Assembly (NCBI RefSeq): GCF_900100155.1
Contig: NZ_FMTP01000004.1
Span: 248,001 to 312,000, forward strand
Source: Ancylobacter rudongensis
Lineage (GTDB): Bacteria > Pseudomonadota > Alphaproteobacteria > Rhizobiales > Xanthobacteraceae
Reading direction: 5' to 3'
DNA: 64,000 bases
Numbering within the stretch: position 1 is the first letter of the stretch; the number at the start of each line of letters is the position of its first letter. Of this stretch, positions 1 through 64,000 are shown piece after piece. The notes below the pieces were generated by a model. The model was given only the letters and a program-made list of their open reading frames with translations. It was not told where the DNA came from and did no database searches. A program made the position numbers and the translations under genes.

Positions 1-911
1 ACCACGCCATCGCGAATGAACTCGGCCATGAAGGCCAGAGGATTGACCGCCAGCGCCCGGCGCAGGCCGGCATAGGAGGTGGTGAGGCGCGGATTGACCT
101 CCACCGCCACCGGCCCTTCAGCGGTAGCGATATAATCCACGCCGACCAGCCCGTGCAGCCCCGGCAGCGCCGCGCCCACGCTCTCCCCGAAGGCGCGCAG
201 CGTGTCGTCGACCGGGAAGGCGCCGACGGTGACGCCGGTGAAGCGCAGCGTGCCGTTCGCCCGCACGATATGCTGGCGATTGGCGGTGAGCACATGGGTG
301 CGGCCGCTTTGGCAGAGCAAAGTGAGGCTCGCCGCCTCGCCTTCGATATAGGGCTGGACGACGTGGTCGGCCGCCAGGGGCGGCGTCGGGCGGTGATCGA
401 GAACGCGCAGGCCGAGCCCGCCGGCGCCGTCATCCGGCTTCAGCACGAAGGGCCCGCCCATGCCCTCGGGCAGCGCCTCGAGCGGCCAGGTGGGAACGAC
501 CTTCACGCCCGCCGCCACCAGCGCCTGCGCGGTGCGGCTCTTGCTAGCGCACAGGGCGATGGTTTCCGCCTCCGGCGCCACCACGCGCCGGCACTGGGCG
601 CGGAAGTCGCGCACCAGCCCTTCGAGAACGCCGCCGCTCTCCGGCGCGATGGGCCAGCAGCAATCGGCCTCCTGCGCCATCAGCCGCCAGATCGAGCGCG
701 GATCGTCGCCGAGGCGCAGCGCCGTGCTGGTGCCGCGCGGCGGCGCGGGAAAGCGCGCATCATGGGTGGTGATCACCCGCACGCCCGGCAGGTCCTCCAG
801 ATCGCAGATCAACGTGTCGCGCATCAGCGTGCCTTCGGCTATCAGCGACGCCGGCAGCTCCGAACCGAGGGCGCCGCCCCCGGTGATCGTTTCAACGACA
901 AAGACCAACAT
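1..911 (-). CDS. ATP-grasp ligase, MfnD-like; 3' end beyond window
   Basis: The frame starts at the ATG at 911 and runs off the left edge, so about 303 codons are visible and the C-terminus is missing. My own translation begins MLVFVVETITGGG. It shows an ATP-grasp layout: a nucleotide-binding segment FVLKPDDGAGGLG at residues 155-167 and a metal-binding stretch VEVNPRLTTSY at 270-280. The pattern resembles tyramine-glutamate ligase (MfnD) of methanofuran synthesis and the ATP-grasp gene carried by methylotroph H4MPT clusters, which fits the neighbours. The substrate is inferred. The gene is divergent from the HisA-like gene, with 30 bases between the two start codons. No strong Shine-Dalgarno is visible. 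Confidence 0.8.
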   Translation of the reverse strand, partial: MLVFVVETITGGGALGSELPASLIAEGTLMRDTLICDLEDLPGVRVITTHDARFPAPPRGTSTALRLGDDPRSIWRLMAQEADCCWPIAPESGGVLEGLVRDFRAQCRRVVAPEAETIALCASKSRTAQALVAAGVKVVPTWPLEALPEGMGGPFVLKPDDGAGGLGLRVLDHRPTPPLAADHVVQPYIEGEAASLTLLCQSGRTHVLTANRQHIVRANGTLRFTGVTVGAFPVDDTLRAFGESVGAALPGLHGLVGVDYIATAEGPVAVEVNPRLTTSYAGLRRALAVNPLAFMAEFIRDGV

Positions 912-941
912 CTACCAAAGTGCCAGAGAGGAACGTCGAAA
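912..941. promoter_or_regulatory. 30-bp divergent intergenic space
   Basis: This is the whole space between the ATG of the minus-strand ATP-grasp gene (911) and the GTG of the HisA-like gene (942). It holds a plus-strand Shine-Dalgarno-like GAGAGG at 926-931. It is too short for two separate promoters, so at least one promoter must lie inside the opposite coding sequence or be shared. No clear -35/-10 pair is visible. Confidence 0.4.
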
Positions 942-1640
942 GTGGAACTTATACCCGTGATCGACCTGATGGGAGGTGCGGTGGTCCACGCACGGCGCGG
1001 CGCCCGTGAGGCCTATCGCCCGATCGAGACACCGCTCTCCGCCAGCGCCGCGCCGCAGGATGTGGCCGAGGGCCTGCTGGCGCTCGGCGCCTTCCGCACG
1101 CTCTATATCGCCGATCTCGACGCCATTGCCGGCGGCCGGGGCCATGACGCGGTGCTGGAGGCCCTCGCCGTGCGCCATCCCGGGCTCGCTCTGTGGGTCG
1201 ATGCGGGAGAGGCGTCCGCCGCCGCGCTCGCCCGCCGTGTCGCGGGCGGACCGGGCCGGCCGGTGATCGGCAGCGAAAGCCTTGCCGATCTTGCCGTAGC
1301 CAAGGCGGCGCTGGCCAGCGGCGCGGGATTGCTCTCGCTCGACTACGGGCCGGAAGGCCCGCGTGGGCCGTCCGAACTGCACGCCGACGCCAATCTCTGG
1401 CCGGAGGCGGTGATCGTGATGACGCTGGCGCGGGTCGGCGCCGGGCAGGGGCCTGACATGGAGCGCCTGTCCGCCATTCTCGCGCGGGCGGACGGCCGGC
1501 GCGTCTATGCCGCAGGCGGGGTGCGGGATGCCGGCGACCTTCATCGTCTGGCCAACCTCGGCGTCGCCGGCGTCTTGCTGGCCAGCGCGCTGCATGACGG
1601 GCGGCTGTCGCGCGAGGATGTCGCGGCGTTCATGGGGTGA
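942..1640 (+). CDS. HisA/HisF-like TIM-barrel protein of the H4MPT cluster
   Basis: A 232-residue protein starting at a GTG. Only this start gives the HisA-type N-terminus (VELIPVIDLMGGAVVHAR), and GAGAGG lies 10 bases upstream. The IPVIDLMGG opening and the late AAGGVRDAGDL loop are phosphate-barrel features of the HisA family. True HisA belongs in a histidine operon; this divergent paralogue is typical of methylotroph H4MPT clusters, where its role is unproven and presumed to be in cofactor synthesis. The longer same-frame reading that begins at 153 is antisense to the ATP-grasp gene and is not used. The 3' end overlaps the convergent CitG-like gene by 11 bases. Confidence 0.8.
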   Translation: MELIPVIDLMGGAVVHARRGAREAYRPIETPLSASAAPQDVAEGLLALGAFRTLYIADLDAIAGGRGHDAVLEALAVRHPGLALWVDAGEASAAALARRVAGGPGRPVIGSESLADLAVAKAALASGAGLLSLDYGPEGPRGPSELHADANLWPEAVIVMTLARVGAGQGPDMERLSAILARADGRRVYAAGGVRDAGDLHRLANLGVAGVLLASALHDGRLSREDVAAFMG

Positions 1641-2454
1641 GCAGAGCGCCAGCGAACAGGGTCGCCACGGTGAGGTCGGCGCTGGTGCCGGGGTTGAGGC
1701 CGCGCGCCTTCAGGCGGACGTCGAAGGCGTGAAGCGGCGCGCGGCGTATCCCTGCGGGGGCGCGGAAATCCACAATGCCCGCGACCTCCGCCGCCTCCGC
1801 ACGCACCTGTTCGGCGCTGGCGTCGCCGAATTTGCGGGCGATGTGGCTGTCCGGGAAGGCGGCCATGAAGGTGAGATGCACCGCCTCGGTGCGCGCGTCC
1901 GGCTCGGCATCGGCGAGCGCGGCGATGCGGGCGAGACCGATGTCAAACACGTCCGCGAAGCCGCTGACATATTGCCGGGCGATGCGGTCGCGGCCGGCTG
2001 CTTCCGCCATGGCCTCGACCAGTCCGATGCGGGCGGGCGCGGCGACATCATGCGCGCCATGCCGGCCGAGCCCGCCCGGATTGGCGGCGGCGATGGCGCG
2101 GAAGGCGGCCTGCGCGTCGGTGATGTCGAGGCTGGCGAGCACCGCCTGCAGGTTCACCCGCAGCGCGCCGGGCCGTTCCGCCGCCGCCGCCAACGGCGCG
2201 CAGAGGAGAATGATGCCGAGATTGGTGTTGAGGCCGGTCGCCGCCAGCGAGGCCGCCACCGCCGCCTCGATCCGCGTGCCCACACGTTCTCCCGGCGCGG
2301 CGAGAGGGGCCGCCGCTGCATGCGCCGCGCGTTCGAAATGCGCCACCTCCATGCCGTGGCCGGCGCTGAAGCGGTGGACATTGCCCGCCTTCAGCGCGTC
2401 GAGTTCGGCATGGCAGGCGGCGCGGAAGGCGGCGACGATGGCGTCGGCGTTCAT
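1630..2454 (-). CDS. CitG/MdcB-like triphosphoribosyl-dephospho-CoA synthase family protein
   Basis: A 274-residue protein of the CitG family. The family attaches a triphosphoribosyl group to dephospho-CoA to make the prosthetic group of citrate or malonate decarboxylases. The conserved NTNLGIILLCAPLA and SFPDSHI-like (AFPDSHIARKFG) segments are present. No citrate lyase or malonate decarboxylase genes lie nearby. Relatives are found in methylotroph H4MPT clusters, where a part in dephospho-H4MPT synthesis has been proposed. It is the last gene of the mptG-mtdB-mch operon; its ATG overlaps the stop of the RimK-like gene (ATGA, 2451-2454). The family call is firm. The reaction is inferred. Confidence 0.82.
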   Translation of the reverse strand: MNADAIVAAFRAACHAELDALKAGNVHRFSAGHGMEVAHFERAAHAAAAPLAAPGERVGTRIEAAVAASLAATGLNTNLGIILLCAPLAAAAERPGALRVNLQAVLASLDITDAQAAFRAIAAANPGGLGRHGAHDVAAPARIGLVEAMAEAAGRDRIARQYVSGFADVFDIGLARIAALADAEPDARTEAVHLTFMAAFPDSHIARKFGDASAEQVRAEAAEVAGIVDFRAPAGIRRAPLHAFDVRLKARGLNPGTSADLTVATLFAGALLTP

Positions 2455-3371
2455 GCCGGCACGGCCACGCGCCGGGGTGAGGCCAGCTGGGCCGCGAGGT
2501 GGTGGGCCAGCATTGCTGCGATGTCGACCTCGATCGCCTTCTGCAGGCCCTTCCAGGCCGGCATGGAATTGACCTCCAGCACCTGAAGCTGCCCTCTCGC
2601 ATCCTCGATCAGGTCTACCCCGGCATAATCGGCGCCCACCGCCGCCGTGGCGCGGATGGCGAGATCATGGGCGTGGGCATCGAAGGGTGCCGGCACGCCG
2701 ACCGCGCCCTGGTGGATATTGGTGATCCACACCGGCGAGCGGCGCAGCATGGCGCCGGTCACCTTGCCGCCGATGACGAAGACGCGCCAATCCTGATAGC
2801 TCTCCGCCTCGGGCGCGGCGACGAAATCCTGGAGATAATACAGGCCGCCGACCTTTTCCGGCTCGGGCAGCAGGGCGCGCGGCGAGAGGCGACGGATGCC
2901 GCGCCCCTGGGCGCCGAACAGGGGTTTGAGCACCATGTCGCCCGGCGCGGCGTCGAGCAGCGCCTGCATCGCCGCGCGGTCCTCGCTGACGAAGCTGCGC
3001 GGGGTGGGCAGGCCGGCCTGCGCGATCAGAAAGCTGGTCATCGACTTGTCGACACAGCGCTCGACCGCGCGGGCGTCGTTCATCACCTTCACCCCCAGTG
3101 CGGTGAGCGCGTGCAGCAGCCCGAGCCGGGCGGTGATCTGCTCGGTCGAGCCCTTGGCGATGAGGCGCACGAAGGCGGCGGCCGGCAGAGCGTCGCCGAG
3201 GCCCGGCAGCACCAGCCCGTGGGCGGTGCCGCCGATCGCGAAGCCGCAATCATTTAGAGACAGCACGAGGACGTCGAAGCCCTCGCGCTCGATCGCCGCC
3301 TTCAGCCGGCGGGTGTGCCAGTCGGCATCCTCGGTGAAGATGACGACCGTATCGGACCGTTCCAGCCTCAT
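2451..3371 (-). CDS. RimK-like ATP-grasp ligase of H4MPT cluster (MptN-like)
   Basis: A 306-residue ATP-grasp protein of the RimK family, which adds amino acids, often glutamate, to a carboxylate. The nucleotide-binding segment MVLKPLFGAQGRGI lies near residue 155, and the metal-binding VLEVNSMPAWKGLQ lies near 280. In methanogens a RimK relative, MptN, adds glutamate to tetrahydromethanopterin. Position inside the mch operon suggests a similar step on dephospho-H4MPT here, though the substrate is not visible in sequence. It starts within the mch stop (ATGA, 3368-3371) and ends within the CitG-like start, so translation is probably coupled along mch, this gene and the next. Confidence 0.85.
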   Translation of the reverse strand: MRLERSDTVVIFTEDADWHTRRLKAAIEREGFDVLVLSLNDCGFAIGGTAHGLVLPGLGDALPAAAFVRLIAKGSTEQITARLGLLHALTALGVKVMNDARAVERCVDKSMTSFLIAQAGLPTPRSFVSEDRAAMQALLDAAPGDMVLKPLFGAQGRGIRRLSPRALLPEPEKVGGLYYLQDFVAAPEAESYQDWRVFVIGGKVTGAMLRRSPVWITNIHQGAVGVPAPFDAHAHDLAIRATAAVGADYAGVDLIEDARGQLQVLEVNSMPAWKGLQKAIEVDIAAMLAHHLAAQLASPRRVAVPA

Positions 3372-4339
3372 GCGAAGGAGCGCTCCAGAATGTCGTCGTG
3401 GAACGCGCCGAAGGTGAAGCTGCGGCCGGTTTCCAGCGCCGTCACGGTGACGCGGGCGGGGCTGAACAGCATCGGGTCCATGGCGTAGAAATCGCCCTTA
3501 TAGGCGGTGAAGATTTCCGCGAAGGTGCGGCCATGGTCGCGCGAGGAGGAACTGGGCAGGCCTTCCGCCAGCGCGCGGGCCTCGTCCTCCGGCCCGGTGA
3601 CGAAGAGCTGCACGTCGCCGCCATAGAGTGTGGCGTCATTCGTGCGACCCATGGCGGCGACGAAGTCCGGCGCCGGCGGCGGCAACGGTGAGGCACCGAT
3701 GCCGTCGATCACCCGGTCGAGCGGGAAATGCAGCGCATGCGCCTTGTGCAGCGCCACTTCCAGCACCCGGGCGACGATCTGCACCGTGCCGGCGAGGCTT
3801 GAGGTAGGGGTGAGGATCAGCGTCAGCTTCTCCGGCGCGATGCCGCATTCCTCGGCGATGCGGGCGACCAGCACATCAGGCGGCAGCTTGTCGACTTCCA
3901 GCACCAGGCAGGCCTGGTCGGCGCTGTCGCGGTAGCCGAGCTCCTCGAACAGCGCTTCCTTGCCCCACAGCGCGCGGGCCGGGCCCGAGCCGAGGGCGAA
4001 GAAGTCGCCTTCCGCGAGGCTCCAGCCGGCATATTGGCTGCCGAGGCAGGCGATGACCGGATCGGCGGTCGTCACCGTCACCATCGTGCCCCAGCGCGGA
4101 AACCGCCCGCTGGTGCCGAGGCTGACCGAGCCGAGGCCGCCAAGGCAGATTTCGGCGATGCGCCGGCCGGCTTCCAGCCCGCCGCGCGCGGCGATGCCGG
4201 CATCGACGAGGCGGGCGCCGCAGGGGCTTTGGCTTACGCCGAGCCGCAGCGTGGTGGCGTTGGCGACGAGATGGTCGACGAGGGGCGCCGCCAGCGCCGC
4301 AACGCTCGGCTTCAGCCCGTCCAGAATAAGGTCCGCCAT
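3368..4339 (-). CDS. mch: methenyl-H4MPT cyclohydrolase
   Basis: A 323-residue cytoplasmic enzyme that hydrolyses 5,10-methenyl-H4MPT to 5-formyl-H4MPT, the middle step of H4MPT-linked formaldehyde oxidation. Family blocks include CGARLVDAG near residue 40, GGLGSVSLG near 66, SQYAGWSLAEGDFFALGSGP near 100-119 and TNDATLYGG near 235. Length is normal for bacterial Mch. It follows the ATP-grasp gene by 7 bases and overlaps the RimK-like gene by 4, so it is internal to the minus-strand operon led by mptG. It takes the MtdB product and feeds the Fhc complex. Confidence 0.95.
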   Translation of the reverse strand: MADLILDGLKPSVAALAAPLVDHLVANATTLRLGVSQSPCGARLVDAGIAARGGLEAGRRIAEICLGGLGSVSLGTSGRFPRWGTMVTVTTADPVIACLGSQYAGWSLAEGDFFALGSGPARALWGKEALFEELGYRDSADQACLVLEVDKLPPDVLVARIAEECGIAPEKLTLILTPTSSLAGTVQIVARVLEVALHKAHALHFPLDRVIDGIGASPLPPPAPDFVAAMGRTNDATLYGGDVQLFVTGPEDEARALAEGLPSSSSRDHGRTFAEIFTAYKGDFYAMDPMLFSPARVTVTALETGRSFTFGAFHDDILERSFA

Positions 4340-4346
4340 GGGAGAG

Positions 4347-5507
4347 TTACTCCGCAGCTGCGCGGCTGGCTGTGTTCAGCGCGCGCGAAAGATGATCCAT
4401 GCGCCGCGCCAGATTGGCGCGGGCTTCGGCAATGTCGCGCCCGGCTGCCCGCACCGTGCAGACGGGTTCGCCCGCCGCGATGCGCGTGCCCGGGGCGGGA
4501 CGGTCGGCAGCCCAGTCGGGCAGCGCGTCCCTCAGCACCGTGGCGGCGGGTGCGTAAAATAGGCCGGCGGCCCGGGCCTCCACGCCCGCGCCGGGGACAA
4601 GGAGCGGGAGGTCCGGCAGGTCGCCCGCGCAGGCGTCGAGATGAAGCCGCAGCAGGGGCGGCAGCGGGGGAGCATCGAAGATGTCCAGCGTTGCGCCGGG
4701 CCGTGGGTTGACCTCGATGAGGTGCCAGCCTTCGTCATGGAGGATGAGATCAGCGCTGGCGAGGCCTTTGAGTCCGACGGCGCCGGCGAGCCGGGAGAGC
4801 GCGTCGGCAAGCGGGTGGACGAGGGGGGCCTCCGCATGGATCGGCCCGGCGCAGCCGCCATAGCGGAACGGCGCGGTGTCGGAGGGGGCGCACCATTGCT
4901 GGGAGAAAGCGAGCAGGTGTGCCCTTCGGCCATCGGCGAGGAACAGGGCGGAGACGCTGCGCCCGTCCACGAACTCCTGCAGATACCAGCCCGCGCCGCG
5001 CGCCCGCCGCGCCCGCCGGATATGGCCGCCGCCCGCACCGCCGACACGCTTTTCCAGCGCGCGAACACCCTCCGGCGCCTCCCCGGGGAAGAACCGGGGA
5101 TGGGGAATGCCGAGAGCGGCCAGATGCCCGGCGAAGATGCCGGGGTCCTTGAGCCGGGCGAGGGTGTCGGCACCGCTGCCCACGAGACGAAAGCGCGCCG
5201 CCAGCTTGGCGACAAGCTCCGGCGCGTCTTCGAAACCCGTGCCGAGCACGAGGGGAACCGCCGACCCGGCATGGCGGTCCAGCTGTTCGAGAAGATCGTC
5301 CGGGTCGAGGGCGAAGCTGTCACGGCGGCGCAGCTGGACAACCTGCGAGGCCAGCGCCCGCGTGTCCTCGTCCGCGAACAGGTCGAGGACGAGGGCGCGC
5401 AGGCCGGCGCGGCGGGCGCTTGCCGCCAGCCCGCGCGCGGCGATGCCGACAAGGACGACATCGAACGCGCCCTCAGGCCGTGAGGGATCGCGCGAGGACG
5501 AAGGCAT
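4347..5507 (-). CDS. ATP-grasp protein between mtdB and mch
   Basis: An ATP-grasp protein of about 386 residues. A C-terminal metal/nucleotide stretch HLIEVNPRPGATLDIFD lies near residue 270, and a preceding beta-strand GLASADLILH fits the fold. Members of this group sit with mtdB and mch in methylotrophs and are thought to act in H4MPT cofactor synthesis; the exact ligation is unknown. I use the ATG at 5507; a TTG two codons upstream is a weaker option. Either start lies inside the mtdB 3' end, an overlap of about 35 bases. The N-terminal FDVVLVGIAARG looks like a dinucleotide-type loop and may matter for substrate choice. Confidence 0.78.
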   Translation of the reverse strand: MPSSSRDPSRPEGAFDVVLVGIAARGLAASARRAGLRALVLDLFADEDTRALASQVVQLRRRDSFALDPDDLLEQLDRHAGSAVPLVLGTGFEDAPELVAKLAARFRLVGSGADTLARLKDPGIFAGHLAALGIPHPRFFPGEAPEGVRALEKRVGGAGGGHIRRARRARGAGWYLQEFVDGRSVSALFLADGRRAHLLAFSQQWCAPSDTAPFRYGGCAGPIHAEAPLVHPLADALSRLAGAVGLKGLASADLILHDEGWHLIEVNPRPGATLDIFDAPPLPPLLRLHLDACAGDLPDLPLLVPGAGVEARAAGLFYAPAATVLRDALPDWAADRPAPGTRIAAGEPVCTVRAAGRDIAEARANLARRMDHLSRALNTASRAAAE

Positions 5508-6369
5508 CTTCAAACCCGATGGTCATCGCCGCCGGGGCGACGCGCATGCGCTGAAGCAGCTCATGCTGCACGCGATATTTGAGATGGCCGATGGTGAGAG
5601 CGCCGATACCGAGCGCGCCATGGGCCAGCGGCGTGCCATTGGCGTGGGCGTCGATGCCGGCGATGCCCGAGGGCGGCACGGCGTTGACGTCGGCGGCGAC
5701 CTTGAGGTGCTTCGCCTCGGCCAGCACGTCGGCGGAGAGGATTTCCACCCCGGCGCGGCCACAGGCCAGCACCACCTCGACCTCCGCGACCAGCGCGCGC
5801 TTGTCGTCTTCGCTCTTGCCGCTGGCGCTGGCGAGGTCGACCCCGAAGCGCTGCTTGAAGTCGCGGGCCTTGGCCTCGACCGCCTCGATGTCGCGATGGC
5901 TGACCAGCGTCACCTCGGCACCCGCCTGGGCGGCGATGACGCCGGCAATGCCGCCGACCACGCCGGTGGCGCCATAGACCTGGACCTTCACACCCTTCAG
6001 CCCCTCCGGGCGGGCGGGGCGCAGCTTCAGCTCGACTTCGGCCACCATGGCGGCGGCGGTGGTGAAGGAGCCGGCCGGGTCGACGAAGACGGAAATCTCG
6101 AAGGGCGGGAACAGCACGCTCTTCGCCTTGTTCGCCATGTCGAGCGCCAGGCCCGCATCCTTGCCGCCGATGAACAGGCCGGTACGCGGGGCGGCGTCGG
6201 GATGGCGCGAGAACATCATGTCCTGCGTCAGGTCGCCGACCTCGTCGAGCGTCACCCCGGAATAGGGGAGGATGGTAGTGTAGCCGGCATCGACCGCCAT
6301 GTTGACGTCGAACGGGCTGACGTGGCGAAGCGGCGAGATGATGTGGAGAATGGGGGCGATGTCCGCCAT
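5473..6369 (-). CDS. mtdB: NAD(P)-dependent methylene-H4MPT dehydrogenase
   Basis: A 298-residue enzyme oxidising methylene-H4MPT to methenyl-H4MPT with NAD(P), placed straight after formaldehyde capture by Fae. The N-terminal catalytic domain begins LHIISPLRHVSPFDVNMA. The Rossmann loop GATGVVGG is at residues 133-140, followed by a cofactor-selecting VSHRD strand. Length matches MtdB. AGGGAACG lies before the ATG at 6369. It sits 88 bases downstream of mptG and overlaps the ATP-grasp gene, so mptG-mtdB-ATP-grasp-mch-RimK-CitG reads as one operon. MtdA, the methylene-tetrahydrofolate/H4MPT paralogue, is the main alternative, but the operon supports MtdB. Confidence 0.92.
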   Translation of the reverse strand: MADIAPILHIISPLRHVSPFDVNMAVDAGYTTILPYSGVTLDEVGDLTQDMMFSRHPDAAPRTGLFIGGKDAGLALDMANKAKSVLFPPFEISVFVDPAGSFTTAAAMVAEVELKLRPARPEGLKGVKVQVYGATGVVGGIAGVIAAQAGAEVTLVSHRDIEAVEAKARDFKQRFGVDLASASGKSEDDKRALVAEVEVVLACGRAGVEILSADVLAEAKHLKVAADVNAVPPSGIAGIDAHANGTPLAHGALGIGALTIGHLKYRVQHELLQRMRVAPAAMTIGFEDAFVLARSLTA

Positions 6370-6457
6370 GGCGTGCGTTCCCTAGGTCAGAATCGGGCCT
6401 TGCGGCCTCTCGTGCGGAAGATGGGTGAGCGACGCGGGCGGGACGCCAAAACCGTCG

Positions 6458-7498
6458 CTAGCACTGCTCGACGCAGGCAAGCCATTCGATCCGCGCCCCG
6501 GCATTGCTGCCGCGCGCACAGTCGAAAGCCAGAGCGGGCCGGTCGCCGAAGCGGATCCGGGCCTCGCTGAGAAGCTGGTCGGCCTCCTCGGGGCTGCCGA
6601 CAATGGCAAAACCCGTGGGGCCCCAGGAACTCTGGCCGAGGCCGCGCAGGCCGCGCGCCTCCAGCCAATCCATCACCTCGGCGACGAATGAGCTTGTATA
6701 GCGGCCACCCTGGGCACTCGCATAGTGCTCTCCGAGCAGTCGCTGCATTTCGCCCACCGCCGCGGCGAAGTAATCCACATCGCCCTCGGCCAGCGCAGGC
6801 AGCGCCACCATCACGGCGAGCCGGGACATGTGGCCGGCCAGCGTGTCGGCGAAAGGCGGCAGGCCCTCCATCGCCTTCACCTCGTCCGGCCCGCTAAGTC
6901 CCTGATGGCCGTGGTCATATACCAGCAGAAGGCGCCAGTGCTCGGGGAAGGGCAGGCGCGAGAGAATGGGGGGAGGGGCGTCCGAGCCGCGCTTCTTGCC
7001 GCCATCGAGGATCACCCCGCCCTCGGTAAAAGCGCCGATGCCGATGGCGGAGCGGGCGCCGCGACCCAAAGCCGCGCCGATCTCGCGCGGGGACAGGTCG
7101 AGCCCGTTGATCAGGCAGAGCCCTGTCGCCACGGCGAGGCCGAGCTGGGTGCCGGAGCCGAGGCCCGAATGAGGCGGTAGCGCCGCCTCGACCGTCACCT
7201 CCACCCGCGTGTCGAGGCCGAAGCGGGACGCGGCTTTTTCAACGGCCAGAAGGGCGCGGCCAGCGTCGGGGCCGCTGGCGGTGAGCGTTTCGGCGCGGCG
7301 CAGGCGGACCACGGTGGCGGGTCGGTCCAACGCGATGCCGAGGCTACCGAAATGGCGGCCCAGCGTGCCGGCGAGGTCGAGGAATCCGAGATGCAGCCGG
7401 CCCGGCGCGGTGATGCGGATCACCGACCTCTCCCGTTCATCCTTGGCCGTCCGTAATTGGCGTGTTGTGGTGTTCACCAGCGTTTCCTCGGCGGCCAT
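6458..7498 (-). CDS. mptG: beta-ribofuranosylaminobenzene 5'-phosphate synthase (GHMP superfamily)
   Basis: A 346-residue GHMP-superfamily protein. Beta-RFAP synthase joins PRPP and 4-aminobenzoate with loss of CO2, the first committed step to methanopterin-type cofactors. The opening VIRITAPGRLHLGFLDL (from residue 26) is diagnostic, and PPHSGLGSGTQ at 108-118 is the phosphate-binding loop. Conserved GGKKRG and QSSWGPTGFA segments follow. About 25 residues precede the usual start, so the true start could be later, but the ATG at 7498 is the only good candidate seen. It heads the minus-strand operon and is divergent from the pterin dehydratase/fhc operon across 136 bases. Confidence 0.9.
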   Translation of the reverse strand: MAAEETLVNTTTRQLRTAKDERERSVIRITAPGRLHLGFLDLAGTLGRHFGSLGIALDRPATVVRLRRAETLTASGPDAGRALLAVEKAASRFGLDTRVEVTVEAALPPHSGLGSGTQLGLAVATGLCLINGLDLSPREIGAALGRGARSAIGIGAFTEGGVILDGGKKRGSDAPPPILSRLPFPEHWRLLLVYDHGHQGLSGPDEVKAMEGLPPFADTLAGHMSRLAVMVALPALAEGDVDYFAAAVGEMQRLLGEHYASAQGGRYTSSFVAEVMDWLEARGLRGLGQSSWGPTGFAIVGSPEEADQLLSEARIRFGDRPALAFDCARGSNAGARIEWLACVEQC

Positions 7499-7634
7499 GG
7501 TAAGGCCCGGAAGCCGTCCGGGACAAGCCGGGTGATGATTTACGGGTTTGCCGGATGCGGCGCGGGCGTGCTACCGAATCAGTCAATGACGCCCGCATCA
7601 GAACGGGCAGATGCCGCCAGGAGGACGCCAGGAC
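7499..7634. promoter_or_regulatory. divergent promoter region between cofactor and fhc operons
   Basis: The 136 bases between the mptG ATG (7498) and the pterin dehydratase ATG (7635) must drive both the mptG-mtdB-mch operon and the pterin dehydratase-fhcBADC operon, or hold their 5' ends. AGGA precedes 7635 by 9 bases, which decides that start over the ATG at 7611. I see no confident -35/-10 pair or operator. Confidence 0.45.
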
Positions 7635-8015
7635 ATGGCGCTGGATCCCAAAAAGACCTTCACCGACAATGAGGTGGAGGAACGCCTCGCCGTCGACCTG
7701 CCGCAGTGGAAGCTGCAGGACGGGTGGATTCGGCGCACCTATCGCACCTCCTCGTGGAAGGGGACGCTGATGGTGATCAACGCTGTCGGCCATTTGGCGG
7801 AGGCAGCCTGGCACCATCCGGATCTCACCGCTTCCTATGCCTGGGTCGAGGTGCGGCTGATGTCGCACGACGCCAAGGGCATTACCGAGCGGGACTTTCA
7901 GCTGGCGAAGAAGATCGAGGATGTCGTCGGCTGGCAGCCGGGGACCGAGGCCGACAGCGCGCTGGAAGGCACGCCGCGCGGCGACCTGAGGTTCGCCTAC
8001 ATCAAATACGACTGA
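7635..8015 (+). CDS. 4a-hydroxytetrahydrobiopterin dehydratase-like protein
   Basis: A 126-residue member of the pterin-4a-carbinolamine dehydratase family, which dehydrates carbinolamine pterins and can also help dimerise regulators. The active-site-type motif is AAWHHPDL (His60, His61, Asp63), where canonical members have GHHPDW, followed by VEVRLMSHDAKGIT. No phenylalanine hydroxylase gene is near. As first gene of the fhc operon it probably acts on an H4MPT-related pterin, by biosynthesis or repair; this is inference from context. The start at 7635 is favoured by the AGGA upstream. It lies 18 bases before fhcB. Confidence 0.85.
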   Translation: MALDPKKTFTDNEVEERLAVDLPQWKLQDGWIRRTYRTSSWKGTLMVINAVGHLAEAAWHHPDLTASYAWVEVRLMSHDAKGITERDFQLAKKIEDVVGWQPGTEADSALEGTPRGDLRFAYIKYD

Positions 8016-8033
8016 TTTGTCAGGTAATTAGCA

Positions 8034-9269
8034 ATGGCCGAGGTTCAGACGATCCATGATGTGGCCTGCGGCTTCTGCGGGCTCGGCTGCGATGATTTGA
8101 CGGTCGAGGTCGAGGGCCGGCAGGTCCGCGCCAAGGCCCCGGTCTGCCCCGAAGCCGCCCGGCTCTTGCGGCGCCTGGATACCGCTGATCCGATGCCGCG
8201 CGTGGCCGGTGAGGTGATCGATCAGGCCGATGCGGCCAAAGCGGCGCATCAGATCCTCGCGGCCGCCCGCGCGCCTGTGATCGGCGGGCTCGGCGTCGAC
8301 ATGGCCGGTGCCGGCGCCGCCGTCGACCTCGCCATCCGCTTCGGCGGGGTGCTCGACCATTACGCCTCGGACGGGCTGTTTCGAAACTATGCCGCCGCCC
8401 AGCGCACCGGCTGGCTCTCCACCACGCTGGCGGAGGTGCGCAACCGCTGCGACGTGCTGCTGGTGGTCGGCGACGACCCGGCCGCGACCTGGGGCCGGCT
8501 GTTCGAGCGGCTGTTCCCGGAGAAGCCGCTCTTCGCCGGTTCGAACCGCCGCGTGATCTTCCTCGGCGGCGCGCCGGGGGAGAAGACGCGCGCGCAGCTG
8601 GCCGGCGCGAGCGTCGTTCACCACGCCACCACCGACGCGGTGGCGGCGCTGGAGGCGCTTGGCAGTTTCACCGCCGGCCGTCGCCCGCCGGGGAGCTGCT
8701 TCGGCGGCATCGAGGCCGACACGCTGGCGGGCCTCGCCGAGGAACTGCGCAATGCCCATTACGCGGTGGTGACCTGGAACGCGGCCGACCTTGACGATGG
8801 GGACCTCGTCGCCGAGCGGGCCACCGCGCTGGTCGACACGCTGAACGTCACCACGCGCGCCGGCGTGTTCCCGCTCGGCGGGCGCGACAACATCATCGGC
8901 GTCAACCAGCTGCTGCTGTGGCGGCTCGGCTATCCCCTGCGCACCGCCGTGCAGGGGCAGGCGAGCAGCCATGACGGCACGCTGTTCGCCACGCAGGCGG
9001 CGCTGGCCGATGCCGATGTGCTGGTGTGGATCTCGGCCTTCCGGCCGGAGCCGCCGCCGGCCTTCGGCGGCAAGATCATTGCTCTTGCCCATCCCGAGAC
9101 AGTATTCGACAAGGAACCTGATGTTCTCATCCCTGTGGGCACCCCCGGCGTCGACCATGCCGGCACGGCGTTCCGCATGGATTCCATCGTAAGCCTGCCG
9201 CTCGGCGCCTTGCGCGTCGCGACGCTTCCTAGCGTCGCCGAGGCTGTGCGTTGCATAGCGGAGGGGTAA
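8034..9269 (+). CDS. fhcB: formyltransferase/hydrolase complex subunit B
   Basis: A 411-residue homologue of formylmethanofuran dehydrogenase subunit B. In bacteria the FhcABCD complex transfers the formyl group from formyl-H4MPT to methanofuran and hydrolyses it to formate, and subunit B is thought to be structural, with no redox activity. The N-terminus keeps four cysteines in CGFCGLGC...C spacing (Cys12, 15, 19, 38), as in iron-sulfur molybdoenzymes. Later parts show the molybdoenzyme-like fold (LLVVGDDPAATWGRLF near 140) but are shorter than the archaeal subunit. The stop is followed at once by the fhcA ATG. Shine-Dalgarno is weak (CAGG). Confidence 0.92.
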   Translation: MAEVQTIHDVACGFCGLGCDDLTVEVEGRQVRAKAPVCPEAARLLRRLDTADPMPRVAGEVIDQADAAKAAHQILAAARAPVIGGLGVDMAGAGAAVDLAIRFGGVLDHYASDGLFRNYAAAQRTGWLSTTLAEVRNRCDVLLVVGDDPAATWGRLFERLFPEKPLFAGSNRRVIFLGGAPGEKTRAQLAGASVVHHATTDAVAALEALGSFTAGRRPPGSCFGGIEADTLAGLAEELRNAHYAVVTWNAADLDDGDLVAERATALVDTLNVTTRAGVFPLGGRDNIIGVNQLLLWRLGYPLRTAVQGQASSHDGTLFATQAALADADVLVWISAFRPEPPPAFGGKIIALAHPETVFDKEPDVLIPVGTPGVDHAGTAFRMDSIVSLPLGALRVATLPSVAEAVRCIAEG

Positions 9270-10937
9270 ATGAGACTGCGGTTGAAGGGCGGGCGTGTGC
9301 TCGACCCTGCCAATGGCGAGAACGGGGTCGCCAGCGGCACCGTGCGCGACATCGAGATCGAGGACGGGCGCATCGTCGCCGCCACCGATCTGCGGGCTGA
9401 CGCCGAATATGACCTTGGCGGCGATGTCGTCATGGCCGGCGGCATCGATCTGCACAGCCACATCGCCGGCGGCAAGATGAACCTGGCCCGCCTGCTGATG
9501 CAGGAAGACCGGCGGGCCTTCCCCGAAATGCCGGGCAATTTCTGCGGCTGCGGCGGCGGACGGGCGGTGCCGACCGCGCATGCCACCGGCTGCCGCTATG
9601 CCGAACTTGGCTACACCACGGTGTTCGAGCCGGCCATGGTCGGCGCCAATGCGCGCGCCGCGCATCTGGAAATGGCCGATATTCCCAATCTCGACACCGG
9701 CGCCTATCTGGTGCTCGGCAATGACGATTATTTCCAGCGCCTGCTGGCCGCCGGGGCCGGGCAGGAGCAGGTGAACGCCTATGTCGGCTGGATGATCGAG
9801 GCGACGCAGGCCTTCGCCATCAAGATCGTCAATCCCGGCGGCATCAACGCCTTCAAGTTCAACGCCCGCAAGATGGACCTCGACGAGGCCAACCCGCATT
9901 ACGCGGTGACGCCGCGCAAGGTGCTGACCACGCTGATCCGGGCGGTGACGGAACTCGGCCTGCCGCACCCGATCCATCTGCATGGCTGCAATCTCGGCGT
10001 GCCGGGCAATGACGAGACCACGCTCGCCACCATGCTCGCCACCGAGGGGCGGCGGCTGCACCTGACCCATCTGCAGTTCCATTCCTACGGCACGGAAGGC
10101 GACAAGCGCTTTTCCTCCTCGGCGGCGCGCATCGCCGAGATGGTGAACGCGAACCCGAACATCTCGGTCGATGTCGGGCAGGTGATGTTCGGCCAGACCA
10201 TCACCGCGTCCGCCGACTACATGTCGCAATACCGCAATCGCGGACTCGCCAGCCCGAAGAAGTCCATCGGCATGGATATCGAGCTGGACGCCGCCTGCGG
10301 CGTGGTGCCGTTCGAGTACAAGGACAAGTCCTTCGTCAATGCGCTGCAATGGGCGATCGGGCTGGAGCTGTTCCTGCTGGTGGAGGACCCCTGGCGGATC
10401 TTCCTCACCACCGACCATCCCAATGGCGGGCCGTTCACCACCTATCCGCACCTGATCCGCCTGCTGATGGACCGCGATTTCCGCAACGCCCAGCTGGCGA
10501 CGCTGAACAAGGCGGCGCAGGCGCACACGCTGCTGGCGCAGATCAAGCGCGAATATTCGCTGGAGGAGGTCGCCATCCTCACCCGCGCGGCGCCCGCCCG
10601 CATTCTCGGCCTCACCGACAAGGGCCATCTGGGCCCCGGCGCGGTGGCCGACATCGCCGTGCACACGGAGGACGCCGACCGCGAGGCGATGTTCTCGACC
10701 ACCCGCATGGTGTTCAAGAACGGCCGGCTGATCGTGAAGGACGGCGTGGTGGTGGAACTGGCGCAGGGCACCACCCATGTCGCCCGCCCCGAGTTCGACC
10801 GCTCGGTCGACAAGGATATGCAGCGCTGGTTCGATGAATCGGTGGGGCTGAAGTCGAAGCATTTCCGCATCGCCGATGGCGAATTGCGGGGCGGCGCCGG
10901 GCCGACCATCCTCAAATGCGAAGGGGTGGCGTCGTGA
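9270..10937 (+). CDS. fhcA: formyltransferase/hydrolase complex subunit A (formylmethanofuran hydrolase)
   Basis: A 555-residue amidohydrolase-fold protein that hydrolyses formylmethanofuran to formate and methanofuran within the Fhc complex. Visible metal-site motifs are GGIDLHSHIAGGK (HxH near residues 62-64), the lysine-bearing AIKIVNPGGINAF near 190, IHLHGCNLG near 240, LTHLQFHSYG near 270 and TTDHPNGG near 385. Full family length. GGAGGGG just before the start overlaps the fhcB end (TAA-ATG), so fhcB and fhcA are tightly coupled. It is followed by an unusual 172-base gap carrying an inverted repeat before fhcD. Confidence 0.95.
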   Translation: MRLRLKGGRVLDPANGENGVASGTVRDIEIEDGRIVAATDLRADAEYDLGGDVVMAGGIDLHSHIAGGKMNLARLLMQEDRRAFPEMPGNFCGCGGGRAVPTAHATGCRYAELGYTTVFEPAMVGANARAAHLEMADIPNLDTGAYLVLGNDDYFQRLLAAGAGQEQVNAYVGWMIEATQAFAIKIVNPGGINAFKFNARKMDLDEANPHYAVTPRKVLTTLIRAVTELGLPHPIHLHGCNLGVPGNDETTLATMLATEGRRLHLTHLQFHSYGTEGDKRFSSSAARIAEMVNANPNISVDVGQVMFGQTITASADYMSQYRNRGLASPKKSIGMDIELDAACGVVPFEYKDKSFVNALQWAIGLELFLLVEDPWRIFLTTDHPNGGPFTTYPHLIRLLMDRDFRNAQLATLNKAAQAHTLLAQIKREYSLEEVAILTRAAPARILGLTDKGHLGPGAVADIAVHTEDADREAMFSTTRMVFKNGRLIVKDGVVVELAQGTTHVARPEFDRSVDKDMQRWFDESVGLKSKHFRIADGELRGGAGPTILKCEGVAS

Positions 10938-11109
10938 GGAGTGTCGTTCTCGTTCAACATCCTTCGAGGCTCGCGGAGCCTGTCCTCGGGCTTGCCGGAG
11001 GCAAGACCCGTGGGCTCGCACCTCAGGATGATGTGGTTTTCCTGGATGAACGTCATCCTGAGGTGCCGGCCGCAGGCTGGCCTCGAAGGATAGTCGTGGA
11101 GGGCGCCCG
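10938..11109. other. 172-base intra-operon gap between fhcA and fhcD
   Basis: The other fhc junctions are 0 to 4 bases apart, but this gap is 172 bases and almost wholly filled by a nested inverted repeat (listed separately). No gene is seen in it. It could attenuate or stabilise the message between the two halves of the operon. Confidence 0.6.
10959..11091. repeat. nested inverted repeat (dispersed palindromic element)
   Basis: Outer arms ATCCTTCGAGGC (10959-10970) and GCCTCGAAGGAT (11080-11091) match perfectly over 12 bases. Inner arms CACCTCAGGATGA (11019-11031) and TCATCCTGAGGTG (11053-11065) match perfectly over 13. The form is that of short dispersed intergenic palindromes common in alphaproteobacteria. 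It lies between fhcA and fhcD on the plus strand. Confidence 0.85.
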
Positions 11110-12042
11110 ATGATCCTCAATGGCGTCGAGATCCGCGACACGTTCGCGGAAGCCTTTCCGATGGTGGGCACGCGGCTCATCATCACCGCCGACACGCCGG
11201 AATGGGCGCTGATCGCCGGCCGCACCACCACCGGCTTTGCCACCTCGGTGATCGGCTGCGGCTGCGAGGCGGGCATCGAGCGCACGCTCAATCCCGAGGA
11301 GACGCCGGACGGGCGTCCGGGCGTTTCCCTGCTGATCTTCGCGATGGATTTCGGCTCGCTGAAGAAGGTGGTGCCGCTGCGCCTCGGCCAGTGCGTGCTG
11401 ACCTGCCCGACCACGGCCTGCTATGCCGGCATCGACACCGGCAAGCGGGTGCCACTGGCGAAAACCATCCGCTATTTCGCCGACGGGCACCAGATTTCCA
11501 AGAAGATCGGCGGGAGCAAAGGCGAGGGGATGCGCTTCTGGCGCCTGCCTGTCATGGAGGGCGAGTTCGTCTGCGACGAGGACACCGGCTCGGTCGAGGG
11601 CGTGGGCGGCGGCAATTTTCTCATCCTCGCCCGCTCGCGGGGGGAAGCCCTTAAGGCTGCCGAGACGGCGGTGGCGGCGATGGTTCAGGTGCCCGGCATC
11701 ATCCTGCCCTTCCCCGGCGGGGTGGTGCGCTCGGGCTCCAAGGTCGGCTCGAAATACAAGGGCCTGTTCGCCTCCACCAACGACGCCTATTGCCCGACCC
11801 TGCGCGGCACGGTGCCGAGCCAGCTGCCCGACGAGGTCGGTTCGGTGCTGGAGATCGTCATTGACGGGATGAGCTTCGCGGCGGTGGCGGAAGCGACACG
11901 GGTCGGCATCACGGCGGTCTGCGCCATCGGTGCCGAGGGCGGCGTGGTGGCGATCGACGCCGGCAATTATGGCGGCAATCTCGGCCCCTTCCACTTCAAG
12001 CTGCGCGAGATCATGCAGAACGGCGCGGGAGAGACGGCATGA
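11110..12042 (+). CDS. fhcD: formylmethanofuran-H4MPT formyltransferase, Fhc subunit D
   Basis: A 310-residue homologue of archaeal Ftr. It carries the formyl group between 5-formyl-H4MPT and methanofuran in the Fhc complex. Strongly family-like stretches are FAEAFPMVGTRLIITA (residues 12-27), a Cys-rich CVLTCPTTACYAG near 98-110, FPGGVVRSGSKVGSKYKGL near 196 and a C-terminal GGNLGPFHFKLRE. Length is normal for Ftr. It starts 172 bases after fhcA, past the inverted repeat, and overlaps fhcC by 4 bases (ATGA, 12039-12042). Confidence 0.95.
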   Translation: MILNGVEIRDTFAEAFPMVGTRLIITADTPEWALIAGRTTTGFATSVIGCGCEAGIERTLNPEETPDGRPGVSLLIFAMDFGSLKKVVPLRLGQCVLTCPTTACYAGIDTGKRVPLAKTIRYFADGHQISKKIGGSKGEGMRFWRLPVMEGEFVCDEDTGSVEGVGGGNFLILARSRGEALKAAETAVAAMVQVPGIILPFPGGVVRSGSKVGSKYKGLFASTNDAYCPTLRGTVPSQLPDEVGSVLEIVIDGMSFAAVAEATRVGITAVCAIGAEGGVVAIDAGNYGGNLGPFHFKLREIMQNGAGETA

Positions 12043-12839
12043 CCGGGGTTTCCCTCAAGCCGCGGGCGCCGTTCGAGGCGCGGGTCGACCTCTCCGGCCT
12101 CACGCCCGAAGTCACCGGCCCGCTGTCGCTGCGCGAACTGGAGCATCGCGAGGTGCCGTGCGGCGGGCGCAGCGTGAAGCTGGCAGAGCTGTTCTTCGTC
12201 GAGGGCGCGCCGGACGGCGTGCTGCTGGTCGAGCTCGGGGATGTCAGGCTCGACGGCGTCGGCGCCGGCATGACCAAGGGCGAGCTGATCGTCGACGGCA
12301 CGGTCGGCGCCCATGCCGGGCGCGGCATGAGCGGCGGCATGCTGCGGATTGGCGGCGATGCCGGCGATTTTCTAGGCAGTGAGATGTCCGGCGGGCGGAT
12401 CGAACTCGCGGGGAATGCGGGCTCGCATGCCGGCGCGGCCGGCTCCGGGGCGCGGCGCGGCCTCTCCGGCGGGGTGCTGCAGATCGGCGGACATGCCGGC
12501 CCGCACGCGGCCGAGCGCCAGCGCGGCGGCCTCATCACCATTGCCGGCGATGCCGGCGAGGGCCTCGCCACCGGCATGATCGCCGGCACGGTGAGCGTCG
12601 GCGGCACCATTGGGCCGCTGGCCGGGCGCGGCATGAAGCGCGGGACGATCTTCGTCAACGCGGCGCCCGAGCTGCCGGCCGGCTTCATCGACACCGGCAC
12701 GCATGAGCTGGTGGCGCTGCGCCTCATCGCCCGCCGGGTGCCGGAGCTTTCCGCCCTGCTGGGCGGCTGGACGCGCGCGCGCCGGATCGTCGGCGACACG
12801 CTGATCGGCGGGCAGGGCGAAGTGCTGGCGGGGGCGTAG
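12039..12839 (+). CDS. fhcC: formyltransferase/hydrolase complex subunit C
   Basis: A 266-residue homologue of formylmethanofuran dehydrogenase subunit C. It is made largely of a repeated Gly-rich strand unit (GGxLxIxGDAG-like, for example GGMLRIGGDAGDFLG, GGVLQIGGHAG, GGLITIAGDAG), which builds the right-handed beta-helix shared with glutamate synthase C-terminal domains. It is a scaffold subunit of the Fhc complex. It is the last gene of the fhc operon and starts in the fhcD stop. A GC-rich inverted repeat without a clear T-run follows. Confidence 0.93.
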   Translation: MTGVSLKPRAPFEARVDLSGLTPEVTGPLSLRELEHREVPCGGRSVKLAELFFVEGAPDGVLLVELGDVRLDGVGAGMTKGELIVDGTVGAHAGRGMSGGMLRIGGDAGDFLGSEMSGGRIELAGNAGSHAGAAGSGARRGLSGGVLQIGGHAGPHAAERQRGGLITIAGDAGEGLATGMIAGTVSVGGTIGPLAGRGMKRGTIFVNAAPELPAGFIDTGTHELVALRLIARRVPELSALLGGWTRARRIVGDTLIGGQGEVLAGA

Positions 12840-12850
12840 GGGCTGCCCCG

Positions 12851-12886
12851 TCATCCCGGACCGGCCACAGGGCCGATCCGGGACGA
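12851..12886. repeat. GC-rich inverted repeat between fhcC and mgtE
   Basis: Arms TCATCCCGGACCGGCC (12851-12866) and GGCCGATCCGGGACGA (12871-12886) pair at 14 of 16 positions with a 4-base loop. It lies between convergent fhcC and mgtE. It could end transcription from both sides as a hairpin, but no T-run follows on either strand, so it is listed as a repeat. Confidence 0.65.
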
Positions 12887-12899
12887 GGTTGCCCCCGTC

Positions 12900-14279
12900 C
12901 TACAGCAGCGTGCCGTTCAGGATCACCATGGCGACGGTGAAATAGATCACCAGCCCGGTCACGTCGACGAAGGTGGCGACGAACGGCGCCGAGGCGCTGG
13001 CGGGGTCGAAGCCGGCGCGGCGCAGCACGAAGGGCAGCATCGAGCCGATCAGCGAGCCGAAGGTGACGATGGCGACCAGCGCCGCGCCCACCGTCGCCGC
13101 CACCAGCATCCAGTACTCGCCATAATCATGGAAGCCGGCGAGCTGCCAGACGGTGATGCGGGTCATGCCGAGCGTGGCGAGGATGGAGCCGAGCACGAGG
13201 CCCGAGGGCAGCTCGCGCAGCGCCACCCGCCACCAGTCCTTCAGCTTGATCTCGCCCAGCGCCAGCGCCCGGATGATCAGCGAGGTGGCCTGCGAGCCGG
13301 AATTGCCGCCCGAGCTCATGATCAGCGGGATGAACAGGGTGAGCACGATGGCGCGCTCCAGCTCATCCTCGAAATGCTGCATCGCGTTGGCGGTGAGCAT
13401 CTCGCCGAGGAACAGGATGGAGAGCCAGCCGCCGCGCTTCTTCAGCATGTTGAAGAAGCCGATTTCCATATAGGGCTCGTCCAGCGCTTCCATGCCGCCG
13501 AATTTCTGCGCGTCCTCGGTGCCTTCCTCGATGATGGCGTCGATCATGTCGTCGACGGTGACGATGCCGAGCACCTGCTCGTTCGCGTCCACCACGGGCA
13601 CGGCCAGCAGGTCGTATTTGGTGATGAGCCGGGCGACATCCTCGCGGTCCATCAGCGGGTCGGTGGTGATGGGATCATGCCGGGGCGCCACGTCGAGGAT
13701 CGGCTGCTCGGGCTCGCCGGTGATTAGGCGGCGCAGTGTTACCGCCTTGAGCAGCTTGTGCGAGACCGGATCGAGCACATAGATCGCGTAGATCGTTTCG
13801 CGGGTGCGCTCGATTTCGCGGATATGGCGCAGCGTCTCGCCCACCGTCCAGGACGCGGGCACGGTGACGAATTCGGTCGTCATCAGGCTGCCGGCGCTGT
13901 GCTCGGGCCAGGCGAGCAGGCGATTCAGCTCGGTCTGGGTTTCCACCGGCAGGCGGGCGAACAGATGCGAGCGGGCGGGCTCGTCCATCCAGCGGAACAG
14001 GTCCGCCGCGCGGTCGGCCGACATGTCGGAGATAAGGCGCACCGCCTCCTCGACCGGCAGCGCTTCGATCAGTTCGCTGGTGAGGTCGACATCGGGGCCG
14101 TCAAGCACCTCCACCTGCTGCTCGCGCGGCAGGCTGGCGAGCAGGGCGGAGGCGGTCCTCGGCTCGTGCTCGTCAAGCGCTTCGGCAATGTCGGCGGGGT
14201 GCTCTTCGGCGAGCTCGGCCGCGAGGGCTGCGGTGTCCACGACGATGTCGTCGCGGCGGTCTTCCGTCCGGTCGTCCAT
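12900..14279 (-). CDS. mgtE: MgtE-family magnesium transporter
   Basis: A 459-residue inner-membrane Mg2+ channel. It has an N-terminal MgtE superhelical domain (about 15-130, HPADIAEALDEHEP near 27), a CBS pair (about 135-260, with TTEFVTVPASWTVGE and LLAVPVVDANEQVLGIVTVDD), then five hydrophobic segments from about 290 on. The GGNSGSQATSLIIRALALGE segment is the family pore signature. It is convergent with fhcC and interrupts the C1 cofactor island without an obvious functional tie. GGAAAGAGAG precedes the ATG, within a hairpin-forming leader. Confidence 0.95.
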   Translation of the reverse strand: MDDRTEDRRDDIVVDTAALAAELAEEHPADIAEALDEHEPRTASALLASLPREQQVEVLDGPDVDLTSELIEALPVEEAVRLISDMSADRAADLFRWMDEPARSHLFARLPVETQTELNRLLAWPEHSAGSLMTTEFVTVPASWTVGETLRHIREIERTRETIYAIYVLDPVSHKLLKAVTLRRLITGEPEQPILDVAPRHDPITTDPLMDREDVARLITKYDLLAVPVVDANEQVLGIVTVDDMIDAIIEEGTEDAQKFGGMEALDEPYMEIGFFNMLKKRGGWLSILFLGEMLTANAMQHFEDELERAIVLTLFIPLIMSSGGNSGSQATSLIIRALALGEIKLKDWWRVALRELPSGLVLGSILATLGMTRITVWQLAGFHDYGEYWMLVAATVGAALVAIVTFGSLIGSMLPFVLRRAGFDPASASAPFVATFVDVTGLVIYFTVAMVILNGTLL

Positions 14280-14280
14280 T

Positions 14281-14331
14281 TCGGCTCTCTTTCCGCTGTC
14301 CTGCCTTTAGCAGGCGGGCGCGGGGAGCCGA
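14281..14331 (-). promoter_or_regulatory. hairpin-forming mgtE leader next to the start codon
   Basis: On the minus-strand message, arms at 14325-14331 and 14281-14287 (TCGGCTC against GAGCCGA) pair perfectly over 7 bases. They enclose an inner 5-bp stem (CCTGC at 14300-14304, GCAGG at 14310-14314) and the Shine-Dalgarno GGAAAGAGAG. The outer stem ends two bases from the ATG at 14279, so folding could limit ribosome access. No match to a named magnesium riboswitch was recognised. Confidence 0.4.
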
Positions 14332-14701
14332 GACCGGGTCACGCCCGGGGCCGGTTCACAGCGCCAGCCGCCAGGGGCCGGGCAATCGACTGGTACTGTC
14401 GCTGGGCATGTCTACGGTATTCCGGTGGCGGCGCGGTGACACGCGGCGGGCGGGGAATGAACCTGCGGGGTGGTAAAGTCAAGGCGGACCATCGCCGCCG
14501 CGGTGCCCCGCGTGTCCCGGACGCCTGCAGCGCCAGCGGAAGGCGATCCCGGACCCAGCGGGCGAGTCTTCGGCGATGTCTGCCGGCGTGTTTCCCCCGA
14601 CGGTCGCCTGTGGCGGAGTCTTCGCTGGGCCCCGGATCGGCGCGCCGCTTCGCGGCGCTTGTCCGGGGAACGGGGGGGTGGGAGACGGCGCGGTGGCAGC
14701 C
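14332..14701. other. intergenic stretch upstream of mgtE and downstream of mfnB
   Basis: About 370 bases with no credible gene. It should hold the mgtE promoter on the minus strand. Its right part carries an inverted repeat of the dispersed type (listed separately). Short frames across it are random high-GC frames. Confidence 0.55.
14544..14667. repeat. inverted repeat of the CCGGATCGGCG / TTGTCCGGG family
   Basis: Outer arms CGATCCCGGACCCAGCG (14544-14560) and CGCTGGGCCCCGGATCG (14623-14639) agree at 15 of 17 positions. The right arm runs on into a second GC hairpin that ends in TTGTCCGGG at about 14667. The same string order, on the opposite strand, appears at 28240-28275, so these are copies of one dispersed element. 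Confidence 0.7.
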
Positions 14702-15424
14702 CTAATGGTCGCTTGGTTCGCGCAGGCGGGCGTGGACCTGGCCGAGACGCACTGGGTCGAGCGTGCCGGTGCGGCCGCCCTCGCAGAGCGCGCCGCGAAA
14801 GCCGAGATAGTCTGCCCCGACGCCGACCAGCGCCGGGATGTCCTCCAGCCGCAGCGAGCCGGCCAGCCCGGTCATCAGCCCGTGGCGGCGCGCCTCGGCG
14901 ACGAACTGGCCGAGCGTGAGTGGGTCGAAATGCTCGGTCAGCGAACCGGCCTTCTTGTCGGCGGTGTCGATCATCACCCCGGCGAAGCCGGCGCGGCCAA
15001 GTGCGGCGAGCACGGCGAAATCGGGCGCCTCGTCGGCGAACAGCACGCCGATCAGCCGGGTCCGGCTGGCGAGTGGGGCCAGCGCCTCGATGCACTCATT
15101 GGTGTGCTGGGAGGCGGAAAGACCGATCTTGACCAGCGGCACGCCGGTGCGGGCGACGCGCTCGGCGGCGGTGCGGACCAGCGCCGGCACCATCGGCTGG
15201 TCGCCGATCGTCGCGCTCAGCGCCGGCCGGCCGGCTTCGCCCAGTTGCTCGCCCCAGGCGGTCCACAGCATGACCGCGGCGGCCAGTGCATCGGTGCTCC
15301 AGGCGCCGAGAGTGCCGAAGGCCGGCTGCTTGAGATCAACGATATCGGCACCGCCGGCCCGCGCCAGCTCCATCTCGTGGAGATCGGTGACGCTGGCGAG
15401 CAGGCCGGGCGCGGCGGTGCTCAT
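14702..15424 (-). CDS. mfnB: (5-formylfuran-3-yl)methyl phosphate synthase
   Basis: A 240-residue protein of the former DUF556 family. MfnB condenses two glyceraldehyde 3-phosphates to the furan precursor of methanofuran. The N-terminal LLASVTDLHEMELARAGG and ADIVDLKQPAFGTLGA are diagnostic; Lys32 in that block matches the Schiff-base lysine position, and a second lysine pair lies at 157-158 (DTADKKAGS). The ATG at 15424 overlaps the DUF447 stop (ATGA). It is the last gene of the minus-strand operon mfnE, flavoprotein, DHPS-like, DUF447, mfnB. The cofactor it helps make is the C1 carrier used by the Fhc complex. Confidence 0.9.
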   Translation of the reverse strand: MSTAAPGLLASVTDLHEMELARAGGADIVDLKQPAFGTLGAWSTDALAAAVMLWTAWGEQLGEAGRPALSATIGDQPMVPALVRTAAERVARTGVPLVKIGLSASQHTNECIEALAPLASRTRLIGVLFADEAPDFAVLAALGRAGFAGVMIDTADKKAGSLTEHFDPLTLGQFVAEARRHGLMTGLAGSLRLEDIPALVGVGADYLGFRGALCEGGRTGTLDPVRLGQVHARLREPSDH

Positions 15425-15987
15425 GATGCCCGCCGGCTGCGGTGTTCGGCCACGGCGTCGAGCACCCAGCCCCACGCTTCCAGCTCCTCCGGCCCGGCGG
15501 TCTTTTCCACCGCGATGGCGAGATAGGCCATTTCCTGAGCCACCTTCTCGTCGGGCAGAAGGCCGAGCCGGCTGACCAGCACGGCGGCTTCCAGCACCGC
15601 CGCCTTGGCGCGGTTCATGCCCTCGAAGCGGGTATGGCCTTCGGAATGATAGGTCTTGCAGAAGAATTTCGGCCGCTGCGGGTCGTCCTCCGCCCGTTCC
15701 ACCGTCACCTCGTCATGCGAGAGCGCGTCGGCAAGGCGCGGGCAGTCGATATAGGTCGCCTTCTTCACATCGACATTGTAGCGGCGCCCGACCACGCAGC
15801 TGGCGAAGATGCGGACATCGTCGGTGAAATTGACCACGGCGATGCGGGTGGCGGCGAGATTTTCCAGCGTGCGCGAGGGCCGGAAGGGCTGCAGCACATA
15901 GCCGCCCTCGATCACCGTCGCGCCCATGGGGGCGATGTGCGGCTCGCCTTCGAGCGAGCGGGTGGTGACGATGGCTTCACGGATCAC
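15421..15987 (-). CDS. DUF447-family protein of the H4MPT cluster
   Basis: A 188-residue protein starting at the GTG at 15987, which overlaps the upstream stop (GTGA, 15984-15987). It opens VIREAIVTTRSLEGEPHIAP and contains IAVVNFTDDVRIFASCVVG near residue 55, a pattern of the DUF447 family, which has a flavin-reductase-like split barrel. Such genes are constant members of archaeal and methylotroph methanopterin clusters, but no reaction is established to my knowledge. The context, between a dihydropteroate-synthase-like gene and mfnB, points to pterin or furan cofactor synthesis. The longer same-frame reading upstream lies antisense to the next gene and is not used. Confidence 0.85.
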   Translation of the reverse strand: MIREAIVTTRSLEGEPHIAPMGATVIEGGYVLQPFRPSRTLENLAATRIAVVNFTDDVRIFASCVVGRRYNVDVKKATYIDCPRLADALSHDEVTVERAEDDPQRPKFFCKTYHSEGHTRFEGMNRAKAAVLEAAVLVSRLGLLPDEKVAQEMAYLAIAVEKTAGPEELEAWGWVLDAVAEHRSRRAS

Positions 15988-17438
15988 GGCGTCTCTCCGG
16001 CTTTCGCCTTGGCGGCTTTGGCCTGCAAGGTTGTGCCGGCCTCCTTGAATGTCAAACGGTGGGCCTCTTCGGGGCTGCCGGCGATCTCGCCCGCCGCGCC
16101 CCATTTCAGCCCCTCGTCCTGCGCGTAGCGCTTGCCGAGCTTGTAGGCGATTTCGGCGCGGGCGGCTTCCACCCCGAGATAGAAGGCATGGGCGCCATCG
16201 GCTTCGACGCCGAGATTGGGAAACAGCGCGAAGGGCTCGGAAGCCACATGGTGGCCGTCGCGATTGTAGATGTGGATGCCCGCCTCGCTGACATCGATGC
16301 GGAAATTGCGGTCGCGCACCTCGGCCGCCAGACGGGCGATCTCGTCCGGCGTGGCGGCATAGGGCTTGCGGTCGCGCAGCGCCATCAGCCCGCCGCCAAA
16401 GCCCTGCGGCAGCGCGCCGGCCTGCCGGGCGGCGAAATATTCGCGCCGCGCCCGGTCGAATTCGCGCACCGCCGTGCGGCAATGCGGGCTCACCTGCACC
16501 GCCAGCACCGCCTGGATGTGCAGCTCCGAGATCATGCCCATGAGCAGGGCGTTGATCCCTGTCGTGTCGGCGTCGGTCAGCTCGGTGACATTGCCGATGC
16601 CCATGAGGATCGGAATGTCCGGGTAGCGCCGGCGCAGCTCGGCATAGCGCACCACGGAAGCGGTGTAGCCGTAATGGATCGGGTCGAGGATCGGGTCGGC
16701 ATAGAAGGGCTGGCCCGAGGCGAGGCAGGCGTCCACCGCGCGGCAGAGCGAGGCGAGGTCGCCCTGCGTCGCCGGCACCAGGACGGGCACCGCCGGGCCT
16801 TCCTTCGCCACGTCGAGCGTGTTCCCGTTGAGGCTGAGCAGATAATCCGCACCGGCGCGGGTGGCGCGGGTCAGCTCCTCCAGGCTGAACGAATCGACGC
16901 TGACCTTCAGCCCCGCGCCGTGCAGCGCGGCGATGGCCTCTTCCAGATGCGGGAAGGGCGTGTCCGGCAGGCAGCCGAGGTCGATCACATCCGCGCCCTC
17001 GCCCTTGAGGAACAAGGCGCGCTCTACGAGGGCGTCGATGTCAAGCACGGTGGCGTCGACGATCTCGGCGAAGATGGTGACGTCGTGCTGCGTGAGGTCC
17101 GCCGCCCGGCGCTTCTGGCCGAAATAATCCGGCAGGTCCGCCACCTCGTCCGGGCCGCGGGCGAAGGGCACGCCGAAGAAGCGCTCCAGCCGGTCGAGAT
17201 CGCCGCGGAAGCGGCCGGGCATCAGCACCCGGTCGGTGCCCTCGGGCAGCTTCAGCCGGCGCTCGACGATCTCGGCCGTCATCAGCGCGGCCACCTTCAC
17301 CCCGACATTGACCACGACCGGATCGAGGCTCGCATCGGTGATCTCGCCGGCGATCTTGGTCAGGCGCGGCTCGGCCAGCGAGCCGGTGATGAGGGCGACC
17401 CGCTCCGGTTTGGTCGAGGCAGGGGGCTCGTCCGCCAT
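15984..17438 (-). CDS. dihydropteroate-synthase-like protein (H4MPT/methanofuran cluster)
   Basis: A 484-residue protein with a dihydropteroate-synthase-like TIM barrel in the middle (about 140-330, with GADVIDLGCLPDTPFPHLEE and LKVSVDSFSLEELTRA). An N-terminal domain of about 130 residues (VALITGSLAEPRLTKIAGE) and a C-terminal domain (about 350-470) flank it. In methanogens and methylotrophs such proteins are tied to methanopterin or methanofuran synthesis, where PEP-like or pterin-pyrophosphate couplings have been proposed. I do not assign a reaction. The ATG at 17438 lies one base after the flavoprotein stop. The folate enzyme FolP is excluded by the size and extra domains. Confidence 0.83.
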   Translation of the reverse strand: MADEPPASTKPERVALITGSLAEPRLTKIAGEITDASLDPVVVNVGVKVAALMTAEIVERRLKLPEGTDRVLMPGRFRGDLDRLERFFGVPFARGPDEVADLPDYFGQKRRAADLTQHDVTIFAEIVDATVLDIDALVERALFLKGEGADVIDLGCLPDTPFPHLEEAIAALHGAGLKVSVDSFSLEELTRATRAGADYLLSLNGNTLDVAKEGPAVPVLVPATQGDLASLCRAVDACLASGQPFYADPILDPIHYGYTASVVRYAELRRRYPDIPILMGIGNVTELTDADTTGINALLMGMISELHIQAVLAVQVSPHCRTAVREFDRARREYFAARQAGALPQGFGGGLMALRDRKPYAATPDEIARLAAEVRDRNFRIDVSEAGIHIYNRDGHHVASEPFALFPNLGVEADGAHAFYLGVEAARAEIAYKLGKRYAQDEGLKWGAAGEIAGSPEEAHRLTFKEAGTTLQAKAAKAKAGETP

Positions 17439-17439
17439 T

Positions 17440-17997
17440 TCAGGAGGCGGCCCTGTCCGCGAGGTGGAGCCGCCGCGCGGCAATGGCCGCTTCCAGATCG
17501 CCGATCGATTCCACCACGACAGTGTCGTCGAATTCCTTCAGCTTGGCGGTGTTCTCCAGGTCGATCCGGCGCGGATAGACCGAGACCGGCCCCTTGGGCG
17601 CCATGGTGATCATCTCAGGCGCGGTGTCGCAGGCGAAGACGATTGTCTGGACGCGGCATTTGCCGGCCTGGGCGAAGCAGTTGGTCACCAGCGTGTCGGA
17701 AATGCCGAACACCGCCTTCGCCACCGTGTTGGAGGAGGCGGGGGAGACCACCAGCGTGTGGTACAGCCCCTCATAGAACCGCCCGACCGGGGCGGAACTG
17801 GCCGTGGTTTCCTTGAAGATGCGGGTGTCCTTCGGCAGGTCCTGCTTGTACATGCGCAGCACCTCGTCCGCCGCTTTCGAGACGAACAGGTCCACCGCGT
17901 CGAGTGCCTTGATGAGCGCGATCGACTCGGTGAAGAAATGGCCCGAGCCGGTGAGCGCCCAGGCCCAGCGCGGATAGGTTCCCTTGCTCGCGCTCAT
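17440..17997 (-). CDS. DmrB/AfpA-like flavoprotein (candidate dihydromethanopterin reductase)
   Basis: A 185-residue protein of the flavoprotein (HFCD/UbiX-like) superfamily. It opens PRWAWALTGSGHFFTESIAL, and the block VVSPASSNTVAKAVFGISD near residue 85 matches the FMN-binding PxMxxxMW-type core. Archaeoflavoproteins of this type include DmrB, which reduces dihydromethanopterin to the active tetrahydro form. M. extorquens uses the unrelated DmrA for that step, and no dmrA is seen here. A cysteine trio (near Cys109, Cys115 and Cys124) resembles the group. It starts inside the kinase stop (ATGA, 17994-17997). The reductase role is inferred. Confidence 0.82.
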   Translation of the reverse strand: MSASKGTYPRWAWALTGSGHFFTESIALIKALDAVDLFVSKAADEVLRMYKQDLPKDTRIFKETTASSAPVGRFYEGLYHTLVVSPASSNTVAKAVFGISDTLVTNCFAQAGKCRVQTIVFACDTAPEMITMAPKGPVSVYPRRIDLENTAKLKEFDDTVVVESIGDLEAAIAARRLHLADRAAS

Positions 17998-18608
17998 GCG
18001 GCGATGTCCCCTTGGGTGGATGCGGCCAGCAGCGCCGGCACGGTGGTCAGCCCGACCGGGCCGGCGAGGCGGGCGGCGAAGCTGGGAAAGAGCGGGTCGA
18101 CAAGGCCGGCGGTCGCCCAGTCGGCGGGGCCGCTGCCGGGAGCGGCGGCGGCGGATTTGACCAGCGTCAGCCGGACGGCGCCGAGCTGTGCCGCCAGCCA
18201 GGCGGACAGGCTGTCGGAGGTGAGGTCCCAGCTTTCCGGCAGCTCGCTTGCCGCCAGCGCCATGCGGGCGGGCAGCCACAGCGCGGCGCGGCCTTCCGCA
18301 TGGGCGGCAGCGATCTCCTCCGGCGTGGCGGCGAGGGCGAGCGCGTGATCGCGGCAGAGGTCGACGAAGGCGTGGGCGGTCTGCTCCATGGCGAGGATCG
18401 CCATGCGGTGGCAGGCGGCATCGGAAAGCGCGAGGCGCGGCTGCAGCGCCCGCACCGCATCGGCCAGCGGGCCGCCGCCGGCCACGAGGAGCAGGGGCGC
18501 GCCCTGCCGCGCCAGCGCCTGCAGCAGAGCCGGCAGGCCGGGATCGCCCATGAGGCTGCCGCCGAGCTTGACGATGGCGACAGGGGGCGGGTGGGACAGG
18601 TCCGGCAT
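17994..18608 (-). CDS. mfnE: amino-acid-kinase-family protein, MfnE-like
   Basis: A 204-residue member of the aspartate/glutamate/uridylate kinase family. KLGGSLMGDP near residue 14 and LLLVAGGGPLAD near 39 are the family's phosphate-binding loops. In methanogens the similar MfnE phosphorylates aminomethylfuran phosphate to the diphosphate needed to form methanofuran. Placement at the head of an operon ending in mfnB supports that role. The ATG at 18608 is preceded by GGAAGC at 8-base spacing. It is shorter than glutamate 5-kinase (no PUA domain) and UMP kinase, which argues against those. Confidence 0.83.
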   Translation of the reverse strand: MPDLSHPPPVAIVKLGGSLMGDPGLPALLQALARQGAPLLLVAGGGPLADAVRALQPRLALSDAACHRMAILAMEQTAHAFVDLCRDHALALAATPEEIAAAHAEGRAALWLPARMALAASELPESWDLTSDSLSAWLAAQLGAVRLTLVKSAAAAPGSGPADWATAGLVDPLFPSFAARLAGPVGLTTVPALLAASTQGDIAA

Positions 18609-18754
18609 CGTTCAGCTTCCGTTCGGGCCGGGGCAGGAGCCCGCATCGATCAGGCGAGCCTAATCGCTTCCGTCTCCAGGCCCTAGATCGTGCCGCGCGG
18701 TCGTCGCAATACCAGCAAAAGGCCGGCGCGTCCAAAGCGGCCGCCGACAGAAAA

Positions 18755-18781
18755 AAGGCCCGAGGGGGTACCTCGGGCCTT
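18755..18781 (-). terminator. intrinsic terminator on the minus strand
   Basis: On the minus strand, arms AAGGCCCGAGG and CCTCGGGCCTT (18771-18781 and 18755-18765) form a perfect 11-bp stem with a 5-base loop. The run of six T (bases 18751-18756 of the plus strand read aaaaaa) overlaps its end. It closes a transcript coming from the RNA methyltransferase side, about 105 bases past that gene's stop, and separates it from the mfnE operon. Confidence 0.85.
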
Positions 18782-18886
18782 GATGAGTTGACGATCAATC
18801 AGACGGCTTCCCGCCTGTAGAAGTGCACCTGAAGATGCGCTTCGGGGCGGCGATTGTCGAGACATGATTCGAATCTCACGCGTGCT
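18782..18886 (-). ncRNA. possible 3' small RNA or long 3' UTR
   Basis: The 105 bases between the stop of the RNA methyltransferase gene (18887) and the strong terminator are much longer than needed for termination and read as a structured, less GC-rich stretch. A 60-codon frame from the ATG at 18865 exists, but it would read straight through the terminator and resembles nothing I know. A processed 3' UTR RNA or independent small RNA is possible. This is an inference from layout only. Confidence 0.25.
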
Positions 18887-19690
18887 TTACCGGCCACAGG
18901 CCAGAGAATGCAGCGCGATACCGCTGGTTGTCGCGACATTCAGCGAATCGAAGCCGCCGTGCATCGGGATGCGCACCGTGCGGGTGCGGGCGAGAATGGA
19001 ATCGGGCAGGCCCGGGCCTTCGGCGCCCAATAGAAGGGCGGTGCGGCGGGCGGGCTTCACCTCGCCCAGTACGGTCGCGCCGGCCGGGCTGAGCGCCAGC
19101 AACTCGAAGCCGACGGCGGCGAGAAGGTCGAGCAGCGCCTCGGCGGAGCCTTCGCGGGCGAAGGGCACGATGAGGCTGCCGCCGACCGAGACCCGGATCG
19201 CCTTACGGTAGAGCGGATCGCAGGAGGCGAAGTCGAACAGCGCCGCATCGGCGCCGAAGGCGGCGGCGTTGCGCATGATGCCGCCGACATTGTCGTGATT
19301 GGCGATGCCGAGCGGCACCACCACCAGCGCCTCCTCCGGCAGCCCGGCCACCAGTTCCGCCATCGAGGGCAGGGCGCCGCGCAGGCCGACGCCGAGCAGG
19401 CCGCGATGGATGTGGAAGCCGGTGATGCCGTCCAGAATCGTCTGGCTGGCGGTGTAGATCGGCAGGTCCTCCGGCGCCTGCGCCAGCAGCGGGCCGAGCG
19501 CCTCGATCCGGCTTTCCGCCAGAAGCAGCGATTCCAGCGCGAAGCGGTTGCGGGGCGAGAGCGCCACATCCAGCACCGTGCGGCCCTCGACGATGAAGCG
19601 CCCGCCGCGCCCGACCAGATCGCGCTCCTTGATGACGCGATAGGCGTCGATGCGCGGGTCGTCGGAGGAGGTGAGGGGGATGAGCATCAT
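18887..19690 (-). CDS. SpoU/TrmH-family RNA 2'-O-methyltransferase
   Basis: A 267-residue SPOUT-class methyltransferase acting on tRNA or rRNA with S-adenosylmethionine. All three family motifs are seen: GIANHDNVGGIMRNAAAFG near residue 128, LLLGAEGPGL near 220, and IPMHGGFDSLNVATTSGIAL near 240. The N-terminal part (FIVEGRTVLDVAL near 32) is the substrate-binding domain usual in TrmH/RlmB relatives. Which RNA is modified cannot be told. Two adjacent ATGs (19690 and 19687) could serve. It appears to be a single gene, bounded upstream by an inverted repeat and downstream by a terminator. Confidence 0.9.
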   Translation of the reverse strand: MMLIPLTSSDDPRIDAYRVIKERDLVGRGGRFIVEGRTVLDVALSPRNRFALESLLLAESRIEALGPLLAQAPEDLPIYTASQTILDGITGFHIHRGLLGVGLRGALPSMAELVAGLPEEALVVVPLGIANHDNVGGIMRNAAAFGADAALFDFASCDPLYRKAIRVSVGGSLIVPFAREGSAEALLDLLAAVGFELLALSPAGATVLGEVKPARRTALLLGAEGPGLPDSILARTRTVRIPMHGGFDSLNVATTSGIALHSLACGR

Positions 19691-19710
19691 GACGGCACTC
19701 TGATCTCTCC

Positions 19711-19796
19711 CTCATCCCCGGGCCTGACCCGGGGATCCAGGTTTCCGTTGGCTCACGGCGGCAAGGCTGGGTCCCCGGGTCAGGCCCGGGGATGAG
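19711..19796. repeat. long near-perfect inverted repeat
   Basis: Left arm 19711-19740 (starting CTCATCCCCGGGCCTGACCC) and right arm 19767-19796 (ending GGGGATGAG) match at 29 of 30 positions around a 26-base loop. It lies between the RNA methyltransferase gene and the uup stop. It is a dispersed-palindrome type element and could fold into a very stable RNA hairpin. Confidence 0.85.
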
Positions 19797-19873
19797 GGCG
19801 GTTCAGATCGGATGATGGACCTGAGCCGCGTCTCGAAGCACGCAGGCCGCGCCTTCGCGCGGTCCCGCGCGGC

Positions 19874-21718
19874 TCACCCGCCGGCTTCCTCGCGCATCAT
19901 TTCCAGCTTCAGCCACTCTTCCTCGGCCTTGGCCAGTTCCGCCTGCGCCTTGGTCAGCTCGGCGGTGGCCTTCTGGAAGCCGGCGGGGTCGCGGGTGTAG
20001 AAATTGGGCGTGTGCAGCGTGTTGTTGATACGCTTGATGTCCGATTCCAGCTGCGCGATCCGCTTGGGCAGCTGTTCCAGCGCGTGCTTCTCCTTGAAGG
20101 AGAGTTTGCGCTTGGACGAGGCAGGTGCGGGCGCGGAGCTGCCGGCGCTGGTGTTGGCGCCCTTGGCATTGCCGGCCTTGGTGCTCGCCCCCTTGGGCGC
20201 CGCTGCCGCCGCCGCGCGCATCTTCACGCCATGGCCGCGCTGGGCGACCATGTCGGAATAGCCGCCGGCATAGACTTCCCAATTGCCGTCGCCCTCATAG
20301 GCGATGGTGGCGGTGACGGTGCGGTCGAGGAAGTCGCGATCATGGCTCACCAGCAGCACGGTGCCGGCATAGTCGTCGATCATCTCTTCCAAGAGGTCGA
20401 GCGTCTCAAGGTCGAGATCGTTGGTCGGCTCGTCCAGCACCATGAGGTTGGAGGCCTGCGCCAGCGCGCAGGCCAGCAGGAGCCGCCCGCGCTCGCCGCC
20501 GGACAGGCGCGAGACGGCGGTGCCGGCCTGTTCCGGGGTGAACAGGAAGTCCTTCATATAGCCGATGACATGGCGGGGATTGCCGCCGACGAACACCTGG
20601 TCGCCGCGCCCGTCGGTCAGCGTCTCGCGCACCGAGCGGTTGGGGTCGAGCGCGGCGCGGCGCTGGTCCAGCGTCGCCATCTCGATATTGGTGCCCATCT
20701 TGGCCTTGCCGGTGTCGGGGGCCAGTTCGCCGGTCAGCATCTTCAGCAGCGTGGTCTTGCCGGCGCCGTTGGGCCCGACAATGCCGATGCGGTCGCCGCG
20801 CTGGATGCGGATGGTGAGGTCGCGCACGATGACGCGATCGCCATACGTCTTCGAGATGTGTTCGGCTTCCATCACCAGCTTGCCGGAGATCTCCGCCTCG
20901 GTGGCGGCCATGGTGACGGTGCCGACCGCGCCGCGATGGTCGCGGAACTGCGCGCGCAGCGACGCCAGCTCGCCGACGCGGCGCACATTGCGCTTGCGCC
21001 GGGCGGTGACGCCGTAGCGCATCCAGTGCTCTTCCGCGACGATCTTGCGGGCGAGCTTCTGCTGGTCGCGCTCTTCTTCCTCCAGCACCTGGTCGCGCCA
21101 TTCCTCGAAGAAGGCGAAGCCGCGCTCCATCCGCTTGGTGCGGCCCCGGTCGAGCCAGACGGTGGCGCGGGTGAGGTCCTGCAGGAAGCGACGGTCATGG
21201 CTGATCAGCACGAGGGCCGAGCGCAGCGAGGCGATCTCCGCCTCCAGCCATTCGATGGCGGGCAGGTCGAGATGGTTGGTCGGCTCGTCGAGCAGCAGGA
21301 TGTCCGGCTCGGGCGCCAACACGCGGGCCAGCGCCGCGCGCCGTGCCTCGCCGCCGGACAGGTTGGCCGGGTTTTCCATGCCGGTGAGGCCGAGCTCGCT
21401 CAGCAGATATTGCGCGCGGTATTCCTGGTCGCCCGGCCCCATGCCGGCCTCGACATAGGCCAGCGTGGTGGCGAAGCCCGTGAGGTCGGGCTCCTGCGGC
21501 AGATAGCGCACCGTCGCGCCGGGCTGCACGAAGCGCGCCCCGCTATCGGCGGCGACGAGGCCGGCGGCGATTTTCAGCAGGGTGGACTTGCCCGAGCCGT
21601 TGCGGCCGACAAGGCCGACGCGCTCGCCGGCGGAGACGGAAAGCTCCGCCCCCTCCAGCAGCGGCGTGCCGCCGAAGGTGAGCTTGGTGTCTTGAAGCAG
21701 AAGAAGAGGAGGGGCCAT
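19874..21718 (-). CDS. uup: ABC-F ATPase, Uup type
   Basis: A 614-residue soluble protein with two ABC cassettes and no membrane segments. Walker A of domain 1 is VGRNGSGKST at about 37-46; domain 2 has VGPNGAGKTT near 320; both carry LSGGE signatures. A linker rich in Glu/Arg (EEWRDQVLEEEERDQQKLAR) lies between. The C-terminal coiled coil (about 540-610) ends the protein, which is the Uup layout. Uup-type ABC-F proteins act on ribosomes or branched DNA. I start at the ATG at 21718; upstream residues in the same frame lack conservation signs. It is divergent from the toxin-antitoxin pair. Confidence 0.9.
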   Translation of the reverse strand: MAPPLLLLQDTKLTFGGTPLLEGAELSVSAGERVGLVGRNGSGKSTLLKIAAGLVAADSGARFVQPGATVRYLPQEPDLTGFATTLAYVEAGMGPGDQEYRAQYLLSELGLTGMENPANLSGGEARRAALARVLAPEPDILLLDEPTNHLDLPAIEWLEAEIASLRSALVLISHDRRFLQDLTRATVWLDRGRTKRMERGFAFFEEWRDQVLEEEERDQQKLARKIVAEEHWMRYGVTARRKRNVRRVGELASLRAQFRDHRGAVGTVTMAATEAEISGKLVMEAEHISKTYGDRVIVRDLTIRIQRGDRIGIVGPNGAGKTTLLKMLTGELAPDTGKAKMGTNIEMATLDQRRAALDPNRSVRETLTDGRGDQVFVGGNPRHVIGYMKDFLFTPEQAGTAVSRLSGGERGRLLLACALAQASNLMVLDEPTNDLDLETLDLLEEMIDDYAGTVLLVSHDRDFLDRTVTATIAYEGDGNWEVYAGGYSDMVAQRGHGVKMRAAAAAAPKGASTKAGNAKGANTSAGSSAPAPASSKRKLSFKEKHALEQLPKRIAQLESDIKRINNTLHTPNFYTRDPAGFQKATAELTKAQAELAKAEEEWLKLEMMREEAGG

Positions 21719-21843
21719 GGCGCGGGGATAGGGGGAAAGACGCGCCGGGGCAAGGGGGCGCGGCGCGGCGACAATGGAGCCATGTCCGCGATGAACGTCG
21801 CGCCGGGTGGGCGCGCGCCCGCCTTGCCATTGCCGGGCAATGA

Positions 21844-21862
21844 TGTACATAAATCATGTACA
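21844..21862. promoter_or_regulatory. paired TGTACA operator of the toxin-antitoxin operon
   Basis: Two TGTACA palindromes lie at 21844-21849 and 21857-21862, 13 bases centre to centre, 20 bases before the antitoxin ATG. From memory, E. coli YefM binds an operator built on two TGTACA cores about one helical turn apart. Finding such a pair before a Phd/YefM gene in an otherwise GC-rich genome strongly suggests the autoregulatory site. Confidence 0.7.
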
Positions 21863-21881
21863 GGTTTCAGGAGACAGGTGC

Positions 21882-22124
21882 ATGAGCGCAAGGATCGTCC
21901 CGGCCGCGCAGTTCAAGGCCGAATGCCTGCGCCTGATCGACGAGATGAACCAGACCGGCGAGCCGGTGACGATTACCCGCCGGGGCAAGCCGGTGGCGGT
22001 GCTGAGCCCGGTCCCGGCCTCGCCGGCGCGGTCCCTGATCGGCGCTTCCCGCGGGGTCGTCACCCGCTATGACGACCCGTTCGCGCCGGTGGCGGAAGCG
22101 GGCGACTGGGCCGCCATTTCGTGA
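21882..22124 (+). CDS. Phd/YefM-family antitoxin
   Basis: An 80-residue protein. The N-terminal DNA-binding Phd/YefM fold is clear (VPAAQFKAECLRLIDEMNQ then PVTITRRGKPVAVLSPV), followed by a short C-terminal tail that should wrap the toxin. AGGAGAC precedes the ATG at 21882, which decides the start over upstream in-frame codons. Its stop overlaps the toxin GTG (GTGA, 22121-22124). Antitoxins of this fold usually repress their own operon with the toxin as co-repressor, and a paired TGTACA site lies just upstream. Confidence 0.93.
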   Translation: MSARIVPAAQFKAECLRLIDEMNQTGEPVTITRRGKPVAVLSPVPASPARSLIGASRGVVTRYDDPFAPVAEAGDWAAIS

Positions 22125-22534
22125 TCCTTCTCGACACGCATGTACTGATCTGGGCGCTGGACGACGACGCGCGCCTCGGCGGGCAGGCGCGTGCCGTCCT
22201 CGATCAGGCGGGTGCGGCCGGCGGCGTGTTCGTCTCCGCCATCACGCCGTGGGAAATCGCCATGCTGGTGCACAAGGGCAGGCTGGCGCTGGCCGACGAT
22301 GTCGGCGCCTGGCTGGAGACCGTTCTGGCCCTGCCGGCGCTGCGGCTGGCGGCGCTGGAGCCGGCCATCGCCGTCGGCAGCGTGCGCCTGCCCGGCACGC
22401 TGCATGCCGACCCGGCGGACCGGATCATCATCGCGACGGCGCGGCATCTGGGTTCGTCCCTGCTTACCGCCGACCGCGCCATTCTCGACTATGGTGACGC
22501 CGGCCACGTCCGTGTCATCGACGCCTCCCGCTAG
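22121..22534 (+). CDS. PIN-domain toxin (VapC-like ribonuclease)
   Basis: A 137-residue PIN-domain protein, expected to be a Mg2+-dependent RNase toxin. Acidic residues fit the active site: Asp5 in LLDTHVLIW, Glu45 in TPWEIAML, Asp97 and Asp100 in HADPADRIIIATA, and Asp118 in LLTADRAIL. The GTG start overlaps the antitoxin stop, so translation is coupled. Pairing of a Phd/YefM antitoxin with a PIN toxin is common, whereas classical YefM partners YoeB. The RNA target is unknown. Confidence 0.93.
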   Translation: MILLDTHVLIWALDDDARLGGQARAVLDQAGAAGGVFVSAITPWEIAMLVHKGRLALADDVGAWLETVLALPALRLAALEPAIAVGSVRLPGTLHADPADRIIIATARHLGSSLLTADRAILDYGDAGHVRVIDASR

Positions 22535-22548
22535 TTTCAGGATCGCTC

Positions 22549-23970
22549 ATGTCCGCCCTCTCCCCCTTGCTCGCCACCCTCGCCCAGCGCATCGGCGCGG
22601 CGCATGTGCTCACCGACCCGGCCGACATGGCGCCCTATCTGCATGAGGAGCGCGGGCTCTACCGGGGCGAGGCGCCCGCCGTGCTGCGGCCCGGCTCGAC
22701 CGAGGAGGTGGCGTTCATCGTCGAGGCCTGCGCCCGGGCGGGCGTCGCGCTGGTGCCGCAGGGCGGCAATACCGGGCTGGTGGGCGGGCAGATGCCGTTC
22801 GGGCAGATGCTGCTCTCGCTTGCCCGGCTCGACCGCATCCGTGCCGTCGATCCCGTCGACATGACGATGACGGTGGAAGCCGGCTGCATTCTCGACAAGG
22901 TGCATGCGGCGGCGGAGGAGGCGGGCTGCCTGTTCCCGCTGCACATCGCCTCGCAGGGGTCCTGCCGCATCGGCGGCAACCTTTCTTCCAATGCCGGCGG
23001 CACCGCCGTGCTGCGCTATGGCAATGCGCGCGAGCTGGCGCTGGGGCTGGAAGTGGTGCTGGCCGACGGGCGGGTGTGGAACGGGCTGAAGCGGCTGCGC
23101 AAGAACAATGCGGGCTACGACCTCAAGCAGCTTTTCCTCGGCAGCGAGGGCACCCTCGGCATCATCACCGCCGCCGTGCTGAAGCTGTTCCCGCAGCCGG
23201 CGCAGCGCGCCACCGCCTTTCTCGCCGTCCCCGACCCCACGGCGGCGCTGGCCCTGCTCAAGCGGCTGCGCGGCGAGGCGGGCGACGCGCTGACCACCTT
23301 CGAGCTGATGGCCGCCTTCGGGGTCGAGACGGTGCTCAAGCACATGCCGGGCACGGTGCGCCCGCTGGCCGGCGCCTATGAGTGGTATGTGCTGGCCGAA
23401 CTCTCCTCGCCCACCCGCGCCTTCGACCTCGGCGCGCTGCTGGAGGAGGGGCTTGGCGCCGCGATGGAGGCGGGCGAGGTGCTCGACGCCGTCATCGCCA
23501 CCAGCGAGGCGCAGGCGGCCAATCTGTGGCGGCTGCGCGAGGACATGTCGGAGGCGCAGAAGCACGAGGGCGGCTCGATCAAGCATGACGTCTCGGTGCC
23601 GGTCTCGCGCGTGCCGGAGTTTCTCGACCGGGCGCTGCCCGCCTGCCTCGCCGCGCTGCCGGGGCTGCGGCCGTGCCCGTTCGGCCATGTCGGTGACGGC
23701 AATATCCATTTCAACCTCAGCCAGCCCGAGGGCATGGACAAGGCCGCCTTCCTGGCCCTGTGGGAGATGTTCAACAGGATCGTGCATGACATCGTGACCG
23801 AGATGGACGGCTCCATCGCCGCCGAGCACGGCATCGGCCTGTTGAAGCGCGAGGAACTGGCGCATTACGCCGATCCCGTCGCCCTCGACCTGATGCACCG
23901 GGTCAAGGCTGCACTTGATCCCGTACAGACCCTCAATCCCGGCAAGGTTATTGGTGTTCAGGTGGGATGA
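22549..23970 (+). CDS. FAD-binding oxidoreductase, D-2-hydroxyacid dehydrogenase (GlcD/DLD2) type
   Basis: A 473-residue flavoenzyme of the FAD_binding_4/oxidase_C type, which oxidises D-2-hydroxyacids such as D-lactate, glycolate or D-2-hydroxyglutarate. The FAD loop VPQGGNTGLVGGQMP is near residues 66-80, with SSNAGGTAVLRYGNAREL near 145 and the C-terminal HVGDGNIHFN and EHGIGLLKRE blocks that carry metal and substrate residues. It starts 14 bases after the toxin stop, so it could be co-transcribed. There are no GlcE/GlcF partners, which favours a single-subunit D-2-hydroxyglutarate or D-lactate dehydrogenase over glycolate oxidase. Confidence 0.88.
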   Translation: MSALSPLLATLAQRIGAAHVLTDPADMAPYLHEERGLYRGEAPAVLRPGSTEEVAFIVEACARAGVALVPQGGNTGLVGGQMPFGQMLLSLARLDRIRAVDPVDMTMTVEAGCILDKVHAAAEEAGCLFPLHIASQGSCRIGGNLSSNAGGTAVLRYGNARELALGLEVVLADGRVWNGLKRLRKNNAGYDLKQLFLGSEGTLGIITAAVLKLFPQPAQRATAFLAVPDPTAALALLKRLRGEAGDALTTFELMAAFGVETVLKHMPGTVRPLAGAYEWYVLAELSSPTRAFDLGALLEEGLGAAMEAGEVLDAVIATSEAQAANLWRLREDMSEAQKHEGGSIKHDVSVPVSRVPEFLDRALPACLAALPGLRPCPFGHVGDGNIHFNLSQPEGMDKAAFLALWEMFNRIVHDIVTEMDGSIAAEHGIGLLKREELAHYADPVALDLMHRVKAALDPVQTLNPGKVIGVQVG

Positions 23971-24173
23971 ATTCTTAGTTTGGAATAATGTAAAATTGTA
24001 CAATCCTGCTCTAATCCTTCTTTCGAAGAGTTCTACATTTGAGCATCTGGTCGTTTTAGTGTTGTCGATCCCGTCACTGCGGGTTTATGCAAGCCGGGAC
24101 TGAGGACGCCCCGGCCGACATCTCCGCCTTCGGGCCGGGGCGCCGGGGAAGACCGGAGCTTCGGGAAGCCGCC
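23971..24173 (+). promoter_or_regulatory. AT-rich promoter region of exbB-exbD-tonB
   Basis: About 130 bases here are far richer in A+T than anything around. They contain a perfect 10-bp palindrome ATTGTACAAT (23995-24004) and an imperfect dyad TTTCGAAGAGTTCTACA (24021-24037). The latter has the shape of an Irr iron control element (TTTAGAA-type halves) but with 3 rather than 2 central bases. An iron-responsive promoter for the TonB energising system is plausible; the site assignments are weak. Confidence 0.4.
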
Positions 24174-25298
24174 ATGCTGACGACACCCACCACCCTCACT
24201 GCGCGCCCGGCGCTGAACCTCCTGCTGGCGCTGGCCATGCTGGCTGCCGGCCCCGTGGCGGCGTGGGCGCAGGTTCAGCAACCGGCGCCGGCCGTCTCCA
24301 CCCCCGCGCCGGCGGCTCCCGCTCCTGCGGCCCCCGCGCTCTCGGCGCCGGCGACGCAAGCGCCGGCCACTTCCGCGCCCGCCGCGCCGGCGGTCGATCC
24401 GCTGGTGCCGCCGGCTCCCGGCATGGCTGCCCCGGCGATCGGTGCCCAGATGTCGCCACCGGCAGGCGATGCCGCGCCCACCGCGGGGGAAGCCCCGGCC
24501 GCTCCCGCTGGCGACCCCGCCGCTGTCGATCCCTCGGCGGATCCGGCCGCATCCGGCATGCCGCTCGACCAGAGCGAGGATCCCTCCGTCGCGGCGCAGC
24601 TTCCCCATGACCTGTCCCCCTGGGGCATGTTCATGGCGGCGGACTGGGTGGTGAAGACCGTCATGATCGGCCTCGCCTTCGCCTCCGTGGTGACGTGGAC
24701 GGTGTGGCTGGCGAAGACGATGGAACTGGCCGTCGCGAAGCGCCGGCTGCGGCGGGCGCTGAAGGGCTATCTCGCCAGCGCCACGCTGGACGAGGCCCGG
24801 CGCGTAGACCCGCGCGGCCCGGCCGGCGCCATGCTGGCGACGACCGATCTGGAACTGAAGCGCTCCGGCCCGCTGCCGGCCGACGGCATCAAGGAGCGTG
24901 TGTCGATCTCACTCTCGCGCATCGAGGTGGCGGCGGGGCGGGCGATCACGCGCGGCACCGGCCTGCTCGCCACCATCGGCGCCACGGCCCCGTTTGTCGG
25001 CCTGTTCGGCACGGTGTGGGGCATCATGAATTCGTTCATCGGCATCTCGAAGGCGCAGACCACCAATCTCGCCGTGGTGGCGCCGGGTATCGCCGAGGCG
25101 TTGCTGGCCACCGCCATCGGCCTGGTCGCCGCGATTCCGGCAGTCGTGATCTACAACCACTTCTCGCGCCAGGTGTCGGGCTATCGCGTGCTGATGGGCG
25201 ATGCCTCGGCCGAGGTGCTGCGGCTGCTCTCGCGCGATCTCGACCGGCGCGATGCCGGCCGCGCCGCCCCGCAGCGTGTGCGCGCCGCGGCGGAGTGA
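24174..25298 (+). CDS. exbB: ExbB-type proton-channel subunit of the TonB system
   Basis: A 374-residue MotA/TolQ/ExbB-family protein. A signal peptide ([19 protein letters not shown], about 14-32) is followed by a long Ala/Pro-rich periplasmic region to about residue 150, then three membrane segments (about 160-185, 258-282 and 300-325). The middle one carries [20 protein letters not shown]. It forms the proton channel with ExbD that drives TonB-dependent import across the outer membrane. The ATG at 24174 is chosen because it puts the signal peptide at the N-terminus. ExbD follows after 6 bases. Confidence 0.92.
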
Positions 25299-25304
25299 GC
25301 CAGC

Positions 25305-25883
25305 ATGGGCGCCAAGCTGCAGAGCACCGAGACCGACGATCTGGTCGAGAACCACGAGATCAACGTCACCCCGTTCATCGACGTGATCCTGGTGCTGCTC
25401 ATCATCTTCATGGTGGCGGCGCCGCTGTCGACGGTGGATGTGGCGGTGGACCTGCCGGCTTCCAATGCGCAGGTGCAGCCGCGCCCGGACAAGCCGGTCT
25501 ATCTCACGGTCAAGAGCGACCTGGTGCTGGCGATCGGCAATGATGACGTTCTGCGCCCGTCGCTCGGCGCCACGCTGGACCGCACGACCGAGAACAAGCG
25601 CGACACCCGCATCTTCCTGCGCGCCGACAAGACGGTGGACTATGGCGAACTGATGGAGGTGATGAATCTCCTGCGCGCCGCCGGCTATCTCAAGATCGCG
25701 CTGGTCGGCGTCGAGATGACCAGCCAGCCCGCGCCCGCCGCGCCGCCCGCGCCCGGAGCCGTGCCGGCGGCCGCCGGTGCTTCGCCGACCACGCCCGCTC
25801 CCGCATCTGCGGCGCCCGCTGCCGCCCCCGCTCCGGCGGTTGCCGCTCCTGTCGCCCCCGCATCCGGGGTGCCGGCTCCATGA
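25305..25883 (+). CDS. exbD: ExbD-type subunit of the TonB system
   Basis: A 192-residue protein with one membrane anchor near residues 23-41 ([18 protein letters not shown]) containing the conserved proton-path Asp26, a periplasmic domain ([20 protein letters not shown] near 105) and an unusual Ala/Pro-rich tail of about 50 residues. The tail echoes the Ala/Pro-rich N-terminus of the ExbB here. It starts 6 bases after exbB, and its stop overlaps the tonB start (ATGA, 25880-25883). Confidence 0.92.
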
Positions 25884-26752
25884 GCCTGCTGCTGGTCAGG
25901 GGAAGCGCCGGGCACCGGCTGCGCGAGGCGAGCGTCTGGGTCGTCTGCGGCGCCGTGGTGCTGGCCGTGCATGGCGGGGCGCTCGGCTACATGCTGACCG
26001 AACCGCCGATCCTGGCGGCCGAGGAGCCGGCGGCGATCATGATCGAGCTGGCGGAAATGCCGGTGGCGCCCGCCGCCCAGCCGGTGGAGCTGCCGCCCGG
26101 CCCGGAAATGGTCGAGGCGCCGGAAGAGGTGCAGGAGGAGGTTCCCCCGGACCCGCTGGCCGAGGAGGTGGAGGACACCCCGCCACCCGAGCCGCCGCCG
26201 GTGGAAGAGCCGGTGCCTGAGGTGACCGAGAGCCCGGCCGAGACCATCGAGGTGCCGCTTCCGCCGCCCCCGCCGGAGGCGTCCGAGATTCCCCCGCCGG
26301 AGAAGAAGCCCGAGCCGCCGAAGGAGCGCCCGAAGCCCAAGCCCAAGCCGAAGGAGCGCGAGAAGAGCAACAAGCCGCCTTCGCCCCGAACCTCCGCCGC
26401 GCCCTCGCTCGACGCGCAGAATTCCGATCGCATCGCCGCCCCGACATCGGGCGCCGCGTCCTCGAACAGCCGGGTGCCGGCGAACTGGCGCTCGCGGCTG
26501 ATGGCCCATCTCCACCGCCACAAGCGCTTCCCCGCCGGGGAGAGCGGTTCCGGCAAGGCGATGGTGACGTTCTCGATCAACCGGGCGGGGCAGGTGCTCT
26601 CGGCGCGGCTGGCGGGCTCGTCCGGCAATCCGCGCTTCGACGAGGAGGCGGTCGCCATGCTGCGCCGCGCCTCCCCCGTGCCGCCGCCGCCGCCGGAAGT
26701 CGGCGGAAGCACCATCTCCTTCACCGTGCCGGTTCTGTTCAGCCTCAGGTGA
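25880..26752 (+). CDS. tonB: TonB energy-transducing protein
   Basis: A 290-residue protein with one N-terminal membrane segment (about 17-40), a long Pro/Glu/Lys-rich spacer (about 60-170, for example PERPKPKPKPKERE-like runs) able to span the periplasm, and a C-terminal TonB domain (about 200-290). That domain has VPANWRSRLMAHLHRHKRFP and SGNPRFDEEAVAMLRRA. It links ExbBD to outer-membrane receptors for siderophores or other ligands; no receptor gene is in the window. It is the last gene of exbB-exbD-tonB. Confidence 0.92.
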   Translation: MSLLLVRGSAGHRLREASVWVVCGAVVLAVHGGALGYMLTEPPILAAEEPAAIMIELAEMPVAPAAQPVELPPGPEMVEAPEEVQEEVPPDPLAEEVEDTPPPEPPPVEEPVPEVTESPAETIEVPLPPPPPEASEIPPPEKKPEPPKERPKPKPKPKEREKSNKPPSPRTSAAPSLDAQNSDRIAAPTSGAASSNSRVPANWRSRLMAHLHRHKRFPAGESGSGKAMVTFSINRAGQVLSARLAGSSGNPRFDEEAVAMLRRASPVPPPPPEVGGSTISFTVPVLFSLR

Positions 26753-26908
26753 GGCCAGAGCCCGGCGCCGCGCCGGCCTCGGAAGCGCCCGCGAAACGGC
26801 CCGCAGACACCTTGCGACCCTGCCGCACAAGGCCGGATGCGCGTCCTCGCGTGACGTTGTAAGAGAGGCGGGCCGGCCCAGTGTGCCGGCCTGTCCGGGA
26901 GAATGTGC

Positions 26909-28135
26909 ATGAGTGCCGCGCCGTCCGCCGCCCCCACCGTAGCCGCCAAGGCGGCCAAGGTCTCGTTCGACTGGGCCGATCCGGTCGATTTCGATGCGCA
27001 GCTCACCGAGGAGGAGCGCCTCGTCCGTGACACGGCGCGCGACTACGCGCAGGAGAAGCTGCAGCCGCGCGTGACCTCCGCCTATATGGAAGAGCGGTTC
27101 GACCGCGAGATCATGAGCGAGATGGGCGAGCTGGGCCTGCTCGGGCCGACGATTCCCGAGGAATATGGCGGGGCGGGCCTCGGCTATGTCTCCTACGGGC
27201 TGGTGGCGCGCGAGGTGGAGCGGGTCGATTCGGGCTATCGCTCGGCGATGAGCGTGCAGTCCTCGCTGGTGATGCACCCGATCAACGCCTATGGCAGCGA
27301 GGCGCAGAAGCGCAAATTCCTGCCAAAGCTCGCGACCGGCGAGATGGTCGGCTGCTTCGGCCTCACCGAGCCCGATGCCGGCTCCGACCCCGCCGGCATG
27401 CGCACCCGCGCCGAGAAGATCGACGGCGGCTACCGTCTCTCCGGCGCCAAGATGTGGATCACCAATTCGCCGATCGCCGATGTCGCGGTGGTGTGGGCGA
27501 AGTCGCCCGCGCATGGCGACGAGATCTGCGGCTTCCTGCTGGAGCGCGGCATGAAGGGCTTCACCACCCCGAAGATCGAGCACAAGCTCTCGCTGCGCGC
27601 CTCGGTCACGGGCGAAATCGTGATGGACGGCGTCGAGGTGCCGGAGGAGAATCTGCTGCCCGACGCCTCCGGGCTCAAGGGCCCGTTCGGCTGCCTCAAC
27701 CGCGCCCGCTTCGGCATTGGCTGGGGCACGATGGGGGCGGCGGAAGCCTGCTACGCCGCCGCGCGCCAGTACACGCTCGACCGCAAGCAGTTCGGCAAGC
27801 CGCTGGCGGCGACGCAGCTGATCCAGAAGAAGCTCGCCGACATGGCGACCGAGATCACGCTCGGCCTGCAGCTCGCCTTGCGCGCCGGCCGGCTGTTCGA
27901 CGAGGGGCAGCTGCCGGTGGAGACCATCTCCATGCTCAAGCGCAATAATTGCGGCAAGGCGCTCGACATCGCCCGCCTCGCCCGCGACATGCATGGCGGC
28001 AACGGCATTTCCGGCGAGTTCCCGGTGATGCGCCACATGGTGAACCTGGAGACGGTGAACACCTATGAGGGCACGCACGACATCCACGCGCTGATCCTCG
28101 GCCGGGCCATCACCGGGCACCAGGCGTTTTTCTGA
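26909..28135 (+). CDS. gcdH: glutaryl-CoA dehydrogenase
   Basis: A 408-residue acyl-CoA dehydrogenase oxidising and decarboxylating glutaryl-CoA to crotonyl-CoA, in lysine, tryptophan and aromatic breakdown. Family blocks are [16 protein letters not shown] near 146, [17 protein letters not shown] near 172 and the C-terminal [20 protein letters not shown], whose Glu (about 387) is the catalytic base in GCDH-type YEGT context. GGGAGA sits 7 bases before the ATG at 26909; an ATG two codons earlier is less well placed. It is preceded by 156 bases that should hold its promoter and followed by a dispersed repeat. Confidence 0.9.
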
Positions 28136-28171
28136 GCCGGGCGCGCTGAGGGGCTTTGCCGAAGGGCTTAT

Positions 28172-28282
28172 CCTGGGTCCCGGCGCGGCACTCCGGCTTC
28201 GCCTGTGCTGGGCCGGGACACGGGCGCCCTCTGCTGTTTCCCGGACAAGGCGCGCTTGCGCGCCGCCGATCCGGGACCCAGG
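28172..28282. repeat. inverted repeat, second copy of the CCGGATCGGCG / TTGTCCGGG family
   Basis: Outer arms CCTGGGTCCCGG (28172-28183) and CCGGGACCCAGG (28271-28282) match perfectly. The inner strings CCCGGACAAGG and CCGCCGATCCGGG on this strand are the reverse complement of strings in the element at 14544-14667. It lies between convergent gcdH and the Rrf2 gene. Confidence 0.75.
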
Positions 28283-28312
28283 GGAGACCCTTCGGCTTCT
28301 CCGCCCGTCGTC

Positions 28313-28762
28313 TCAGATGCTGTACATCAGGTCGGCATCCGGGGCGTGGGCGAAGACGACCATGTCGTGCAGCGACATGCCGTCGAGAATGTCCGACATG
28401 GCGTCGCGCACCTTGCTCATGGTGATGCGGACCGAGCAGGTCGCCAGATCCTCACAGTCCTCGCAGGGCACAAAGGCGCTCTTGCTGGCGCAGCTGAGCG
28501 GGGCGAGCGGGCCGTCGAGCACGCGGATGATGTGGCCGATGCGGATCTCGCGCGGGGTCTTGGCCAGCGCATAGCCGCCGCCCGGCCCCTTCTTGGAGCG
28601 CAGCATGCCGGCATTCCTCAATTCCAGCAGAATGGCGTCGAGGAACTTCTTCGGGATGTTGTTGGCGGTGGCGATCTCCTGCCCCATGGCGCTCGAACCC
28701 GGTTCGAGCCGGGCGAGAAAGAGCATCGCCTTCAGGCCGTATTTGCCCTTGTTGGTCAGCAT
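28313..28762 (-). CDS. Rrf2-family transcription regulator, Fe-S type
   Basis: A 149-residue Rrf2 protein. The winged helix opens MLTNKGKYGLKAMLFLARL and has the wing GPGGGYALAKTP near residue 60. Four cysteines (91, 100, 103, 109) cluster in the loop where IscR, NsrR and RirA bind an iron-sulfur cluster, so iron, redox or NO sensing is likely. The start at the ATG 28762 matches the family N-terminus. It probably forms an operon with the small membrane protein upstream, whose promoter carries a 14-bp dyad that could be its own operator. Which sub-type it belongs to cannot be told. Confidence 0.88.
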   Translation of the reverse strand: MLTNKGKYGLKAMLFLARLEPGSSAMGQEIATANNIPKKFLDAILLELRNAGMLRSKKGPGGGYALAKTPREIRIGHIIRVLDGPLAPLSCASKSAFVPCEDCEDLATCSVRITMSKVRDAMSDILDGMSLHDMVVFAHAPDADLMYSI

Positions 28763-28882
28763 GTCCGCTTCGTCATGTCGCCGCACCCCGGGCTTGAGGG
28801 AGGGACGGGCGGAGCCGGGCACCGCCATCCTTCCCGGCAAAATGAGCGACCGGCGCCGATTCGGCTAGTGCCGGACCGGCGA

Positions 28883-29041
28883 TCAGCGCGCAGCGGCGCC
28901 CGTCTCGACATTGGCGGCGAGCTTGCCGGCGTCGCGCGTCTCCGGCACCGGATGCAGGAACAGCACGGCGGCGATCACGGCCCCGTAGGCCAAGGCGAAA
29001 AGCAGCTTGTCGCGGGTACGGCGGAGGCCGGTCTGGCTCAT
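28883..29041 (-). CDS. small single-span membrane protein
   Basis: A 52-residue protein starting at the ATG at 29041, with GGAGAG at good spacing. It has a basic N-terminus (QTGLRRTRDK) then one hydrophobic segment (about residues 13-30, LLFALAYGAVIAAVLFL) and a short polar tail, so it should sit in the inner membrane with the N-terminus inside. I recognise no family. The promoter with a dyad lies directly upstream and the Rrf2 gene follows 120 bases downstream on the same strand, which suggests joint control. Confidence 0.65.
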   Translation of the reverse strand: MSQTGLRRTRDKLLFALAYGAVIAAVLFLHPVPETRDAGKLAANVETGAAAR

Positions 29042-29057
29042 GATTACTCTCCAGTTG

Positions 29058-29092
29058 GATAGTAATCTATCGACCATATAGGAATATGTAAA
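29058..29092 (-). promoter_or_regulatory. promoter with overlapping 14-bp dyad
   Basis: On the minus strand, TTTACA (29087-29092) and TAGATT (29064-29069) are separated by 17 bases, a good sigma-70 pair. The -10 lies inside the perfect dyad GATAG-TAAT-CTATC (29058-29071). The Shine-Dalgarno and ATG of the small membrane protein follow. A repressor bound at the dyad would block the promoter; the neighbouring Rrf2 protein is the obvious candidate. Confidence 0.55.
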
Positions 29093-29095
29093 GGG

Positions 29096-30442
29096 TCACG
29101 CGTCATCCAGCCCGCGCGCGGCGGTCATCAGGTTGCCATTGCCCTCGAAGGCGGCGGTGAAGGCGGCGACGCGGCGGTCGATGCGGATGTCGGAGGCGCG
29201 CAGCGGTCGGGCCAGCGACAGGCCTTCCAGCGAGCGGGCGCGCGAGAGCGCGACATAGGCCTGGCCGGCGGCGAAGGCGCCGGCGTCGAAGTCGATCCGC
29301 ACGTCCTCCAGCGTCAGGCCCTGCGCCTTGTGCACCGTCACTGCCCAGGCCGGGACAAGGGGAAGCTGGGTGTAGGAGCCGACCACCTTGGCCGCGACCT
29401 TGCCCGTCGCCTCGTCCCAGTCGTAGCGGATGCGCTCCCAACTAGTGCGCTCGATTTCGACGATGCCGGCGCCGTCGAGCCGGACATAGGCGCGGTCCGG
29501 GGCGAGGCCGGTAATGGTGCCGACCGAGCCGTTGACCCATTGCCGCTCGGGGTGGTTGCGCACCGTCATCACCCGCGCCCCGACCTTGAGCGCCAGCGTC
29601 TCCGGCACCGGCAGCCGGTCATTGGCGAGGTCGAACTCGCCCTCGCTTTTGCCCTCGAACAGCCGGCCGTCATCATAGAGCGCTTCCATGCCGCGCCTGT
29701 TATAGGCGTCGACCCGCGCATTGGTCGGCGCCAGCACGACAGGGGTGCGCCCGGCCCGGTGGTCGCGGTGCGAGGCGGCGTTGATGGCGGCGATGGCGTC
29801 GCCGACGGAGCGGCCGGTGCGCAGCTCGGCGAGGTGGCCGACAAAGGCGTCGTCGGTCTGCCGGTAGACCTGGAGGAAGGGCAGCCGCGCCGGCTCCACC
29901 TCGCGCAGCACGCGGGCGTCGAAGGCGAACGGGCCCTCATAGCCGAGATGGCCGAGGATCTCGCGCTCGGCCATCGGCACGACCGGCGGCAATTGCAGGA
30001 AGTCGCCGACCAGCACCACCTGCACGCCGCCGAACGGCTCGGGATTGCCACGCGCGATGCGCAGGCTGCGGTCCACCGCGTCCAGCACATCGGCGCGCAC
30101 CATGGAAATCTCGTCGATGACGAGACGCTCCAGCTTCTTCATCAGGGTGCGTTTTTGCGTGCGCGGGCGTACCTGGTCGGGGTCCATCAGCCGCGGCGGC
30201 AGGCCGAAGAAGGAGTGGATGGTCTGCCCGCCGAGCTGCAGCGCGGCAACGCCGGTGGGGGCGAGAAAGGCCTGCCGACCGCCGCCATGTTTGCGCAGCG
30301 CGTGCAGGAAGGTGGTCTTCCCCGTGCCGGCACCGCCCAGCACCATCACCACGGGCGCGCCGGAGCCGACCAGCGCGAGCGGCCCGGCGAAGGCGTCGGC
30401 GGGGATGGGAGGGCGAATCGGAGGGCTGGCCGTGTCGTTCAT
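29096..30442 (-). CDS. Pif1/RecD-like superfamily 1 helicase
   Basis: A 448-residue AAA-type DNA helicase. Walker A GGAGTGKTT is at 36-44, motif II RLVIDEISMV near 106-115, motif III VLVGDFLQLPPV near 135, and the C-terminal motifs VTVHKAQGLTLEDV and YVALSRARSLEGL near 375-415 are typical of Pif1/RecD2. It should unwind DNA 5' to 3'; the cellular role is unknown. The ATG at 30442 is chosen over one 11 codons upstream because the Walker A spacing is then normal. It appears to be a single gene upstream of the small membrane protein. Confidence 0.87.
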   Translation of the reverse strand: MNDTASPPIRPPIPADAFAGPLALVGSGAPVVMVLGGAGTGKTTFLHALRKHGGGRQAFLAPTGVAALQLGGQTIHSFFGLPPRLMDPDQVRPRTQKRTLMKKLERLVIDEISMVRADVLDAVDRSLRIARGNPEPFGGVQVVLVGDFLQLPPVVPMAEREILGHLGYEGPFAFDARVLREVEPARLPFLQVYRQTDDAFVGHLAELRTGRSVGDAIAAINAASHRDHRAGRTPVVLAPTNARVDAYNRRGMEALYDDGRLFEGKSEGEFDLANDRLPVPETLALKVGARVMTVRNHPERQWVNGSVGTITGLAPDRAYVRLDGAGIVEIERTSWERIRYDWDEATGKVAAKVVGSYTQLPLVPAWAVTVHKAQGLTLEDVRIDFDAGAFAAGQAYVALSRARSLEGLSLARPLRASDIRIDRRVAAFTAAFEGNGNLMTAARGLDDA

Positions 30443-30519
30443 CGGCGCAATGGAGCACAGGAGGGTGCTTTCCACTAGAAAGGTCGCGGCAGCCCCCCTG
30501 CCTCCGGCCCGGCCGGCGC

Positions 30520-31455
30520 CTAATCGAAGGCCTCAGCCTGCATCTTCTCGAACGTGGTGATCGCCCGATTGACGCGCCTGGTGTAGCGCCAGTGCCGCAG
30601 GCCGTTCAGGCGCATCAGCCAGTCATGGTCCGGCGAGCCGAGGCCCGGACGGCCCAGCGCCTGGCGCGCCTTGTTCAACAAGGCGACTTCCAGCGTGTCG
30701 CTGCGGTGTCTTCTGCGCGGAAGAAACTTCTGCTGCCCGGCATAGTGCCGCACGGCCGCATTCCTCCACCTCTCGGTAAACATGGCGGCGGCCTGGCAAT
30801 TGAAGGTCAGCGGAAGCCGCGTCCAATTATTCTCGAATATTATGTTCAGCACGCATTGGTCCTGCAGCGGACAATTGTCATGGTAGTCGCAGGATATCTT
30901 GTGTCGCTCGAATTCCTCATCGAACCGGCTCAGAAAGGTACTGCTCCAGTTCGGGTAATCGACGGCGATGAAACCTGAGTTGAAATAGTGAGGCGAACGG
31001 CCTCTTTCCGAGCATCGCTGATAAAAAGCGTGCCCGCGAATGCCCTCAAACCCCACGATGTCGTAGACGGCCGCAATCGGCCTGCTTTGAAAATCAATCT
31101 TGTCCAGATCGATATTCTCCATCAGCAGGACGTCGCCGTCGATATAAAGCGCTCTTTGATAATCGGCAGCGAGTTCGTTGAGCGCAAACAGCTTCATATT
31201 GGCCGTGCCGGTGGCATTGGTGCCGGCACGGGCCTCCGATGCTTTGACGCTGTCGCTGGAGAGAAATCTGTAATGGATGTTCTTGCCGAGGGGGGCGCCT
31301 AGACGAGTGAGGCTCTCCTGGTCCTCCGGTACAAAATCGCGGCAGAAAACGATGATGTCCGTCACCGTCTGCTGTGTAAGGGCGGCAACCGCCGCCGCGT
31401 GCTCGGTGAGGTGAAAGCCCTTTGCGTCAGTGAGTAAGCAGATCGCGGTGCGCAT
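30520..31455 (-). CDS. glycosyltransferase family 8-like protein
   Basis: A 311-residue putative sugar transferase. The YIDGDVLLME block holds a DxD motif (Asp106, Asp108) for nucleotide-sugar metal binding. YFNSGFIAVD near 160 and HYAGQQKFLPRR near 235 match late GT8 motifs. Start is the ATG at 31455. The gene is clearly less GC-rich than its neighbours and uses rarer codons (ATA, TTA-type), and it stands alone among unrelated genes, which suggests acquisition by transfer. Donor sugar and acceptor are unknown; lipopolysaccharide or polysaccharide decoration is likely. Confidence 0.8.
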   Translation of the reverse strand: MRTAICLLTDAKGFHLTEHAAAVAALTQQTVTDIIVFCRDFVPEDQESLTRLGAPLGKNIHYRFLSSDSVKASEARAGTNATGTANMKLFALNELAADYQRALYIDGDVLLMENIDLDKIDFQSRPIAAVYDIVGFEGIRGHAFYQRCSERGRSPHYFNSGFIAVDYPNWSSTFLSRFDEEFERHKISCDYHDNCPLQDQCVLNIIFENNWTRLPLTFNCQAAAMFTERWRNAAVRHYAGQQKFLPRRRHRSDTLEVALLNKARQALGRPGLGSPDHDWLMRLNGLRHWRYTRRVNRAITTFEKMQAEAFD

Positions 31456-31622
31456 CAAGCCTCCAAGGCCGGCGGTGAACAGCGTAGTCTAGATACGCCC
31501 TGCGCCGCTGTATGCGCCAAAGTGAAGAACCTGCCGTGCGGATGGAAGGTGGCGCCGAAACGTCACCGTCGGGAGGTCGGCGGATGCCGGGCTGAAAACG
31601 GCAAGGCCCATGGCAGGGCCGC

Positions 31623-31652
31623 GAGGGGAGGGCACGCTGTCGTGCCTCCCTC
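31623..31652 (-). terminator. hairpin downstream of the aldehyde dehydrogenase gene
   Basis: Arms GGGAGGGCACG (31626-31636) and CGTGCCTCCC (31641-31650) pair with one bulge around a 4-base loop, 20-50 bases past the minus-strand stop at 31674. No T-run follows, so it may be a message-stabilising hairpin or a Rho-assisted stop rather than a classical terminator. Confidence 0.35.
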
Positions 31653-31673
31653 ACGGCCGCCAGGATGCCGGCG

Positions 31674-33116
31674 TCAGACGCCTAGCTGGGTGACGAACTT
31701 GGTGTTCACATAGGCCTCCATCGCCTCGGTGCCGCCCTCCGAGCCATAGCCGGAATCCTTGATGCCGCCGAACGGCACTTCGGGAAGGGCGAGGCCGTGA
31801 TGGTTGATCGAGATCATGCCGCTCTCGACCCGGCGCGCGAACTCGTCGGCGCGGGCGGAGGAGGTGGTGTAGGCATAGGCGGCGAGGCCGTAGGGCAGCC
31901 GGTTGGCCTCGGCGATGACCGCCTCGGTGGAGGTGAAGGACTGGATCGGCACGATCGGGCCGAACGGCTCCTCATTGAGGATGCGCGCATCCGCCGAAAG
32001 GCCGGTGAGCACGGTCGGCTCGAAGAAATAGCCCTTATTGCCGATGCGCGCCCCACCCGTGTTCAGGGTGGCGCCCTTGGCGAGGGCGTCGGCGGTCAGC
32101 GCTTCCATCGCCTCGACCCGGCGCGGATTGGCCAGCGGGCCCATGCGCACGCCCTCGTCCAGGCCATTGCCGACCTTCACACCCTTCACCGCCTCGGTGA
32201 AGCCGTCGACGAAGCGGGCATAGAGGTCCTCATGTACAAGGAAGCGGGTCGGCGAGACGCAGACCTGCCCGGCATTGCGGAACTTGGCGCCGGACAGCAG
32301 CTTGATCGCCACTTCCACGTCGGCATCCTCGAACACCACGGCCGGGGCGTGGCCGCCCAGCTCCATGGTGACGCGCTTCATATGCGCGCCGGCCAGCGCC
32401 GCGAGCTGCTTGCCAACCACGGTGGAGCCGGTGAAGGAGATCTTCTTCACGATCGGGTGCGGGATCAGGTACTGCGAAATCTCCGCCGGCACGCCGAAGA
32501 CGAGATTGACCACGCCCGCCGGCACGCCGGCATCGGCATAGGCGCGCACCAGCTCGGCGCAGCTGGCCGGGGTCTCTTCCGGTCCCTTGAGGATGACCGC
32601 GCAGCCGGCGGCGAGCGCGGCGGAGACCTTGCGCACCGCCTGGTTGATCGGGAAGTTCCACGGGGTGAAGGCGGCGACCACGCCCACCGGCTCGCGGTGC
32701 ACGGCCTGCTGCACGCCAGCGGCGCGGGCGGGAATGAGCCGGCCATATTGCCGGCGGCCTTCCTCGGCGAACCAGTCGATGATGTCGGCGGAGGCGAGCG
32801 TTTCCATCCGCGCCTCGGGCAGCGGCTTGCCCTGCTCCATCGTCATCAGGGTCGAGATCGTCTCGTGGCGCTCGCGCAGGAGCTCCGCCGCCTTGCGCAT
32901 GATCTTGTAGCGCTCATGCGGGGGCGTGTGGCGCCAGATCGCAAAGCCCTTCTCCGCGGCGGCGAGCGCGGCGTCGAGATCGGCGCGGCTGGCATGGGCG
33001 ACGGTGCCGATGGCTTCTTCCGTCGCCGGGTTGATGACAGGCTCGCTGCCGCTGCCACCGCGCCAGGTGCCGTCGATGTAGAGCTGGACCTCGGGGTAGG
33101 ACACGGAATGGGGCAT
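31674..33116 (-). CDS. NAD(P)-dependent aldehyde dehydrogenase, succinate-semialdehyde type
   Basis: A 480-residue aldehyde dehydrogenase. Catalytic Cys286 is in GQVCVSPTR, Glu252 in [10 protein letters not shown] and Asn154 in FTPWNFP. The block [17 protein letters not shown] matches the succinate-semialdehyde dehydrogenase (GabD/SSADH) subgroup. Start at the ATG 33116 gives the standard N-terminus; the in-frame extension upstream is repetitive intergenic DNA. No gabT or glutarate genes adjoin, so the true aldehyde is uncertain. It appears monocistronic. Confidence 0.85.
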
Positions 33117-33276
33117 GGCCGAACCTTTCGCGACAGGATGCTGGGGCATACCTAATCGCCCCGGCCCCGGACGGAAAGGGGCTAGACGGACTGCCGTAGC
33201 GGCATTGGATCCAATTTTCCGCCCCGCCGGCGGGCAAAGATGGCCCGCGCAGCCAGGCGCTGAGGCCGGCATGCGC

Positions 33277-33349
33277 CCGTTCCTGTACCGCCCGGCGCGG
33301 CGTGCCGGGGGCACCGTTCCTGTACCGCCCGGCGCGGCGTGCCGGGGGC
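33277..33349. repeat. two tandem copies of a 36-bp unit
   Basis: Bases 33277-33312 (starting CCGTTCCTGTACCGCCCGGC) are repeated exactly at 33314-33349 with one base between, so the period is 37. The unit itself contains a short GC hairpin. It lies in the 258-base gap between the aldehyde dehydrogenase start and the ftsK stop, about 26 bases downstream of that stop. Confidence 0.9.
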
Positions 33350-33374
33350 GGTGGGTTGGTCAGGCCGTTGGCGG

Positions 33375-36278
33375 TCAGCCCTGCCGGGTGGTGAGGATGT
33401 CGCGCTTGCCGGCATGGTTCGCCGGGCCGACGATGCCCTCATTCTCCATCCGCTCCATCAGCGAGGCGGCGCGGTTGTAGCCGATCTGCAGCCGGCGCTG
33501 GATGTAGGAGGTCGACGCCTTCTTGTCGCGCAGCACCAGCGCCACCGCCTGGTCGTAGAGATCGCCGCAATCCTCGCCGCCAAGCGCGCCATTGGCGGAC
33601 TTGTCGAACACGGCGCTGTCCTCAGCGGCGGCCTCCTCGTCCTCCTCGGCCGTGACCTCCTCCAGATATTCCGGCCGCGCCTGGCTTTTAAGATGCTCGA
33701 CCACGCGCTCGACTTCCTGGTCGGAGACGAAGGGGCCGTGGACGCGGGAAATCCGCCCGCCGCCGGCCATGTAGAGCATGTCGCCCTGGCCCAGCAGCTG
33801 CTCGGCGCCCATTTCGCCGAGGATGGTGCGGCTGTCGATCTTGCTCGTCACCTGGAAGGAAATCCGGGTCGGGAAGTTCGCCTTGATGGTGCCGGTGATG
33901 ACATCGACGCTCGGGCGCTGGGTGGCCATGATGAGGTGGATGCCGGCGGCGCGGGCCATCTGGGCGAGCCGCTGGATGGCGCCCTCGATCTCCTTGCCGG
34001 CGACCATCATCAGGTCCGCCATCTCGTCGACGACGATGACGATGAAGGGCAGGGGATCGAGATCCATGATCTCCTCTTCCTCGATCAGCTCGCCGGTCTC
34101 CTTGTCGAAGCCCTTCTGCACCGTGCGGGTGATGATCTCGCCCTTGGCGGTCGCCTCCGCCACGCGGGCGTTGAAACCGTCAATGTTGCGCACGCCGAGG
34201 CGGCTCATCTTCTTGTAGCGGTCTTCCATCTCCCGCACCGCCCATTTAAGGGCGACGATGGCCTTCTTCGGGTCGGTGACGACCGGCGTCAGCAGATGCG
34301 GGATGCCCTCATAGACCGAGAGTTCCAGCATCTTCGGGTCGATCATGATCAGCCGGCACTGGTCCGGGCGGTGCCGGTAGAGCAGGCTCAGGATCATGGT
34401 GTTGATGGCCACCGACTTGCCCGAGCCTGTCGTGCCGGCGACCAGCAGGTGCGGCATGCGGGCGAGATCGACGATCACAGGCTCGCCGCCGATGGTCTTG
34501 CCCAGCCCGATGCCGAGCTTGGCGCGGGCGGCCTCGAATTCGTGGCTCGCCAGCATCTCGCGCAGCCACACCGTCTCGCGGCGCTGGTTGGGCAGCTCGA
34601 TGCCGATGACGTTGCGCCCTTCCACCACGGCGACGCGGGCGGAGATGGCGCTCATCGAGCGGGCGATGTCGGCGGACAGGCCGATGACGCGGCTCGACTT
34701 GATGCCGGGCGCCGGCTCCAGCTCATACAGCGTCACCACCGGGCCGGGATTGGCGTCGATGATCTCACCGCGCACGCCGAAATCATGCAGCACCTGCTGC
34801 AGCTTCACCGAATTGCGGTCGAGGAATTCTTCCGACAGTTCGTAGTCGGGCTCGTTCTGCGGCGGCTCGGTCAGCAGTTCCAGCGGCGGCAGCTCGTAGC
34901 CGTCATGTGCCTCGGTCGCCGGGCGTGGGGCGGGACGGGGCGCGCGGGCTGCCGGGGCGGGCGCGGCAACCGGGGCGGCAATGGGCGCTACAGTGGCGGG
35001 CGCCGGCGCGGGAGCGGCGATCGGCGCCGGGGCCGGGGCCGGTGGCGTGGCCGCGACTGCCACCATGCCGAACATCGGCCAGGAGAACGACAATTCGGCC
35101 GGCGTCACGCTGTAGCCGGAGAAGCCGCCCAGCACCGCGGCCGGCGCCTCGGCCGAGGGGGCGCTGTCCTCGATCAGGGGCTCGCCGTCGGCAGGCTCGG
35201 GCGCGAGGTCGCGCGCGGCGGCGTCTTCCGCCCAGAACTCTTCGACTCCGGTGTCGGCGTCGTCCTCGAACTCGTCGTCCTCGTCGTCGGCGAAATCCTG
35301 TTCGGCGAATTCGTCCTCGGCCACTTCGTGTCCGGCGAATTCCTGTTCGTCATCCGCCGCGAAGACGGATTGAGGGGCGACGGGTTCCGGGGCGCCTTCC
35401 TGCGCCTGGGCGGGCATTTCCCGACGCGCGGTCTCCCCGGCCGGGGCCGCGCTGTCGCGCACGGCGCCGTAGCGCGCGGCGAGCAGGCGCTCCTCCTCCG
35501 GGAACTCGTCCTCATAGGCGCCGTCTTCCAGCGGAATGAGGTCGTAGATATCGGCCACGTCGTTGGGCACTACGTCGGGGGCCATCACATCGTGCGCGGC
35601 GACATCATTGGCGGCGGTGAACTGCTCGTCCGGCACCCAGGTCGCGCCCGGCGCAAGCGTCCGCGCGACGGGGATCACCGGCGGCGTGTCGTAGCCGAAC
35701 TGGATCATCGAGGCGACCGGCGGGGCGACCGGGCGGGCGGCGACGGCCGGCGCCGTGGCGGCGGGAGACGGTGCGGCTTCCACAAGCGGCGCGGCCGCAA
35801 CGGGCGCGGCCACCGGGGGGACGACCGGCGCGGGCGAGATTTCGGGCTGGGCGCCCAGCGCGCGGCGGGCATGGGCGGCGATCAGCGCCTTCGGCACCGC
35901 GCCGAGCGGCGGCTTGCGCGGTGGCACCCGCAGCACGGGCGTCTGCGAGGGACGCGGCGGCGCCACGATGGCGGTGGCGGTCGTGGGCGCTTCCGGCACC
36001 GGCGCCGGCAGCGGCTGGCGCATCAGATAGTCCGGCGTGCGGGTGAAGCGCGTATTGGGCGGCATGGTGAAGGGCTGCAGCCAGCTCGGCACCATTTCGT
36101 GCTGCGGCGCCACGACGGGCGGCCGGGGCGCGGGGGCTGCCGTCTTCGGCACCTTGGGCGCCGGTGGCGCGTGCGTCACCTGCGGGTTGGCGCGGGAGAA
36201 CACATGAGTCTGGGCGGTCGCCTTCGACTCGGAAGCCTTGTCCGCATTCGGATCGGAGGGACGCGCCGGATTACGCAT
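33375..36278 (-). CDS. FtsK/SpoIIIE-type DNA translocase lacking N-terminal membrane segments
   Basis: A 967-residue protein. The first 470 residues are Pro/Ala-rich and then acidic ([12 protein letters not shown]-like runs) with no hydrophobic span. Then come the FtsK alpha/beta translocase domain (about 490-840; Walker [17 protein letters not shown], Walker [13 protein letters not shown]) and a C-terminal gamma winged helix (about 905-965, [20 protein letters not shown]) that reads KOPS-type DNA. It should pump chromosomal DNA near dif sites. Lack of the four-helix anchor suggests this is a second, soluble or protein-tethered paralogue beside a canonical FtsK elsewhere; that is inference. 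The ATG at 36278 is the only good start seen. Confidence 0.88.
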
Positions 36279-36457
36279 GGGACGCTGGAACCTTTGCCAC
36301 TACTGCCGTTGAGCCTGCCGGACGATGCGCGAAAGGCGCCGTCGCGGCCGTGCCATATGGTTAGGCGCACAGCGTTAACGAACGGTATGAAGCGGCGGGA
36401 TTTCCCGCGTCGAAAGGCGTGGACCGGCGCGTCTCTCCGCTGGCCGAAGCGCAGGCG

Positions 36458-36778
36458 TCAGACCGGCAGGCCGAGCGTGGCGCGGATTTCCGCCGGCATC
36501 AGGTCATGCGTCTCGGGGTGCTTCATCATGTAGCGGCCGAACACTGAGCAGCGCGGCACCACGGCCAGCCCGCGCTGGCGGGCGCTGGCGAGGCCGGCCT
36601 CGACCAGCTTGGTGGCGAGCCCGCGCCCGCCGAGTTCCGGCGGCACTTCGGTGTGGGTGAAGATGATGTGGTCATGGGCGAGAATATACTGCGCGATGGC
36701 GGTCTGGCCGTCCTGCTCGATCTCGAAGCGGTCGGCAGCGCGGTTGTCCCGCACTGGGACTTCGCCGTTCATGCTCAT
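36458..36778 (-). CDS. small GNAT-fold acetyltransferase (YjdJ-like)
   Basis: A 106-residue protein of the short GNAT type. HTEVPPELGGRGLATKLVEA (about 42-61) is the acetyl-CoA loop, and VVPRCSVFGRYMMKHPE near 73-89 is the shared C-terminal block of this N-acetyltransferase group. Substrate unknown. AGGAG lies before the ATG at 36778; a second ATG at 36772 is possible. It is divergent from the nitroreductase gene across about 180 bases. Confidence 0.85.
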   Translation of the reverse strand: MSMNGEVPVRDNRAADRFEIEQDGQTAIAQYILAHDHIIFTHTEVPPELGGRGLATKLVEAGLASARQRGLAVVPRCSVFGRYMMKHPETHDLMPAEIRATLGLPV

Positions 36779-36956
36779 GGTTTTTCTCCTTGGGGGCGCC
36801 CGGTTCGGTTTCGTGAGGTCGGTTTGGCGTAAGGCGGGCGCCTTGGGATATTGTCGACCAAAACGGGTGCAGCGTCGCCCCCGTTTGGCCGCGCGGGGTG
36901 AATTTATCGGCTGGGTCCGATATAGCGCAGCTCAACCTGCAGGGAAGAGAGCGCCG

Positions 36957-37571
36957 ATGACCCCGCCCCCTCGCCGTCCGTCCACTCCCGAAGCGCTGGC
37001 GCTGCTGGAGACCCGCCGCTCGGTCGCCGCCGCCGGCCTGCATGCGCCGGGGCCGGATGCCGACCAGACCCGCCGCCTGCTCGCCATCGCCGCCCGGGTG
37101 CCCGATCACGCCATGCTGGTGCCGTGGCGCTTCATCGTCATCTCAGGCGCGGCGCGGGGCGAGATCGGCGCGCGGCTGTCGCAGGCCTATCGCGAGAACA
37201 ACACCCATATGCCTGAGGAAAAGCGGGAGAAATTCGCCGCCATCATGGGGCGGCTGTTTCCCGCCCCGCTGGCGGTGGTGGTGGTCAGCCGCCCGGTGGA
37301 GAGCAGCGCCATCCCCGCCTTCGAGCAGGAGCTTTCCGCCGGCGCCGTCTGCATGAACCTGCTGACCGGCGCGGCGGCGATGGGGTTTGACGGCATCTGG
37401 GTGACGGGCTGGGCGGCGACGCACAAGGCGGCGCTGGCGATCCTCGGCGTGGGGGAGGGCGAGCGGGTGGCCGGAATTCTCCATATCGGCACCGCCAAGG
37501 AGGCCCCCGCCGACCGCCCGCGTCCGGATGTGGCGGCGCTCACCACGCACTGGTCGCCGCCCGAGGCATGA
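36957..37571 (+). CDS. nitroreductase-family protein (YdjA-like)
   Basis: A 204-residue FMN-dependent nitroreductase-fold protein. The N-terminal LETRRSVAAAGLHAPGPD (compare RRS-type FMN phosphate contacts), VPDHAMLVPWRFIVISG near 48-64 and GFDGIWVTGWAATHKAALA near 145-163 fit the compact YdjA subgroup, which lacks the longer inserts of NfsA/NfsB. It reduces an unknown substrate with NAD(P)H. GGGAAGAGAG precedes the ATG at 36957. Convergent with malate synthase G; a terminator lies between. Confidence 0.87.
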   Translation: MTPPPRRPSTPEALALLETRRSVAAAGLHAPGPDADQTRRLLAIAARVPDHAMLVPWRFIVISGAARGEIGARLSQAYRENNTHMPEEKREKFAAIMGRLFPAPLAVVVVSRPVESSAIPAFEQELSAGAVCMNLLTGAAAMGFDGIWVTGWAATHKAALAILGVGEGERVAGILHIGTAKEAPADRPRPDVAALTTHWSPPEA

Positions 37572-37602
37572 AAAAAGACCGCCCCGGCGAACCGGGACGG
37601 CC
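37571..37602 (-). terminator. intrinsic terminator of glcB
   Basis: On the minus strand the stem GGCCGTCCCGG / CCGGGGCGGTC (37592-37602 and 37577-37587; two G-U pairs in RNA) closes a 4-base loop and is followed by six T (plus-strand aaaaaa at 37571-37576). It lies 40 bases past the glcB stop and overlaps the last bases of the convergent nitroreductase gene. Confidence 0.85.
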
Positions 37603-37641
37603 TCTTCTCTGGCGTTTTTTGGCGCTTCCTCGAAGGGTGGA

Positions 37642-39828
37642 TCAGGCGGCGGCCTGGGCCTCAGCCTGCGCCTGCTTCGCCTCGCGGCGGCGGCGGGTGA
37701 GCACGAATTCGGTGTAGCCGTTGGGCTGGGCGCGGCCCTCGAAGACCAGGTCGCGGGCGGCGCGGAAGGCGAAGCCGTCATAGGCCGGCGCCATCGGCAC
37801 ATAGGCCGGGTCGCCCGCGTTCTGGCCGTCGACCACCTTGGCCATGCGGCGCAGCGTCTCCTCGACCTGCTCGGCCGTGACCACGCCGTGCATCAGCCAG
37901 TTGGCGACGTGCTGCGAGGAGATGCGCAGCGTCGCGCGGTCTTCCATCAGCCCGACATCGTGAATGTCCGGCACCTTGGAGCAGCCGACGCCCTGGTCGA
38001 CCCAGCGCACGACATAGCCGAGAATGCCCTGGATGTTGTTGTCCAGCTCCTGCTGCACGTCGGCGGGGTCCCAATTGCCGCGGTCGACCACGGGGATGGT
38101 GAGCAGGTCGCGGCGCGCGGCGCGCTTGCGGTGGCGCAGTTCCGCCTGCCGCTTGAACACGTCCACCTTGTGGTAGTGCAGCGCGTGCAGCGTGGCGGCG
38201 GTAGGCGAGGGCACCCAGGCGGTGTTGGCGCCGGCCAGCGGATGGGCGACCTTCTGCGCGATCATGTCGGCCATGCGGTCGGGCATCGCCCACATGCCCT
38301 TGCCGATCTGGCCGTGGCCGTCGAGATGGGCGGCAAGGCCGGCATCGACATTGTTGTCCTCATAGGCCTTGATCCAGGCCTGCGCCTTCATCTCGTTCTT
38401 GCGCACCACCGGCCCCGCCTCCATCGAGGTGTGGATCTCGTCGCCGGTGCGGTCGAGGAAGCCGGTATTGATGAACACCACCCGCTCGCGGGCGGCGCGG
38501 ATCGAGGCGGAGAGGTTGGCGCTGGTGCGACGCTCCTCGTCCATAATGCCGATCTTCAGCGTGTTGAGGTCCAGCCCCAGCGCCTGCTCGACGCGGGCGA
38601 ACAGGTCGACGGCGAAGGCCACTTCCTCGGGGCCGTGCATCTTCGGCTTGACGATATAGACCGAGCCGGCGCGGCTGTTGCGCAGCGCGCCGGTGCCCTT
38701 GAGGTCGTGCAGCGCGATCAGGGTGGTGACGGCGGCATCGAGAATGGCCTCGGGAATCTCCCGGCCCTGCGCGTCCAGCACCGCATCGGTCAGCATATGC
38801 TGGCCGACATTGCGCACCAGCATCAGGCTGCGCCCATGCAGGGTGAGCTCGCCGCCGGTGGCGGAGGTGTAGCGGCGATCGGCGGCGAGGCTGCGCTCCA
38901 CCGTCTCGCGGCCCTTGGCGAAGCTGGCGCTGAGCGTGCCGGACATCAGGCCGAGCCAGTTGCGATAGACCAGCACCTTGTCCTGGGCGTCCACCGCCGC
39001 GACGCTGTCCTCGCAGTCGACGATGGTGGTCACCGCCGCCTCGATGACGATATCGGCGATGCCGGCGGCGTCGGTCTTGCCGATGCGGTGGGCGCGGTCG
39101 ATGACGATGTCGATATGCAGGCCGTGATGGACCAGCAGCACCGAGGCCGGCGCCTCGGGCGCGCCGCTGAAGCCGGCGAACTGGGCGGGGTCCTTGAGCG
39201 AGGTGCGCGTGCCGGAGGCGAGCTCGGCGACCAGCGCACCCTCCGCCACGCGATAGGCGACGACATCAGCATGGCTGCCGGCGGCCAGCGGCACGCTGTC
39301 GTCGAGGAAGGCGCGGGCGCTCTCGATCACGCGCTGGGCGCGCACGGCGTTGAAGCCGTTGGACCGGCTGGCGCCCTTGTCCTCGGGCAGGGCGTCGGTG
39401 CCATAGAGCGCGTCATAGAGGCTGCCCCAGCGGGCATTGGCGGCGTTCAGCGCATAGCGGGCATTGGTGACGGGCACCACCAGCTGCGGGCCGGGAATGC
39501 GGGCCAGCTCGTCATCCACCTTGTCGGTGACGACTTCGAAGGCTTCCGGCTCCGGCAGCAGATAGCCGATCTCGGCCAGGAAGACCTCATAGGCGACGGG
39601 ATCGATCGGCTTGTTACGGTGGGCGCGGTGCCAGGCGTCGATCTGCGCCTGCAGTTCGTCGCGGCGGGCCAGCAGTTCCGCATTGCGCGGGGCGAAGTCG
39701 CGCACGATGCCGGCGAAGCTCTCCCAGAAGGCCTCTACCTCGACCCCGGTGCCGGGAATGGCCTCCTTGTTGATGAAGTCGACAAGGTCGGAATCCACCT
39801 TCAGGCCGGCGAGGTCGGTGTAGTTCAT
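37642..39828 (-). CDS. glcB: malate synthase G
   Basis: A 728-residue enzyme condensing glyoxylate and acetyl-CoA to malate, in the glyoxylate cycle or glyoxylate/glycolate use. Length and single-chain layout are of type G, not the shorter type A. Family blocks seen are [18 protein letters not shown] near 263 and the catalytic RGxGC-like region [19 protein letters not shown] near 455, with a late catalytic Asp in [18 protein letters not shown] near 575. Start is the ATG at 39828; the in-frame extension is leader DNA. Next upstream on the same strand is aceA, and an 18-bp dyad lies in between. Confidence 0.95.
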
Positions 39829-40137
39829 GACAGGTCCCTTCACGCGAGCGGAAAGCCGGTCGCCGCGAGCGTCCGGCACAGCTGTGCTTTCCAATAGACA
39901 AAAGTGCGGGTGCGGCGCAACATCGCACATAGTCGAAGTTTTGCCCGTGGCAAGGGGTGAACCCTTGCGGGTCAACGCTTCGTGAGGCGTTTGCGTTGCA
40001 GCGCAAAAATGAAAAGCCTCACCCCCGGGGATGACGAAAACGTCCCCCCGGGGCGCCCGGCCTTCGCCGGACCACGGCGGCGGCTCTCCCCGAACCGCCG
40101 CCGGGCGCGCCGTGCGCCGCCCCGGAGTGACAAGGGC
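39829..40137. other. intergenic region between aceA and glcB
   Basis: About 310 bases with no gene. From the glcB side it should hold the glcB promoter and leader, and it contains the TTTGCG dyad listed separately. The part near aceA (40020-40137) is GC-palindromic, including an 8-bp stem GGCGGCGG/CCGCCGCC at 40076-40102, and may act as the end of the aceA message. Confidence 0.55.
39990..40007. promoter_or_regulatory. 18-bp dyad upstream of glcB
   Basis: TTTGCG-TTGCAG-CGCAAA is symmetrical at 16 of 18 positions. It lies 162-179 bases before the glcB ATG. From memory, ScfR-family regulators (RamB, PccR) of acetate and propionate genes bind TTTGCAAA-like elements. An ScfR-like gene is encoded 2 kb away, so this is a candidate binding site. 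Confidence 0.5.
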
Positions 40138-41433
40138 TCAGAACTGCGCCGTTTCCGTCGAGTCCTGCATCGCCGTGGTGGCGCTCATGCCTTCGCTGAG
40201 CACGGTGGCGATGGCGTCGAAATAGCTGGTGCCCACTTCGCGCTGGTGGCGCGTGGCGGTGAAGCCCTGCGCTTCCGCCGCGAATTCGCGCTGCTGCAGT
40301 TCGGAATAGGCGGCCATGCCGTCCTCGCGGTAGCGCCGCGCCAGCTCGAAGGTGGTGAAGCACTGGTTGTGGAAGCCGGCGAGCGTGATGAACTGGTACT
40401 TGTAGCCCATGGCCCCCAGCTCGGCCTGGAAGGTCTTCATCTGCGCCTTGTCCATGTGCTTGGCCCAGTTGAAGGAAGGTGAGCAGTTATAGGCCAGCAT
40501 CTTGCCCGGATGGACGCGGTGCACGCCCTCGGCGAAGCGGCGGGCATCGTCGAGGCTGGGGGTCGAGGTCTCGCACCAGAGCAGGTCGGCATAGGGCGCA
40601 TAGGCGATGGCGCGGGCGATGCCGGCCTCGAAGCCGCCATTGTAGCGGTAGAAGCCTTCCTGCGTGCGCTCACCGGAGATGAAGGGCCGGTCCAGCTCGT
40701 CAATGTCGGAGGTGATGAGCCGGGCCGATTCCGCGTCGGTGCGGGCCATGATGATGGTGGGCACACCGAGCACGTCGGCGGCCAGGCGGGCGGCGTTCAG
40801 CGTGCGGACAAACTGCCGGGTGGGCACCAGCACCTTGCCGCCGAGATGGCCGCACTTCTTCTCCGAGGCCAGCTGGTCCTCGAAATGCACCGCCGCCGCG
40901 CCGGCCTCGATCAGCGCCTTGGTGAGCTCATAGGCGTTGAGCTGGCCACCGAAACCGGCCTCGGCATCGGCGATGATCGGCACGAAATAATCGTGCTCGG
41001 GACCCTTGGCGCCGTCGGCGCGCTCCATGGTCTGGATCTGGTCGGCGCGCATCAGCGCCTTGTTGATGCGCCGGACCACGGCCGGGACGCTGTCGACGGG
41101 ATAGAGGCTCTGGTCGGGATACATGTCGCCGGACGAATTGCCGTCGGCGGCCACCTGCCAGCCGGAGAGATAGATCGCCTCCAGCCCGGCCTTCACCTGC
41201 TGCACCGCCTGGATGCCGGTATAGGTGCCCATGGTCGGCACGAAATCCTGCGTCTGCAGCAGTTCCCACAGCCGGCGGGCGCCATTGGTCGCGAGCGTGT
41301 GCTCGATGCGCAGCGAGCCGGCGAGGCGGGCGACCTCAGCGGGGGCGTAGCTGCGATGGATGTTCCGCCAGCGCTCCGGCGCCCAGTGCGGGGCGGGGAA
41401 GGTGTCGGGCGTGGTGCGAAGCTGGTCCAGCAT
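40138..41433 (-). CDS. aceA: isocitrate lyase
   Basis: A 431-residue enzyme cleaving isocitrate to glyoxylate and succinate. The signature KKCGHLGGK is at 192-200 with catalytic Cys194. [18 protein letters not shown] near 153 and [14 protein letters not shown] near 310 are also family blocks. Length is that of bacterial ICL1. Start at the ATG 41433 gives the usual N-terminus (MLDQLRTT). It is preceded on the same strand by a small gene (gap 164 bases) and followed by glcB, so both glyoxylate-cycle enzymes are clustered, with a ScfR-like regulator divergent from them. Confidence 0.95.
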
Positions 41434-41597
41434 GGTCGTTTCCTGCAGCGATGTCGGGGAAGGAGAGAGACGCGGGGGCCGAGGAGGGCGCGGCTCCCGC
41501 GCCGGCCGACCCGCTTCGCGCGTCCTCGAAACGGGACGGCCGGAAGTCGGGCAGCCTGAAGTCATGCGGTTTGAAGCGGGGTCTTGCGGCCATCAGC

Positions 41598-41849
41598 CTA
41601 GCGGGGCCGCCGCGCATAGGTGGCCGCCACCAGCCGCCCGCCGAGCAGCGCGCCGACGAGCGCGCTCATGTCGTCCTGGCCGGGCGCCATGGCGATGCGG
41701 TGGCGGCCGATGCGGTGAACGATGGTGAAGTCCTTGGCGGCCAGCCCCTGGTCGCGGAAGACCTGGCCGATCTCCTCGGCGTCGCCGCCGATGATGGTGA
41801 CGAATTCGTCTTCGCCTGAGGTGGTTTGGCTATGGGTGGTCGGGCTCAT
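41598..41849 (-). CDS. small conserved-looking protein leading the aceA operon
   Basis: An 83-residue protein starting at the ATG at 41849, with GGGAGGA at 6-base spacing. The sequence (EFVTIIGGDAEEIGQVFRDQ, then DFTIVHRIGRHRIAM and a Gly-rich ALLGGRLVAA) looks like a compact alpha/beta domain with no membrane span. I know no function. Its place between the promoter region and aceA suggests a role in isocitrate lyase control or acetate growth. The longer same-frame reading upstream crosses the regulator's operator region and is rejected. Confidence 0.65.
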   Translation of the reverse strand: MSPTTHSQTTSGEDEFVTIIGGDAEEIGQVFRDQGLAAKDFTIVHRIGRHRIAMAPGQDDMSALVGALLGGRLVAATYARRPR

Positions 41850-41873
41850 GTCAATTCCTCCCTGCAATGTCTG

Positions 41874-41990
41874 GTGTAAAGATTTAACACTCGACACCGA
41901 AAGGCAAGAAAGATAATGATTTGAGCGTGTTAAGCTGATAAGGCTTGTAAAGTTTACAGGTCGATTTTGTAAAGCCAGCAAAGGGCCGGG
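41874..41990. promoter_or_regulatory. AT-rich divergent control region with multiple dyads
   Basis: Between the small aceA-operon gene and the ScfR-like gene lies an unusually AT-rich 143-base space. It contains a near-palindrome GTGTAAAGATTTAACAC (41874-41890), a perfect 13-base palindrome TGTAAAGTTTACA (41946-41958) and a related half site TTTTGTAAAG (41965-41974). Repeated TGTAAA halves suggest one regulator binding on both sides, most simply the ScfR-like protein controlling itself and aceA. Confidence 0.6.
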
Positions 41991-41992
41991 CC

Positions 41993-43414
41993 ATGCTCGC
42001 CACCACCGAACCGCGCATCGGCAGCCGGGTGCAGAGGCTGCGCCGCGCCAAGCGCATCTCGCAGGCGGACCTCGCGACCGCGCTCGGCATTTCCGCCAGC
42101 TATCTGAACCTGATCGAGCATAATCGCCGGCGGATCACCGTGCCGCTGCTGATGAAGCTGGCCGGCTATTTCGGCATCGAGCCGGGCGAGCTGGTGGAGA
42201 ACGACGAAACCCGCCTCGTCGGCGACATGATGGAGCTGTTCAGCGACGAGCTGTTCGCCGAGAACGCGCTGACCAACCAGGACATTCGCGACCTCGCCAC
42301 CTCCAACCCGGCGATCGGGCGGGCGGTGGTGCGGCTCTACGACCAGTTCAAGACGCTGCGCGAGGCGCACCGCACCGGCGGCACCGGGGCGCTGGACAGC
42401 GAGGCCGGCTATCACCCCTCGACCGATGCGGTGTCCGATTTCATCCAGGAGAACGCCAATTACTTTCCCACGCTGGAGGCCGAGGCCGAGCGCATCCGCC
42501 GCGACATCGATTTCGCCTCGGATTCGTTCGAATACGGGCTGAAGAGCTACCTCTCCAACGTGTTCGGGCTGAACTGGCGCTCCGCCTCGCTGCCGGCCGG
42601 CATCGCCCGGCGCTATGATGCGGGGGCGCATGAGCTCATCACCGCCGAGGTGCTGCCGCCGGAATCGGCGCTGTTCGTGGTCGCCCACCAGCTCGGCCTG
42701 CTCGCCGCCTCGCGCCAGATCGACGAGCTGATCGAGGCCGGCAACCTGCCGGCGGACGCGCCCATCGTCACCCGCAACGCGCTGGCGAGCTATTTCGCCT
42801 CGGCGCTGGTCATGCCCTATGAGCCGTTCTTCGCCGCCTGCCAGGAAACGCGCTACGACATTGAGCGCATCCAGCGCCGCTTCCGCACCAGCTTCGAGCA
42901 GGTGTGCCACCGCATGACCACGCTGCAGCGGCCGGGGCGCTCCGGTATCCCGCTGCATCTGGTGCGGACCGATATCGCCGGCAACATCTCCAAGCGCTTC
43001 TCGCTGTCGGGCATCCATATTTCCCGCCATTCCGGCGCCTGCCCGCGCTGGAACGTCTATGCCGCCTTCTTCCATCCCGAGCGGATCAATGTGCAGCTGA
43101 GCCAGATGCCGGAGGGCCAGCGCTATTTCTGTATCGCCAAGTCGATCACCAAAGGCGGCCACCGGCACAATGCGCCGCGCCGGCACCTCTCCATCGGGCT
43201 CGGCTGCCACATCAGCCACGCCCACCAGATGGTCTATTCCGACGGCATGAACCTCTCCGATCCCTCGCAGACCGTGCCGATCGGGGTCGGCTGCCGCATC
43301 TGCCCGCGGCTCGACTGCGAGCAGCGCGCCCAGCCGCCGACCGACCACCGCTTCACCCTGAACGAGATCGACATGTCGGAGAGCTTCTACGCCCCGGCGC
43401 GGCGGGGGCTTTAG
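41993..43414 (+). CDS. ScfR/RamB-type regulator (XRE helix-turn-helix plus short-chain fatty acyl-CoA domain)
   Basis: A 473-residue regulator. The N-terminal XRE helix-turn-helix (about 10-65) has RISQADLATALGISASYLNL. The long C-terminal part has the IrrE-like and DUF2083 regions, with Cys residues near GACPRWNVYAAF (about 350) and GVGCRICPRLDCEQRAQ (about 430). Relatives RamB, PccR and MccR control acetate, propionate or methylcitrate genes and sense short acyl-CoAs. It is divergent from the aceA operon across a dyad-rich space, so it probably regulates aceA and itself. The 3' end overlaps the convergent ClC gene by 4 bases. Confidence 0.9.
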   Translation: MLATTEPRIGSRVQRLRRAKRISQADLATALGISASYLNLIEHNRRRITVPLLMKLAGYFGIEPGELVENDETRLVGDMMELFSDELFAENALTNQDIRDLATSNPAIGRAVVRLYDQFKTLREAHRTGGTGALDSEAGYHPSTDAVSDFIQENANYFPTLEAEAERIRRDIDFASDSFEYGLKSYLSNVFGLNWRSASLPAGIARRYDAGAHELITAEVLPPESALFVVAHQLGLLAASRQIDELIEAGNLPADAPIVTRNALASYFASALVMPYEPFFAACQETRYDIERIQRRFRTSFEQVCHRMTTLQRPGRSGIPLHLVRTDIAGNISKRFSLSGIHISRHSGACPRWNVYAAFFHPERINVQLSQMPEGQRYFCIAKSITKGGHRHNAPRRHLSIGLGCHISHAHQMVYSDGMNLSDPSQTVPIGVGCRICPRLDCEQRAQPPTDHRFTLNEIDMSESFYAPARRGL

Positions 43415-45207
43415 TCGAACTTTTCCCCCGTCACCTCGGCGAGGCGCCGGCCCATCTCGTCGCTGTAGCGCTTGACCGCGTGCGCCTCGCTCAGCACGCC
43501 CACCACCGTGCCATCGGGAAGGGTGACGGCGAGCGCGTCAGCCTCGGTGCGCTCGAACAGGTCCAGCGCCTCGCGCAAGGTTGCGGTCGGGCGCAGCGCG
43601 GTATCGGCATGGAGCAGCAGCGAGCGCAGGCTCGCGGGCGCGTCGTCCCCCCCAGGCTCGAACAGCGCGGCGGGCGCGATCATGCCGGCATAGCGGCCGT
43701 TCTCGGTGGCGACGAGATAGGCGGTGGCGCCGGGCGGATAGTGCCGGCGGGCGTCCATCAGCGGCGTGTCGACATCGATAAGCGGCACTTCGCGGCGCAT
43801 CAGCGCGGCGACGGTCATCTCGCGCAGCCAGCCGATATCGTGGGCGCCGCGAATATTCTCACCGCGCAGATGGAAGCGCCAGGTGGCGAAGGAGAAGCCG
43901 AACAGCCGCCGCGTCGCCAGCGAGGCGGTGCCGGCCGCCGCCAGCACGGCCAAGGTCAGCTGCAGATTGCCGGTCATCTCAAGCGCCAGCAGGGTCATCG
44001 TCATCGGCCCGCCGACGACGGCCACCGCCAGCGCGCTCATGCCGATGAGGGCGTAGAAGGCGTGGGCGGGCACCAGATCGGGCAGGACGAGGCCCATGCC
44101 GGCGGCATAGACGCGCCCGGCCATCACCCCCATCAGCAGCGAGGCGAAAAACAGGCCGCCGCGAAAGCCGGCGCCGATGGAGACGGAGGACGCCGTGACC
44201 TTCGCCACCAGCAGCAGCGCCGCCATCACCAGCCCGGTGTCGGCGGCGAGGAAGTGATAGACCGCGCCATGCCCGGCCGAGAGCACCGCCGGATTCCACA
44301 GCGCGAGCGCGCCGACGATCAGCCCGCCCACCGCCGGCCGCAGCCAGGCGGGCAGGGCGGAGCGGCGAAAGCCCGCCTCCACCAGCGTCGCCCCGCGCAT
44401 GACGGCGATGCCGACCAGCGCGCAGAAAAAGCCGAGCAGCAGCACCGAGGGCAGGTCGGACAGCTGCGGGGCGCTGAGTTCAGGCAGTGGCGGATGGTGC
44501 GGCGGCGCCAGCACCTGCTGGGTGAGAGCGGCGGCGAAGGTGGCGGTCATCATCGGCACGAAGGCCGGGATGGCATAGGTGCCGAGCACCAGCTCGAAAC
44601 CATAGAAGGCGCCCATCAGCGGCGCGTCGAAGGCCGCCCCGATCGCCGCGCCGGCGCCGCAGCCGACCAGCAGGCGCAGATCCGCCCGCCGCACATGGAA
44701 CACCCGGCCGAACCAGGAGGCGAAGCCGGCCGCCGCCTGGGTATAGCCGGCCTCCAGCCCCACCGAGGCGCCGACCCCGCTGGAGAACAGCGTCTGCAAG
44801 GCGACGATGAGGCTGTCGCCCGGCGACATCCGCCCACCCTGGAGCGCATTGGCCTCGATCGGGTCGACGGGCGGGCTGGCGCGGGTGCGCAGGAAGGCCC
44901 GCACGCACAGCCCGAAGGCGAGGCCGCCGAGCGCCGGGGCGAGCAGCACGAGCCAGGGGTCGATGCCCTCGGTGATCGAGAGGTGGCCGGCGGCGGGGAT
45001 GCGGAAAAGGAGTTCGTGCAACAGCTGCAGCGCCGCGTTCATGGCGATGACCACCAGCCCGGCAACCACGCCGACAAGCGCGGCCAGCGCGACGATGCCA
45101 AGCTCGCTGGTCCGCACCAGCCGGCGCAGCCTCTGCCTCAGATGTCGCTCACCGGTGGTGGAATCGGGGGTCACGTGACGCTCGCTCTCGCCCTGTCCTG
45201 CCTGCAC
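43411..45207 (-). CDS. ClC-family chloride channel or transporter with C-terminal CBS domains
   Basis: A 598-residue membrane protein. Hydrophobic segments run from about residue 35 to 430. SGVGASVGLEAGYTQAAAGF near 140-160 matches the GREGPxxQ-type filter loop with its gating glutamate, and SVSIGAGFRGGLFFASLLMG near 345 matches GGxFxPxL. Two CBS units (about 465-590) follow. It moves chloride, perhaps by proton exchange. The start is a GTG at 45207; a GTG at 45174 is equally possible. It is convergent with the ScfR-like gene. Confidence 0.9.
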   Translation of the reverse strand: MQAGQGESERHVTPDSTTGERHLRQRLRRLVRTSELGIVALAALVGVVAGLVVIAMNAALQLLHELLFRIPAAGHLSITEGIDPWLVLLAPALGGLAFGLCVRAFLRTRASPPVDPIEANALQGGRMSPGDSLIVALQTLFSSGVGASVGLEAGYTQAAAGFASWFGRVFHVRRADLRLLVGCGAGAAIGAAFDAPLMGAFYGFELVLGTYAIPAFVPMMTATFAAALTQQVLAPPHHPPLPELSAPQLSDLPSVLLLGFFCALVGIAVMRGATLVEAGFRRSALPAWLRPAVGGLIVGALALWNPAVLSAGHGAVYHFLAADTGLVMAALLLVAKVTASSVSIGAGFRGGLFFASLLMGVMAGRVYAAGMGLVLPDLVPAHAFYALIGMSALAVAVVGGPMTMTLLALEMTGNLQLTLAVLAAAGTASLATRRLFGFSFATWRFHLRGENIRGAHDIGWLREMTVAALMRREVPLIDVDTPLMDARRHYPPGATAYLVATENGRYAGMIAPAALFEPGGDDAPASLRSLLLHADTALRPTATLREALDLFERTEADALAVTLPDGTVVGVLSEAHAVKRYSDEMGRRLAEVTGEKFD

Positions 45208-45383
45208 TAGGCAAGGACAGGGCCGCGCGCAACCGCCCTGAAGCCGGCTGACGCAACGTCGCGTCGCTCCGATGTGATGCCGTCGGGGATGACCGGGCCG
45301 GTGGCGCGGCTAAAGTCGGTCCGACGCCACACGGATTCGGCGGCGCCCCAAGGGCCGGCCGCCCCACGCATGGAGAACTGCCT

Positions 45384-46256
45384 ATGTCCGAAACCACCGA
45401 CTACACGCCGCCCAAGGTATGGACCTGGAACAAGGCCAATGGCGGCGCCTTCGCCAACATCAACCGCCCCATCGCCGGGCCGACGCATGAGAAGGAACTG
45501 CCCGTCGGCACGCACCCGCTCCAGCTCTATTCGCTCGGCACGCCGAACGGGCAGAAGGTGACGATCCTGCTGGAGGAACTGCTCGCCGCCGGCCATATGG
45601 GCGCGGAATATGACGCCTGGCTGATCAAGATCGGCGAGGGCGACCAGTTCGGCTCCGGCTTCGTCGAGGTCAACCCGAACTCGAAGATCCCGGCGCTGAT
45701 GGACCGCTCGGGCGCGACGCCGGTCCGGGTGTTCGAATCCGGCGCCATCCTGCTTTATCTCGCGGAAAAGTTTGGCGCCTTCCTCCCCGCCGACCCGGCC
45801 AAGCGCGCCGAGTGCCTGTCCTGGCTGTTCTGGCAGATGGGCAGCGCGCCCTATCTCGGCGGCGGCTTCGGCCATTTCTATGCCTATGCGCCTGTTAAGA
45901 TCGAATACGCCATCGACCGTTTCGCCATGGAGGCCAAGCGCCAGCTTGATGTGCTGGACCGGCGGCTGGCGGAGAGCCGCTATCTCGCCGGCGACGACTA
46001 CACCATCGCGGATATCGCGGTGCTGCCCTGGTATGGCGCGGTGGTGAAGGGCTGGACCTACGGCGATGCCGGCACGTTCCTCTCCGCCCATGAATACACC
46101 AACGTGCTGCGCTGGGCCGACGAGTTGTTCGCCCGGCCGGCGGTGAAGCGCGGGCGCATGGTCAACCGCATGACCGGCGAGCTTTCCGAACAGCTGCGCG
46201 AGCGGCACGACGCGCGCGATTTCGACACGCGCACGCAGGACAAACTTGAGGGCTGA
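45384..46256 (+). CDS. yghU: glutathione-dependent disulfide-bond oxidoreductase, YghU type
   Basis: A 290-residue glutathione transferase of the YghU/Nu class. The thioredoxin-like N-domain has LQLYSLGTPNGQKVTILLEE near 47-66, where the TPNG loop binds glutathione without the usual Tyr/Ser. VNPNSKIPALMD near 98 and VFESGAILLYLAEKFG near 117 are the gamma-glutamyl sites. An all-helix C-domain contains YTIADIAVLPW near 208. YghU binds two glutathiones and reduces disulfides or organic hydroperoxides. It appears to be a single gene, with 176 bases upstream. Confidence 0.92.
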   Translation: MSETTDYTPPKVWTWNKANGGAFANINRPIAGPTHEKELPVGTHPLQLYSLGTPNGQKVTILLEELLAAGHMGAEYDAWLIKIGEGDQFGSGFVEVNPNSKIPALMDRSGATPVRVFESGAILLYLAEKFGAFLPADPAKRAECLSWLFWQMGSAPYLGGGFGHFYAYAPVKIEYAIDRFAMEAKRQLDVLDRRLAESRYLAGDDYTIADIAVLPWYGAVVKGWTYGDAGTFLSAHEYTNVLRWADELFARPAVKRGRMVNRMTGELSEQLRERHDARDFDTRTQDKLEG

Positions 46257-46290
46257 CAAGTTGGAAGCGGCCGGCTAGAGGCCCGCAAAC

Positions 46291-46320
46291 GAAAAAGGGC
46301 GCCCCGCGCGGGGCGCCCTT
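46291..46320 (-). terminator. intrinsic terminator of the dehydrogenase-MmgE operon
   Basis: Perfect 11-bp stem AAGGGCGCCCC / GGGGCGCCCTT (46295-46305, 46310-46320) with a GCGC loop. Read on the minus strand it is followed by a run of T (plus strand gaaaaa at 46291-46296). It lies 19 bases past the MmgE/PrpD stop. It may also serve the convergent yghU message less well. Confidence 0.9.
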
Positions 46321-46338
46321 GCTCTCCATGGGGCAGCG

Positions 46339-47766
46339 TCAGGCGCACAGGCGCGTGAGCTCGCGGATATCGCCCAGCTGCTCCAGCCGGCGCACCGTCT
46401 CGACGATGGATTCGGTCTTGGCCTTGTCCCAGCGGGCGAATTCGGCGCAGCCGCGGAACTTGTCGGCGGCCTCGTCATAGGTCATCGGGTTGGCTGGGCT
46501 GCCCTTGCCGAAGTCGGAGCGGCCGGAGATGGTGCGGCCGTCCTTCATGTGGATGTCGATGATGGTGGTCATCTTGTCGTAGCCGGCGGCTTCCGCCTCC
46601 GGGTGGACATGGAAATTCACCCGCTCGATCATCGCCTTCACGTCGTCCCGCTCCACCGTCTCGTCGGTGAATTCCGGCAGGCTGCCGCGCCCGTCGAGCA
46701 GCAGGATCGCCATGCAGAATTCCATCGAGAACTTGGCCTGAAGCTCGTTCTTCGGGCGGTGATGGATCAGCGCGTTCGGCATGTTCTGGTTGGTGCCGAC
46801 ATCGACCCGCTCCACATCGCCGGCCTTGATCCCGTGTTCACGGATCAGCTCCAGCATCTTGGTCATGCCGGGATGGGTGAGCGAGCCCGACGGATGCGGC
46901 TTGATCGAGACGCCGGGGAACGCAAAGGTCCAGGGCTGGCCGAGCTTGCCGACAATGGCGGTGGGATCGAAGCCGCCGCCCGCCGCCTGGAAGAATCCGC
47001 GCGGCGCTTCCAGGATCTTGTCGGTGGTGGTCCAGCCCAGCGCGGCGAAATCCGCCGCCACCACGCCGCTCTCCGACGAGCGGCCGGCGTGGAAGGGCTT
47101 CATCATGGTGCCGAAATTCTCCCGCAGCCCGGCCGACTGGCTGCCGGCGCAGCCGAAGGCGCGCACCATCTGCTCGACATTCAGCCCCTTGAGCTTGCCG
47201 GCGGCGGCGGCGGCGGCATAGGTGCCGCAGGTCGCGGTGGCATGGAAGCCGTGCTGATAGTGGCGCGGGTTGATGGCCTCGGCGATCTTGCACTCCACCT
47301 CGACGCCGAGGTGATAGGCCAGCATCATCTCCGGGCCGGACGTGCCGGCGGCCTCGGCGACGGCGAGCGCCGCCGGCAGGGCCGGAGCGGTGGGGTGGGT
47401 GAGCAGGCCGTAGACCCGGTCCTTGCCGACGGCGAGCTGGGTGTCGTCATAATCATCGGCATGGATGCCGACGCCATTGGCGAAGGCGGCAAAGCGCGGC
47501 GGCACCTTCAGCGACGTGCCGATGACGGTGGCCGGCCCTTCCTGGATGCCGAGGCCCTTGAGATAGGCCTGGATGTGCTCGCCGCTTTTCGCCACAGAGC
47601 CGGAGAGGGCGAGGCCGATGCCGTCGAGGATCGACTTCTTGCCGAGTTCGACCACCTCGGCCGGCAGGTCGGCATAGGAAGTGCCGACGACGAATTCCGC
47701 CACCTGCTGGGTGAGGCCCTCGACGATGGGCTGGGCCTGGGCGGGGTTGGTCTGGTGCAGCGTCAT
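46339..47766 (-). CDS. MmgE/PrpD-family protein, copy 1
   Basis: A 475-residue protein of the 2-methylcitrate dehydratase/cis-aconitate decarboxylase/iminodisuccinate epimerase fold. GVGIHADDYDDTQL near 98-111 and GVEVECKIAEAINPRHYQHG near 155-174 are the conserved blocks, with the later helical part (MMKPFHAGRSSESGVVAADF near 225). The family removes water or CO2 from, or epimerises, hydroxylated di- and tricarboxylates; the substrate here is unknown. It lies 32 bases downstream of a tartrate-dehydrogenase-like gene in one operon. Confidence 0.9.
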   Translation of the reverse strand: MTLHQTNPAQAQPIVEGLTQQVAEFVVGTSYADLPAEVVELGKKSILDGIGLALSGSVAKSGEHIQAYLKGLGIQEGPATVIGTSLKVPPRFAAFANGVGIHADDYDDTQLAVGKDRVYGLLTHPTAPALPAALAVAEAAGTSGPEMMLAYHLGVEVECKIAEAINPRHYQHGFHATATCGTYAAAAAAGKLKGLNVEQMVRAFGCAGSQSAGLRENFGTMMKPFHAGRSSESGVVAADFAALGWTTTDKILEAPRGFFQAAGGGFDPTAIVGKLGQPWTFAFPGVSIKPHPSGSLTHPGMTKMLELIREHGIKAGDVERVDVGTNQNMPNALIHHRPKNELQAKFSMEFCMAILLLDGRGSLPEFTDETVERDDVKAMIERVNFHVHPEAEAAGYDKMTTIIDIHMKDGRTISGRSDFGKGSPANPMTYDEAADKFRGCAEFARWDKAKTESIVETVRRLEQLGDIRELTRLCA

Positions 47767-47798
47767 GGGGCGTTTCCTTAGGGCTCGTTGGGCGGTGG

Positions 47799-48881
47799 TC
47801 AGGCCGCCGAGGCGCCGGCCGAAGAGGGCAGGGCGCCGATGATGGCGTCGGTCAGTTCGTGGGTGCCGGCGGTGCCGCCGAGGTCGCGGGTGAGGCTGTC
47901 GCGGCGGGCGAGCACTTCCTCGATCGCCTGCTCGATGGCATGGGCGGTGGCTTCCTCGCCGAGATGGCGCAGCATCATCGCCCCCGACCAGATCTGGCCG
48001 ATGGGGTTGGCGACGCCCTTGCCGGCAATGTCAGGCGCCGAGCCGTGCACCGGCTCGAACATGGAGGGGTAGTCCTTCTCGGGATTGATGTTGCCGCCCG
48101 GCGCGATGCCGATGGAGCCGACCACGGCCGGGCCGAGATCGGACAGGATGTCGCCGAACAGGTTCGAGGCGACCACCACGTCGAACCAGTCCGGGTTGCG
48201 GACGAAATGCGCGGTGAGAATGTCGATGTGGAACTGATCGGTGGTGAAGCCGGGATATTCCTTCGAGATCGCGGCGAAGCGCTCGTCCCAATACGGCATG
48301 GTGTGGCTGATGCCGTTCGACTTGGTGGCCGAGGTGACGTGCTGCTTGCGGCCGTTGGCCAGCTCGAAGGCATAGCGCATCACCCGGTCGCAGCCGCGGC
48401 GGGTGAAGATGGACTGCTGCATCACCAGCTCGTCCTCCAGCCCCTCATAGAGCCGGCCGCCAATGGAGGAATACTCGCCCTCATTGTTCTCGCGCACGAC
48501 ATAGAAGTCGATCGAGCCGGCCTCGCGGCCCTTGAGCGGGCTTTCGACGCCTTTGAGCAGCTTCACCGGGCGCAGATTCACATATTGGTGGAAGCTGCGG
48601 CGGATCGGGATCAGCAGGCCCCAGAGCGAGACATGGTCCGGCACGCCGGGAAAGCCGACGGCGCCGAGAAAGATCGCATCCTTGTGCCGGATCTGGGCGA
48701 GGCCGTCGGCCGGCATCATCGCGCCGGTCTTGGCAAAGCGCTCGCAGCTCCAGTCGTAATGGCTCCAATCGAAGGAGAAGCCGCCGATCCGGCTCGCCGC
48801 CTCCAGAACCCGCTGCGCCTCCGGCACCACCTCCTTGCCGATCCCGTCGCCGGGAATGACCGCTATGGAATAGGTCGTCAT
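47799..48881 (-). CDS. tartrate/D-malate dehydrogenase-like decarboxylating dehydrogenase, copy 1
   Basis: A 360-residue member of the isocitrate/isopropylmalate dehydrogenase family. The start VIPGDGIGKEVVPEA, substrate-Arg block QYVNLRPVKLL near 93, FYVVRENNEGEYSSIGG near 117-133, the Lys block TKSNGISHTMPYWDE near 182 and the metal Asp block ASNLFGDILSD near 231 are all there. The ENNEGEYSSIGGR form is typical of tartrate dehydrogenase (TtuC) and D-malate dehydrogenase. It oxidises a 2-hydroxyacid with NAD+, often with loss of CO2. It leads the operon ending in MmgE/PrpD copy 1; a TGTTGACAGTT promoter motif lies 67 bases upstream. Confidence 0.9.
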   Translation of the reverse strand: MTTYSIAVIPGDGIGKEVVPEAQRVLEAASRIGGFSFDWSHYDWSCERFAKTGAMMPADGLAQIRHKDAIFLGAVGFPGVPDHVSLWGLLIPIRRSFHQYVNLRPVKLLKGVESPLKGREAGSIDFYVVRENNEGEYSSIGGRLYEGLEDELVMQQSIFTRRGCDRVMRYAFELANGRKQHVTSATKSNGISHTMPYWDERFAAISKEYPGFTTDQFHIDILTAHFVRNPDWFDVVVASNLFGDILSDLGPAVVGSIGIAPGGNINPEKDYPSMFEPVHGSAPDIAGKGVANPIGQIWSGAMMLRHLGEEATAHAIEQAIEEVLARRDSLTRDLGGTAGTHELTDAIIGALPSSAGASAA

Positions 48882-48920
48882 GCAAACTCCTGGATATCGG
48901 CGGCGGCACCGCGACGCTTT

Positions 48921-48961
48921 CCAGGGCAGACTGTTCAATGAACCGACAACTGTCAACAATT
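48921..48961 (-). promoter_or_regulatory. promoter with TGTTGACAGTT motif for the first dehydrogenase operon
   Basis: On the minus strand, TGTTGACAGTT (48948-48958 on plus as AACTGTCAACA) contains the -35 TTGACA. Exactly 17 bases later comes CAGTCT, a weak -10. The same TTGACA-17-CAGTCT arrangement, with GTTGnCGG after the -35, occurs before tctC. The motif is a near-palindrome of the sort bound by FCD-type GntR regulators. Confidence 0.6.
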
Positions 48962-49136
48962 AATGCCGACGAAGGCCAGCGTCCAGACAGCCGCGTTCCG
49001 CCGCTCAGGTCCATCTCGTCAGTCCACAATGCCGATGAATAAAGGGTTCGTAGCTCTCTCTCTGGCGGTAATTGGGAGCTGGCGGGGCAGTGGCTGCCGG
49101 TGACGCATGAGGCGAATATCGTCTCTTTAGTCCATC

Positions 49137-49148
49137 ATTGTTGACAAT
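49137..49148 (+). promoter_or_regulatory. near match to the shared motif before GntR copy 1
   Basis: ATTGTTGACAAT is a palindrome (ATTGT/ACAAT halves around TG) differing from the shared TGTTGACAGTT at two positions of the right half. It ends 28 bases before the GntR start codon at 49176, and its TTGACA could be a -35. This suggests autoregulation of the GntR gene. Confidence 0.5.
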
Positions 49149-49175
49149 CTGCGATTATGTGGGCCAGATGACGCC

Positions 49176-49913
49176 ATGCTCCGCCCCGCCGCAAACCCCG
49201 CCCGCACCCCGCGCACCGCCTCCTTCGTGCCGCTGATCCAGCGCGAGATCGAGCGGATGATCGGCACCGGCGAACTCACCGGCGGCACCCGCATCAATGA
49301 GAGCACGCTGGCGCTGCGGCTCGGCATCAGCCGGGGCCCGGTGCGCGAGGCCTGCCGGGCGCTGGAACAGATCGGCCTGCTGCGCAGCGAACTCAATCGC
49401 GGCTTCTTCGTGCGCGAGGTCTCCACCAAGGAGGCGCTCGACCTCTACGACATCCGCGCCGGCCTGTTCGGCACCGCCGGGCGGCTCGCGGCCGCCATCA
49501 TCACCACGGTGCAGCTGCGGGGGCTGGGAGAGCTGATCGCGCAGATGGACGCGGCGATCGAGGCACCCGACATCGCCACCTTCTACACGCTGAACAACGA
49601 GTTCCACCGCCAGGTCGTCGTCGCCTCCGACAATGACAAGCTGATCGAGCTGTACCCGCTGCTGGAGGCGGAACTGCATCTGTTCCGCCGGCGGGGCCTG
49701 GTGCTGCCGGGCTCGATGCGCACCTCCAATGACGAGCACAAGGCGATCCTCGACGCGCTGCGCCAGAGCGACGGCACTGGCGCCGCCCGCCTGCTGGAGC
49801 GGCACATCCTCGCCGGCAAGGCGCGCTTCCTGCGCACGCTGGAGGATGACAGCGCCACCGAGGCGCGGCCCGGCCCGCTCGATCCCCGCCATTCACGTTC
49901 CAAGGACAGGTAG
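49176..49913 (+). CDS. GntR-family regulator with FCD domain, copy 1
   Basis: A 245-residue FadR-subfamily GntR protein. The winged helix (about 18-85) has INESTLALRLGISRGPVREA and ELNRGFFVREVS. The FCD ligand domain (about 90-215) has YDIRAGLFGTAGRLAA, FHRQVVVAS and a late HKAILDAL, giving the Asp/His metal-site pattern of this class. Such proteins sense small carboxylates. It is divergent from the first dehydrogenase operon, with shared-motif sites on both sides, and is followed after 4 bases by the PdxA2-like gene. Confidence 0.92.
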   Translation: MLRPAANPARTPRTASFVPLIQREIERMIGTGELTGGTRINESTLALRLGISRGPVREACRALEQIGLLRSELNRGFFVREVSTKEALDLYDIRAGLFGTAGRLAAAIITTVQLRGLGELIAQMDAAIEAPDIATFYTLNNEFHRQVVVASDNDKLIELYPLLEAELHLFRRRGLVLPGSMRTSNDEHKAILDALRQSDGTGAARLLERHILAGKARFLRTLEDDSATEARPGPLDPRHSRSKDR

Positions 49914-49917
49914 TTCG

Positions 49918-50943
49918 ATGACCGCGCACCCGCTTCCCATCCTCGCCCTCACGCCCGGCGACTGCACCGGCATCGGCCCGGAACAGACCGCCCGCCTGCT
50001 CAGCCAGGGCGGGCTTGAGCATGTGGCGCGGCTGGTGGTGGTCGGCGATGCCCGCGTGCTTGATATGGGCGCCCGCCATGCCGGGGTGGCTCTGTCGTTC
50101 CAGCGTTACGACTCACCCGGCGCGGTGGACTGGAGCGCGCCCGGTATTCCGCTGGTGGATCTCGGCAACACCGACCCCGACCTGTTCCCGCTGGGCGTCG
50201 CCAACCCCGAGTCCGGCCGGCTGACCGGCGACACGCTGGCCCGCGCCATCGACTTCGCCAAGGCGGGGGAGGTGGACGGCGTGTGCTTCGCCCCGCTGAA
50301 CAAGCAGGCGATGTTCAAAGGGGGCTGGCGCTTCCCGGACGAGCACAAGATGTTCGCCCATCTGCTCGACCACAAAGGCCCGTTCAGCGAGATGAACGTG
50401 CTGGAGGGCCAGTGGATGACGCGCGTCACCTCGCATGTCTCGCTGCGCACGGCGCTGGACCAGGTGACGTTCGAGAGCGTGTGCGGCGCGCTACGCCTCG
50501 CCGACGAGACCATGCGCAAGGCCGGCATCGACCGCCCCCGCATCGCGGTGGCGGCGCTCAACCCGCATGGCGGCGAGGGCGGGCTGTTCGGCACCGAGGA
50601 AATCGACATCATCCGGCCGGCGGTCGAGGCGATGGCACGCGAGGGCATCGCCTGCGAAGGGCCCTATCCGTCCGACACCGTTTATCTCAAAGCGTTCGCC
50701 GGCGCCTATGACAGCGTGCTGGCGATGTATCACGACCAGGGCCAGATCGCGACCAAGCTCAAGGGCTTCAACAAGGGCGTGACCATCACAGCCGGGTTGG
50801 AGGTGGTGTTCACCACCCCGGCGCATGGCACGGCGTTCGATATCGTCGGCAAGGGCGTGGCCGATATCGGCGCCTTCCAGTCCGCCATCCGCCTCGCCGC
50901 CCGCGTCGCTGCGCGAAAGATCGAGGCCCGCGCCGCCGCGTGA
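49918..50943 (+). CDS. PdxA2-like dehydrogenase (4-phospho-hydroxythreonate family)
   Basis: A 341-residue protein of the PdxA family, whose PdxA2 members oxidise 4-phospho-D-threonate or -erythronate instead of the vitamin B6 precursor. LALTPGDCTGIGPE near 9-22, TSHVSLRTAL near 163, ALNPHGGEGGLFG near 205, SDTVYLKAFAGAYDSVLAM near 247 and YHDQGQIATKLKGF near 266 hold the three metal-binding histidines and phosphate site. Catabolic context argues against B6 synthesis. AAGGACAGG precedes the ATG at 49918. It is co-transcribed with GntR copy 1. No four-carbon acid kinase gene is present nearby, so the phosphorylated substrate is a puzzle. Confidence 0.85.
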   Translation: MTAHPLPILALTPGDCTGIGPEQTARLLSQGGLEHVARLVVVGDARVLDMGARHAGVALSFQRYDSPGAVDWSAPGIPLVDLGNTDPDLFPLGVANPESGRLTGDTLARAIDFAKAGEVDGVCFAPLNKQAMFKGGWRFPDEHKMFAHLLDHKGPFSEMNVLEGQWMTRVTSHVSLRTALDQVTFESVCGALRLADETMRKAGIDRPRIAVAALNPHGGEGGLFGTEEIDIIRPAVEAMAREGIACEGPYPSDTVYLKAFAGAYDSVLAMYHDQGQIATKLKGFNKGVTITAGLEVVFTTPAHGTAFDIVGKGVADIGAFQSAIRLAARVAARKIEARAAA

Positions 50944-50961
50944 GGCGCGCGCTTACGGATT

Positions 50962-50984
50962 CCCTCTCCCCGACGGGGAGAGGG
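50962..50984. repeat. 23-bp perfect palindrome between convergent genes
   Basis: CCCTCTCCCCG-A-CGGGGAGAGGG is fully symmetrical around one base. It sits between the PdxA2-like stop (50943) and the end of GntR copy 2 (51014). It is of a common GC-rich intergenic type; with no T-run it may act only as a message-end hairpin. Confidence 0.75.
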
Positions 50985-51013
50985 AGCGCGACCGCCGCGA
51001 GGCGCCGGCGCCG

Positions 51014-51715
51014 TCAGTCGTTGCGGGCGTGGCCGTCGACGGCGGCGATGAGCCGACGCTTGGCCAGCGCCACATGGCGCCAATGCGTCACCTGCGCCCG
51101 TTCGCCATCGCCGGAAGCCAGCGCCTCAAGCATCGCCCGGTGCTCGCGGTTCGATACGGCGAGGCCGCCGCCCTGCACCAGCGCGCGAGCGCGGAACAAA
51201 TGCAGCTTGTTGACGAAGCGGTGGTATTCGGCGAGCAGCGTGCGGTTGCCGCAGGAGCTGACAATGAGGTTATGGAAGCCGAGATTGAGCGGGTAATAAT
51301 CGTCGAAGCTGCCGCGCTCGGCCACCGCGTCCATCTCGTCGACCATGCGGGTCAGCTCGGCCAGCAGCCCGTCGGTCATGCGTTCGGCCAGCAGGCGACC
51401 CGCCTGGCCGAACAGCGCGGCGCGCACGTCATAGATCTCGATCGCGTCCTCGACTGACAGCCGCCGGACGAAGACGCCCCGGTTGCGCACTACCTCGACC
51501 AGCCCCTTCGCCTCAAGGCTGCGGGTGGCCTCGCGGATCGGGCCGCGGCTGGTGCCGAAGCGGTTCGAGAGGTGGATCTCGTTGATCCGAACCCCCGGCT
51601 CCAGCTCGCCTGTCAGAATGAGGCGCTCAAGTTCCTTTTCGAGCGCGCTCGTGAGGGAAACGCTCTTCACAACGGACAGGTCGCTCAAATGAGCGGAATC
51701 GCTGATGATGCTCAT
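51014..51715 (-). CDS. GntR-family regulator with FCD domain, copy 2
   Basis: A 233-residue FadR-subfamily GntR protein. The winged helix (about 20-90) has INEIHLSNRFGTSRGPIREA and VVRNRGVFVRRLS. The FCD domain (about 95-220) has IYDVRAALFGQAGRLLAE, LNLGFHNLIVSSCGN and SNREHRAMLEALA. It is about a third identical by eye to copy 1 in the DNA-binding part, so the two may read similar sites. It is transcribed away from nothing: the gene behind it is the end of the long catabolic operon on the same strand, so it could also be read through from that operon. Confidence 0.92.
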   Translation of the reverse strand: MSIISDSAHLSDLSVVKSVSLTSALEKELERLILTGELEPGVRINEIHLSNRFGTSRGPIREATRSLEAKGLVEVVRNRGVFVRRLSVEDAIEIYDVRAALFGQAGRLLAERMTDGLLAELTRMVDEMDAVAERGSFDDYYPLNLGFHNLIVSSCGNRTLLAEYHRFVNKLHLFRARALVQGGGLAVSNREHRAMLEALASGDGERAQVTHWRHVALAKRRLIAAVDGHARND

Positions 51716-51721
51716 CCGTCA

Positions 51722-51733
51722 ATTGTAAACAGT
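51722..51733 (-). promoter_or_regulatory. near match to the shared motif before GntR copy 2
   Basis: ATTGTAAACAGT differs from the shared ATTGTTGACAGT at its two central bases and keeps both halves (ATTGT/ACAGT). It lies 7-18 bases before the ATG at 51715, where a bound repressor would cover the ribosome-binding and start region. No separate -35/-10 is evident. Confidence 0.4.
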
Positions 51734-51757
51734 TTCGCGTTGGAAGGCTTCCAGTTT

Positions 51758-52864
51758 CTACGCGATGCGGCGGGTTGTGCCGGCTTCTGCGACACTTTGA
51801 TGTTGAAGAGCGGCGATCACCGCCGCCGTCACGTCGCTGGTGCCGGCCGTGCCGCCGAGATCCGGGGTCAGGGCTGTGCCCTCGGCCGTCACCTGCTCGA
51901 TGGCAGCCATCAGCCGCGCGGCGGCGTCCACCTCGCCCAGATGCTCCAGCATCATCACCGCGCTCCAGAACGCGCCGATCGGGTTGGCGATGCCCTTGCC
52001 GATCAGATCGAAGCCGGAGCCGTGGATCGGCTCGAACATGGAAGGCGTTGAGCGGTCCGGCGCCAGATTGGCGGTGGCGCCGATGCCGAGGCTCCCGCTC
52101 AGCGCCGAGGCAAGGTCGGAGAGCACATCGGCGTGCAGGTTGGTGGCGAGCACCGTGTCCACCGTGCCCGGCCGCAGCACGAGGCGCATGGTCATGGCGT
52201 CGACCAGCATCCAGTCGACATCCAACTCGGGGAAGTCCTTGATCACGCCCTTGCACACCTCGTCCCACAGCACCATGCCGTGGCGCTGGGCGTTCGACTT
52301 GGTGACGATGGTGAGTTTCTTGCGCGGGCGCGATAGGGCGAGTTCGCAGGCGAAGCGGCAGACGCGCTCGATGCCGGTGCGGGTGAACACCGAAACGTCG
52401 ATGCCGACCTCGATCGGCAGGCCGCGATGCGCCCGCCCGCCGGCGCCGGCATATTCGCCCTCGCTGTTTTCACGCACGATCACCCAGTCGATCTCGCGGC
52501 CCAACTCGGGCCGCAGCGGGCCGGTGATGTTCGGCAGGAGGCGCGAGGGGCGGACATTGGCGTATTGGTCGAGCCCCTGGCAGATGGCGAGGCGCAGTTC
52601 CCACAGGGTGATGTGGTCGGGAATCTCAGGATCGCCGACGGCGCCGAAATAGATGGCGTCGAAGCCGCGCAGCGTGTCGACGCCATCCGCCGGCATCATC
52701 GTGCCCGTGCGTCGGTAGCGGTCGGAGCCCCAGTCGAAGCTCTCGAAATCGAAGCCGAAGCCGCCATCGCTGGCAGCCAGCGCGTCGAGCACCTCGCGGC
52801 CGGCATTGATGACGTCGGAGCCGATGCCGTCTCCGGGAATGAGCGCGATTTTATGCCGGCGCAT
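51758..52864 (-). CDS. tartrate/isopropylmalate dehydrogenase-like protein, copy 2
   Basis: A 368-residue member of the isocitrate/isopropylmalate dehydrogenase family. It keeps ALIPGDGIGSDVINAG, the Arg block QYANVRPSRLL near 101, VIVRENSEGEYAGAGGR near 127, the Lys block VTKSNAQRHGMVLWDE near 186 and ATNLHADVLSDLAS near 240. In the last, His-Ala replaces the usual Phe-Gly before Asp. It is the last gene of the operon AbrB-SDR-MmgE-dehydrogenase-dehydrogenase and overlaps the previous gene by 14 bases. The substrate is unknown; likely an NAD-linked oxidation of a 2-hydroxy-di- or tricarboxylate. Confidence 0.88.
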   Translation of the reverse strand: MRRHKIALIPGDGIGSDVINAGREVLDALAASDGGFGFDFESFDWGSDRYRRTGTMMPADGVDTLRGFDAIYFGAVGDPEIPDHITLWELRLAICQGLDQYANVRPSRLLPNITGPLRPELGREIDWVIVRENSEGEYAGAGGRAHRGLPIEVGIDVSVFTRTGIERVCRFACELALSRPRKKLTIVTKSNAQRHGMVLWDEVCKGVIKDFPELDVDWMLVDAMTMRLVLRPGTVDTVLATNLHADVLSDLASALSGSLGIGATANLAPDRSTPSMFEPIHGSGFDLIGKGIANPIGAFWSAVMMLEHLGEVDAAARLMAAIEQVTAEGTALTPDLGGTAGTSDVTAAVIAALQHQSVAEAGTTRRIA

Positions 52865-53954
52865 GAGCGTTCTCCATAAAGGCGATAATGGCGGCGACCA
52901 TGTCCGCCTGGGTGCCGCTGCCGCGAATGTCGGGGGTGCGGGTGGCGGGGTCGGCCAGCGCTGCGTCGATGCCGGCCTTCATCAGCGCAGCTGCCTCGCC
53001 CGCGGCGGCAATGCCGCGACGGCGGCCGAGCCATTCGATCAGCATCCTTGTCGATTCAATCATCGCATAGGGGTTGGCGAGGCCCTTGCCGGCAATGTCC
53101 GGGGCCGAGCCGTGGGTGGCCTGCGCCATGGCGATCTCGCCGCGGCCGATGCACAGGCCCGGCGCCATGCCGAGCCCGCCGACGAGGCCGGCCGCCTCGT
53201 CGGTGAGAATGTCGCCGAACATGTTGGTGGTGACGACGACATCGAAGCGCTGCGGCTCGCGCACCAGCTTCATGGCGAAGGTGTCGACGATGACTTCCTC
53301 GATGGCGACATCGGGGAATTCCTTGCCGGCCTCGTAGCACTCTTCCACGAACATGCCGCAGCCGAGCTTGAACACGGTGTTCTTGTGCACCACCGTGAGC
53401 CGCTTCTTGCGCGCCCGGGCGATCTCGAAGGCGGCGCGTGCGACCTTGCGGCTGCCCTCGCGGGTGATGACGCGGACCGAGATGGTGGTGTCGTGCGTCG
53501 GGCGGAACTCGCCGCAGCCGGCGACCACGTTGCGGTCCGGCTGGAAGCCCTCATTGTTCTCGCGCACGATCACGAGGTCGATGTCGTCATAGAGGCACCC
53601 CAACCCCGGATAGGAGCGGGTGGGGCGCACATTGGCGAACAGGTCGAAGCTCTTGCGCAGGATCGGGTGCGGGTTGATCGCCTCCGGCACCTTCGGATAG
53701 GCCTGATGGCCGATCGGGCCGAGGATGAAGCCGTCGAGCGTGCCGAGCGTCTCCAGCGTGCCGGGCGGCATGGTGTGGCCGAGTTCTTCCAGCGCCTTGC
53801 GGCCGAGCGGCATCGGGCGCCACTCGACGGCGAGGCCGCAGGCCTGCGCCGCCGCAGCGGCGATGGCATGGGCGGCGGGGACGATCTCATGGCCGATATC
53901 GTCGCCATTGAGAACACCGATGCGCAGAGGTGGGTGCGTGGTCACGGTGCTCAC
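52851..53954 (-). CDS. isocitrate/isopropylmalate dehydrogenase-family protein, copy 3
   Basis: A 367-residue paralogue, clearly more diverged than copies 1 and 2. The first loop is VLNGDDIGHEIV, with Asp instead of Gly in GDGIG. The Arg block LFANVRPTRSY, the RENNEGF block, the Lys block VHKNTVFKLGCGMF and the metal block TTNMFGDILTDEAAGL are present. The ENNEGFQ form differs from the tartrate-type ENNEGEY. The GTG start at 53954 overlaps the MmgE stop (GTGA, 53951-53954); a GTG three codons later is possible. It shares the operon with copy 2, suggesting successive or heteromeric steps. Confidence 0.85.
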   Translation of the reverse strand: MSTVTTHPPLRIGVLNGDDIGHEIVPAAHAIAAAAAQACGLAVEWRPMPLGRKALEELGHTMPPGTLETLGTLDGFILGPIGHQAYPKVPEAINPHPILRKSFDLFANVRPTRSYPGLGCLYDDIDLVIVRENNEGFQPDRNVVAGCGEFRPTHDTTISVRVITREGSRKVARAAFEIARARKKRLTVVHKNTVFKLGCGMFVEECYEAGKEFPDVAIEEVIVDTFAMKLVREPQRFDVVVTTNMFGDILTDEAAGLVGGLGMAPGLCIGRGEIAMAQATHGSAPDIAGKGLANPYAMIESTRMLIEWLGRRRGIAAAGEAAALMKAGIDAALADPATRTPDIRGSGTQADMVAAIIAFMENAHAPA

Positions 53955-55318
53955 TCCGCCGCGTCGCGCAGGCCGGCCGGCACCGAAGCGCGGGCGATCT
54001 CGCCGACATCGCCCAGTTCCGGCAGGCGCCAGCACAGGGCCATCAGCCGCTCGGTCACCTCGTCGCCGACGACAAGGGCCGACTGGTGGGCGAATTTGCG
54101 CGCGAGGTGCTCGTTGCTCAGCGGCTTGTCATGGCTGCCGATGGCGCGGTCGATGATCTTCTCGATCACGCGCCCGTCCTCGAACTGCACCTCGATCTCC
54201 ACCGAGGCCTCGTGGATCGCGGTATCGGAGGTGGCGTCGACCTTGTCGCGCAGGGCAATGATCTCCGGCGCGTTGGCGGCTTCGTCGGTAAAGGCGGTGG
54301 GCGAGCCGTCGCCGCGCAGCAGGGCGCAGGCGGCGGCGTGGAAGACGCTGAACTTGGTCTCAAGCCCGGTCTTCGGCGTGCGCTTGCCGGTGAGTTCCAG
54401 CACCAGCGGATGGGTGCGCAGGCGCACGGCGGCGATGGCGTTCACCGCGTCGCCCAGCTCCTCGCGCAGCTGCTGGCAGCCGTCGATGGTGGGGTGGATG
54501 ACGATGCCGCAGGCGAAGGGCTTGTAGGAGTTGAGCCCGGCTTCCCAGGTCTCGCCGAGCCCGCCGAGGATCTCGTTATAATCCTGCTTGGTGGAGAGCA
54601 CATTGGCGAAGCCGCGCGGCGCCTCGATCGCCTGCAGCGAGCTGTCGAAGCCGGCCTTGGCGAGGAAGGCGGCGAGCGCGCCGTTGCGGGCGGCGGCGCC
54701 GGGGTGCAGGCTCTTGCACATGGTGCCGAACATTTCGCGCAGGCCCGAGGCCTGCGTCGCCGCAATGCCGAGCGCCCAGGTCATCTGGGTCTCATCCAGC
54801 TTCAGCATGTGGCCGACGGCGGCGGCGGCGCCGAACACGCCTGTGGTGCCGGTGATGTGCCAGCCGCGGTCGTAATGTTCGGGATAGACGCTGTTGCCGA
54901 TGCGGCATTCCACCTCGACGCCGACGATCAGCGCGGCGAGGAAATCGGCGCCGGTCATCGGCTGATACTCCGCCGCCGCCAGCAGGGCGGAGGCGACCGG
55001 CCCGGCGGGGTGGATGATGGTTTTCAGATGGGTGTCGTCATAGTCGAGCACATGCGAGGAGATGCCGTTGATCAGCGCCGCGTTCGGCACGTCCAGCCGC
55101 TCGCCGCGCCCGAGCACGGTTGCCTGCGGCTTGCCGGCGAAGGGCGAGATGCCGGCCAGCGCCCGGTCCACCGTCTCGTGGCGGGCGCCGCCGACGGCGC
55201 AGCCCATCCAGTTGAAGAAGGTGCGCACGCCCTCCGTCTGTACCGAGGCGGGAATGTCGCCGAGCTTGCAGCCGACGATCCAGGCGGCGAGCTGGCGGGT
55301 GACGTCTTTCGTGGACAT
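53951..55318 (-). CDS. MmgE/PrpD-family protein, copy 2
   Basis: A 455-residue protein of the same fold as the copy at 46339. SSHVLDYDDTHLKTIIHPAG near 88-107 and GVEVECRIGNSVYPEHYDRG near 130 are the family blocks, with [18 protein letters not shown] near 207 and KTGLETKFSVFHAAA near 320. It should act as a dehydratase, decarboxylase or epimerase on a carboxylic acid. The ATG at 55318 gives the normal N-terminus. It lies 11 bases after the SDR gene and overlaps the next dehydrogenase. It differs from copy 1 at many positions, so the two probably act on different intermediates. Confidence 0.9.
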   Translation of the reverse strand: MSTKDVTRQLAAWIVGCKLGDIPASVQTEGVRTFFNWMGCAVGGARHETVDRALAGISPFAGKPQATVLGRGERLDVPNAALINGISSHVLDYDDTHLKTIIHPAGPVASALLAAAEYQPMTGADFLAALIVGVEVECRIGNSVYPEHYDRGWHITGTTGVFGAAAAVGHMLKLDETQMTWALGIAATQASGLREMFGTMCKSLHPGAAARNGALAAFLAKAGFDSSLQAIEAPRGFANVLSTKQDYNEILGGLGETWEAGLNSYKPFACGIVIHPTIDGCQQLREELGDAVNAIAAVRLRTHPLVLELTGKRTPKTGLETKFSVFHAAACALLRGDGSPTAFTDEAANAPEIIALRDKVDATSDTAIHEASVEIEVQFEDGRVIEKIIDRAIGSHDKPLSNEHLARKFAHQSALVVGDEVTERLMALCWRLPELGDVGEIARASVPAGLRDAAE

Positions 55319-55329
55319 TCTGTTCTCCT

Positions 55330-56124
55330 TTAAACGAGGCCGCGCGCGATGCCGCCGTCGACATTGATGGATTGGCCGGTGATGTAGCTGGCGAGCGGGC
55401 TGGCGAGCCACGCGACCATGACCGCGATCTCCGCCGGCTCGGCGAAGCGCTTCAGCGGGATTTCTTCCGCGAATTCGGCGTAGATCGCTTCCACCGGCAC
55501 GCCGCGCTCGGCGGCCATCTTGGTTGCGCGGTTGATCCAGAGCGCGGTCTTGGTGCGGCCGGGGCCGACCGCGTTGATGCGGATGCCCTTTTCGCCGAGC
55601 TCCAGCGCCAGCGTCTTGACGAGGCCGAGCAGGCCGGCCTTGTGGACATTGGTCATGATCTGGTGCGCGTAGGGCATCTTCGCCGCCGCCGCGCCCAGCG
55701 TGACCACGGCCGGCGTGTCGCCCGCCGCCAGCAGGGGCAATGCGGCGCGCACGGAGCGGACGGTGGAGAGCACGTTGAACTCATAGCTCGCGAGCCAGTC
55801 TTCGTCGCTCAGCGTGTCGAAATCCGCCCGCACGCTCCCGCCCACCGCGCTGACGAGAATGTCGAGCGCCCCCCAGCGCGTGCGCGCCTCGTCCATCAGT
55901 GCGATCGCCGAGGCGGCATCCTTCACCACATCGGCGACGAAGAGTTCGGGCGCGCGCCCGGTCGCCACTTCGAGGCGGGCGCGGGCGGCCTCCAGATTGT
56001 CGCGGCTGCGCGAGGCGATCAGCACCTGCGCGCCCTCGCGCAGCAGAATGGCGGCGGTGGCCTCGCCAATGCCGTAGCTGCCGCCGACGATGACGGCGCG
56101 GCGGCCGTCAAACCCCAGAATCAT
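55330..56124 (-). CDS. SDR-family protein without the catalytic Ser/Tyr
   Basis: A 264-residue short-chain dehydrogenase/reductase fold. The cofactor loop VIVGGSYGIGEA (11-22) and the C-terminal YITGQSINVDGG are classical. However the active-site YxxxK is TNVHK (Thr158, Lys162), and the Ser position 12-14 residues earlier is in an Ala run (GAAAAK), so both catalytic hydroxyl residues are missing while Lys and the fold are kept. It may be a binding protein or use an unusual mechanism. Its start lies inside the AbrB-type gene (17-base overlap). Confidence 0.82.
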   Translation of the reverse strand: MILGFDGRRAVIVGGSYGIGEATAAILLREGAQVLIASRSRDNLEAARARLEVATGRAPELFVADVVKDAASAIALMDEARTRWGALDILVSAVGGSVRADFDTLSDEDWLASYEFNVLSTVRSVRAALPLLAAGDTPAVVTLGAAAAKMPYAHQIMTNVHKAGLLGLVKTLALELGEKGIRINAVGPGRTKTALWINRATKMAAERGVPVEAIYAEFAEEIPLKRFAEPAEIAVMVAWLASPLASYITGQSINVDGGIARGLV

Positions 56125-57214
56125 ATTGGCTCCTCAGCACGAAGCGGTAGACGCGGAACACGATCAGGATGGTCGACGAGATCACCGCGATGCGGACGAT
56201 GTGAAACGCCGTCACCAGCTCGGCATCGGCGTGCATCGCCTTGGCGGTGAGCACCATTTCGGTGATCGCCGCCGGGGCGAGGGCGAGGAAGCTGGTGGTG
56301 AGCGGCAGCCCGGTGGCGAGCGAGAGCGCTTCCGCCCCCAGCGCTGCGGCGAGGATGAGCAGCACCCCGATCAGCAGGCCGGAGGCGGCGACGCGCGGCA
56401 GCCGCACGAACAGGTCGCGGCGGAAGCGCAGGCTCAGCCAGACGCCGATCATCACCTGCGCCGCGATGATGAGGAGGCCCGGAACCGCGACATTGAGCAG
56501 GCCGGTCGCGCCCAATACGGCGCTCGGCAGCAGCGAGCCGAGCAGCCAGGGATTGGGAATGACCGTCGGGCGCAGCGCCTGTGCGCCGAGATAGGCGATG
56601 ACGAGGCCGAGACCCAGCAGCAGCAAATCATGCGAGGCGGTGGGGTCGACCGTGTTGACGTTGCCGGTCTCGCCGAAGGCGAACACCATAAACGGCACGA
56701 TGCTGACCACCGTCGTGACCCGCAGCGCGTGGACGATCGAGACCGCGTTCGTATCACCGCCCCGCGCGGCCGCCACCACCGCCATGTCGGCCATGCCGCC
56801 GGCGGCGGTGGCGAAGAAGGCGGTGGTGGGGTCGATACGCGCCAGTGGGCGCATGATGAGCGCGCCGATGAAGGTGGCAATGATGATGTAGAGCGTCGCC
56901 ACCAGCATGGCCGGCAGCAGTTCCAGCGACACCAGCAGCAGATGCGGCGTGAAGCGCATGCCGATGGCGAGACCGACAATGACCTGCCCGATCTCGCGCA
57001 GATGCGGCCCGGCCTGCAAGGGCACGCCCGAAACATTCAGCAGGCCGCAGACGAAGAGCGGGCCGAGCATCCAGGGCAGGGGGACGTGCAGGCGCGAGGC
57101 GGCATAGCCGGCGGCGGCGGCGACGGCGTAGGTGCCGACAAGGCGCAGCCCGGCCATCCACCGCAACGCCCCCCGCTTGCCCGCCGGGTTGGGCGGTTCG
57201 GGACGCGCCGCCAT
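56108..57214 (-). CDS. AbrB-family integral membrane protein (putative transporter)
   Basis: A 368-residue hydrophobic protein with about ten membrane segments in two similar halves (VPLPWMLGPLFVCGLLNVSG near 45, NPWLLGSLLPSAVLGATG near 215). This duplicated AbrB domain is unrelated to the DNA-binding AbrB and is sometimes mislabelled as ammonia monooxygenase. In catabolic clusters with TctABC it is presumed to move carboxylates. The ATG at 57214 puts a basic stretch before the first segment; longer in-frame starts up to 57346 are possible. It leads the SDR-MmgE-dehydrogenase operon. Confidence 0.83.
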   Translation of the reverse strand: MAARPEPPNPAGKRGALRWMAGLRLVGTYAVAAAAGYAASRLHVPLPWMLGPLFVCGLLNVSGVPLQAGPHLREIGQVIVGLAIGMRFTPHLLLVSLELLPAMLVATLYIIIATFIGALIMRPLARIDPTTAFFATAAGGMADMAVVAAARGGDTNAVSIVHALRVTTVVSIVPFMVFAFGETGNVNTVDPTASHDLLLLGLGLVIAYLGAQALRPTVIPNPWLLGSLLPSAVLGATGLLNVAVPGLLIIAAQVMIGVWLSLRFRRDLFVRLPRVAASGLLIGVLLILAAALGAEALSLATGLPLTTSFLALAPAAITEMVLTAKAMHADAELVTAFHIVRIAVISSTILIVFRVYRFVLRSQYDSGV

Positions 57215-57413
57215 CACCCGTTCGCCCGCCCGGCAGACGCCTGCCTCTGTGCCGTGACGGTCGCGATGAGGCGGGAGGTCGGCCTCCGGCGGTGGCGCGG
57301 GCGTTCGGACATGACGGCCTCCCCAAAGTGCCGCGACGGTTCGCATCGGCGCGGCGGTTTGTTGGCGCCTGTCTCGCAGCGGGCAGGTTGCCGCCGGCAG
57401 GGCATGCGGCGAT

Positions 57414-57442
57414 AGAGACAGCTTGAATGAAAACTGTCAACA
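57414..57442 (-). promoter_or_regulatory. promoter with TGTTGACAGTT motif for the AbrB-led operon
   Basis: On the minus strand TGTTGACAGTT (plus-strand 57432-57442, AACTGTCAACA) supplies TTGACA. A 17-base spacer is followed by CTCTAT as a fair -10. The start codon is 200 bases downstream (or 70 if the longer start is used). Confidence 0.55.
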
Positions 57443-57613
57443 GATTGATGGGTCCTGCGCCGCCTCTCCACAGTCGACGGAAAAGGCGTGTGAAAGGGCT
57501 CACGCACGGTGTTTCGTTGATTCAAAGGTCAGAGCTGCCCCAAAGGAGCCGCCGGGCGACCGTCGCGTGGCGTCGCGAGCTATCCTTGCGGATACCGTAT
57601 CTCGCGGCAAATG

Positions 57614-57644
57614 TGTTGACAGTTGACGGAGAGCGGGACAGTCT
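57614..57644 (+). promoter_or_regulatory. promoter with TGTTGACAGTT motif for tctCBA
   Basis: TGTTGACAGTT (57614-57624) supplies the -35 TTGACA (57616-57621). A 17-base spacer leads to CAGTCT (57639-57644), the same weak -10 as in the promoter at 48921-48961. The tctC ATG follows about 80 bases later. A weak -10 with an operator over the -35 suggests activation or tight repression by a GntR protein. Confidence 0.55.
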
Positions 57645-57722
57645 TCCCCAGCCTAATCCACACGGGCCGGCCGCTTCATGGCCGCCGGCCGAAGGACCCA
57701 GATGGAACGGCGGGAGGAAAAC

Positions 57723-58715
57723 ATGACAGATTTCACACGCAGAGATGCCTTCAAGATTTCGGCGGGCGGCCTCGCAGCGGTCTCCGGCATGGTCGCCATG
57801 CCATCCATCCTGCGCGCCGCGACCTATCCCTCGCGTCCGATCAATGTGATCGTGCCCTTCGCCACCGGCGGCTACAATGATCGCCTGTCCCGTGCCTTCA
57901 TGCCGTATCTTGAGCAGGAGCTGGGCCAGCCCCTCGTCATCGTCAACAAGCCCGGCGCCGGCACCCAGCTCGGCAATTCCTATGCGCTGAACCAGCCGGC
58001 CGATGGCTACTCCATCCTGTGCACCTCGGCCGCGCCCTATATCCCGCTGACCGTGCTGCTGCAGAACGCGCCGTACAAGGTCGAGGACTTCTCGATGATC
58101 AACCTGCCGTCGCGTGACTACACGCTGGCGGCGACTTCGTCCGGCGGGCCGGTAAAGACCTTCGCCGAGGTGATCGAGAAGCTGAAGAAGGACCCGTCGA
58201 GCCTCAGCATCGGCGTGCAACCCGCTTCCGCCGACTATGCCAACATGGTGCTGGCCTTCCAGGCCGCCGGGGTCGATGCCAGCAAGCTGCGCATCGTCAC
58301 CTATGATGGCGGCGGCCCGGCCCGCAACGCCACCGCCGGCGCCCAGGTCGATGTCGGCTTCGTCGGCGGCGAGGGCTTCCTGCCGCTGAAGTCGAAGGTC
58401 CGCCCGCTGGCCATTTTCGCCGCCGAGCAGGTGGACTGGTATCCCGACGCGCCGCTGATTGGCGCTACCCTCAAGACCGACTTCGTCGAAGGCTCGCAGC
58501 GCGGCTGGGCCGTTACCACCAAGCTGAAGAACGAGCAGCCGGAGATTTTCAAGATTCTCGTGGCGGCGGTCGAGAAGGCGAGCAAGAACCCGAAGGCGAT
58601 CGAGACGCTGAAGCTGCAGGAACTGGCCACCACTTGGTACGGGCCGGATGCTTCCAACAAGGCCTATCTCGACAACGCCGCCAAGATGGCGAAATACGTC
58701 GATCTGCTGAAGTAG
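57723..58715 (+). CDS. tctC: tripartite tricarboxylate transporter substrate-binding protein
   Basis: A 330-residue periplasmic binding protein of the Bug/TctC family. The twin-arginine signal TRRDAFKIS (Arg6-Arg7) is followed by a hydrophobic core and a likely cut after SILRAA (about residue 33). The mature part begins YPSRPINVIVPFATGGYND, the family carboxylate-binding loop, with NKPGAGTQLGNSYAL near 77. It should capture a di- or tricarboxylate and pass it to TctAB. GGGAGG precedes the ATG at 57723. First gene of tctCBA. Confidence 0.92.
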   Translation: MTDFTRRDAFKISAGGLAAVSGMVAMPSILRAATYPSRPINVIVPFATGGYNDRLSRAFMPYLEQELGQPLVIVNKPGAGTQLGNSYALNQPADGYSILCTSAAPYIPLTVLLQNAPYKVEDFSMINLPSRDYTLAATSSGGPVKTFAEVIEKLKKDPSSLSIGVQPASADYANMVLAFQAAGVDASKLRIVTYDGGGPARNATAGAQVDVGFVGGEGFLPLKSKVRPLAIFAAEQVDWYPDAPLIGATLKTDFVEGSQRGWAVTTKLKNEQPEIFKILVAAVEKASKNPKAIETLKLQELATTWYGPDASNKAYLDNAAKMAKYVDLLK

Positions 58716-58792
58716 GCCGCATCAATGGAAGGCGGGCCGCCGGTGCGGCGCGCCCGCCTTCATTCTCCCTCCTCTGACGAATGGAGATGAAG

Positions 58793-59293
58793 ATGCGTAT
58801 CGGTCGGCACAGCTATGCCATCGACTATGGCCATCTCGCGCTCATCACGTTCATCGCGGCACTCGTCTTCTGGTATCTTCTCGATGCCCGCAGCGTGTCG
58901 CTGAGCGTGAACAATCTGCTTCTGGTGCAGCCGGTGGCGATCTTCGCGCTGGCGATGTACCTGTTCATCGTGCCGCAGTGCTTCCACAAGCTGGAGGCGC
59001 GCGAGGCGGCCAAGCCCACATCCGAGAACGACCCGTTCGCCGTGAGCCTGTCCACGGACCGTGCGGATGTGATCCGCATGGCGGCGCTCGGCGTGTCGCT
59101 CGGGCTGATGGTGTTCCTGCTCGATGTCATCGGCTTCGACATCGCCATCTTCCTGTTCGCCGCCGCGGCCATGGCCATTTGCGGCGAGCGGCGGCCGCTG
59201 CATCTGCTGTTCTTCTCGCTCGCCGTCACACTGGTCACGATCTACGGCTTCCGCGCCCTGATCTCCTATCCCATGCACACGACCCTGCTGTGA
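58793..59293 (+). CDS. tctB: tripartite tricarboxylate transporter small membrane subunit
   Basis: A 166-residue protein with about four membrane segments (about 15-33, 42-60, 90-108, 115-150), as in TctB, the small subunit that pairs with TctA. Three in-frame ATGs lie at 58781, 58787 and 58793. I prefer 58793 because GGAG at 58783-58786 is then a well-spaced Shine-Dalgarno, while nothing suitable precedes 58781. It lies 77 bases after tctC and 10 before tctA. Sequence is weakly conserved in this family, so position is the main evidence. Confidence 0.85.
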   Translation: MRIGRHSYAIDYGHLALITFIAALVFWYLLDARSVSLSVNNLLLVQPVAIFALAMYLFIVPQCFHKLEAREAAKPTSENDPFAVSLSTDRADVIRMAALGVSLGLMVFLLDVIGFDIAIFLFAAAAMAICGERRPLHLLFFSLAVTLVTIYGFRALISYPMHTTLL

Positions 59294-59303
59294 GGCGCGC
59301 CCG

Positions 59304-60872
59304 ATGATCGACGTATCCGCCTTCAATGATGCCCTCGGCATCATGTTCACGTCGGTCGGGTCCTGGGGATGGATTGTCCCGGGCCTGATCGTCGGCCTCG
59401 TCTTCAGCGCCATTCCCGGCATTTCGATCACCATGGCGATGGCGATCGTGCTGCCAATGTCGCTCTACATGGATTTCTTCTCGGCCATCGTGTTCCTCAC
59501 CTCGGTCTATACCGGGGCCGGGTTCGGCGGGTCGGTGCCGGCGATCCTGATGAACATACCGGGCTCGCCATCGTCTTTCGCGACCACCTTCGACGGCTAT
59601 GCCATGTCGCAGAAGGGCGAGCACAACGAGGCGCTCGGCTATGCGCTGTTCGCTTCCACCCTGTGCGGCATCGCCGGCTATGTGCTGCTGCTCCTCGTCA
59701 TCGAGCCGCTGGCCGACATCGTGCTACGGATCGGGCCGGTGGAAATGTTCGCGGTGGCGATCTGGGGCATGATGCTGCTGGGCTCGCTCGGCTCCACCTA
59801 TATCAGCCGCGGTCTGCTGGCCGCTGCGCTGGGCATCCTGCTCGGCACGGTGGGCATGAACACCGCCGGCTTCACCCGCGGCACGCTGGGCCTGCCGGTG
59901 CTGCTCGACGGCATTGCGCCGATCCCGGCGATGATCGGCCTGCTGGCGGCGAGCCAGCTGCTCAGCCTCGCCAGCCGCGACTACATCATCGAGGCCGAGG
60001 GCTCGCGCGAGGTCAGCCTGCGCAAGATTCTCAAGGGCTGCTGGGGCACGCTGAAATATCCCGGTGTGCTGCTGCGCGGCTCGATCATCGGCATCATCAT
60101 CGGTGCCGTGCCGGGCGTCGGCTCCTCCATCGGCAACCTCATCGCCTATGCCGAGACCAAGCGCACCGCCAAGGACAGCGCCACCTTCGGCAAGGGCAAC
60201 CCGAAGGGCGTGATCGCGGCGGAATCGGCGGTGGCGAGCGGCGAGGGCGGCTCCATGGCCACCATGCTGGCGCTCGGCATTCCCGGCGGCGGCGCCACCG
60301 CGATCCTGATCGCGGCCTTCATGATGCACAACATCGTGCCCGGCCCGAGCTTCATCGAGACGCAGAAGCCGATGGTCTACGCCATCATCCTCAACAACAT
60401 CGTCCAGGCGGTGGTGCTGCTGGCGGTGGGTATCGGCTTCATCTATGTCGCCTCCAACATCATGAAGGTGCGGACCCGCTACGTGCTGCCGGCGATCCTC
60501 GTCATCGCCACGCTGGGCACCTTCGCGGTGACCGGCGAGGCGGCCGGACCGATCACTTTGTTCGTGTTCGCTCTGCTCGGCTATGCCCTCAACCGCTACC
60601 AGTATCCGGTCTCGGCGGTGGTGGTCGGCATCCTGCTGGGCCGCATGCTGGAGACCGAGTTCCTGCGCTCCTACCAGCTCTCCGGCGGTAATCCGCTCTA
60701 TATTCTGGAACGGCCCGGCGCGATGGCGATCTTCGCGGTCATGTTCGCCTCTCTCGCCATGACCGCCTGGGGCAAGCGCAAGCAGAACCGGGCGGAAGCG
60801 GCCGAGGCGCTCGCGATGCGGCAGATTCAGGAAGAAACCCGCGCCGCGCACACGACGCCCAGCAAGGGCTGA
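59304..60872 (+). CDS. tctA: tripartite tricarboxylate transporter large membrane subunit
   Basis: A 522-residue integral membrane protein with about a dozen spans. The family signatures are present twice, as expected for its internal duplication: GLVFSAIPGISITMAMAI near 32 and GIIIGAVPGVGSSIGNLIAY near 262, with SVYTGAGFGGSVPAILMNIP near 67 and GIPGGGATAILIAAFM near 330. It forms the transport channel with TctB, powered by ion symport. The substrate is not deducible. A perfect terminator hairpin follows 28 bases after the stop. Confidence 0.95.
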   Translation: MIDVSAFNDALGIMFTSVGSWGWIVPGLIVGLVFSAIPGISITMAMAIVLPMSLYMDFFSAIVFLTSVYTGAGFGGSVPAILMNIPGSPSSFATTFDGYAMSQKGEHNEALGYALFASTLCGIAGYVLLLLVIEPLADIVLRIGPVEMFAVAIWGMMLLGSLGSTYISRGLLAAALGILLGTVGMNTAGFTRGTLGLPVLLDGIAPIPAMIGLLAASQLLSLASRDYIIEAEGSREVSLRKILKGCWGTLKYPGVLLRGSIIGIIIGAVPGVGSSIGNLIAYAETKRTAKDSATFGKGNPKGVIAAESAVASGEGGSMATMLALGIPGGGATAILIAAFMMHNIVPGPSFIETQKPMVYAIILNNIVQAVVLLAVGIGFIYVASNIMKVRTRYVLPAILVIATLGTFAVTGEAAGPITLFVFALLGYALNRYQYPVSAVVVGILLGRMLETEFLRSYQLSGGNPLYILERPGAMAIFAVMFASLAMTAWGKRKQNRAEAAEALAMRQIQEETRAAHTTPSKG

Positions 60873-60900
60873 GCGTTCTTCTCCTATCGGCAGAACTCGG

Positions 60901-60929
60901 AGGGCGGGTGCGAACCCGCCCTTTTCGTT
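60901..60929 (+). terminator. intrinsic terminator of tctCBA
   Basis: Perfect 9-bp stem AGGGCGGGT / ACCCGCCCT (60901-60909, 60914-60922) with a GCGA loop, followed by TTTCGTT. It is 28 bases past the tctA stop on the plus strand. Confidence 0.85.
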
Positions 60930-60961
60930 GTGCGATGCCCCGGCCTGCTGCCGGGCAAAGA

Positions 60962-60991
60962 AAACCCCTTCCGCCGCTCGCGAAAGGGGTT
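60962..60991 (-). terminator. intrinsic terminator of the hydrolase-rhodanese operon
   Basis: On the minus strand AACCCCTT / AAGGGGTT (60984-60991 and 60963-60970) pair perfectly, with further G-C pairing inside, and are followed by TTTTCTTTG. It lies 30 bases past the rhodanese stop at 61021. Confidence 0.8.
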
Positions 60992-61020
60992 GAGGGCAGA
61001 ACGAGCGCCCCGCGCGGCCG

Positions 61021-62607
61021 TCAGGCCGGGGAGATGGGGACCCAGCCAAAGGCGGCGCGCTCGGCCTCGTCCAGCTGGTGGATGAGGCCCATTTCCCAGG
61101 CGAGATATTGGCGGGACGCCTCGGCATTGCCGTCATGGCGGTCATGGACGAACCAGACCCGGTCGCGGGCGTCCTCCCGGCTCATGCGCCGGCGCACGCG
61201 ATCGACCGGCCACCCCGCCTGCGCGCAGGCATCGGCGTCGGCCGGCAGCCAGCGGGCGGAAACGCCGGCCGCGCGCAGCTCGCAAGTGGCCGCCGCGACG
61301 GCCGTTGCATCACCGAGCAGAATCGCCTGCCGTGCGCCCTTCGCGAGCGCGCCGGGCAGCTCGCCGCGCAGCACCCAGCGCGCGCCATCGAGCCGCCACG
61401 ACTCCCAGTCGCCGGAGGCGCGCAGATCCAGCACCGGCACGCCGCTCTGGGCGAGGCCCCACGCCGTCCGGGCGTCAATCGCGGCAGGCGGGGCGGGGGC
61501 CTTGAGCGCGAGCGCGGGAACCATGGGGACGTCGTTTTCCTCGACCTCATCAAGCGCCAGCACATGCGTCTCGAAGCCGAGCGCGCGCAGGAACAGCGCC
61601 GCCAGCGCGGCCCGCAGCCCGGTGTCGTCGATCAGGATCAGCCGGCCATGGCGGATGCCGACATATTGGTCGGTCGCCTGAATCAGCTGGCCGGCAAGGA
61701 CGGGGACCGCACCTGGCACCGGCCGGGCCGCCCGTTCCGCCTCGCTGCGCAGATCGAACAGGAAGGGGGTGCGGCCGGCCTCATGCAGCAGCGTTTGCTC
61801 CGCGCGAGGCGTGAGCGTCGAGAGCTGCGCGGCGGCGATAAGGCGTTGGGCACGGGCCCGGCTGGCCTGCGCCTGGGCGGGGTCCAGCTCCGGCAGCGGA
61901 TCGGCCTGCGCGCCCCGGTCGAGCGGCAGGCCGGCGAGCGCCCAGCCCTGCGTGCCGTTTTCCAGCGCATAGACCGGGTTGGCCACGCCGATGGCGCGCA
62001 GCGTCAGCGCCCCGACAATGCCGCGGGTCCGGCCGGCGCAGGTGATGACGATCGGCGTCGCAGGGTCCGGCACGGCGGCGCCGACCCGATGGGCGAGCTC
62101 GCCATTGGGCACGCAGCGCGCGCCCTCGATCCGCATCTTGGCGTATTCGATAGGGGGCCGGGCATCGAAGAAGGCGTGCGCGCGCCCCTCGCGGCGCCAG
62201 CGTGCCAGCGTGGCGGCGTCGATCATCGCGGGGCGATGGTCGTGCTCCAGCAATTCGCCCAGCGTCTTGCTCGGCACATTGACCCCGGCGAAGACACCGA
62301 ACCCCGCCGCTTGCCATTCGGGAAGCCCACCCGCGAGGACGGCGATGTCGGTATAGCCGCAGGCCGCCAGCCGCTGCGCGGCCGTCTCGGCGATGCCGTC
62401 GCCATCATCGATGAGCAGCACCGGGCAGTCGGGGCGCGGCACCAACGCAATGGCGGAGGCTTCCAGCCGGCTGAACGGGCAGGGGACGGCGAAGAGCGGG
62501 TGCCCCTCGCCGAAGGCTGCCGCCTCGCGCACATCGAGAAAGGCGATTTCCTCCCCGCCATGCAGGCGGGCCTTTGCCGCCGCCGCCGTCACCGCTGCCG
62601 TGTTCAT
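61021..62607 (-). CDS. multi-domain rhodanese-like protein
   Basis: A 528-residue protein of four rhodanese-like units (about 18-105, 125-235, 268-370 and 385-475). Each opens with a DVRE/DARP/DLRS/DLRA-type strand. Only unit 2 has an active-site cysteine (Cys190 in ITCAGRTRG); the matching loops of the others carry Asp or Gly (IDDGDGIAE, IDDTGLRA, LGDATAVA), so they are probably structural. A C-terminal tail of about 50 residues follows. It should move sulfane sulfur, but the acceptor is unknown. The ATG overlaps the hydrolase stop (ATGA, 62604-62607). Confidence 0.87.
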   Translation of the reverse strand: MNTAAVTAAAAKARLHGGEEIAFLDVREAAAFGEGHPLFAVPCPFSRLEASAIALVPRPDCPVLLIDDGDGIAETAAQRLAACGYTDIAVLAGGLPEWQAAGFGVFAGVNVPSKTLGELLEHDHRPAMIDAATLARWRREGRAHAFFDARPPIEYAKMRIEGARCVPNGELAHRVGAAVPDPATPIVITCAGRTRGIVGALTLRAIGVANPVYALENGTQGWALAGLPLDRGAQADPLPELDPAQAQASRARAQRLIAAAQLSTLTPRAEQTLLHEAGRTPFLFDLRSEAERAARPVPGAVPVLAGQLIQATDQYVGIRHGRLILIDDTGLRAALAALFLRALGFETHVLALDEVEENDVPMVPALALKAPAPPAAIDARTAWGLAQSGVPVLDLRASGDWESWRLDGARWVLRGELPGALAKGARQAILLGDATAVAAATCELRAAGVSARWLPADADACAQAGWPVDRVRRRMSREDARDRVWFVHDRHDGNAEASRQYLAWEMGLIHQLDEAERAAFGWVPISPA

Positions 62608-63533
62608 GTAACGCGCTCACCACGGAAGAAGCGGTAGAAGGCGGCGTAGATAAGATCGGGGCGGTGCTCGGCCGGGTAGTGCCCGGTCGGCACCGGCAGG
62701 CCGACGAGATCGTCCGCCCATTCCGACCAGGCTTCCACCGGCTTGAAGTGACGGCCGCAATGGCTGTTGGTGCCCCAGATCACCAGGGTCGGACAGGCGA
62801 TCTTGCGCGTGCCGTAGTCGGCCGTGTCCATGTCGAGGTCGACGGTGATGGTGGCGCGGTAATCCTCGCACACGGCGTGGATCTGCTCGCGGGTGGCGCA
62901 GCGTATGTACTCGTCCATCGCCTCGGGGGTGAAGATCTCCAGCCCCACGCCCTTCTTGTTGAGCTTGTAGCGCATGTAATAGTCGAGATCGGCGCCGAGC
63001 AGGTTTTCGGGAAACGGTGCCTTCTGCGCCATGAAGAACCAGTGATAGCTCTCGCGCGCCCAGCCGAGCGTGATGTTGTTCAGCACATGGTGCGTCGGCA
63101 CGATGTCGAGCGCGGCGTAGCGGGTGATGCGCTCGGGCCGGTCGAGGCACATGCGGAAGCCGACGCGGGCGCCACGGTCATGGCCGGCGACGGCGAAGGT
63201 CTCGTGGCCGAGTGCGTCCATCACCTCGAACGCATCCTCGCCGATGGCGCGGAAGGAATAGCCCGAATGGTCCTCGCCGCCATCGGGCTTGGAGCTGTCG
63301 CCATAGCCGCGCATGTCGATCGCGACCACCGAGAAATCGCGCGCCAGCGACGGGGCCACCTTGTGCCAGCTGACCAGAGTAAGCGGGTTGCCATGGATGA
63401 GGAGGAGGGGAGGTCCTTCGCCGGCAGTGGCGACATTGATCTCGGCGCCGCGCGTCCTGATGCGCCGGAAGGTGAAACCCTCCATCAGCCGCGTGGTCTG
63501 AACGAGTTCGGGAACGGCTTCTGCAACGTCCAT
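62604..63533 (-). CDS. haloacetate dehalogenase-like alpha/beta hydrolase
   Basis: A 309-residue alpha/beta hydrolase of the fluoroacetate dehalogenase group. The nucleophile is Asp119 in AGHDRGARVGF, with Arg120 and Arg123 for the carboxylate. His164-Trp165 (ESYHWFF) fit the halide pocket; Asp143 and His285 (TGHYPAEH) complete the triad. From memory the R. palustris enzyme has Asp110, Arg111, Arg114, Asp134, His155 and Trp156, a constant offset of 9. The halide-site Tyr is less certain (Tyr225). It should hydrolyse a haloacid or an ester-like analogue. It leads the operon with the rhodanese gene; a TGTTGACAGTT site lies 47 bases upstream. Confidence 0.88.
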   Translation of the reverse strand: MDVAEAVPELVQTTRLMEGFTFRRIRTRGAEINVATAGEGPPLLLIHGNPLTLVSWHKVAPSLARDFSVVAIDMRGYGDSSKPDGGEDHSGYSFRAIGEDAFEVMDALGHETFAVAGHDRGARVGFRMCLDRPERITRYAALDIVPTHHVLNNITLGWARESYHWFFMAQKAPFPENLLGADLDYYMRYKLNKKGVGLEIFTPEAMDEYIRCATREQIHAVCEDYRATITVDLDMDTADYGTRKIACPTLVIWGTNSHCGRHFKPVEAWSEWADDLVGLPVPTGHYPAEHRPDLIYAAFYRFFRGERVT

Positions 63534-63559
63534 CGGGCGCCTCCTCGCATGGGTCGGAC

Positions 63560-63593
63560 TTTACTGTCCGCATTGTGCCAACTGTCAACAATA
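63560..63593 (-). promoter_or_regulatory. promoter with TGTTGACAGTT motif for the hydrolase-rhodanese operon
   Basis: On the minus strand TGTTGACAGTT (plus-strand 63580-63590) supplies TTGACA; 17 bases later AGTAAA is a weak -10. The hydrolase start codon at 63533 is 47 bases beyond the motif. Confidence 0.5.
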
Positions 63594-63695
63594 TGGCCCT
63601 GAAAGGCAAGGGCATTGCGCAGGAAGTGCCCATTCGGCGACAAACTGACGGCAAGGTTCAGATTGTCGACCACGCGAGCGTCCACCCGACCTGAT

Positions 63696-64000
63696 GTTGG
63701 GCTGAGTATGAGACCTCGCGCCTACGGGTGACGGCAGGCGGGACGGCCGGCCAGAGCATTTGCCAGCCGAAATGCCCCGCCCTCGACGACCGCCGCATCG
63801 ACGCGCTGGTTGCGTTCCTGAAGACGCTGACCGACAAGCGGCTGGAGCCGCTGCTGGAGCCGCCCGCCGCCGCCCGCCGAGAGGAGAGGGGCGGCAGCGC
63901 CGGGGGGCTTACGCATTTATACTTGCGATATAACGATTGCAAATTTATGCAATCGTTATATGTAGAGAGTGGCAGGAACGGACCTGCCGCGCTCAGGAAA
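63696..64000 (+). pseudogene. cytochrome-c-peroxidase/MauG-like C-terminal remnant
   Basis: Bases 63782-63868 in one plus-strand frame read LDDRRIDALVAFLKTLTDKR, the typical C-terminal helix of di-haem cytochrome c peroxidases and MauG proteins. The frame is bounded upstream by a stop at 63692 and shows no haem CXXCH motif or start codon in between, so only a tail remains. Beyond about 63870 the frame stays open to the window edge but looks unrelated and crosses an AT-rich inverted repeat. A decayed gene fragment is the best reading; a frame join further right cannot be excluded. Confidence 0.45.
63928..63961. repeat. perfect 14-bp inverted repeat in AT-rich DNA
   Basis: Arms ATATAACGATTGCA (63928-63941) and TGCAATCGTTATAT (63948-63961) match perfectly around a 6-base spacer. 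It is strikingly AT-rich for this genome and lies at the right edge, probably just before a gene outside the window. It could be an operator for a dimeric repressor or the end of a small element. Confidence 0.7.

Follow-up and report, generated by a model that had tools for sequence, protein, structure and literature searches.

Regulators of the FadR subfamily of GntR proteins bind short palindromes, for which main-text passages of PMC4494728 give the consensus TKGT/ACMA, in which GT and AC stand 2 or 3 bases apart, together with additional half-site boxes reported 7–12 bases from the centre of some subfamily sites. The sites described here, located in a window of 64 kb from an Ancylobacter genome (the whole stretch of DNA that was analysed), fit the consensus given in those passages (PMC4494728) with the 2-base spacing, TTGT-NN-ACA(A/G); in sites 2 and 3, TGT-NN-ACA is kept and the outer T is replaced by C or G. 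Analysis of the locus indicated that a DNA word shared by six adjacent gene groups very probably serves a single GntR-type regulator as the site from which uptake and breakdown of a tartrate-like acid are switched together. The motif is predicted to be the operator of an FadR-subfamily (FCD) GntR repressor, which gntR2 most likely encodes, and we put the probability of this reading at roughly 0.85.

The shared word and its palindrome

The original prediction placed four exact copies of the 11-mer TGTTGACAGTT upstream of four operons, with close variants before both gntR genes. All four copies were recovered on the strands and at the coordinates claimed (Table 1), as were the variants ATTGTTGACAAT at 49137 and ATTGTAAACAGT at 51722. 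The scan for further copies, which had been left undone, brought the window to four exact copies and six profile sites in total, with no one-mismatch copy of TGTTGACAGTT in the window and 0.00 copies expected from its dinucleotide shuffles. Many copies inside unrelated coding regions had been named as a possible refutation; in a genome-wide search (4,498,808 bases, 18 contigs), the exact word occurs only at these four places in the cluster, and the reversed control occurs once.

Table 1. Predicted operators and genes of the cluster
Feature	Position	Strand	Remarks
Operator 1, upstream of ttuC1-mmgE1	48948..48961	-	11-mer 48948-48958; TTGACA 48951-48956; -10-like CAGTCT 48928-48933
Operator upstream of gntR1-pdxA	49137..49148	+	ATTGTTGACAAT
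Operator immediately before gntR2	51721..51734	-	AACTGTTTACAATT; without TTGACA
Operator 2, upstream of abrB-led operon	57432..57445	-	11-mer 57432-57442; CTCTAT 57412-57417
Operator 3, upstream of tctCBA	57611..57624	+	11-mer 57614-57624; CAGTCT 57639-57644
Operator 4, upstream of hydrolase-rhodanese operon	63580..63593	-	11-mer 63580-63590; AGTAAA 63560-63565
mmgE1, MmgE/PrpD family	46339..47766	-	family match
ttuC1, tartrate dehydrogenase family	47799..48890	-	TIGR02089 545.6 bits, cut-off 470.4 passed; activity predicted
gntR1, second FCD-type GntR regulator	49176..49913	+	Pfam GntR + FCD; 42% identical to GntR2 over matched part
pdxA, PdxA-family dehydrogenase	49918..50943	+	TIGR00557 257.8 bits, below cut-off 290.35
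gntR2, FCD-type GntR regulator, likely reader	51014..51715	-	Pfam GntR + FCD; kept with sites outside genus
ttuC2, tartrate dehydrogenase family	51758..52864	-	TIGR02089 507.8 bits, cut-off 470.4 passed; activity predicted
idh3, isocitrate/homoisocitrate-type dehydrogenase	52851..53951	-	TIGR02089 211.3 bits, below 470.4
mmgE2, MmgE/PrpD family	53951..55321	-	nearest solved relatives IRG1 and IDS-epimerase
sdr, short-chain dehydrogenase	55330..56124	-	family match
abrB, AbrB-family membrane protein (Gneg_AbrB_dup)	56108..57223	-	family match
tctC, receptor protein of tripartite tricarboxylate transporter	57678..58715	+	family match
tctB	58781..59293	+	family match
tctA	59304..60872	+	family match
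Multi-domain rhodanese	61021..62607	-	family match
abh, alpha/beta hydrolase	62604..63533	-	similar to fluoroacetate dehalogenases

Closer analysis refines the motif to a putative palindromic site, ATTGT-NN-ACAAT, of which the exact 11-mer would be the form with the -35 hexamer TTGACA superposed. The palindrome AYTGTNNACART is found at four places in the genome, every one in the cluster (control, 1). Scanned with a profile of the wider palindrome, the window yielded six sites and no more (Markov control mean, 0.8). They precede, one each, ttuC1-mmgE1, gntR1-pdxA, gntR2, the abrB-led operon, tctCBA, and abh-rhodanese. Looser matching was unspecific, with 46 genome matches to the 12-base core with two mismatches versus 22 for the control. 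Across 30 genus genomes, the palindrome occupies 75 places in the 17 that carry the cluster (control, 23) and 18 in the remaining 13 (control, 15), which puts its background at about one per genome. About 210 bases separate the abrB operator from the start of abrB downstream of it. A wider regulon in the same genome was considered and rejected on the one-mismatch matches outside the cluster: one falls within an ORF that carries a PRC-barrel domain, one between an MFS ORF and an IMS ORF, and one directly before a third FCD-GntR paralogue. An Rfam search for structured RNA at the gathering threshold gave 0 matches in 44000-64000.

Conservation within and outside the genus

A tctC orthologue is present in 17 of 30 genus genomes, and the exact 11-mer is found in the same 17 and in 0 of the 13 others. 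In the 17 aligned loci, which are related by kinship and do not represent 17 independent events, the exact word stands at ttuC1 in 16, at abrB in 15, at tctC in 17, and at abh in 13. All six site positions are conserved across these loci while the flanks drift; the abrB site of one genus locus is weak (score 10.1). The exact 11-mer was also found in 10 of 31 more distant genomes, with 25 copies versus 12 for the control.

Outside the genus, 55 loci, the best among the matches listed, were picked by means of the GntR2 protein, the motif playing no part in the choice. They contain 88 profile matches at a score of ≥14, versus 4.2 in Markov shuffles, and 79 of the 88 lie ≤350 bases upstream of a cluster-gene homologue as a raw count. 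Eleven of these 55 best-listed loci are without a match, six of them being contigs under 8 kb, and at two of the ten outgroup hydrolase genes the sites are no more than weak. Besides Ancylobacter, the cluster was seen in loci whose titles name Rhizobiaceae, Aurantimonadaceae, and Rhodobacteraceae, and the motif recurs upstream of the corresponding genes in other families; such conservation upstream of orthologous operons is in keeping with FadR-subfamily sites.

The sites, their exclusivity and conservation, the promoter-like overlap, and the persistence with GntR2 are all computed features. The proposal that the motif marks a GntR regulon joining these operons is supported in that the exact word is exclusive to the cluster in its genome and co-occurs with tctC (17/17 versus 0/13), and in that the six positions are conserved and the motif recurs in other families.

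Overlap with the promoter -35 box

TTGACA had been placed as a -35 element at the four exact sites, and the hexamers 17 bases on are indeed CAGTCT, CTCTAT, CAGTCT, and AGTAAA at sites 1–4, with CAGTCT common to two of them on opposite strands (Table 1). Within the genus, TTGACA is present in 17/17 loci each at ttuC1, abrB, tctC, and gntR1, in 13/17 at abh, and in 0/17 at gntR2. In the outgroup, it is found in 21 of 24 tctC sites, in 25 of the 43 that precede other structural genes (the remaining 18 lack it), and in 3 of 12 gntR sites. Operator and -35 box would be two superposed constraints at most structural promoters. Among the eight stronger abh sites of the outgroup, seven retain the palindrome but lack TTGACA, the centre being TAGACA, TAAACA, or TCGACA. 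The tctC consensus 17 bases beyond TTGACA is tAgCtT, and a conserved ACAGT-like block lies downstream at tctC and ttuC1. This block was considered as an additional half-site; because it stands further than 7–12 bases from the centre and at -10 spacing, it is preferably read as a -10 element.

The probable reader and its mode of action

Both GntR1 and GntR2 match PF00392 and PF07729 above cut-off, the domain pair of FadR-subfamily regulators, and in the 17 genus loci, both genes carry their own sites (gntR2 at -18 to -20, gntR1 at -39 to -59). The original prediction named the two proteins together as readers. A GntR-type reader is supported by the sequence comparisons, and an equal role for both is less likely: a GntR1 orthologue (76%) is present in 1 of 11 tested outgroup genomes, the best matches in the others reaching 38–45%, and since the sites persist in the 10 genomes without it, GntR2 appears likelier than GntR1 to be the main reader. 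That GntR1 is the main reader, or that the six sites are divided between the two proteins, would agree with the conserved palindrome of gntR1, the presence of both genes in 16/16 relatives examined, and the shared helix core, yet this persistence of sites with GntR2 makes it doubtful. The recognition-helix core SRGP(I/V)REA is identical in GntR1, GntR2, and the third paralogue of the same genome, which has its own near-match site, so that shared or cross-regulation is possible.

If the word were a conserved -35 region and no operator, TTGACA and the conserved hexamer region 17 bases on at ttuC1, abrB, and tctC would be accounted for. However, conservation extends past TTGACA on both sides, the 11-mer is absent elsewhere in the genome, and we reject this pure promoter reading as very improbable because the palindrome persists where the box is missing, at the gntR2 sites and at most abh sites of the outgroup. 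That the word is repeated by chance, or that a single upstream segment was recently duplicated, is suggested by the four copies lying within 15 kb, but with inter-site likeness stopping near the site edges, no copies expected in shuffles, and recurrence in other families, the probability of this reading is next to nil. As for activation by the GntR protein, the hexamers 17 bases on (CAGTCT, CACTGT) are poor -10 matches, which would presumably be common at activated promoters, but the site coincides with the -35 box, and TTGACA is a perfect box, making activation unlikely. Overlap of an operator with the -35 box usually means repression.

We therefore infer binding and repression by GntR2, its signal being a tartrate-like acid or a related hydroxy acid. 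A GntR2 dimer would bind the palindrome aATTGT-NN-ACAATt, with TGTTGACAGTT representing operator and -35 box superposed, and the bound dimer would keep RNA polymerase off at most structural promoters. The gntR2 site, a few bases before the start codon and without TTGACA, may serve autoregulation by blocking the start region or polymerase passage. A carboxylic-acid ligand in the FCD domain would release the dimer and thereby jointly switch on import by TctCBA and catabolism by TtuC1, TtuC2, Idh3, MmgE1, MmgE2, PdxA, SDR, the hydrolase, and the rhodanese.

Predicted function of the cluster

The AbrB protein belongs to a membrane-protein family (Gneg_AbrB_dup) and is no regulator that binds DNA. 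Comparison of the abh product with 3r3u (phmmer, 7.2e-75) aligned the HDRGAR, HW, and CEDYRA stretches, which we take to have catalytic meaning, pointing to dehalogenase-type similarity; its best structure match, 3qyj, is labelled only Alr0039 protein. Quite speculatively, the regulon might control an alphaproteobacterial pathway, undescribed as yet, whose substrate is a substituted and perhaps halogenated hydroxy-dicarboxylate. In it, TctCBA would feed several beta-decarboxylating dehydrogenases and MmgE/PrpD enzymes, while the dehalogenase-type hydrolase, controlled by that repressor as well, would split off a halide or open an ester or epoxide.

In the predicted regulon, a single switch would govern six adjacent transcription units, the uptake system and the dehalogenase-like hydrolase among them, and would turn an uncharacterised gene cluster into one testable pathway. 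A compound that releases GntR2 from its operator is probably the pathway's substrate or an intermediate formed early on, which offers a route to the substrate. For promoter design, the locus clearly exemplifies an operator superposed on a -35 box, and comparison can tell the two constraints apart.

Comparison with known systems

Like the FadR-subfamily regulons in the main-text passages of PMC4494728, the locus combines an FCD-type regulator with sites that precede operons and regulator genes and also occur in divergons; no group named in those passages corresponds to its regulator and set of operons. In NCBIfam, GntR1 (208.4 bits) and GntR2 (226.4 bits) both score best with TIGR03338 phnR_burk, a phosphonate-utilisation-associated regulator, yet both miss its cut-off of 271.5, and a scan of 15 cluster proteins brought up no phosphonate family. 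Among solved structures, GntR2 is best matched by PDB 7xp0, named 'probable transcriptional regulator', but the relationship is distant (1.6e-24, 90 bits). We take 7xp0 to be PmiR, the 2-methylisocitrate-responsive repressor of Pseudomonas, which presumably controls genes including an MmgE/PrpD-family member. TtuC1 matches the tartrate dehydrogenase/decarboxylase 3flk at 3.3e-127, and unlike the 3flk system, the cluster adds two MmgE/PrpD proteins, the TctCBA transporter, and the dehalogenase-like hydrolase. Among the publications listed, no title or abstract opening describes this regulon. The gene set seems undescribed, and the kind of switch well known.

Organization of the cluster and distribution of the motif

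The transcription units of the cluster, with boundaries set from gene spacing, are listed in the table. TtuC1 and TtuC2 both score above the curated cut-off for tartrate dehydrogenase, and Idh3 scores below it. The hydrolase (abh) is nearest to 3qyj and the fluoroacetate dehalogenases, and its alignment with 3r3u covers the HDRGAR, HW and CEDYRA stretches of the latter. The AbrB protein belongs to Gneg_AbrB_dup, a family of membrane proteins. We infer the substrate type from these enzyme families. About 210 bases separate the site before abrB (operator 2) from the abrB start; across the 17 genus loci, the beginning of the site lies 173–267 bases upstream of the predicted start. This long leader gave no Rfam match. 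At gntR1, the first base of TTGACA lies 35 bases upstream of the start codon, a distance from which the gntR1 transcript could be leaderless, and the gntR2 site almost abuts its start codon.

Features of the cluster and of related loci, with coordinates where available
Feature	Location	Remark
ttuC1-mmgE1		unit
gntR1-pdxA		unit
abrB-sdr-mmgE2-idh3-ttuC2-gntR2		unit; extra site within this long operon, before gntR2
tctC-tctB-tctA		unit
abh-rhodanese		unit
abrB leader	window 57223-57431	
TTGACA to gntR1 start codon	window 49141-49176	
gntR2 site to gntR2 start codon	window 51715-51734	
Inverted repeat	window 63928-63961	beyond last operon; AT-rich, perfect, 14-base arms ATATAACGATTGCA ... TGCAATCGTTATAT
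Third FCD-GntR paralogue	L007:2588-3292 (G000:C16)	site ~L007:2550-2563
Exact TGTTGACAGTT, another genus genome	L036:2839-2849	21 bases upstream of a different FCD-GntR gene
Further GntR2-like gene, two relatives	L029:629-1264; L033:649-1284	50% to GntR2

The original prediction was that one 11-base motif, with TTGACA as a -35 element, marks four operons as a probable GntR regulon. Searching the window bore out the four exact copies of TGTTGACAGTT at the predicted positions and strands (0.00 expected from shuffles of the window), as well as the variant sites before both GntR genes; no one-mismatch copy was found in the window. Across the whole genome (4,498,808 bases in 18 contigs), these four are the only exact copies, with 1 for the reversed control. 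The 12-base core with up to two mismatches gave 46 matches versus 22 in the control, so that specificity is limited to the strict word. The palindrome AYTGTNNACART occurs at four places in the genome, all within the cluster, but this neatness is partly luck: over the 30 genus genomes, the 17 carrying the cluster account for 75 places (control 23) and the 13 lacking it for 18 (control 15). Outside the genus, 10 of 31 genomes contain exact TGTTGACAGTT (25 copies versus 12 in the control), several of the copies lying at contig ends.

Conservation of the sites within and outside the genus

A tctC orthologue (E 1e-80 or better) is present in 17 of the 30 genus genomes, and one or more exact 11-mers occur in each of these 17; the remaining 13 have neither, and these counts are not independent, the genomes being related. 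The cluster was fetched from 16 relatives, giving 17 genus loci with our own. Gene order is conserved, with ttuC2 absent in three loci, mmgE2 in four and rhodanese in one. When the highest-scoring match around the expected location is taken, all six positions have a site in 17/17 loci; the site before abrB in L024 scores lowest (10.1). The site core is conserved and the flanks drift; the exact 11-mer is found before ttuC1 in 16/17, abrB in 15/17, tctC in 17/17 and abh in 13/17. A few exact copies lie beyond the cluster in the relatives. The FCD-GntR gene that follows the exact copy in L036 has an Ldh_2 gene as its neighbour and a tctA-like gene close by. In L029 and L033, the further GntR2-like gene and an mmgE1-like gene (44–45%) directly adjoin the hydrolase operon.

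The GntR2 alignment (A1) led to 78 named loci, the best 78 of 214 confirmed relatives, selected by protein only. The outgroup scan covered L050–L116 minus L070 and L102 (Ancylobacter-type clusters) and minus L103–L112 (genus loci with the third paralogue only), leaving 55 loci. With a profile built from the genus sites and a cut-off of 14, these gave 88 matches versus 4.2 in Markov shuffles, of which 79 lie at most 350 bases upstream of a cluster-gene homologue, 1 inside one and 8 elsewhere; 11 of the 55 loci had no profile match. A frequent layout is tctABC, two sites, and mmgE1-abrB-sdr-mmgE2-idh3-ttuC2-gntR2. Of the 11 outgroup genomes searched for the hydrolase, 10 have it, on the contig that carries gntR2 and at a distance of 6 to 13 kb from that gene; an upstream site scores at least 17 in 8/10, and two have only weak ones (12.4, 11.8).

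Superposition of probable operator and promoter

In the genus sites, TTGACA is present before ttuC1, abrB, tctC and gntR1 (each 17/17) and abh (13), and before gntR2 in 0/17, where the central bases are TT, CT or CA. In the outgroup, it runs in the gene direction in 21/24 tctC sites, which share tAgCtT 17 bases on, in 25/43 other structural-gene sites and in 3/12 gntR sites. On this spread, what constrains the sites in general is the palindrome, with TTGACA as an additional constraint at many promoters; the exact 11-mer of the original prediction is the sum of the two.

Candidate regulators

GntR1 and the third paralogue, on contig C16 of the same genome, are 42% and 48% identical to GntR2. 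Since the helix core SRGP(I/V)REA is identical in all three, sequence alone cannot separate these candidate readers. A GntR1 orthologue (76%) is present in only 1 of 11 outgroup genomes tested, which points to GntR2 as the constant partner of the predicted sites; best matches in the other ten are 38–45%, and in nine of them the best match is the GntR2 gene itself. Residues N144, H148, H192 and H214 of GntR2 are conserved in 17/17 rows of A1 and in GntR1. FCD domains bind metal and carboxylate through asparagine and histidine residues of this kind, and because these residues are kept, a carboxylic acid is proposed as the putative signal for GntR2.

About 30 bases before the third paralogue in our genome lies AATTGTTGACACTT, and five of ten genus loci with this paralogue only carry the word as AATTGTTGACACT(T/C), 30–34 bases before its start. 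Locus L104 has AATTGTCGACAGTT, L109 and L112 have the 3-base-spaced form ATTGTCCTACAAT, L106 has ATTGTCCTACAAT on the other strand, and L107 a one-base variant. That the third paralogue has AATTGTTGACACT(T/C) before its own start suggests recognition of related words by related regulators, and cross-talk between the GntR paralogues may occur.

Relation to known regulons

Among the literature matches listed, this regulon is not described. PMC4494728 gives TKGT/ACMA as the FadR-subfamily consensus, and reports groups with 2-base spacing and double sites in divergons. The predicted regulon fits as a further group within that scheme, and the tctC/abrB intergenic region has double sites, like the divergons reported there.
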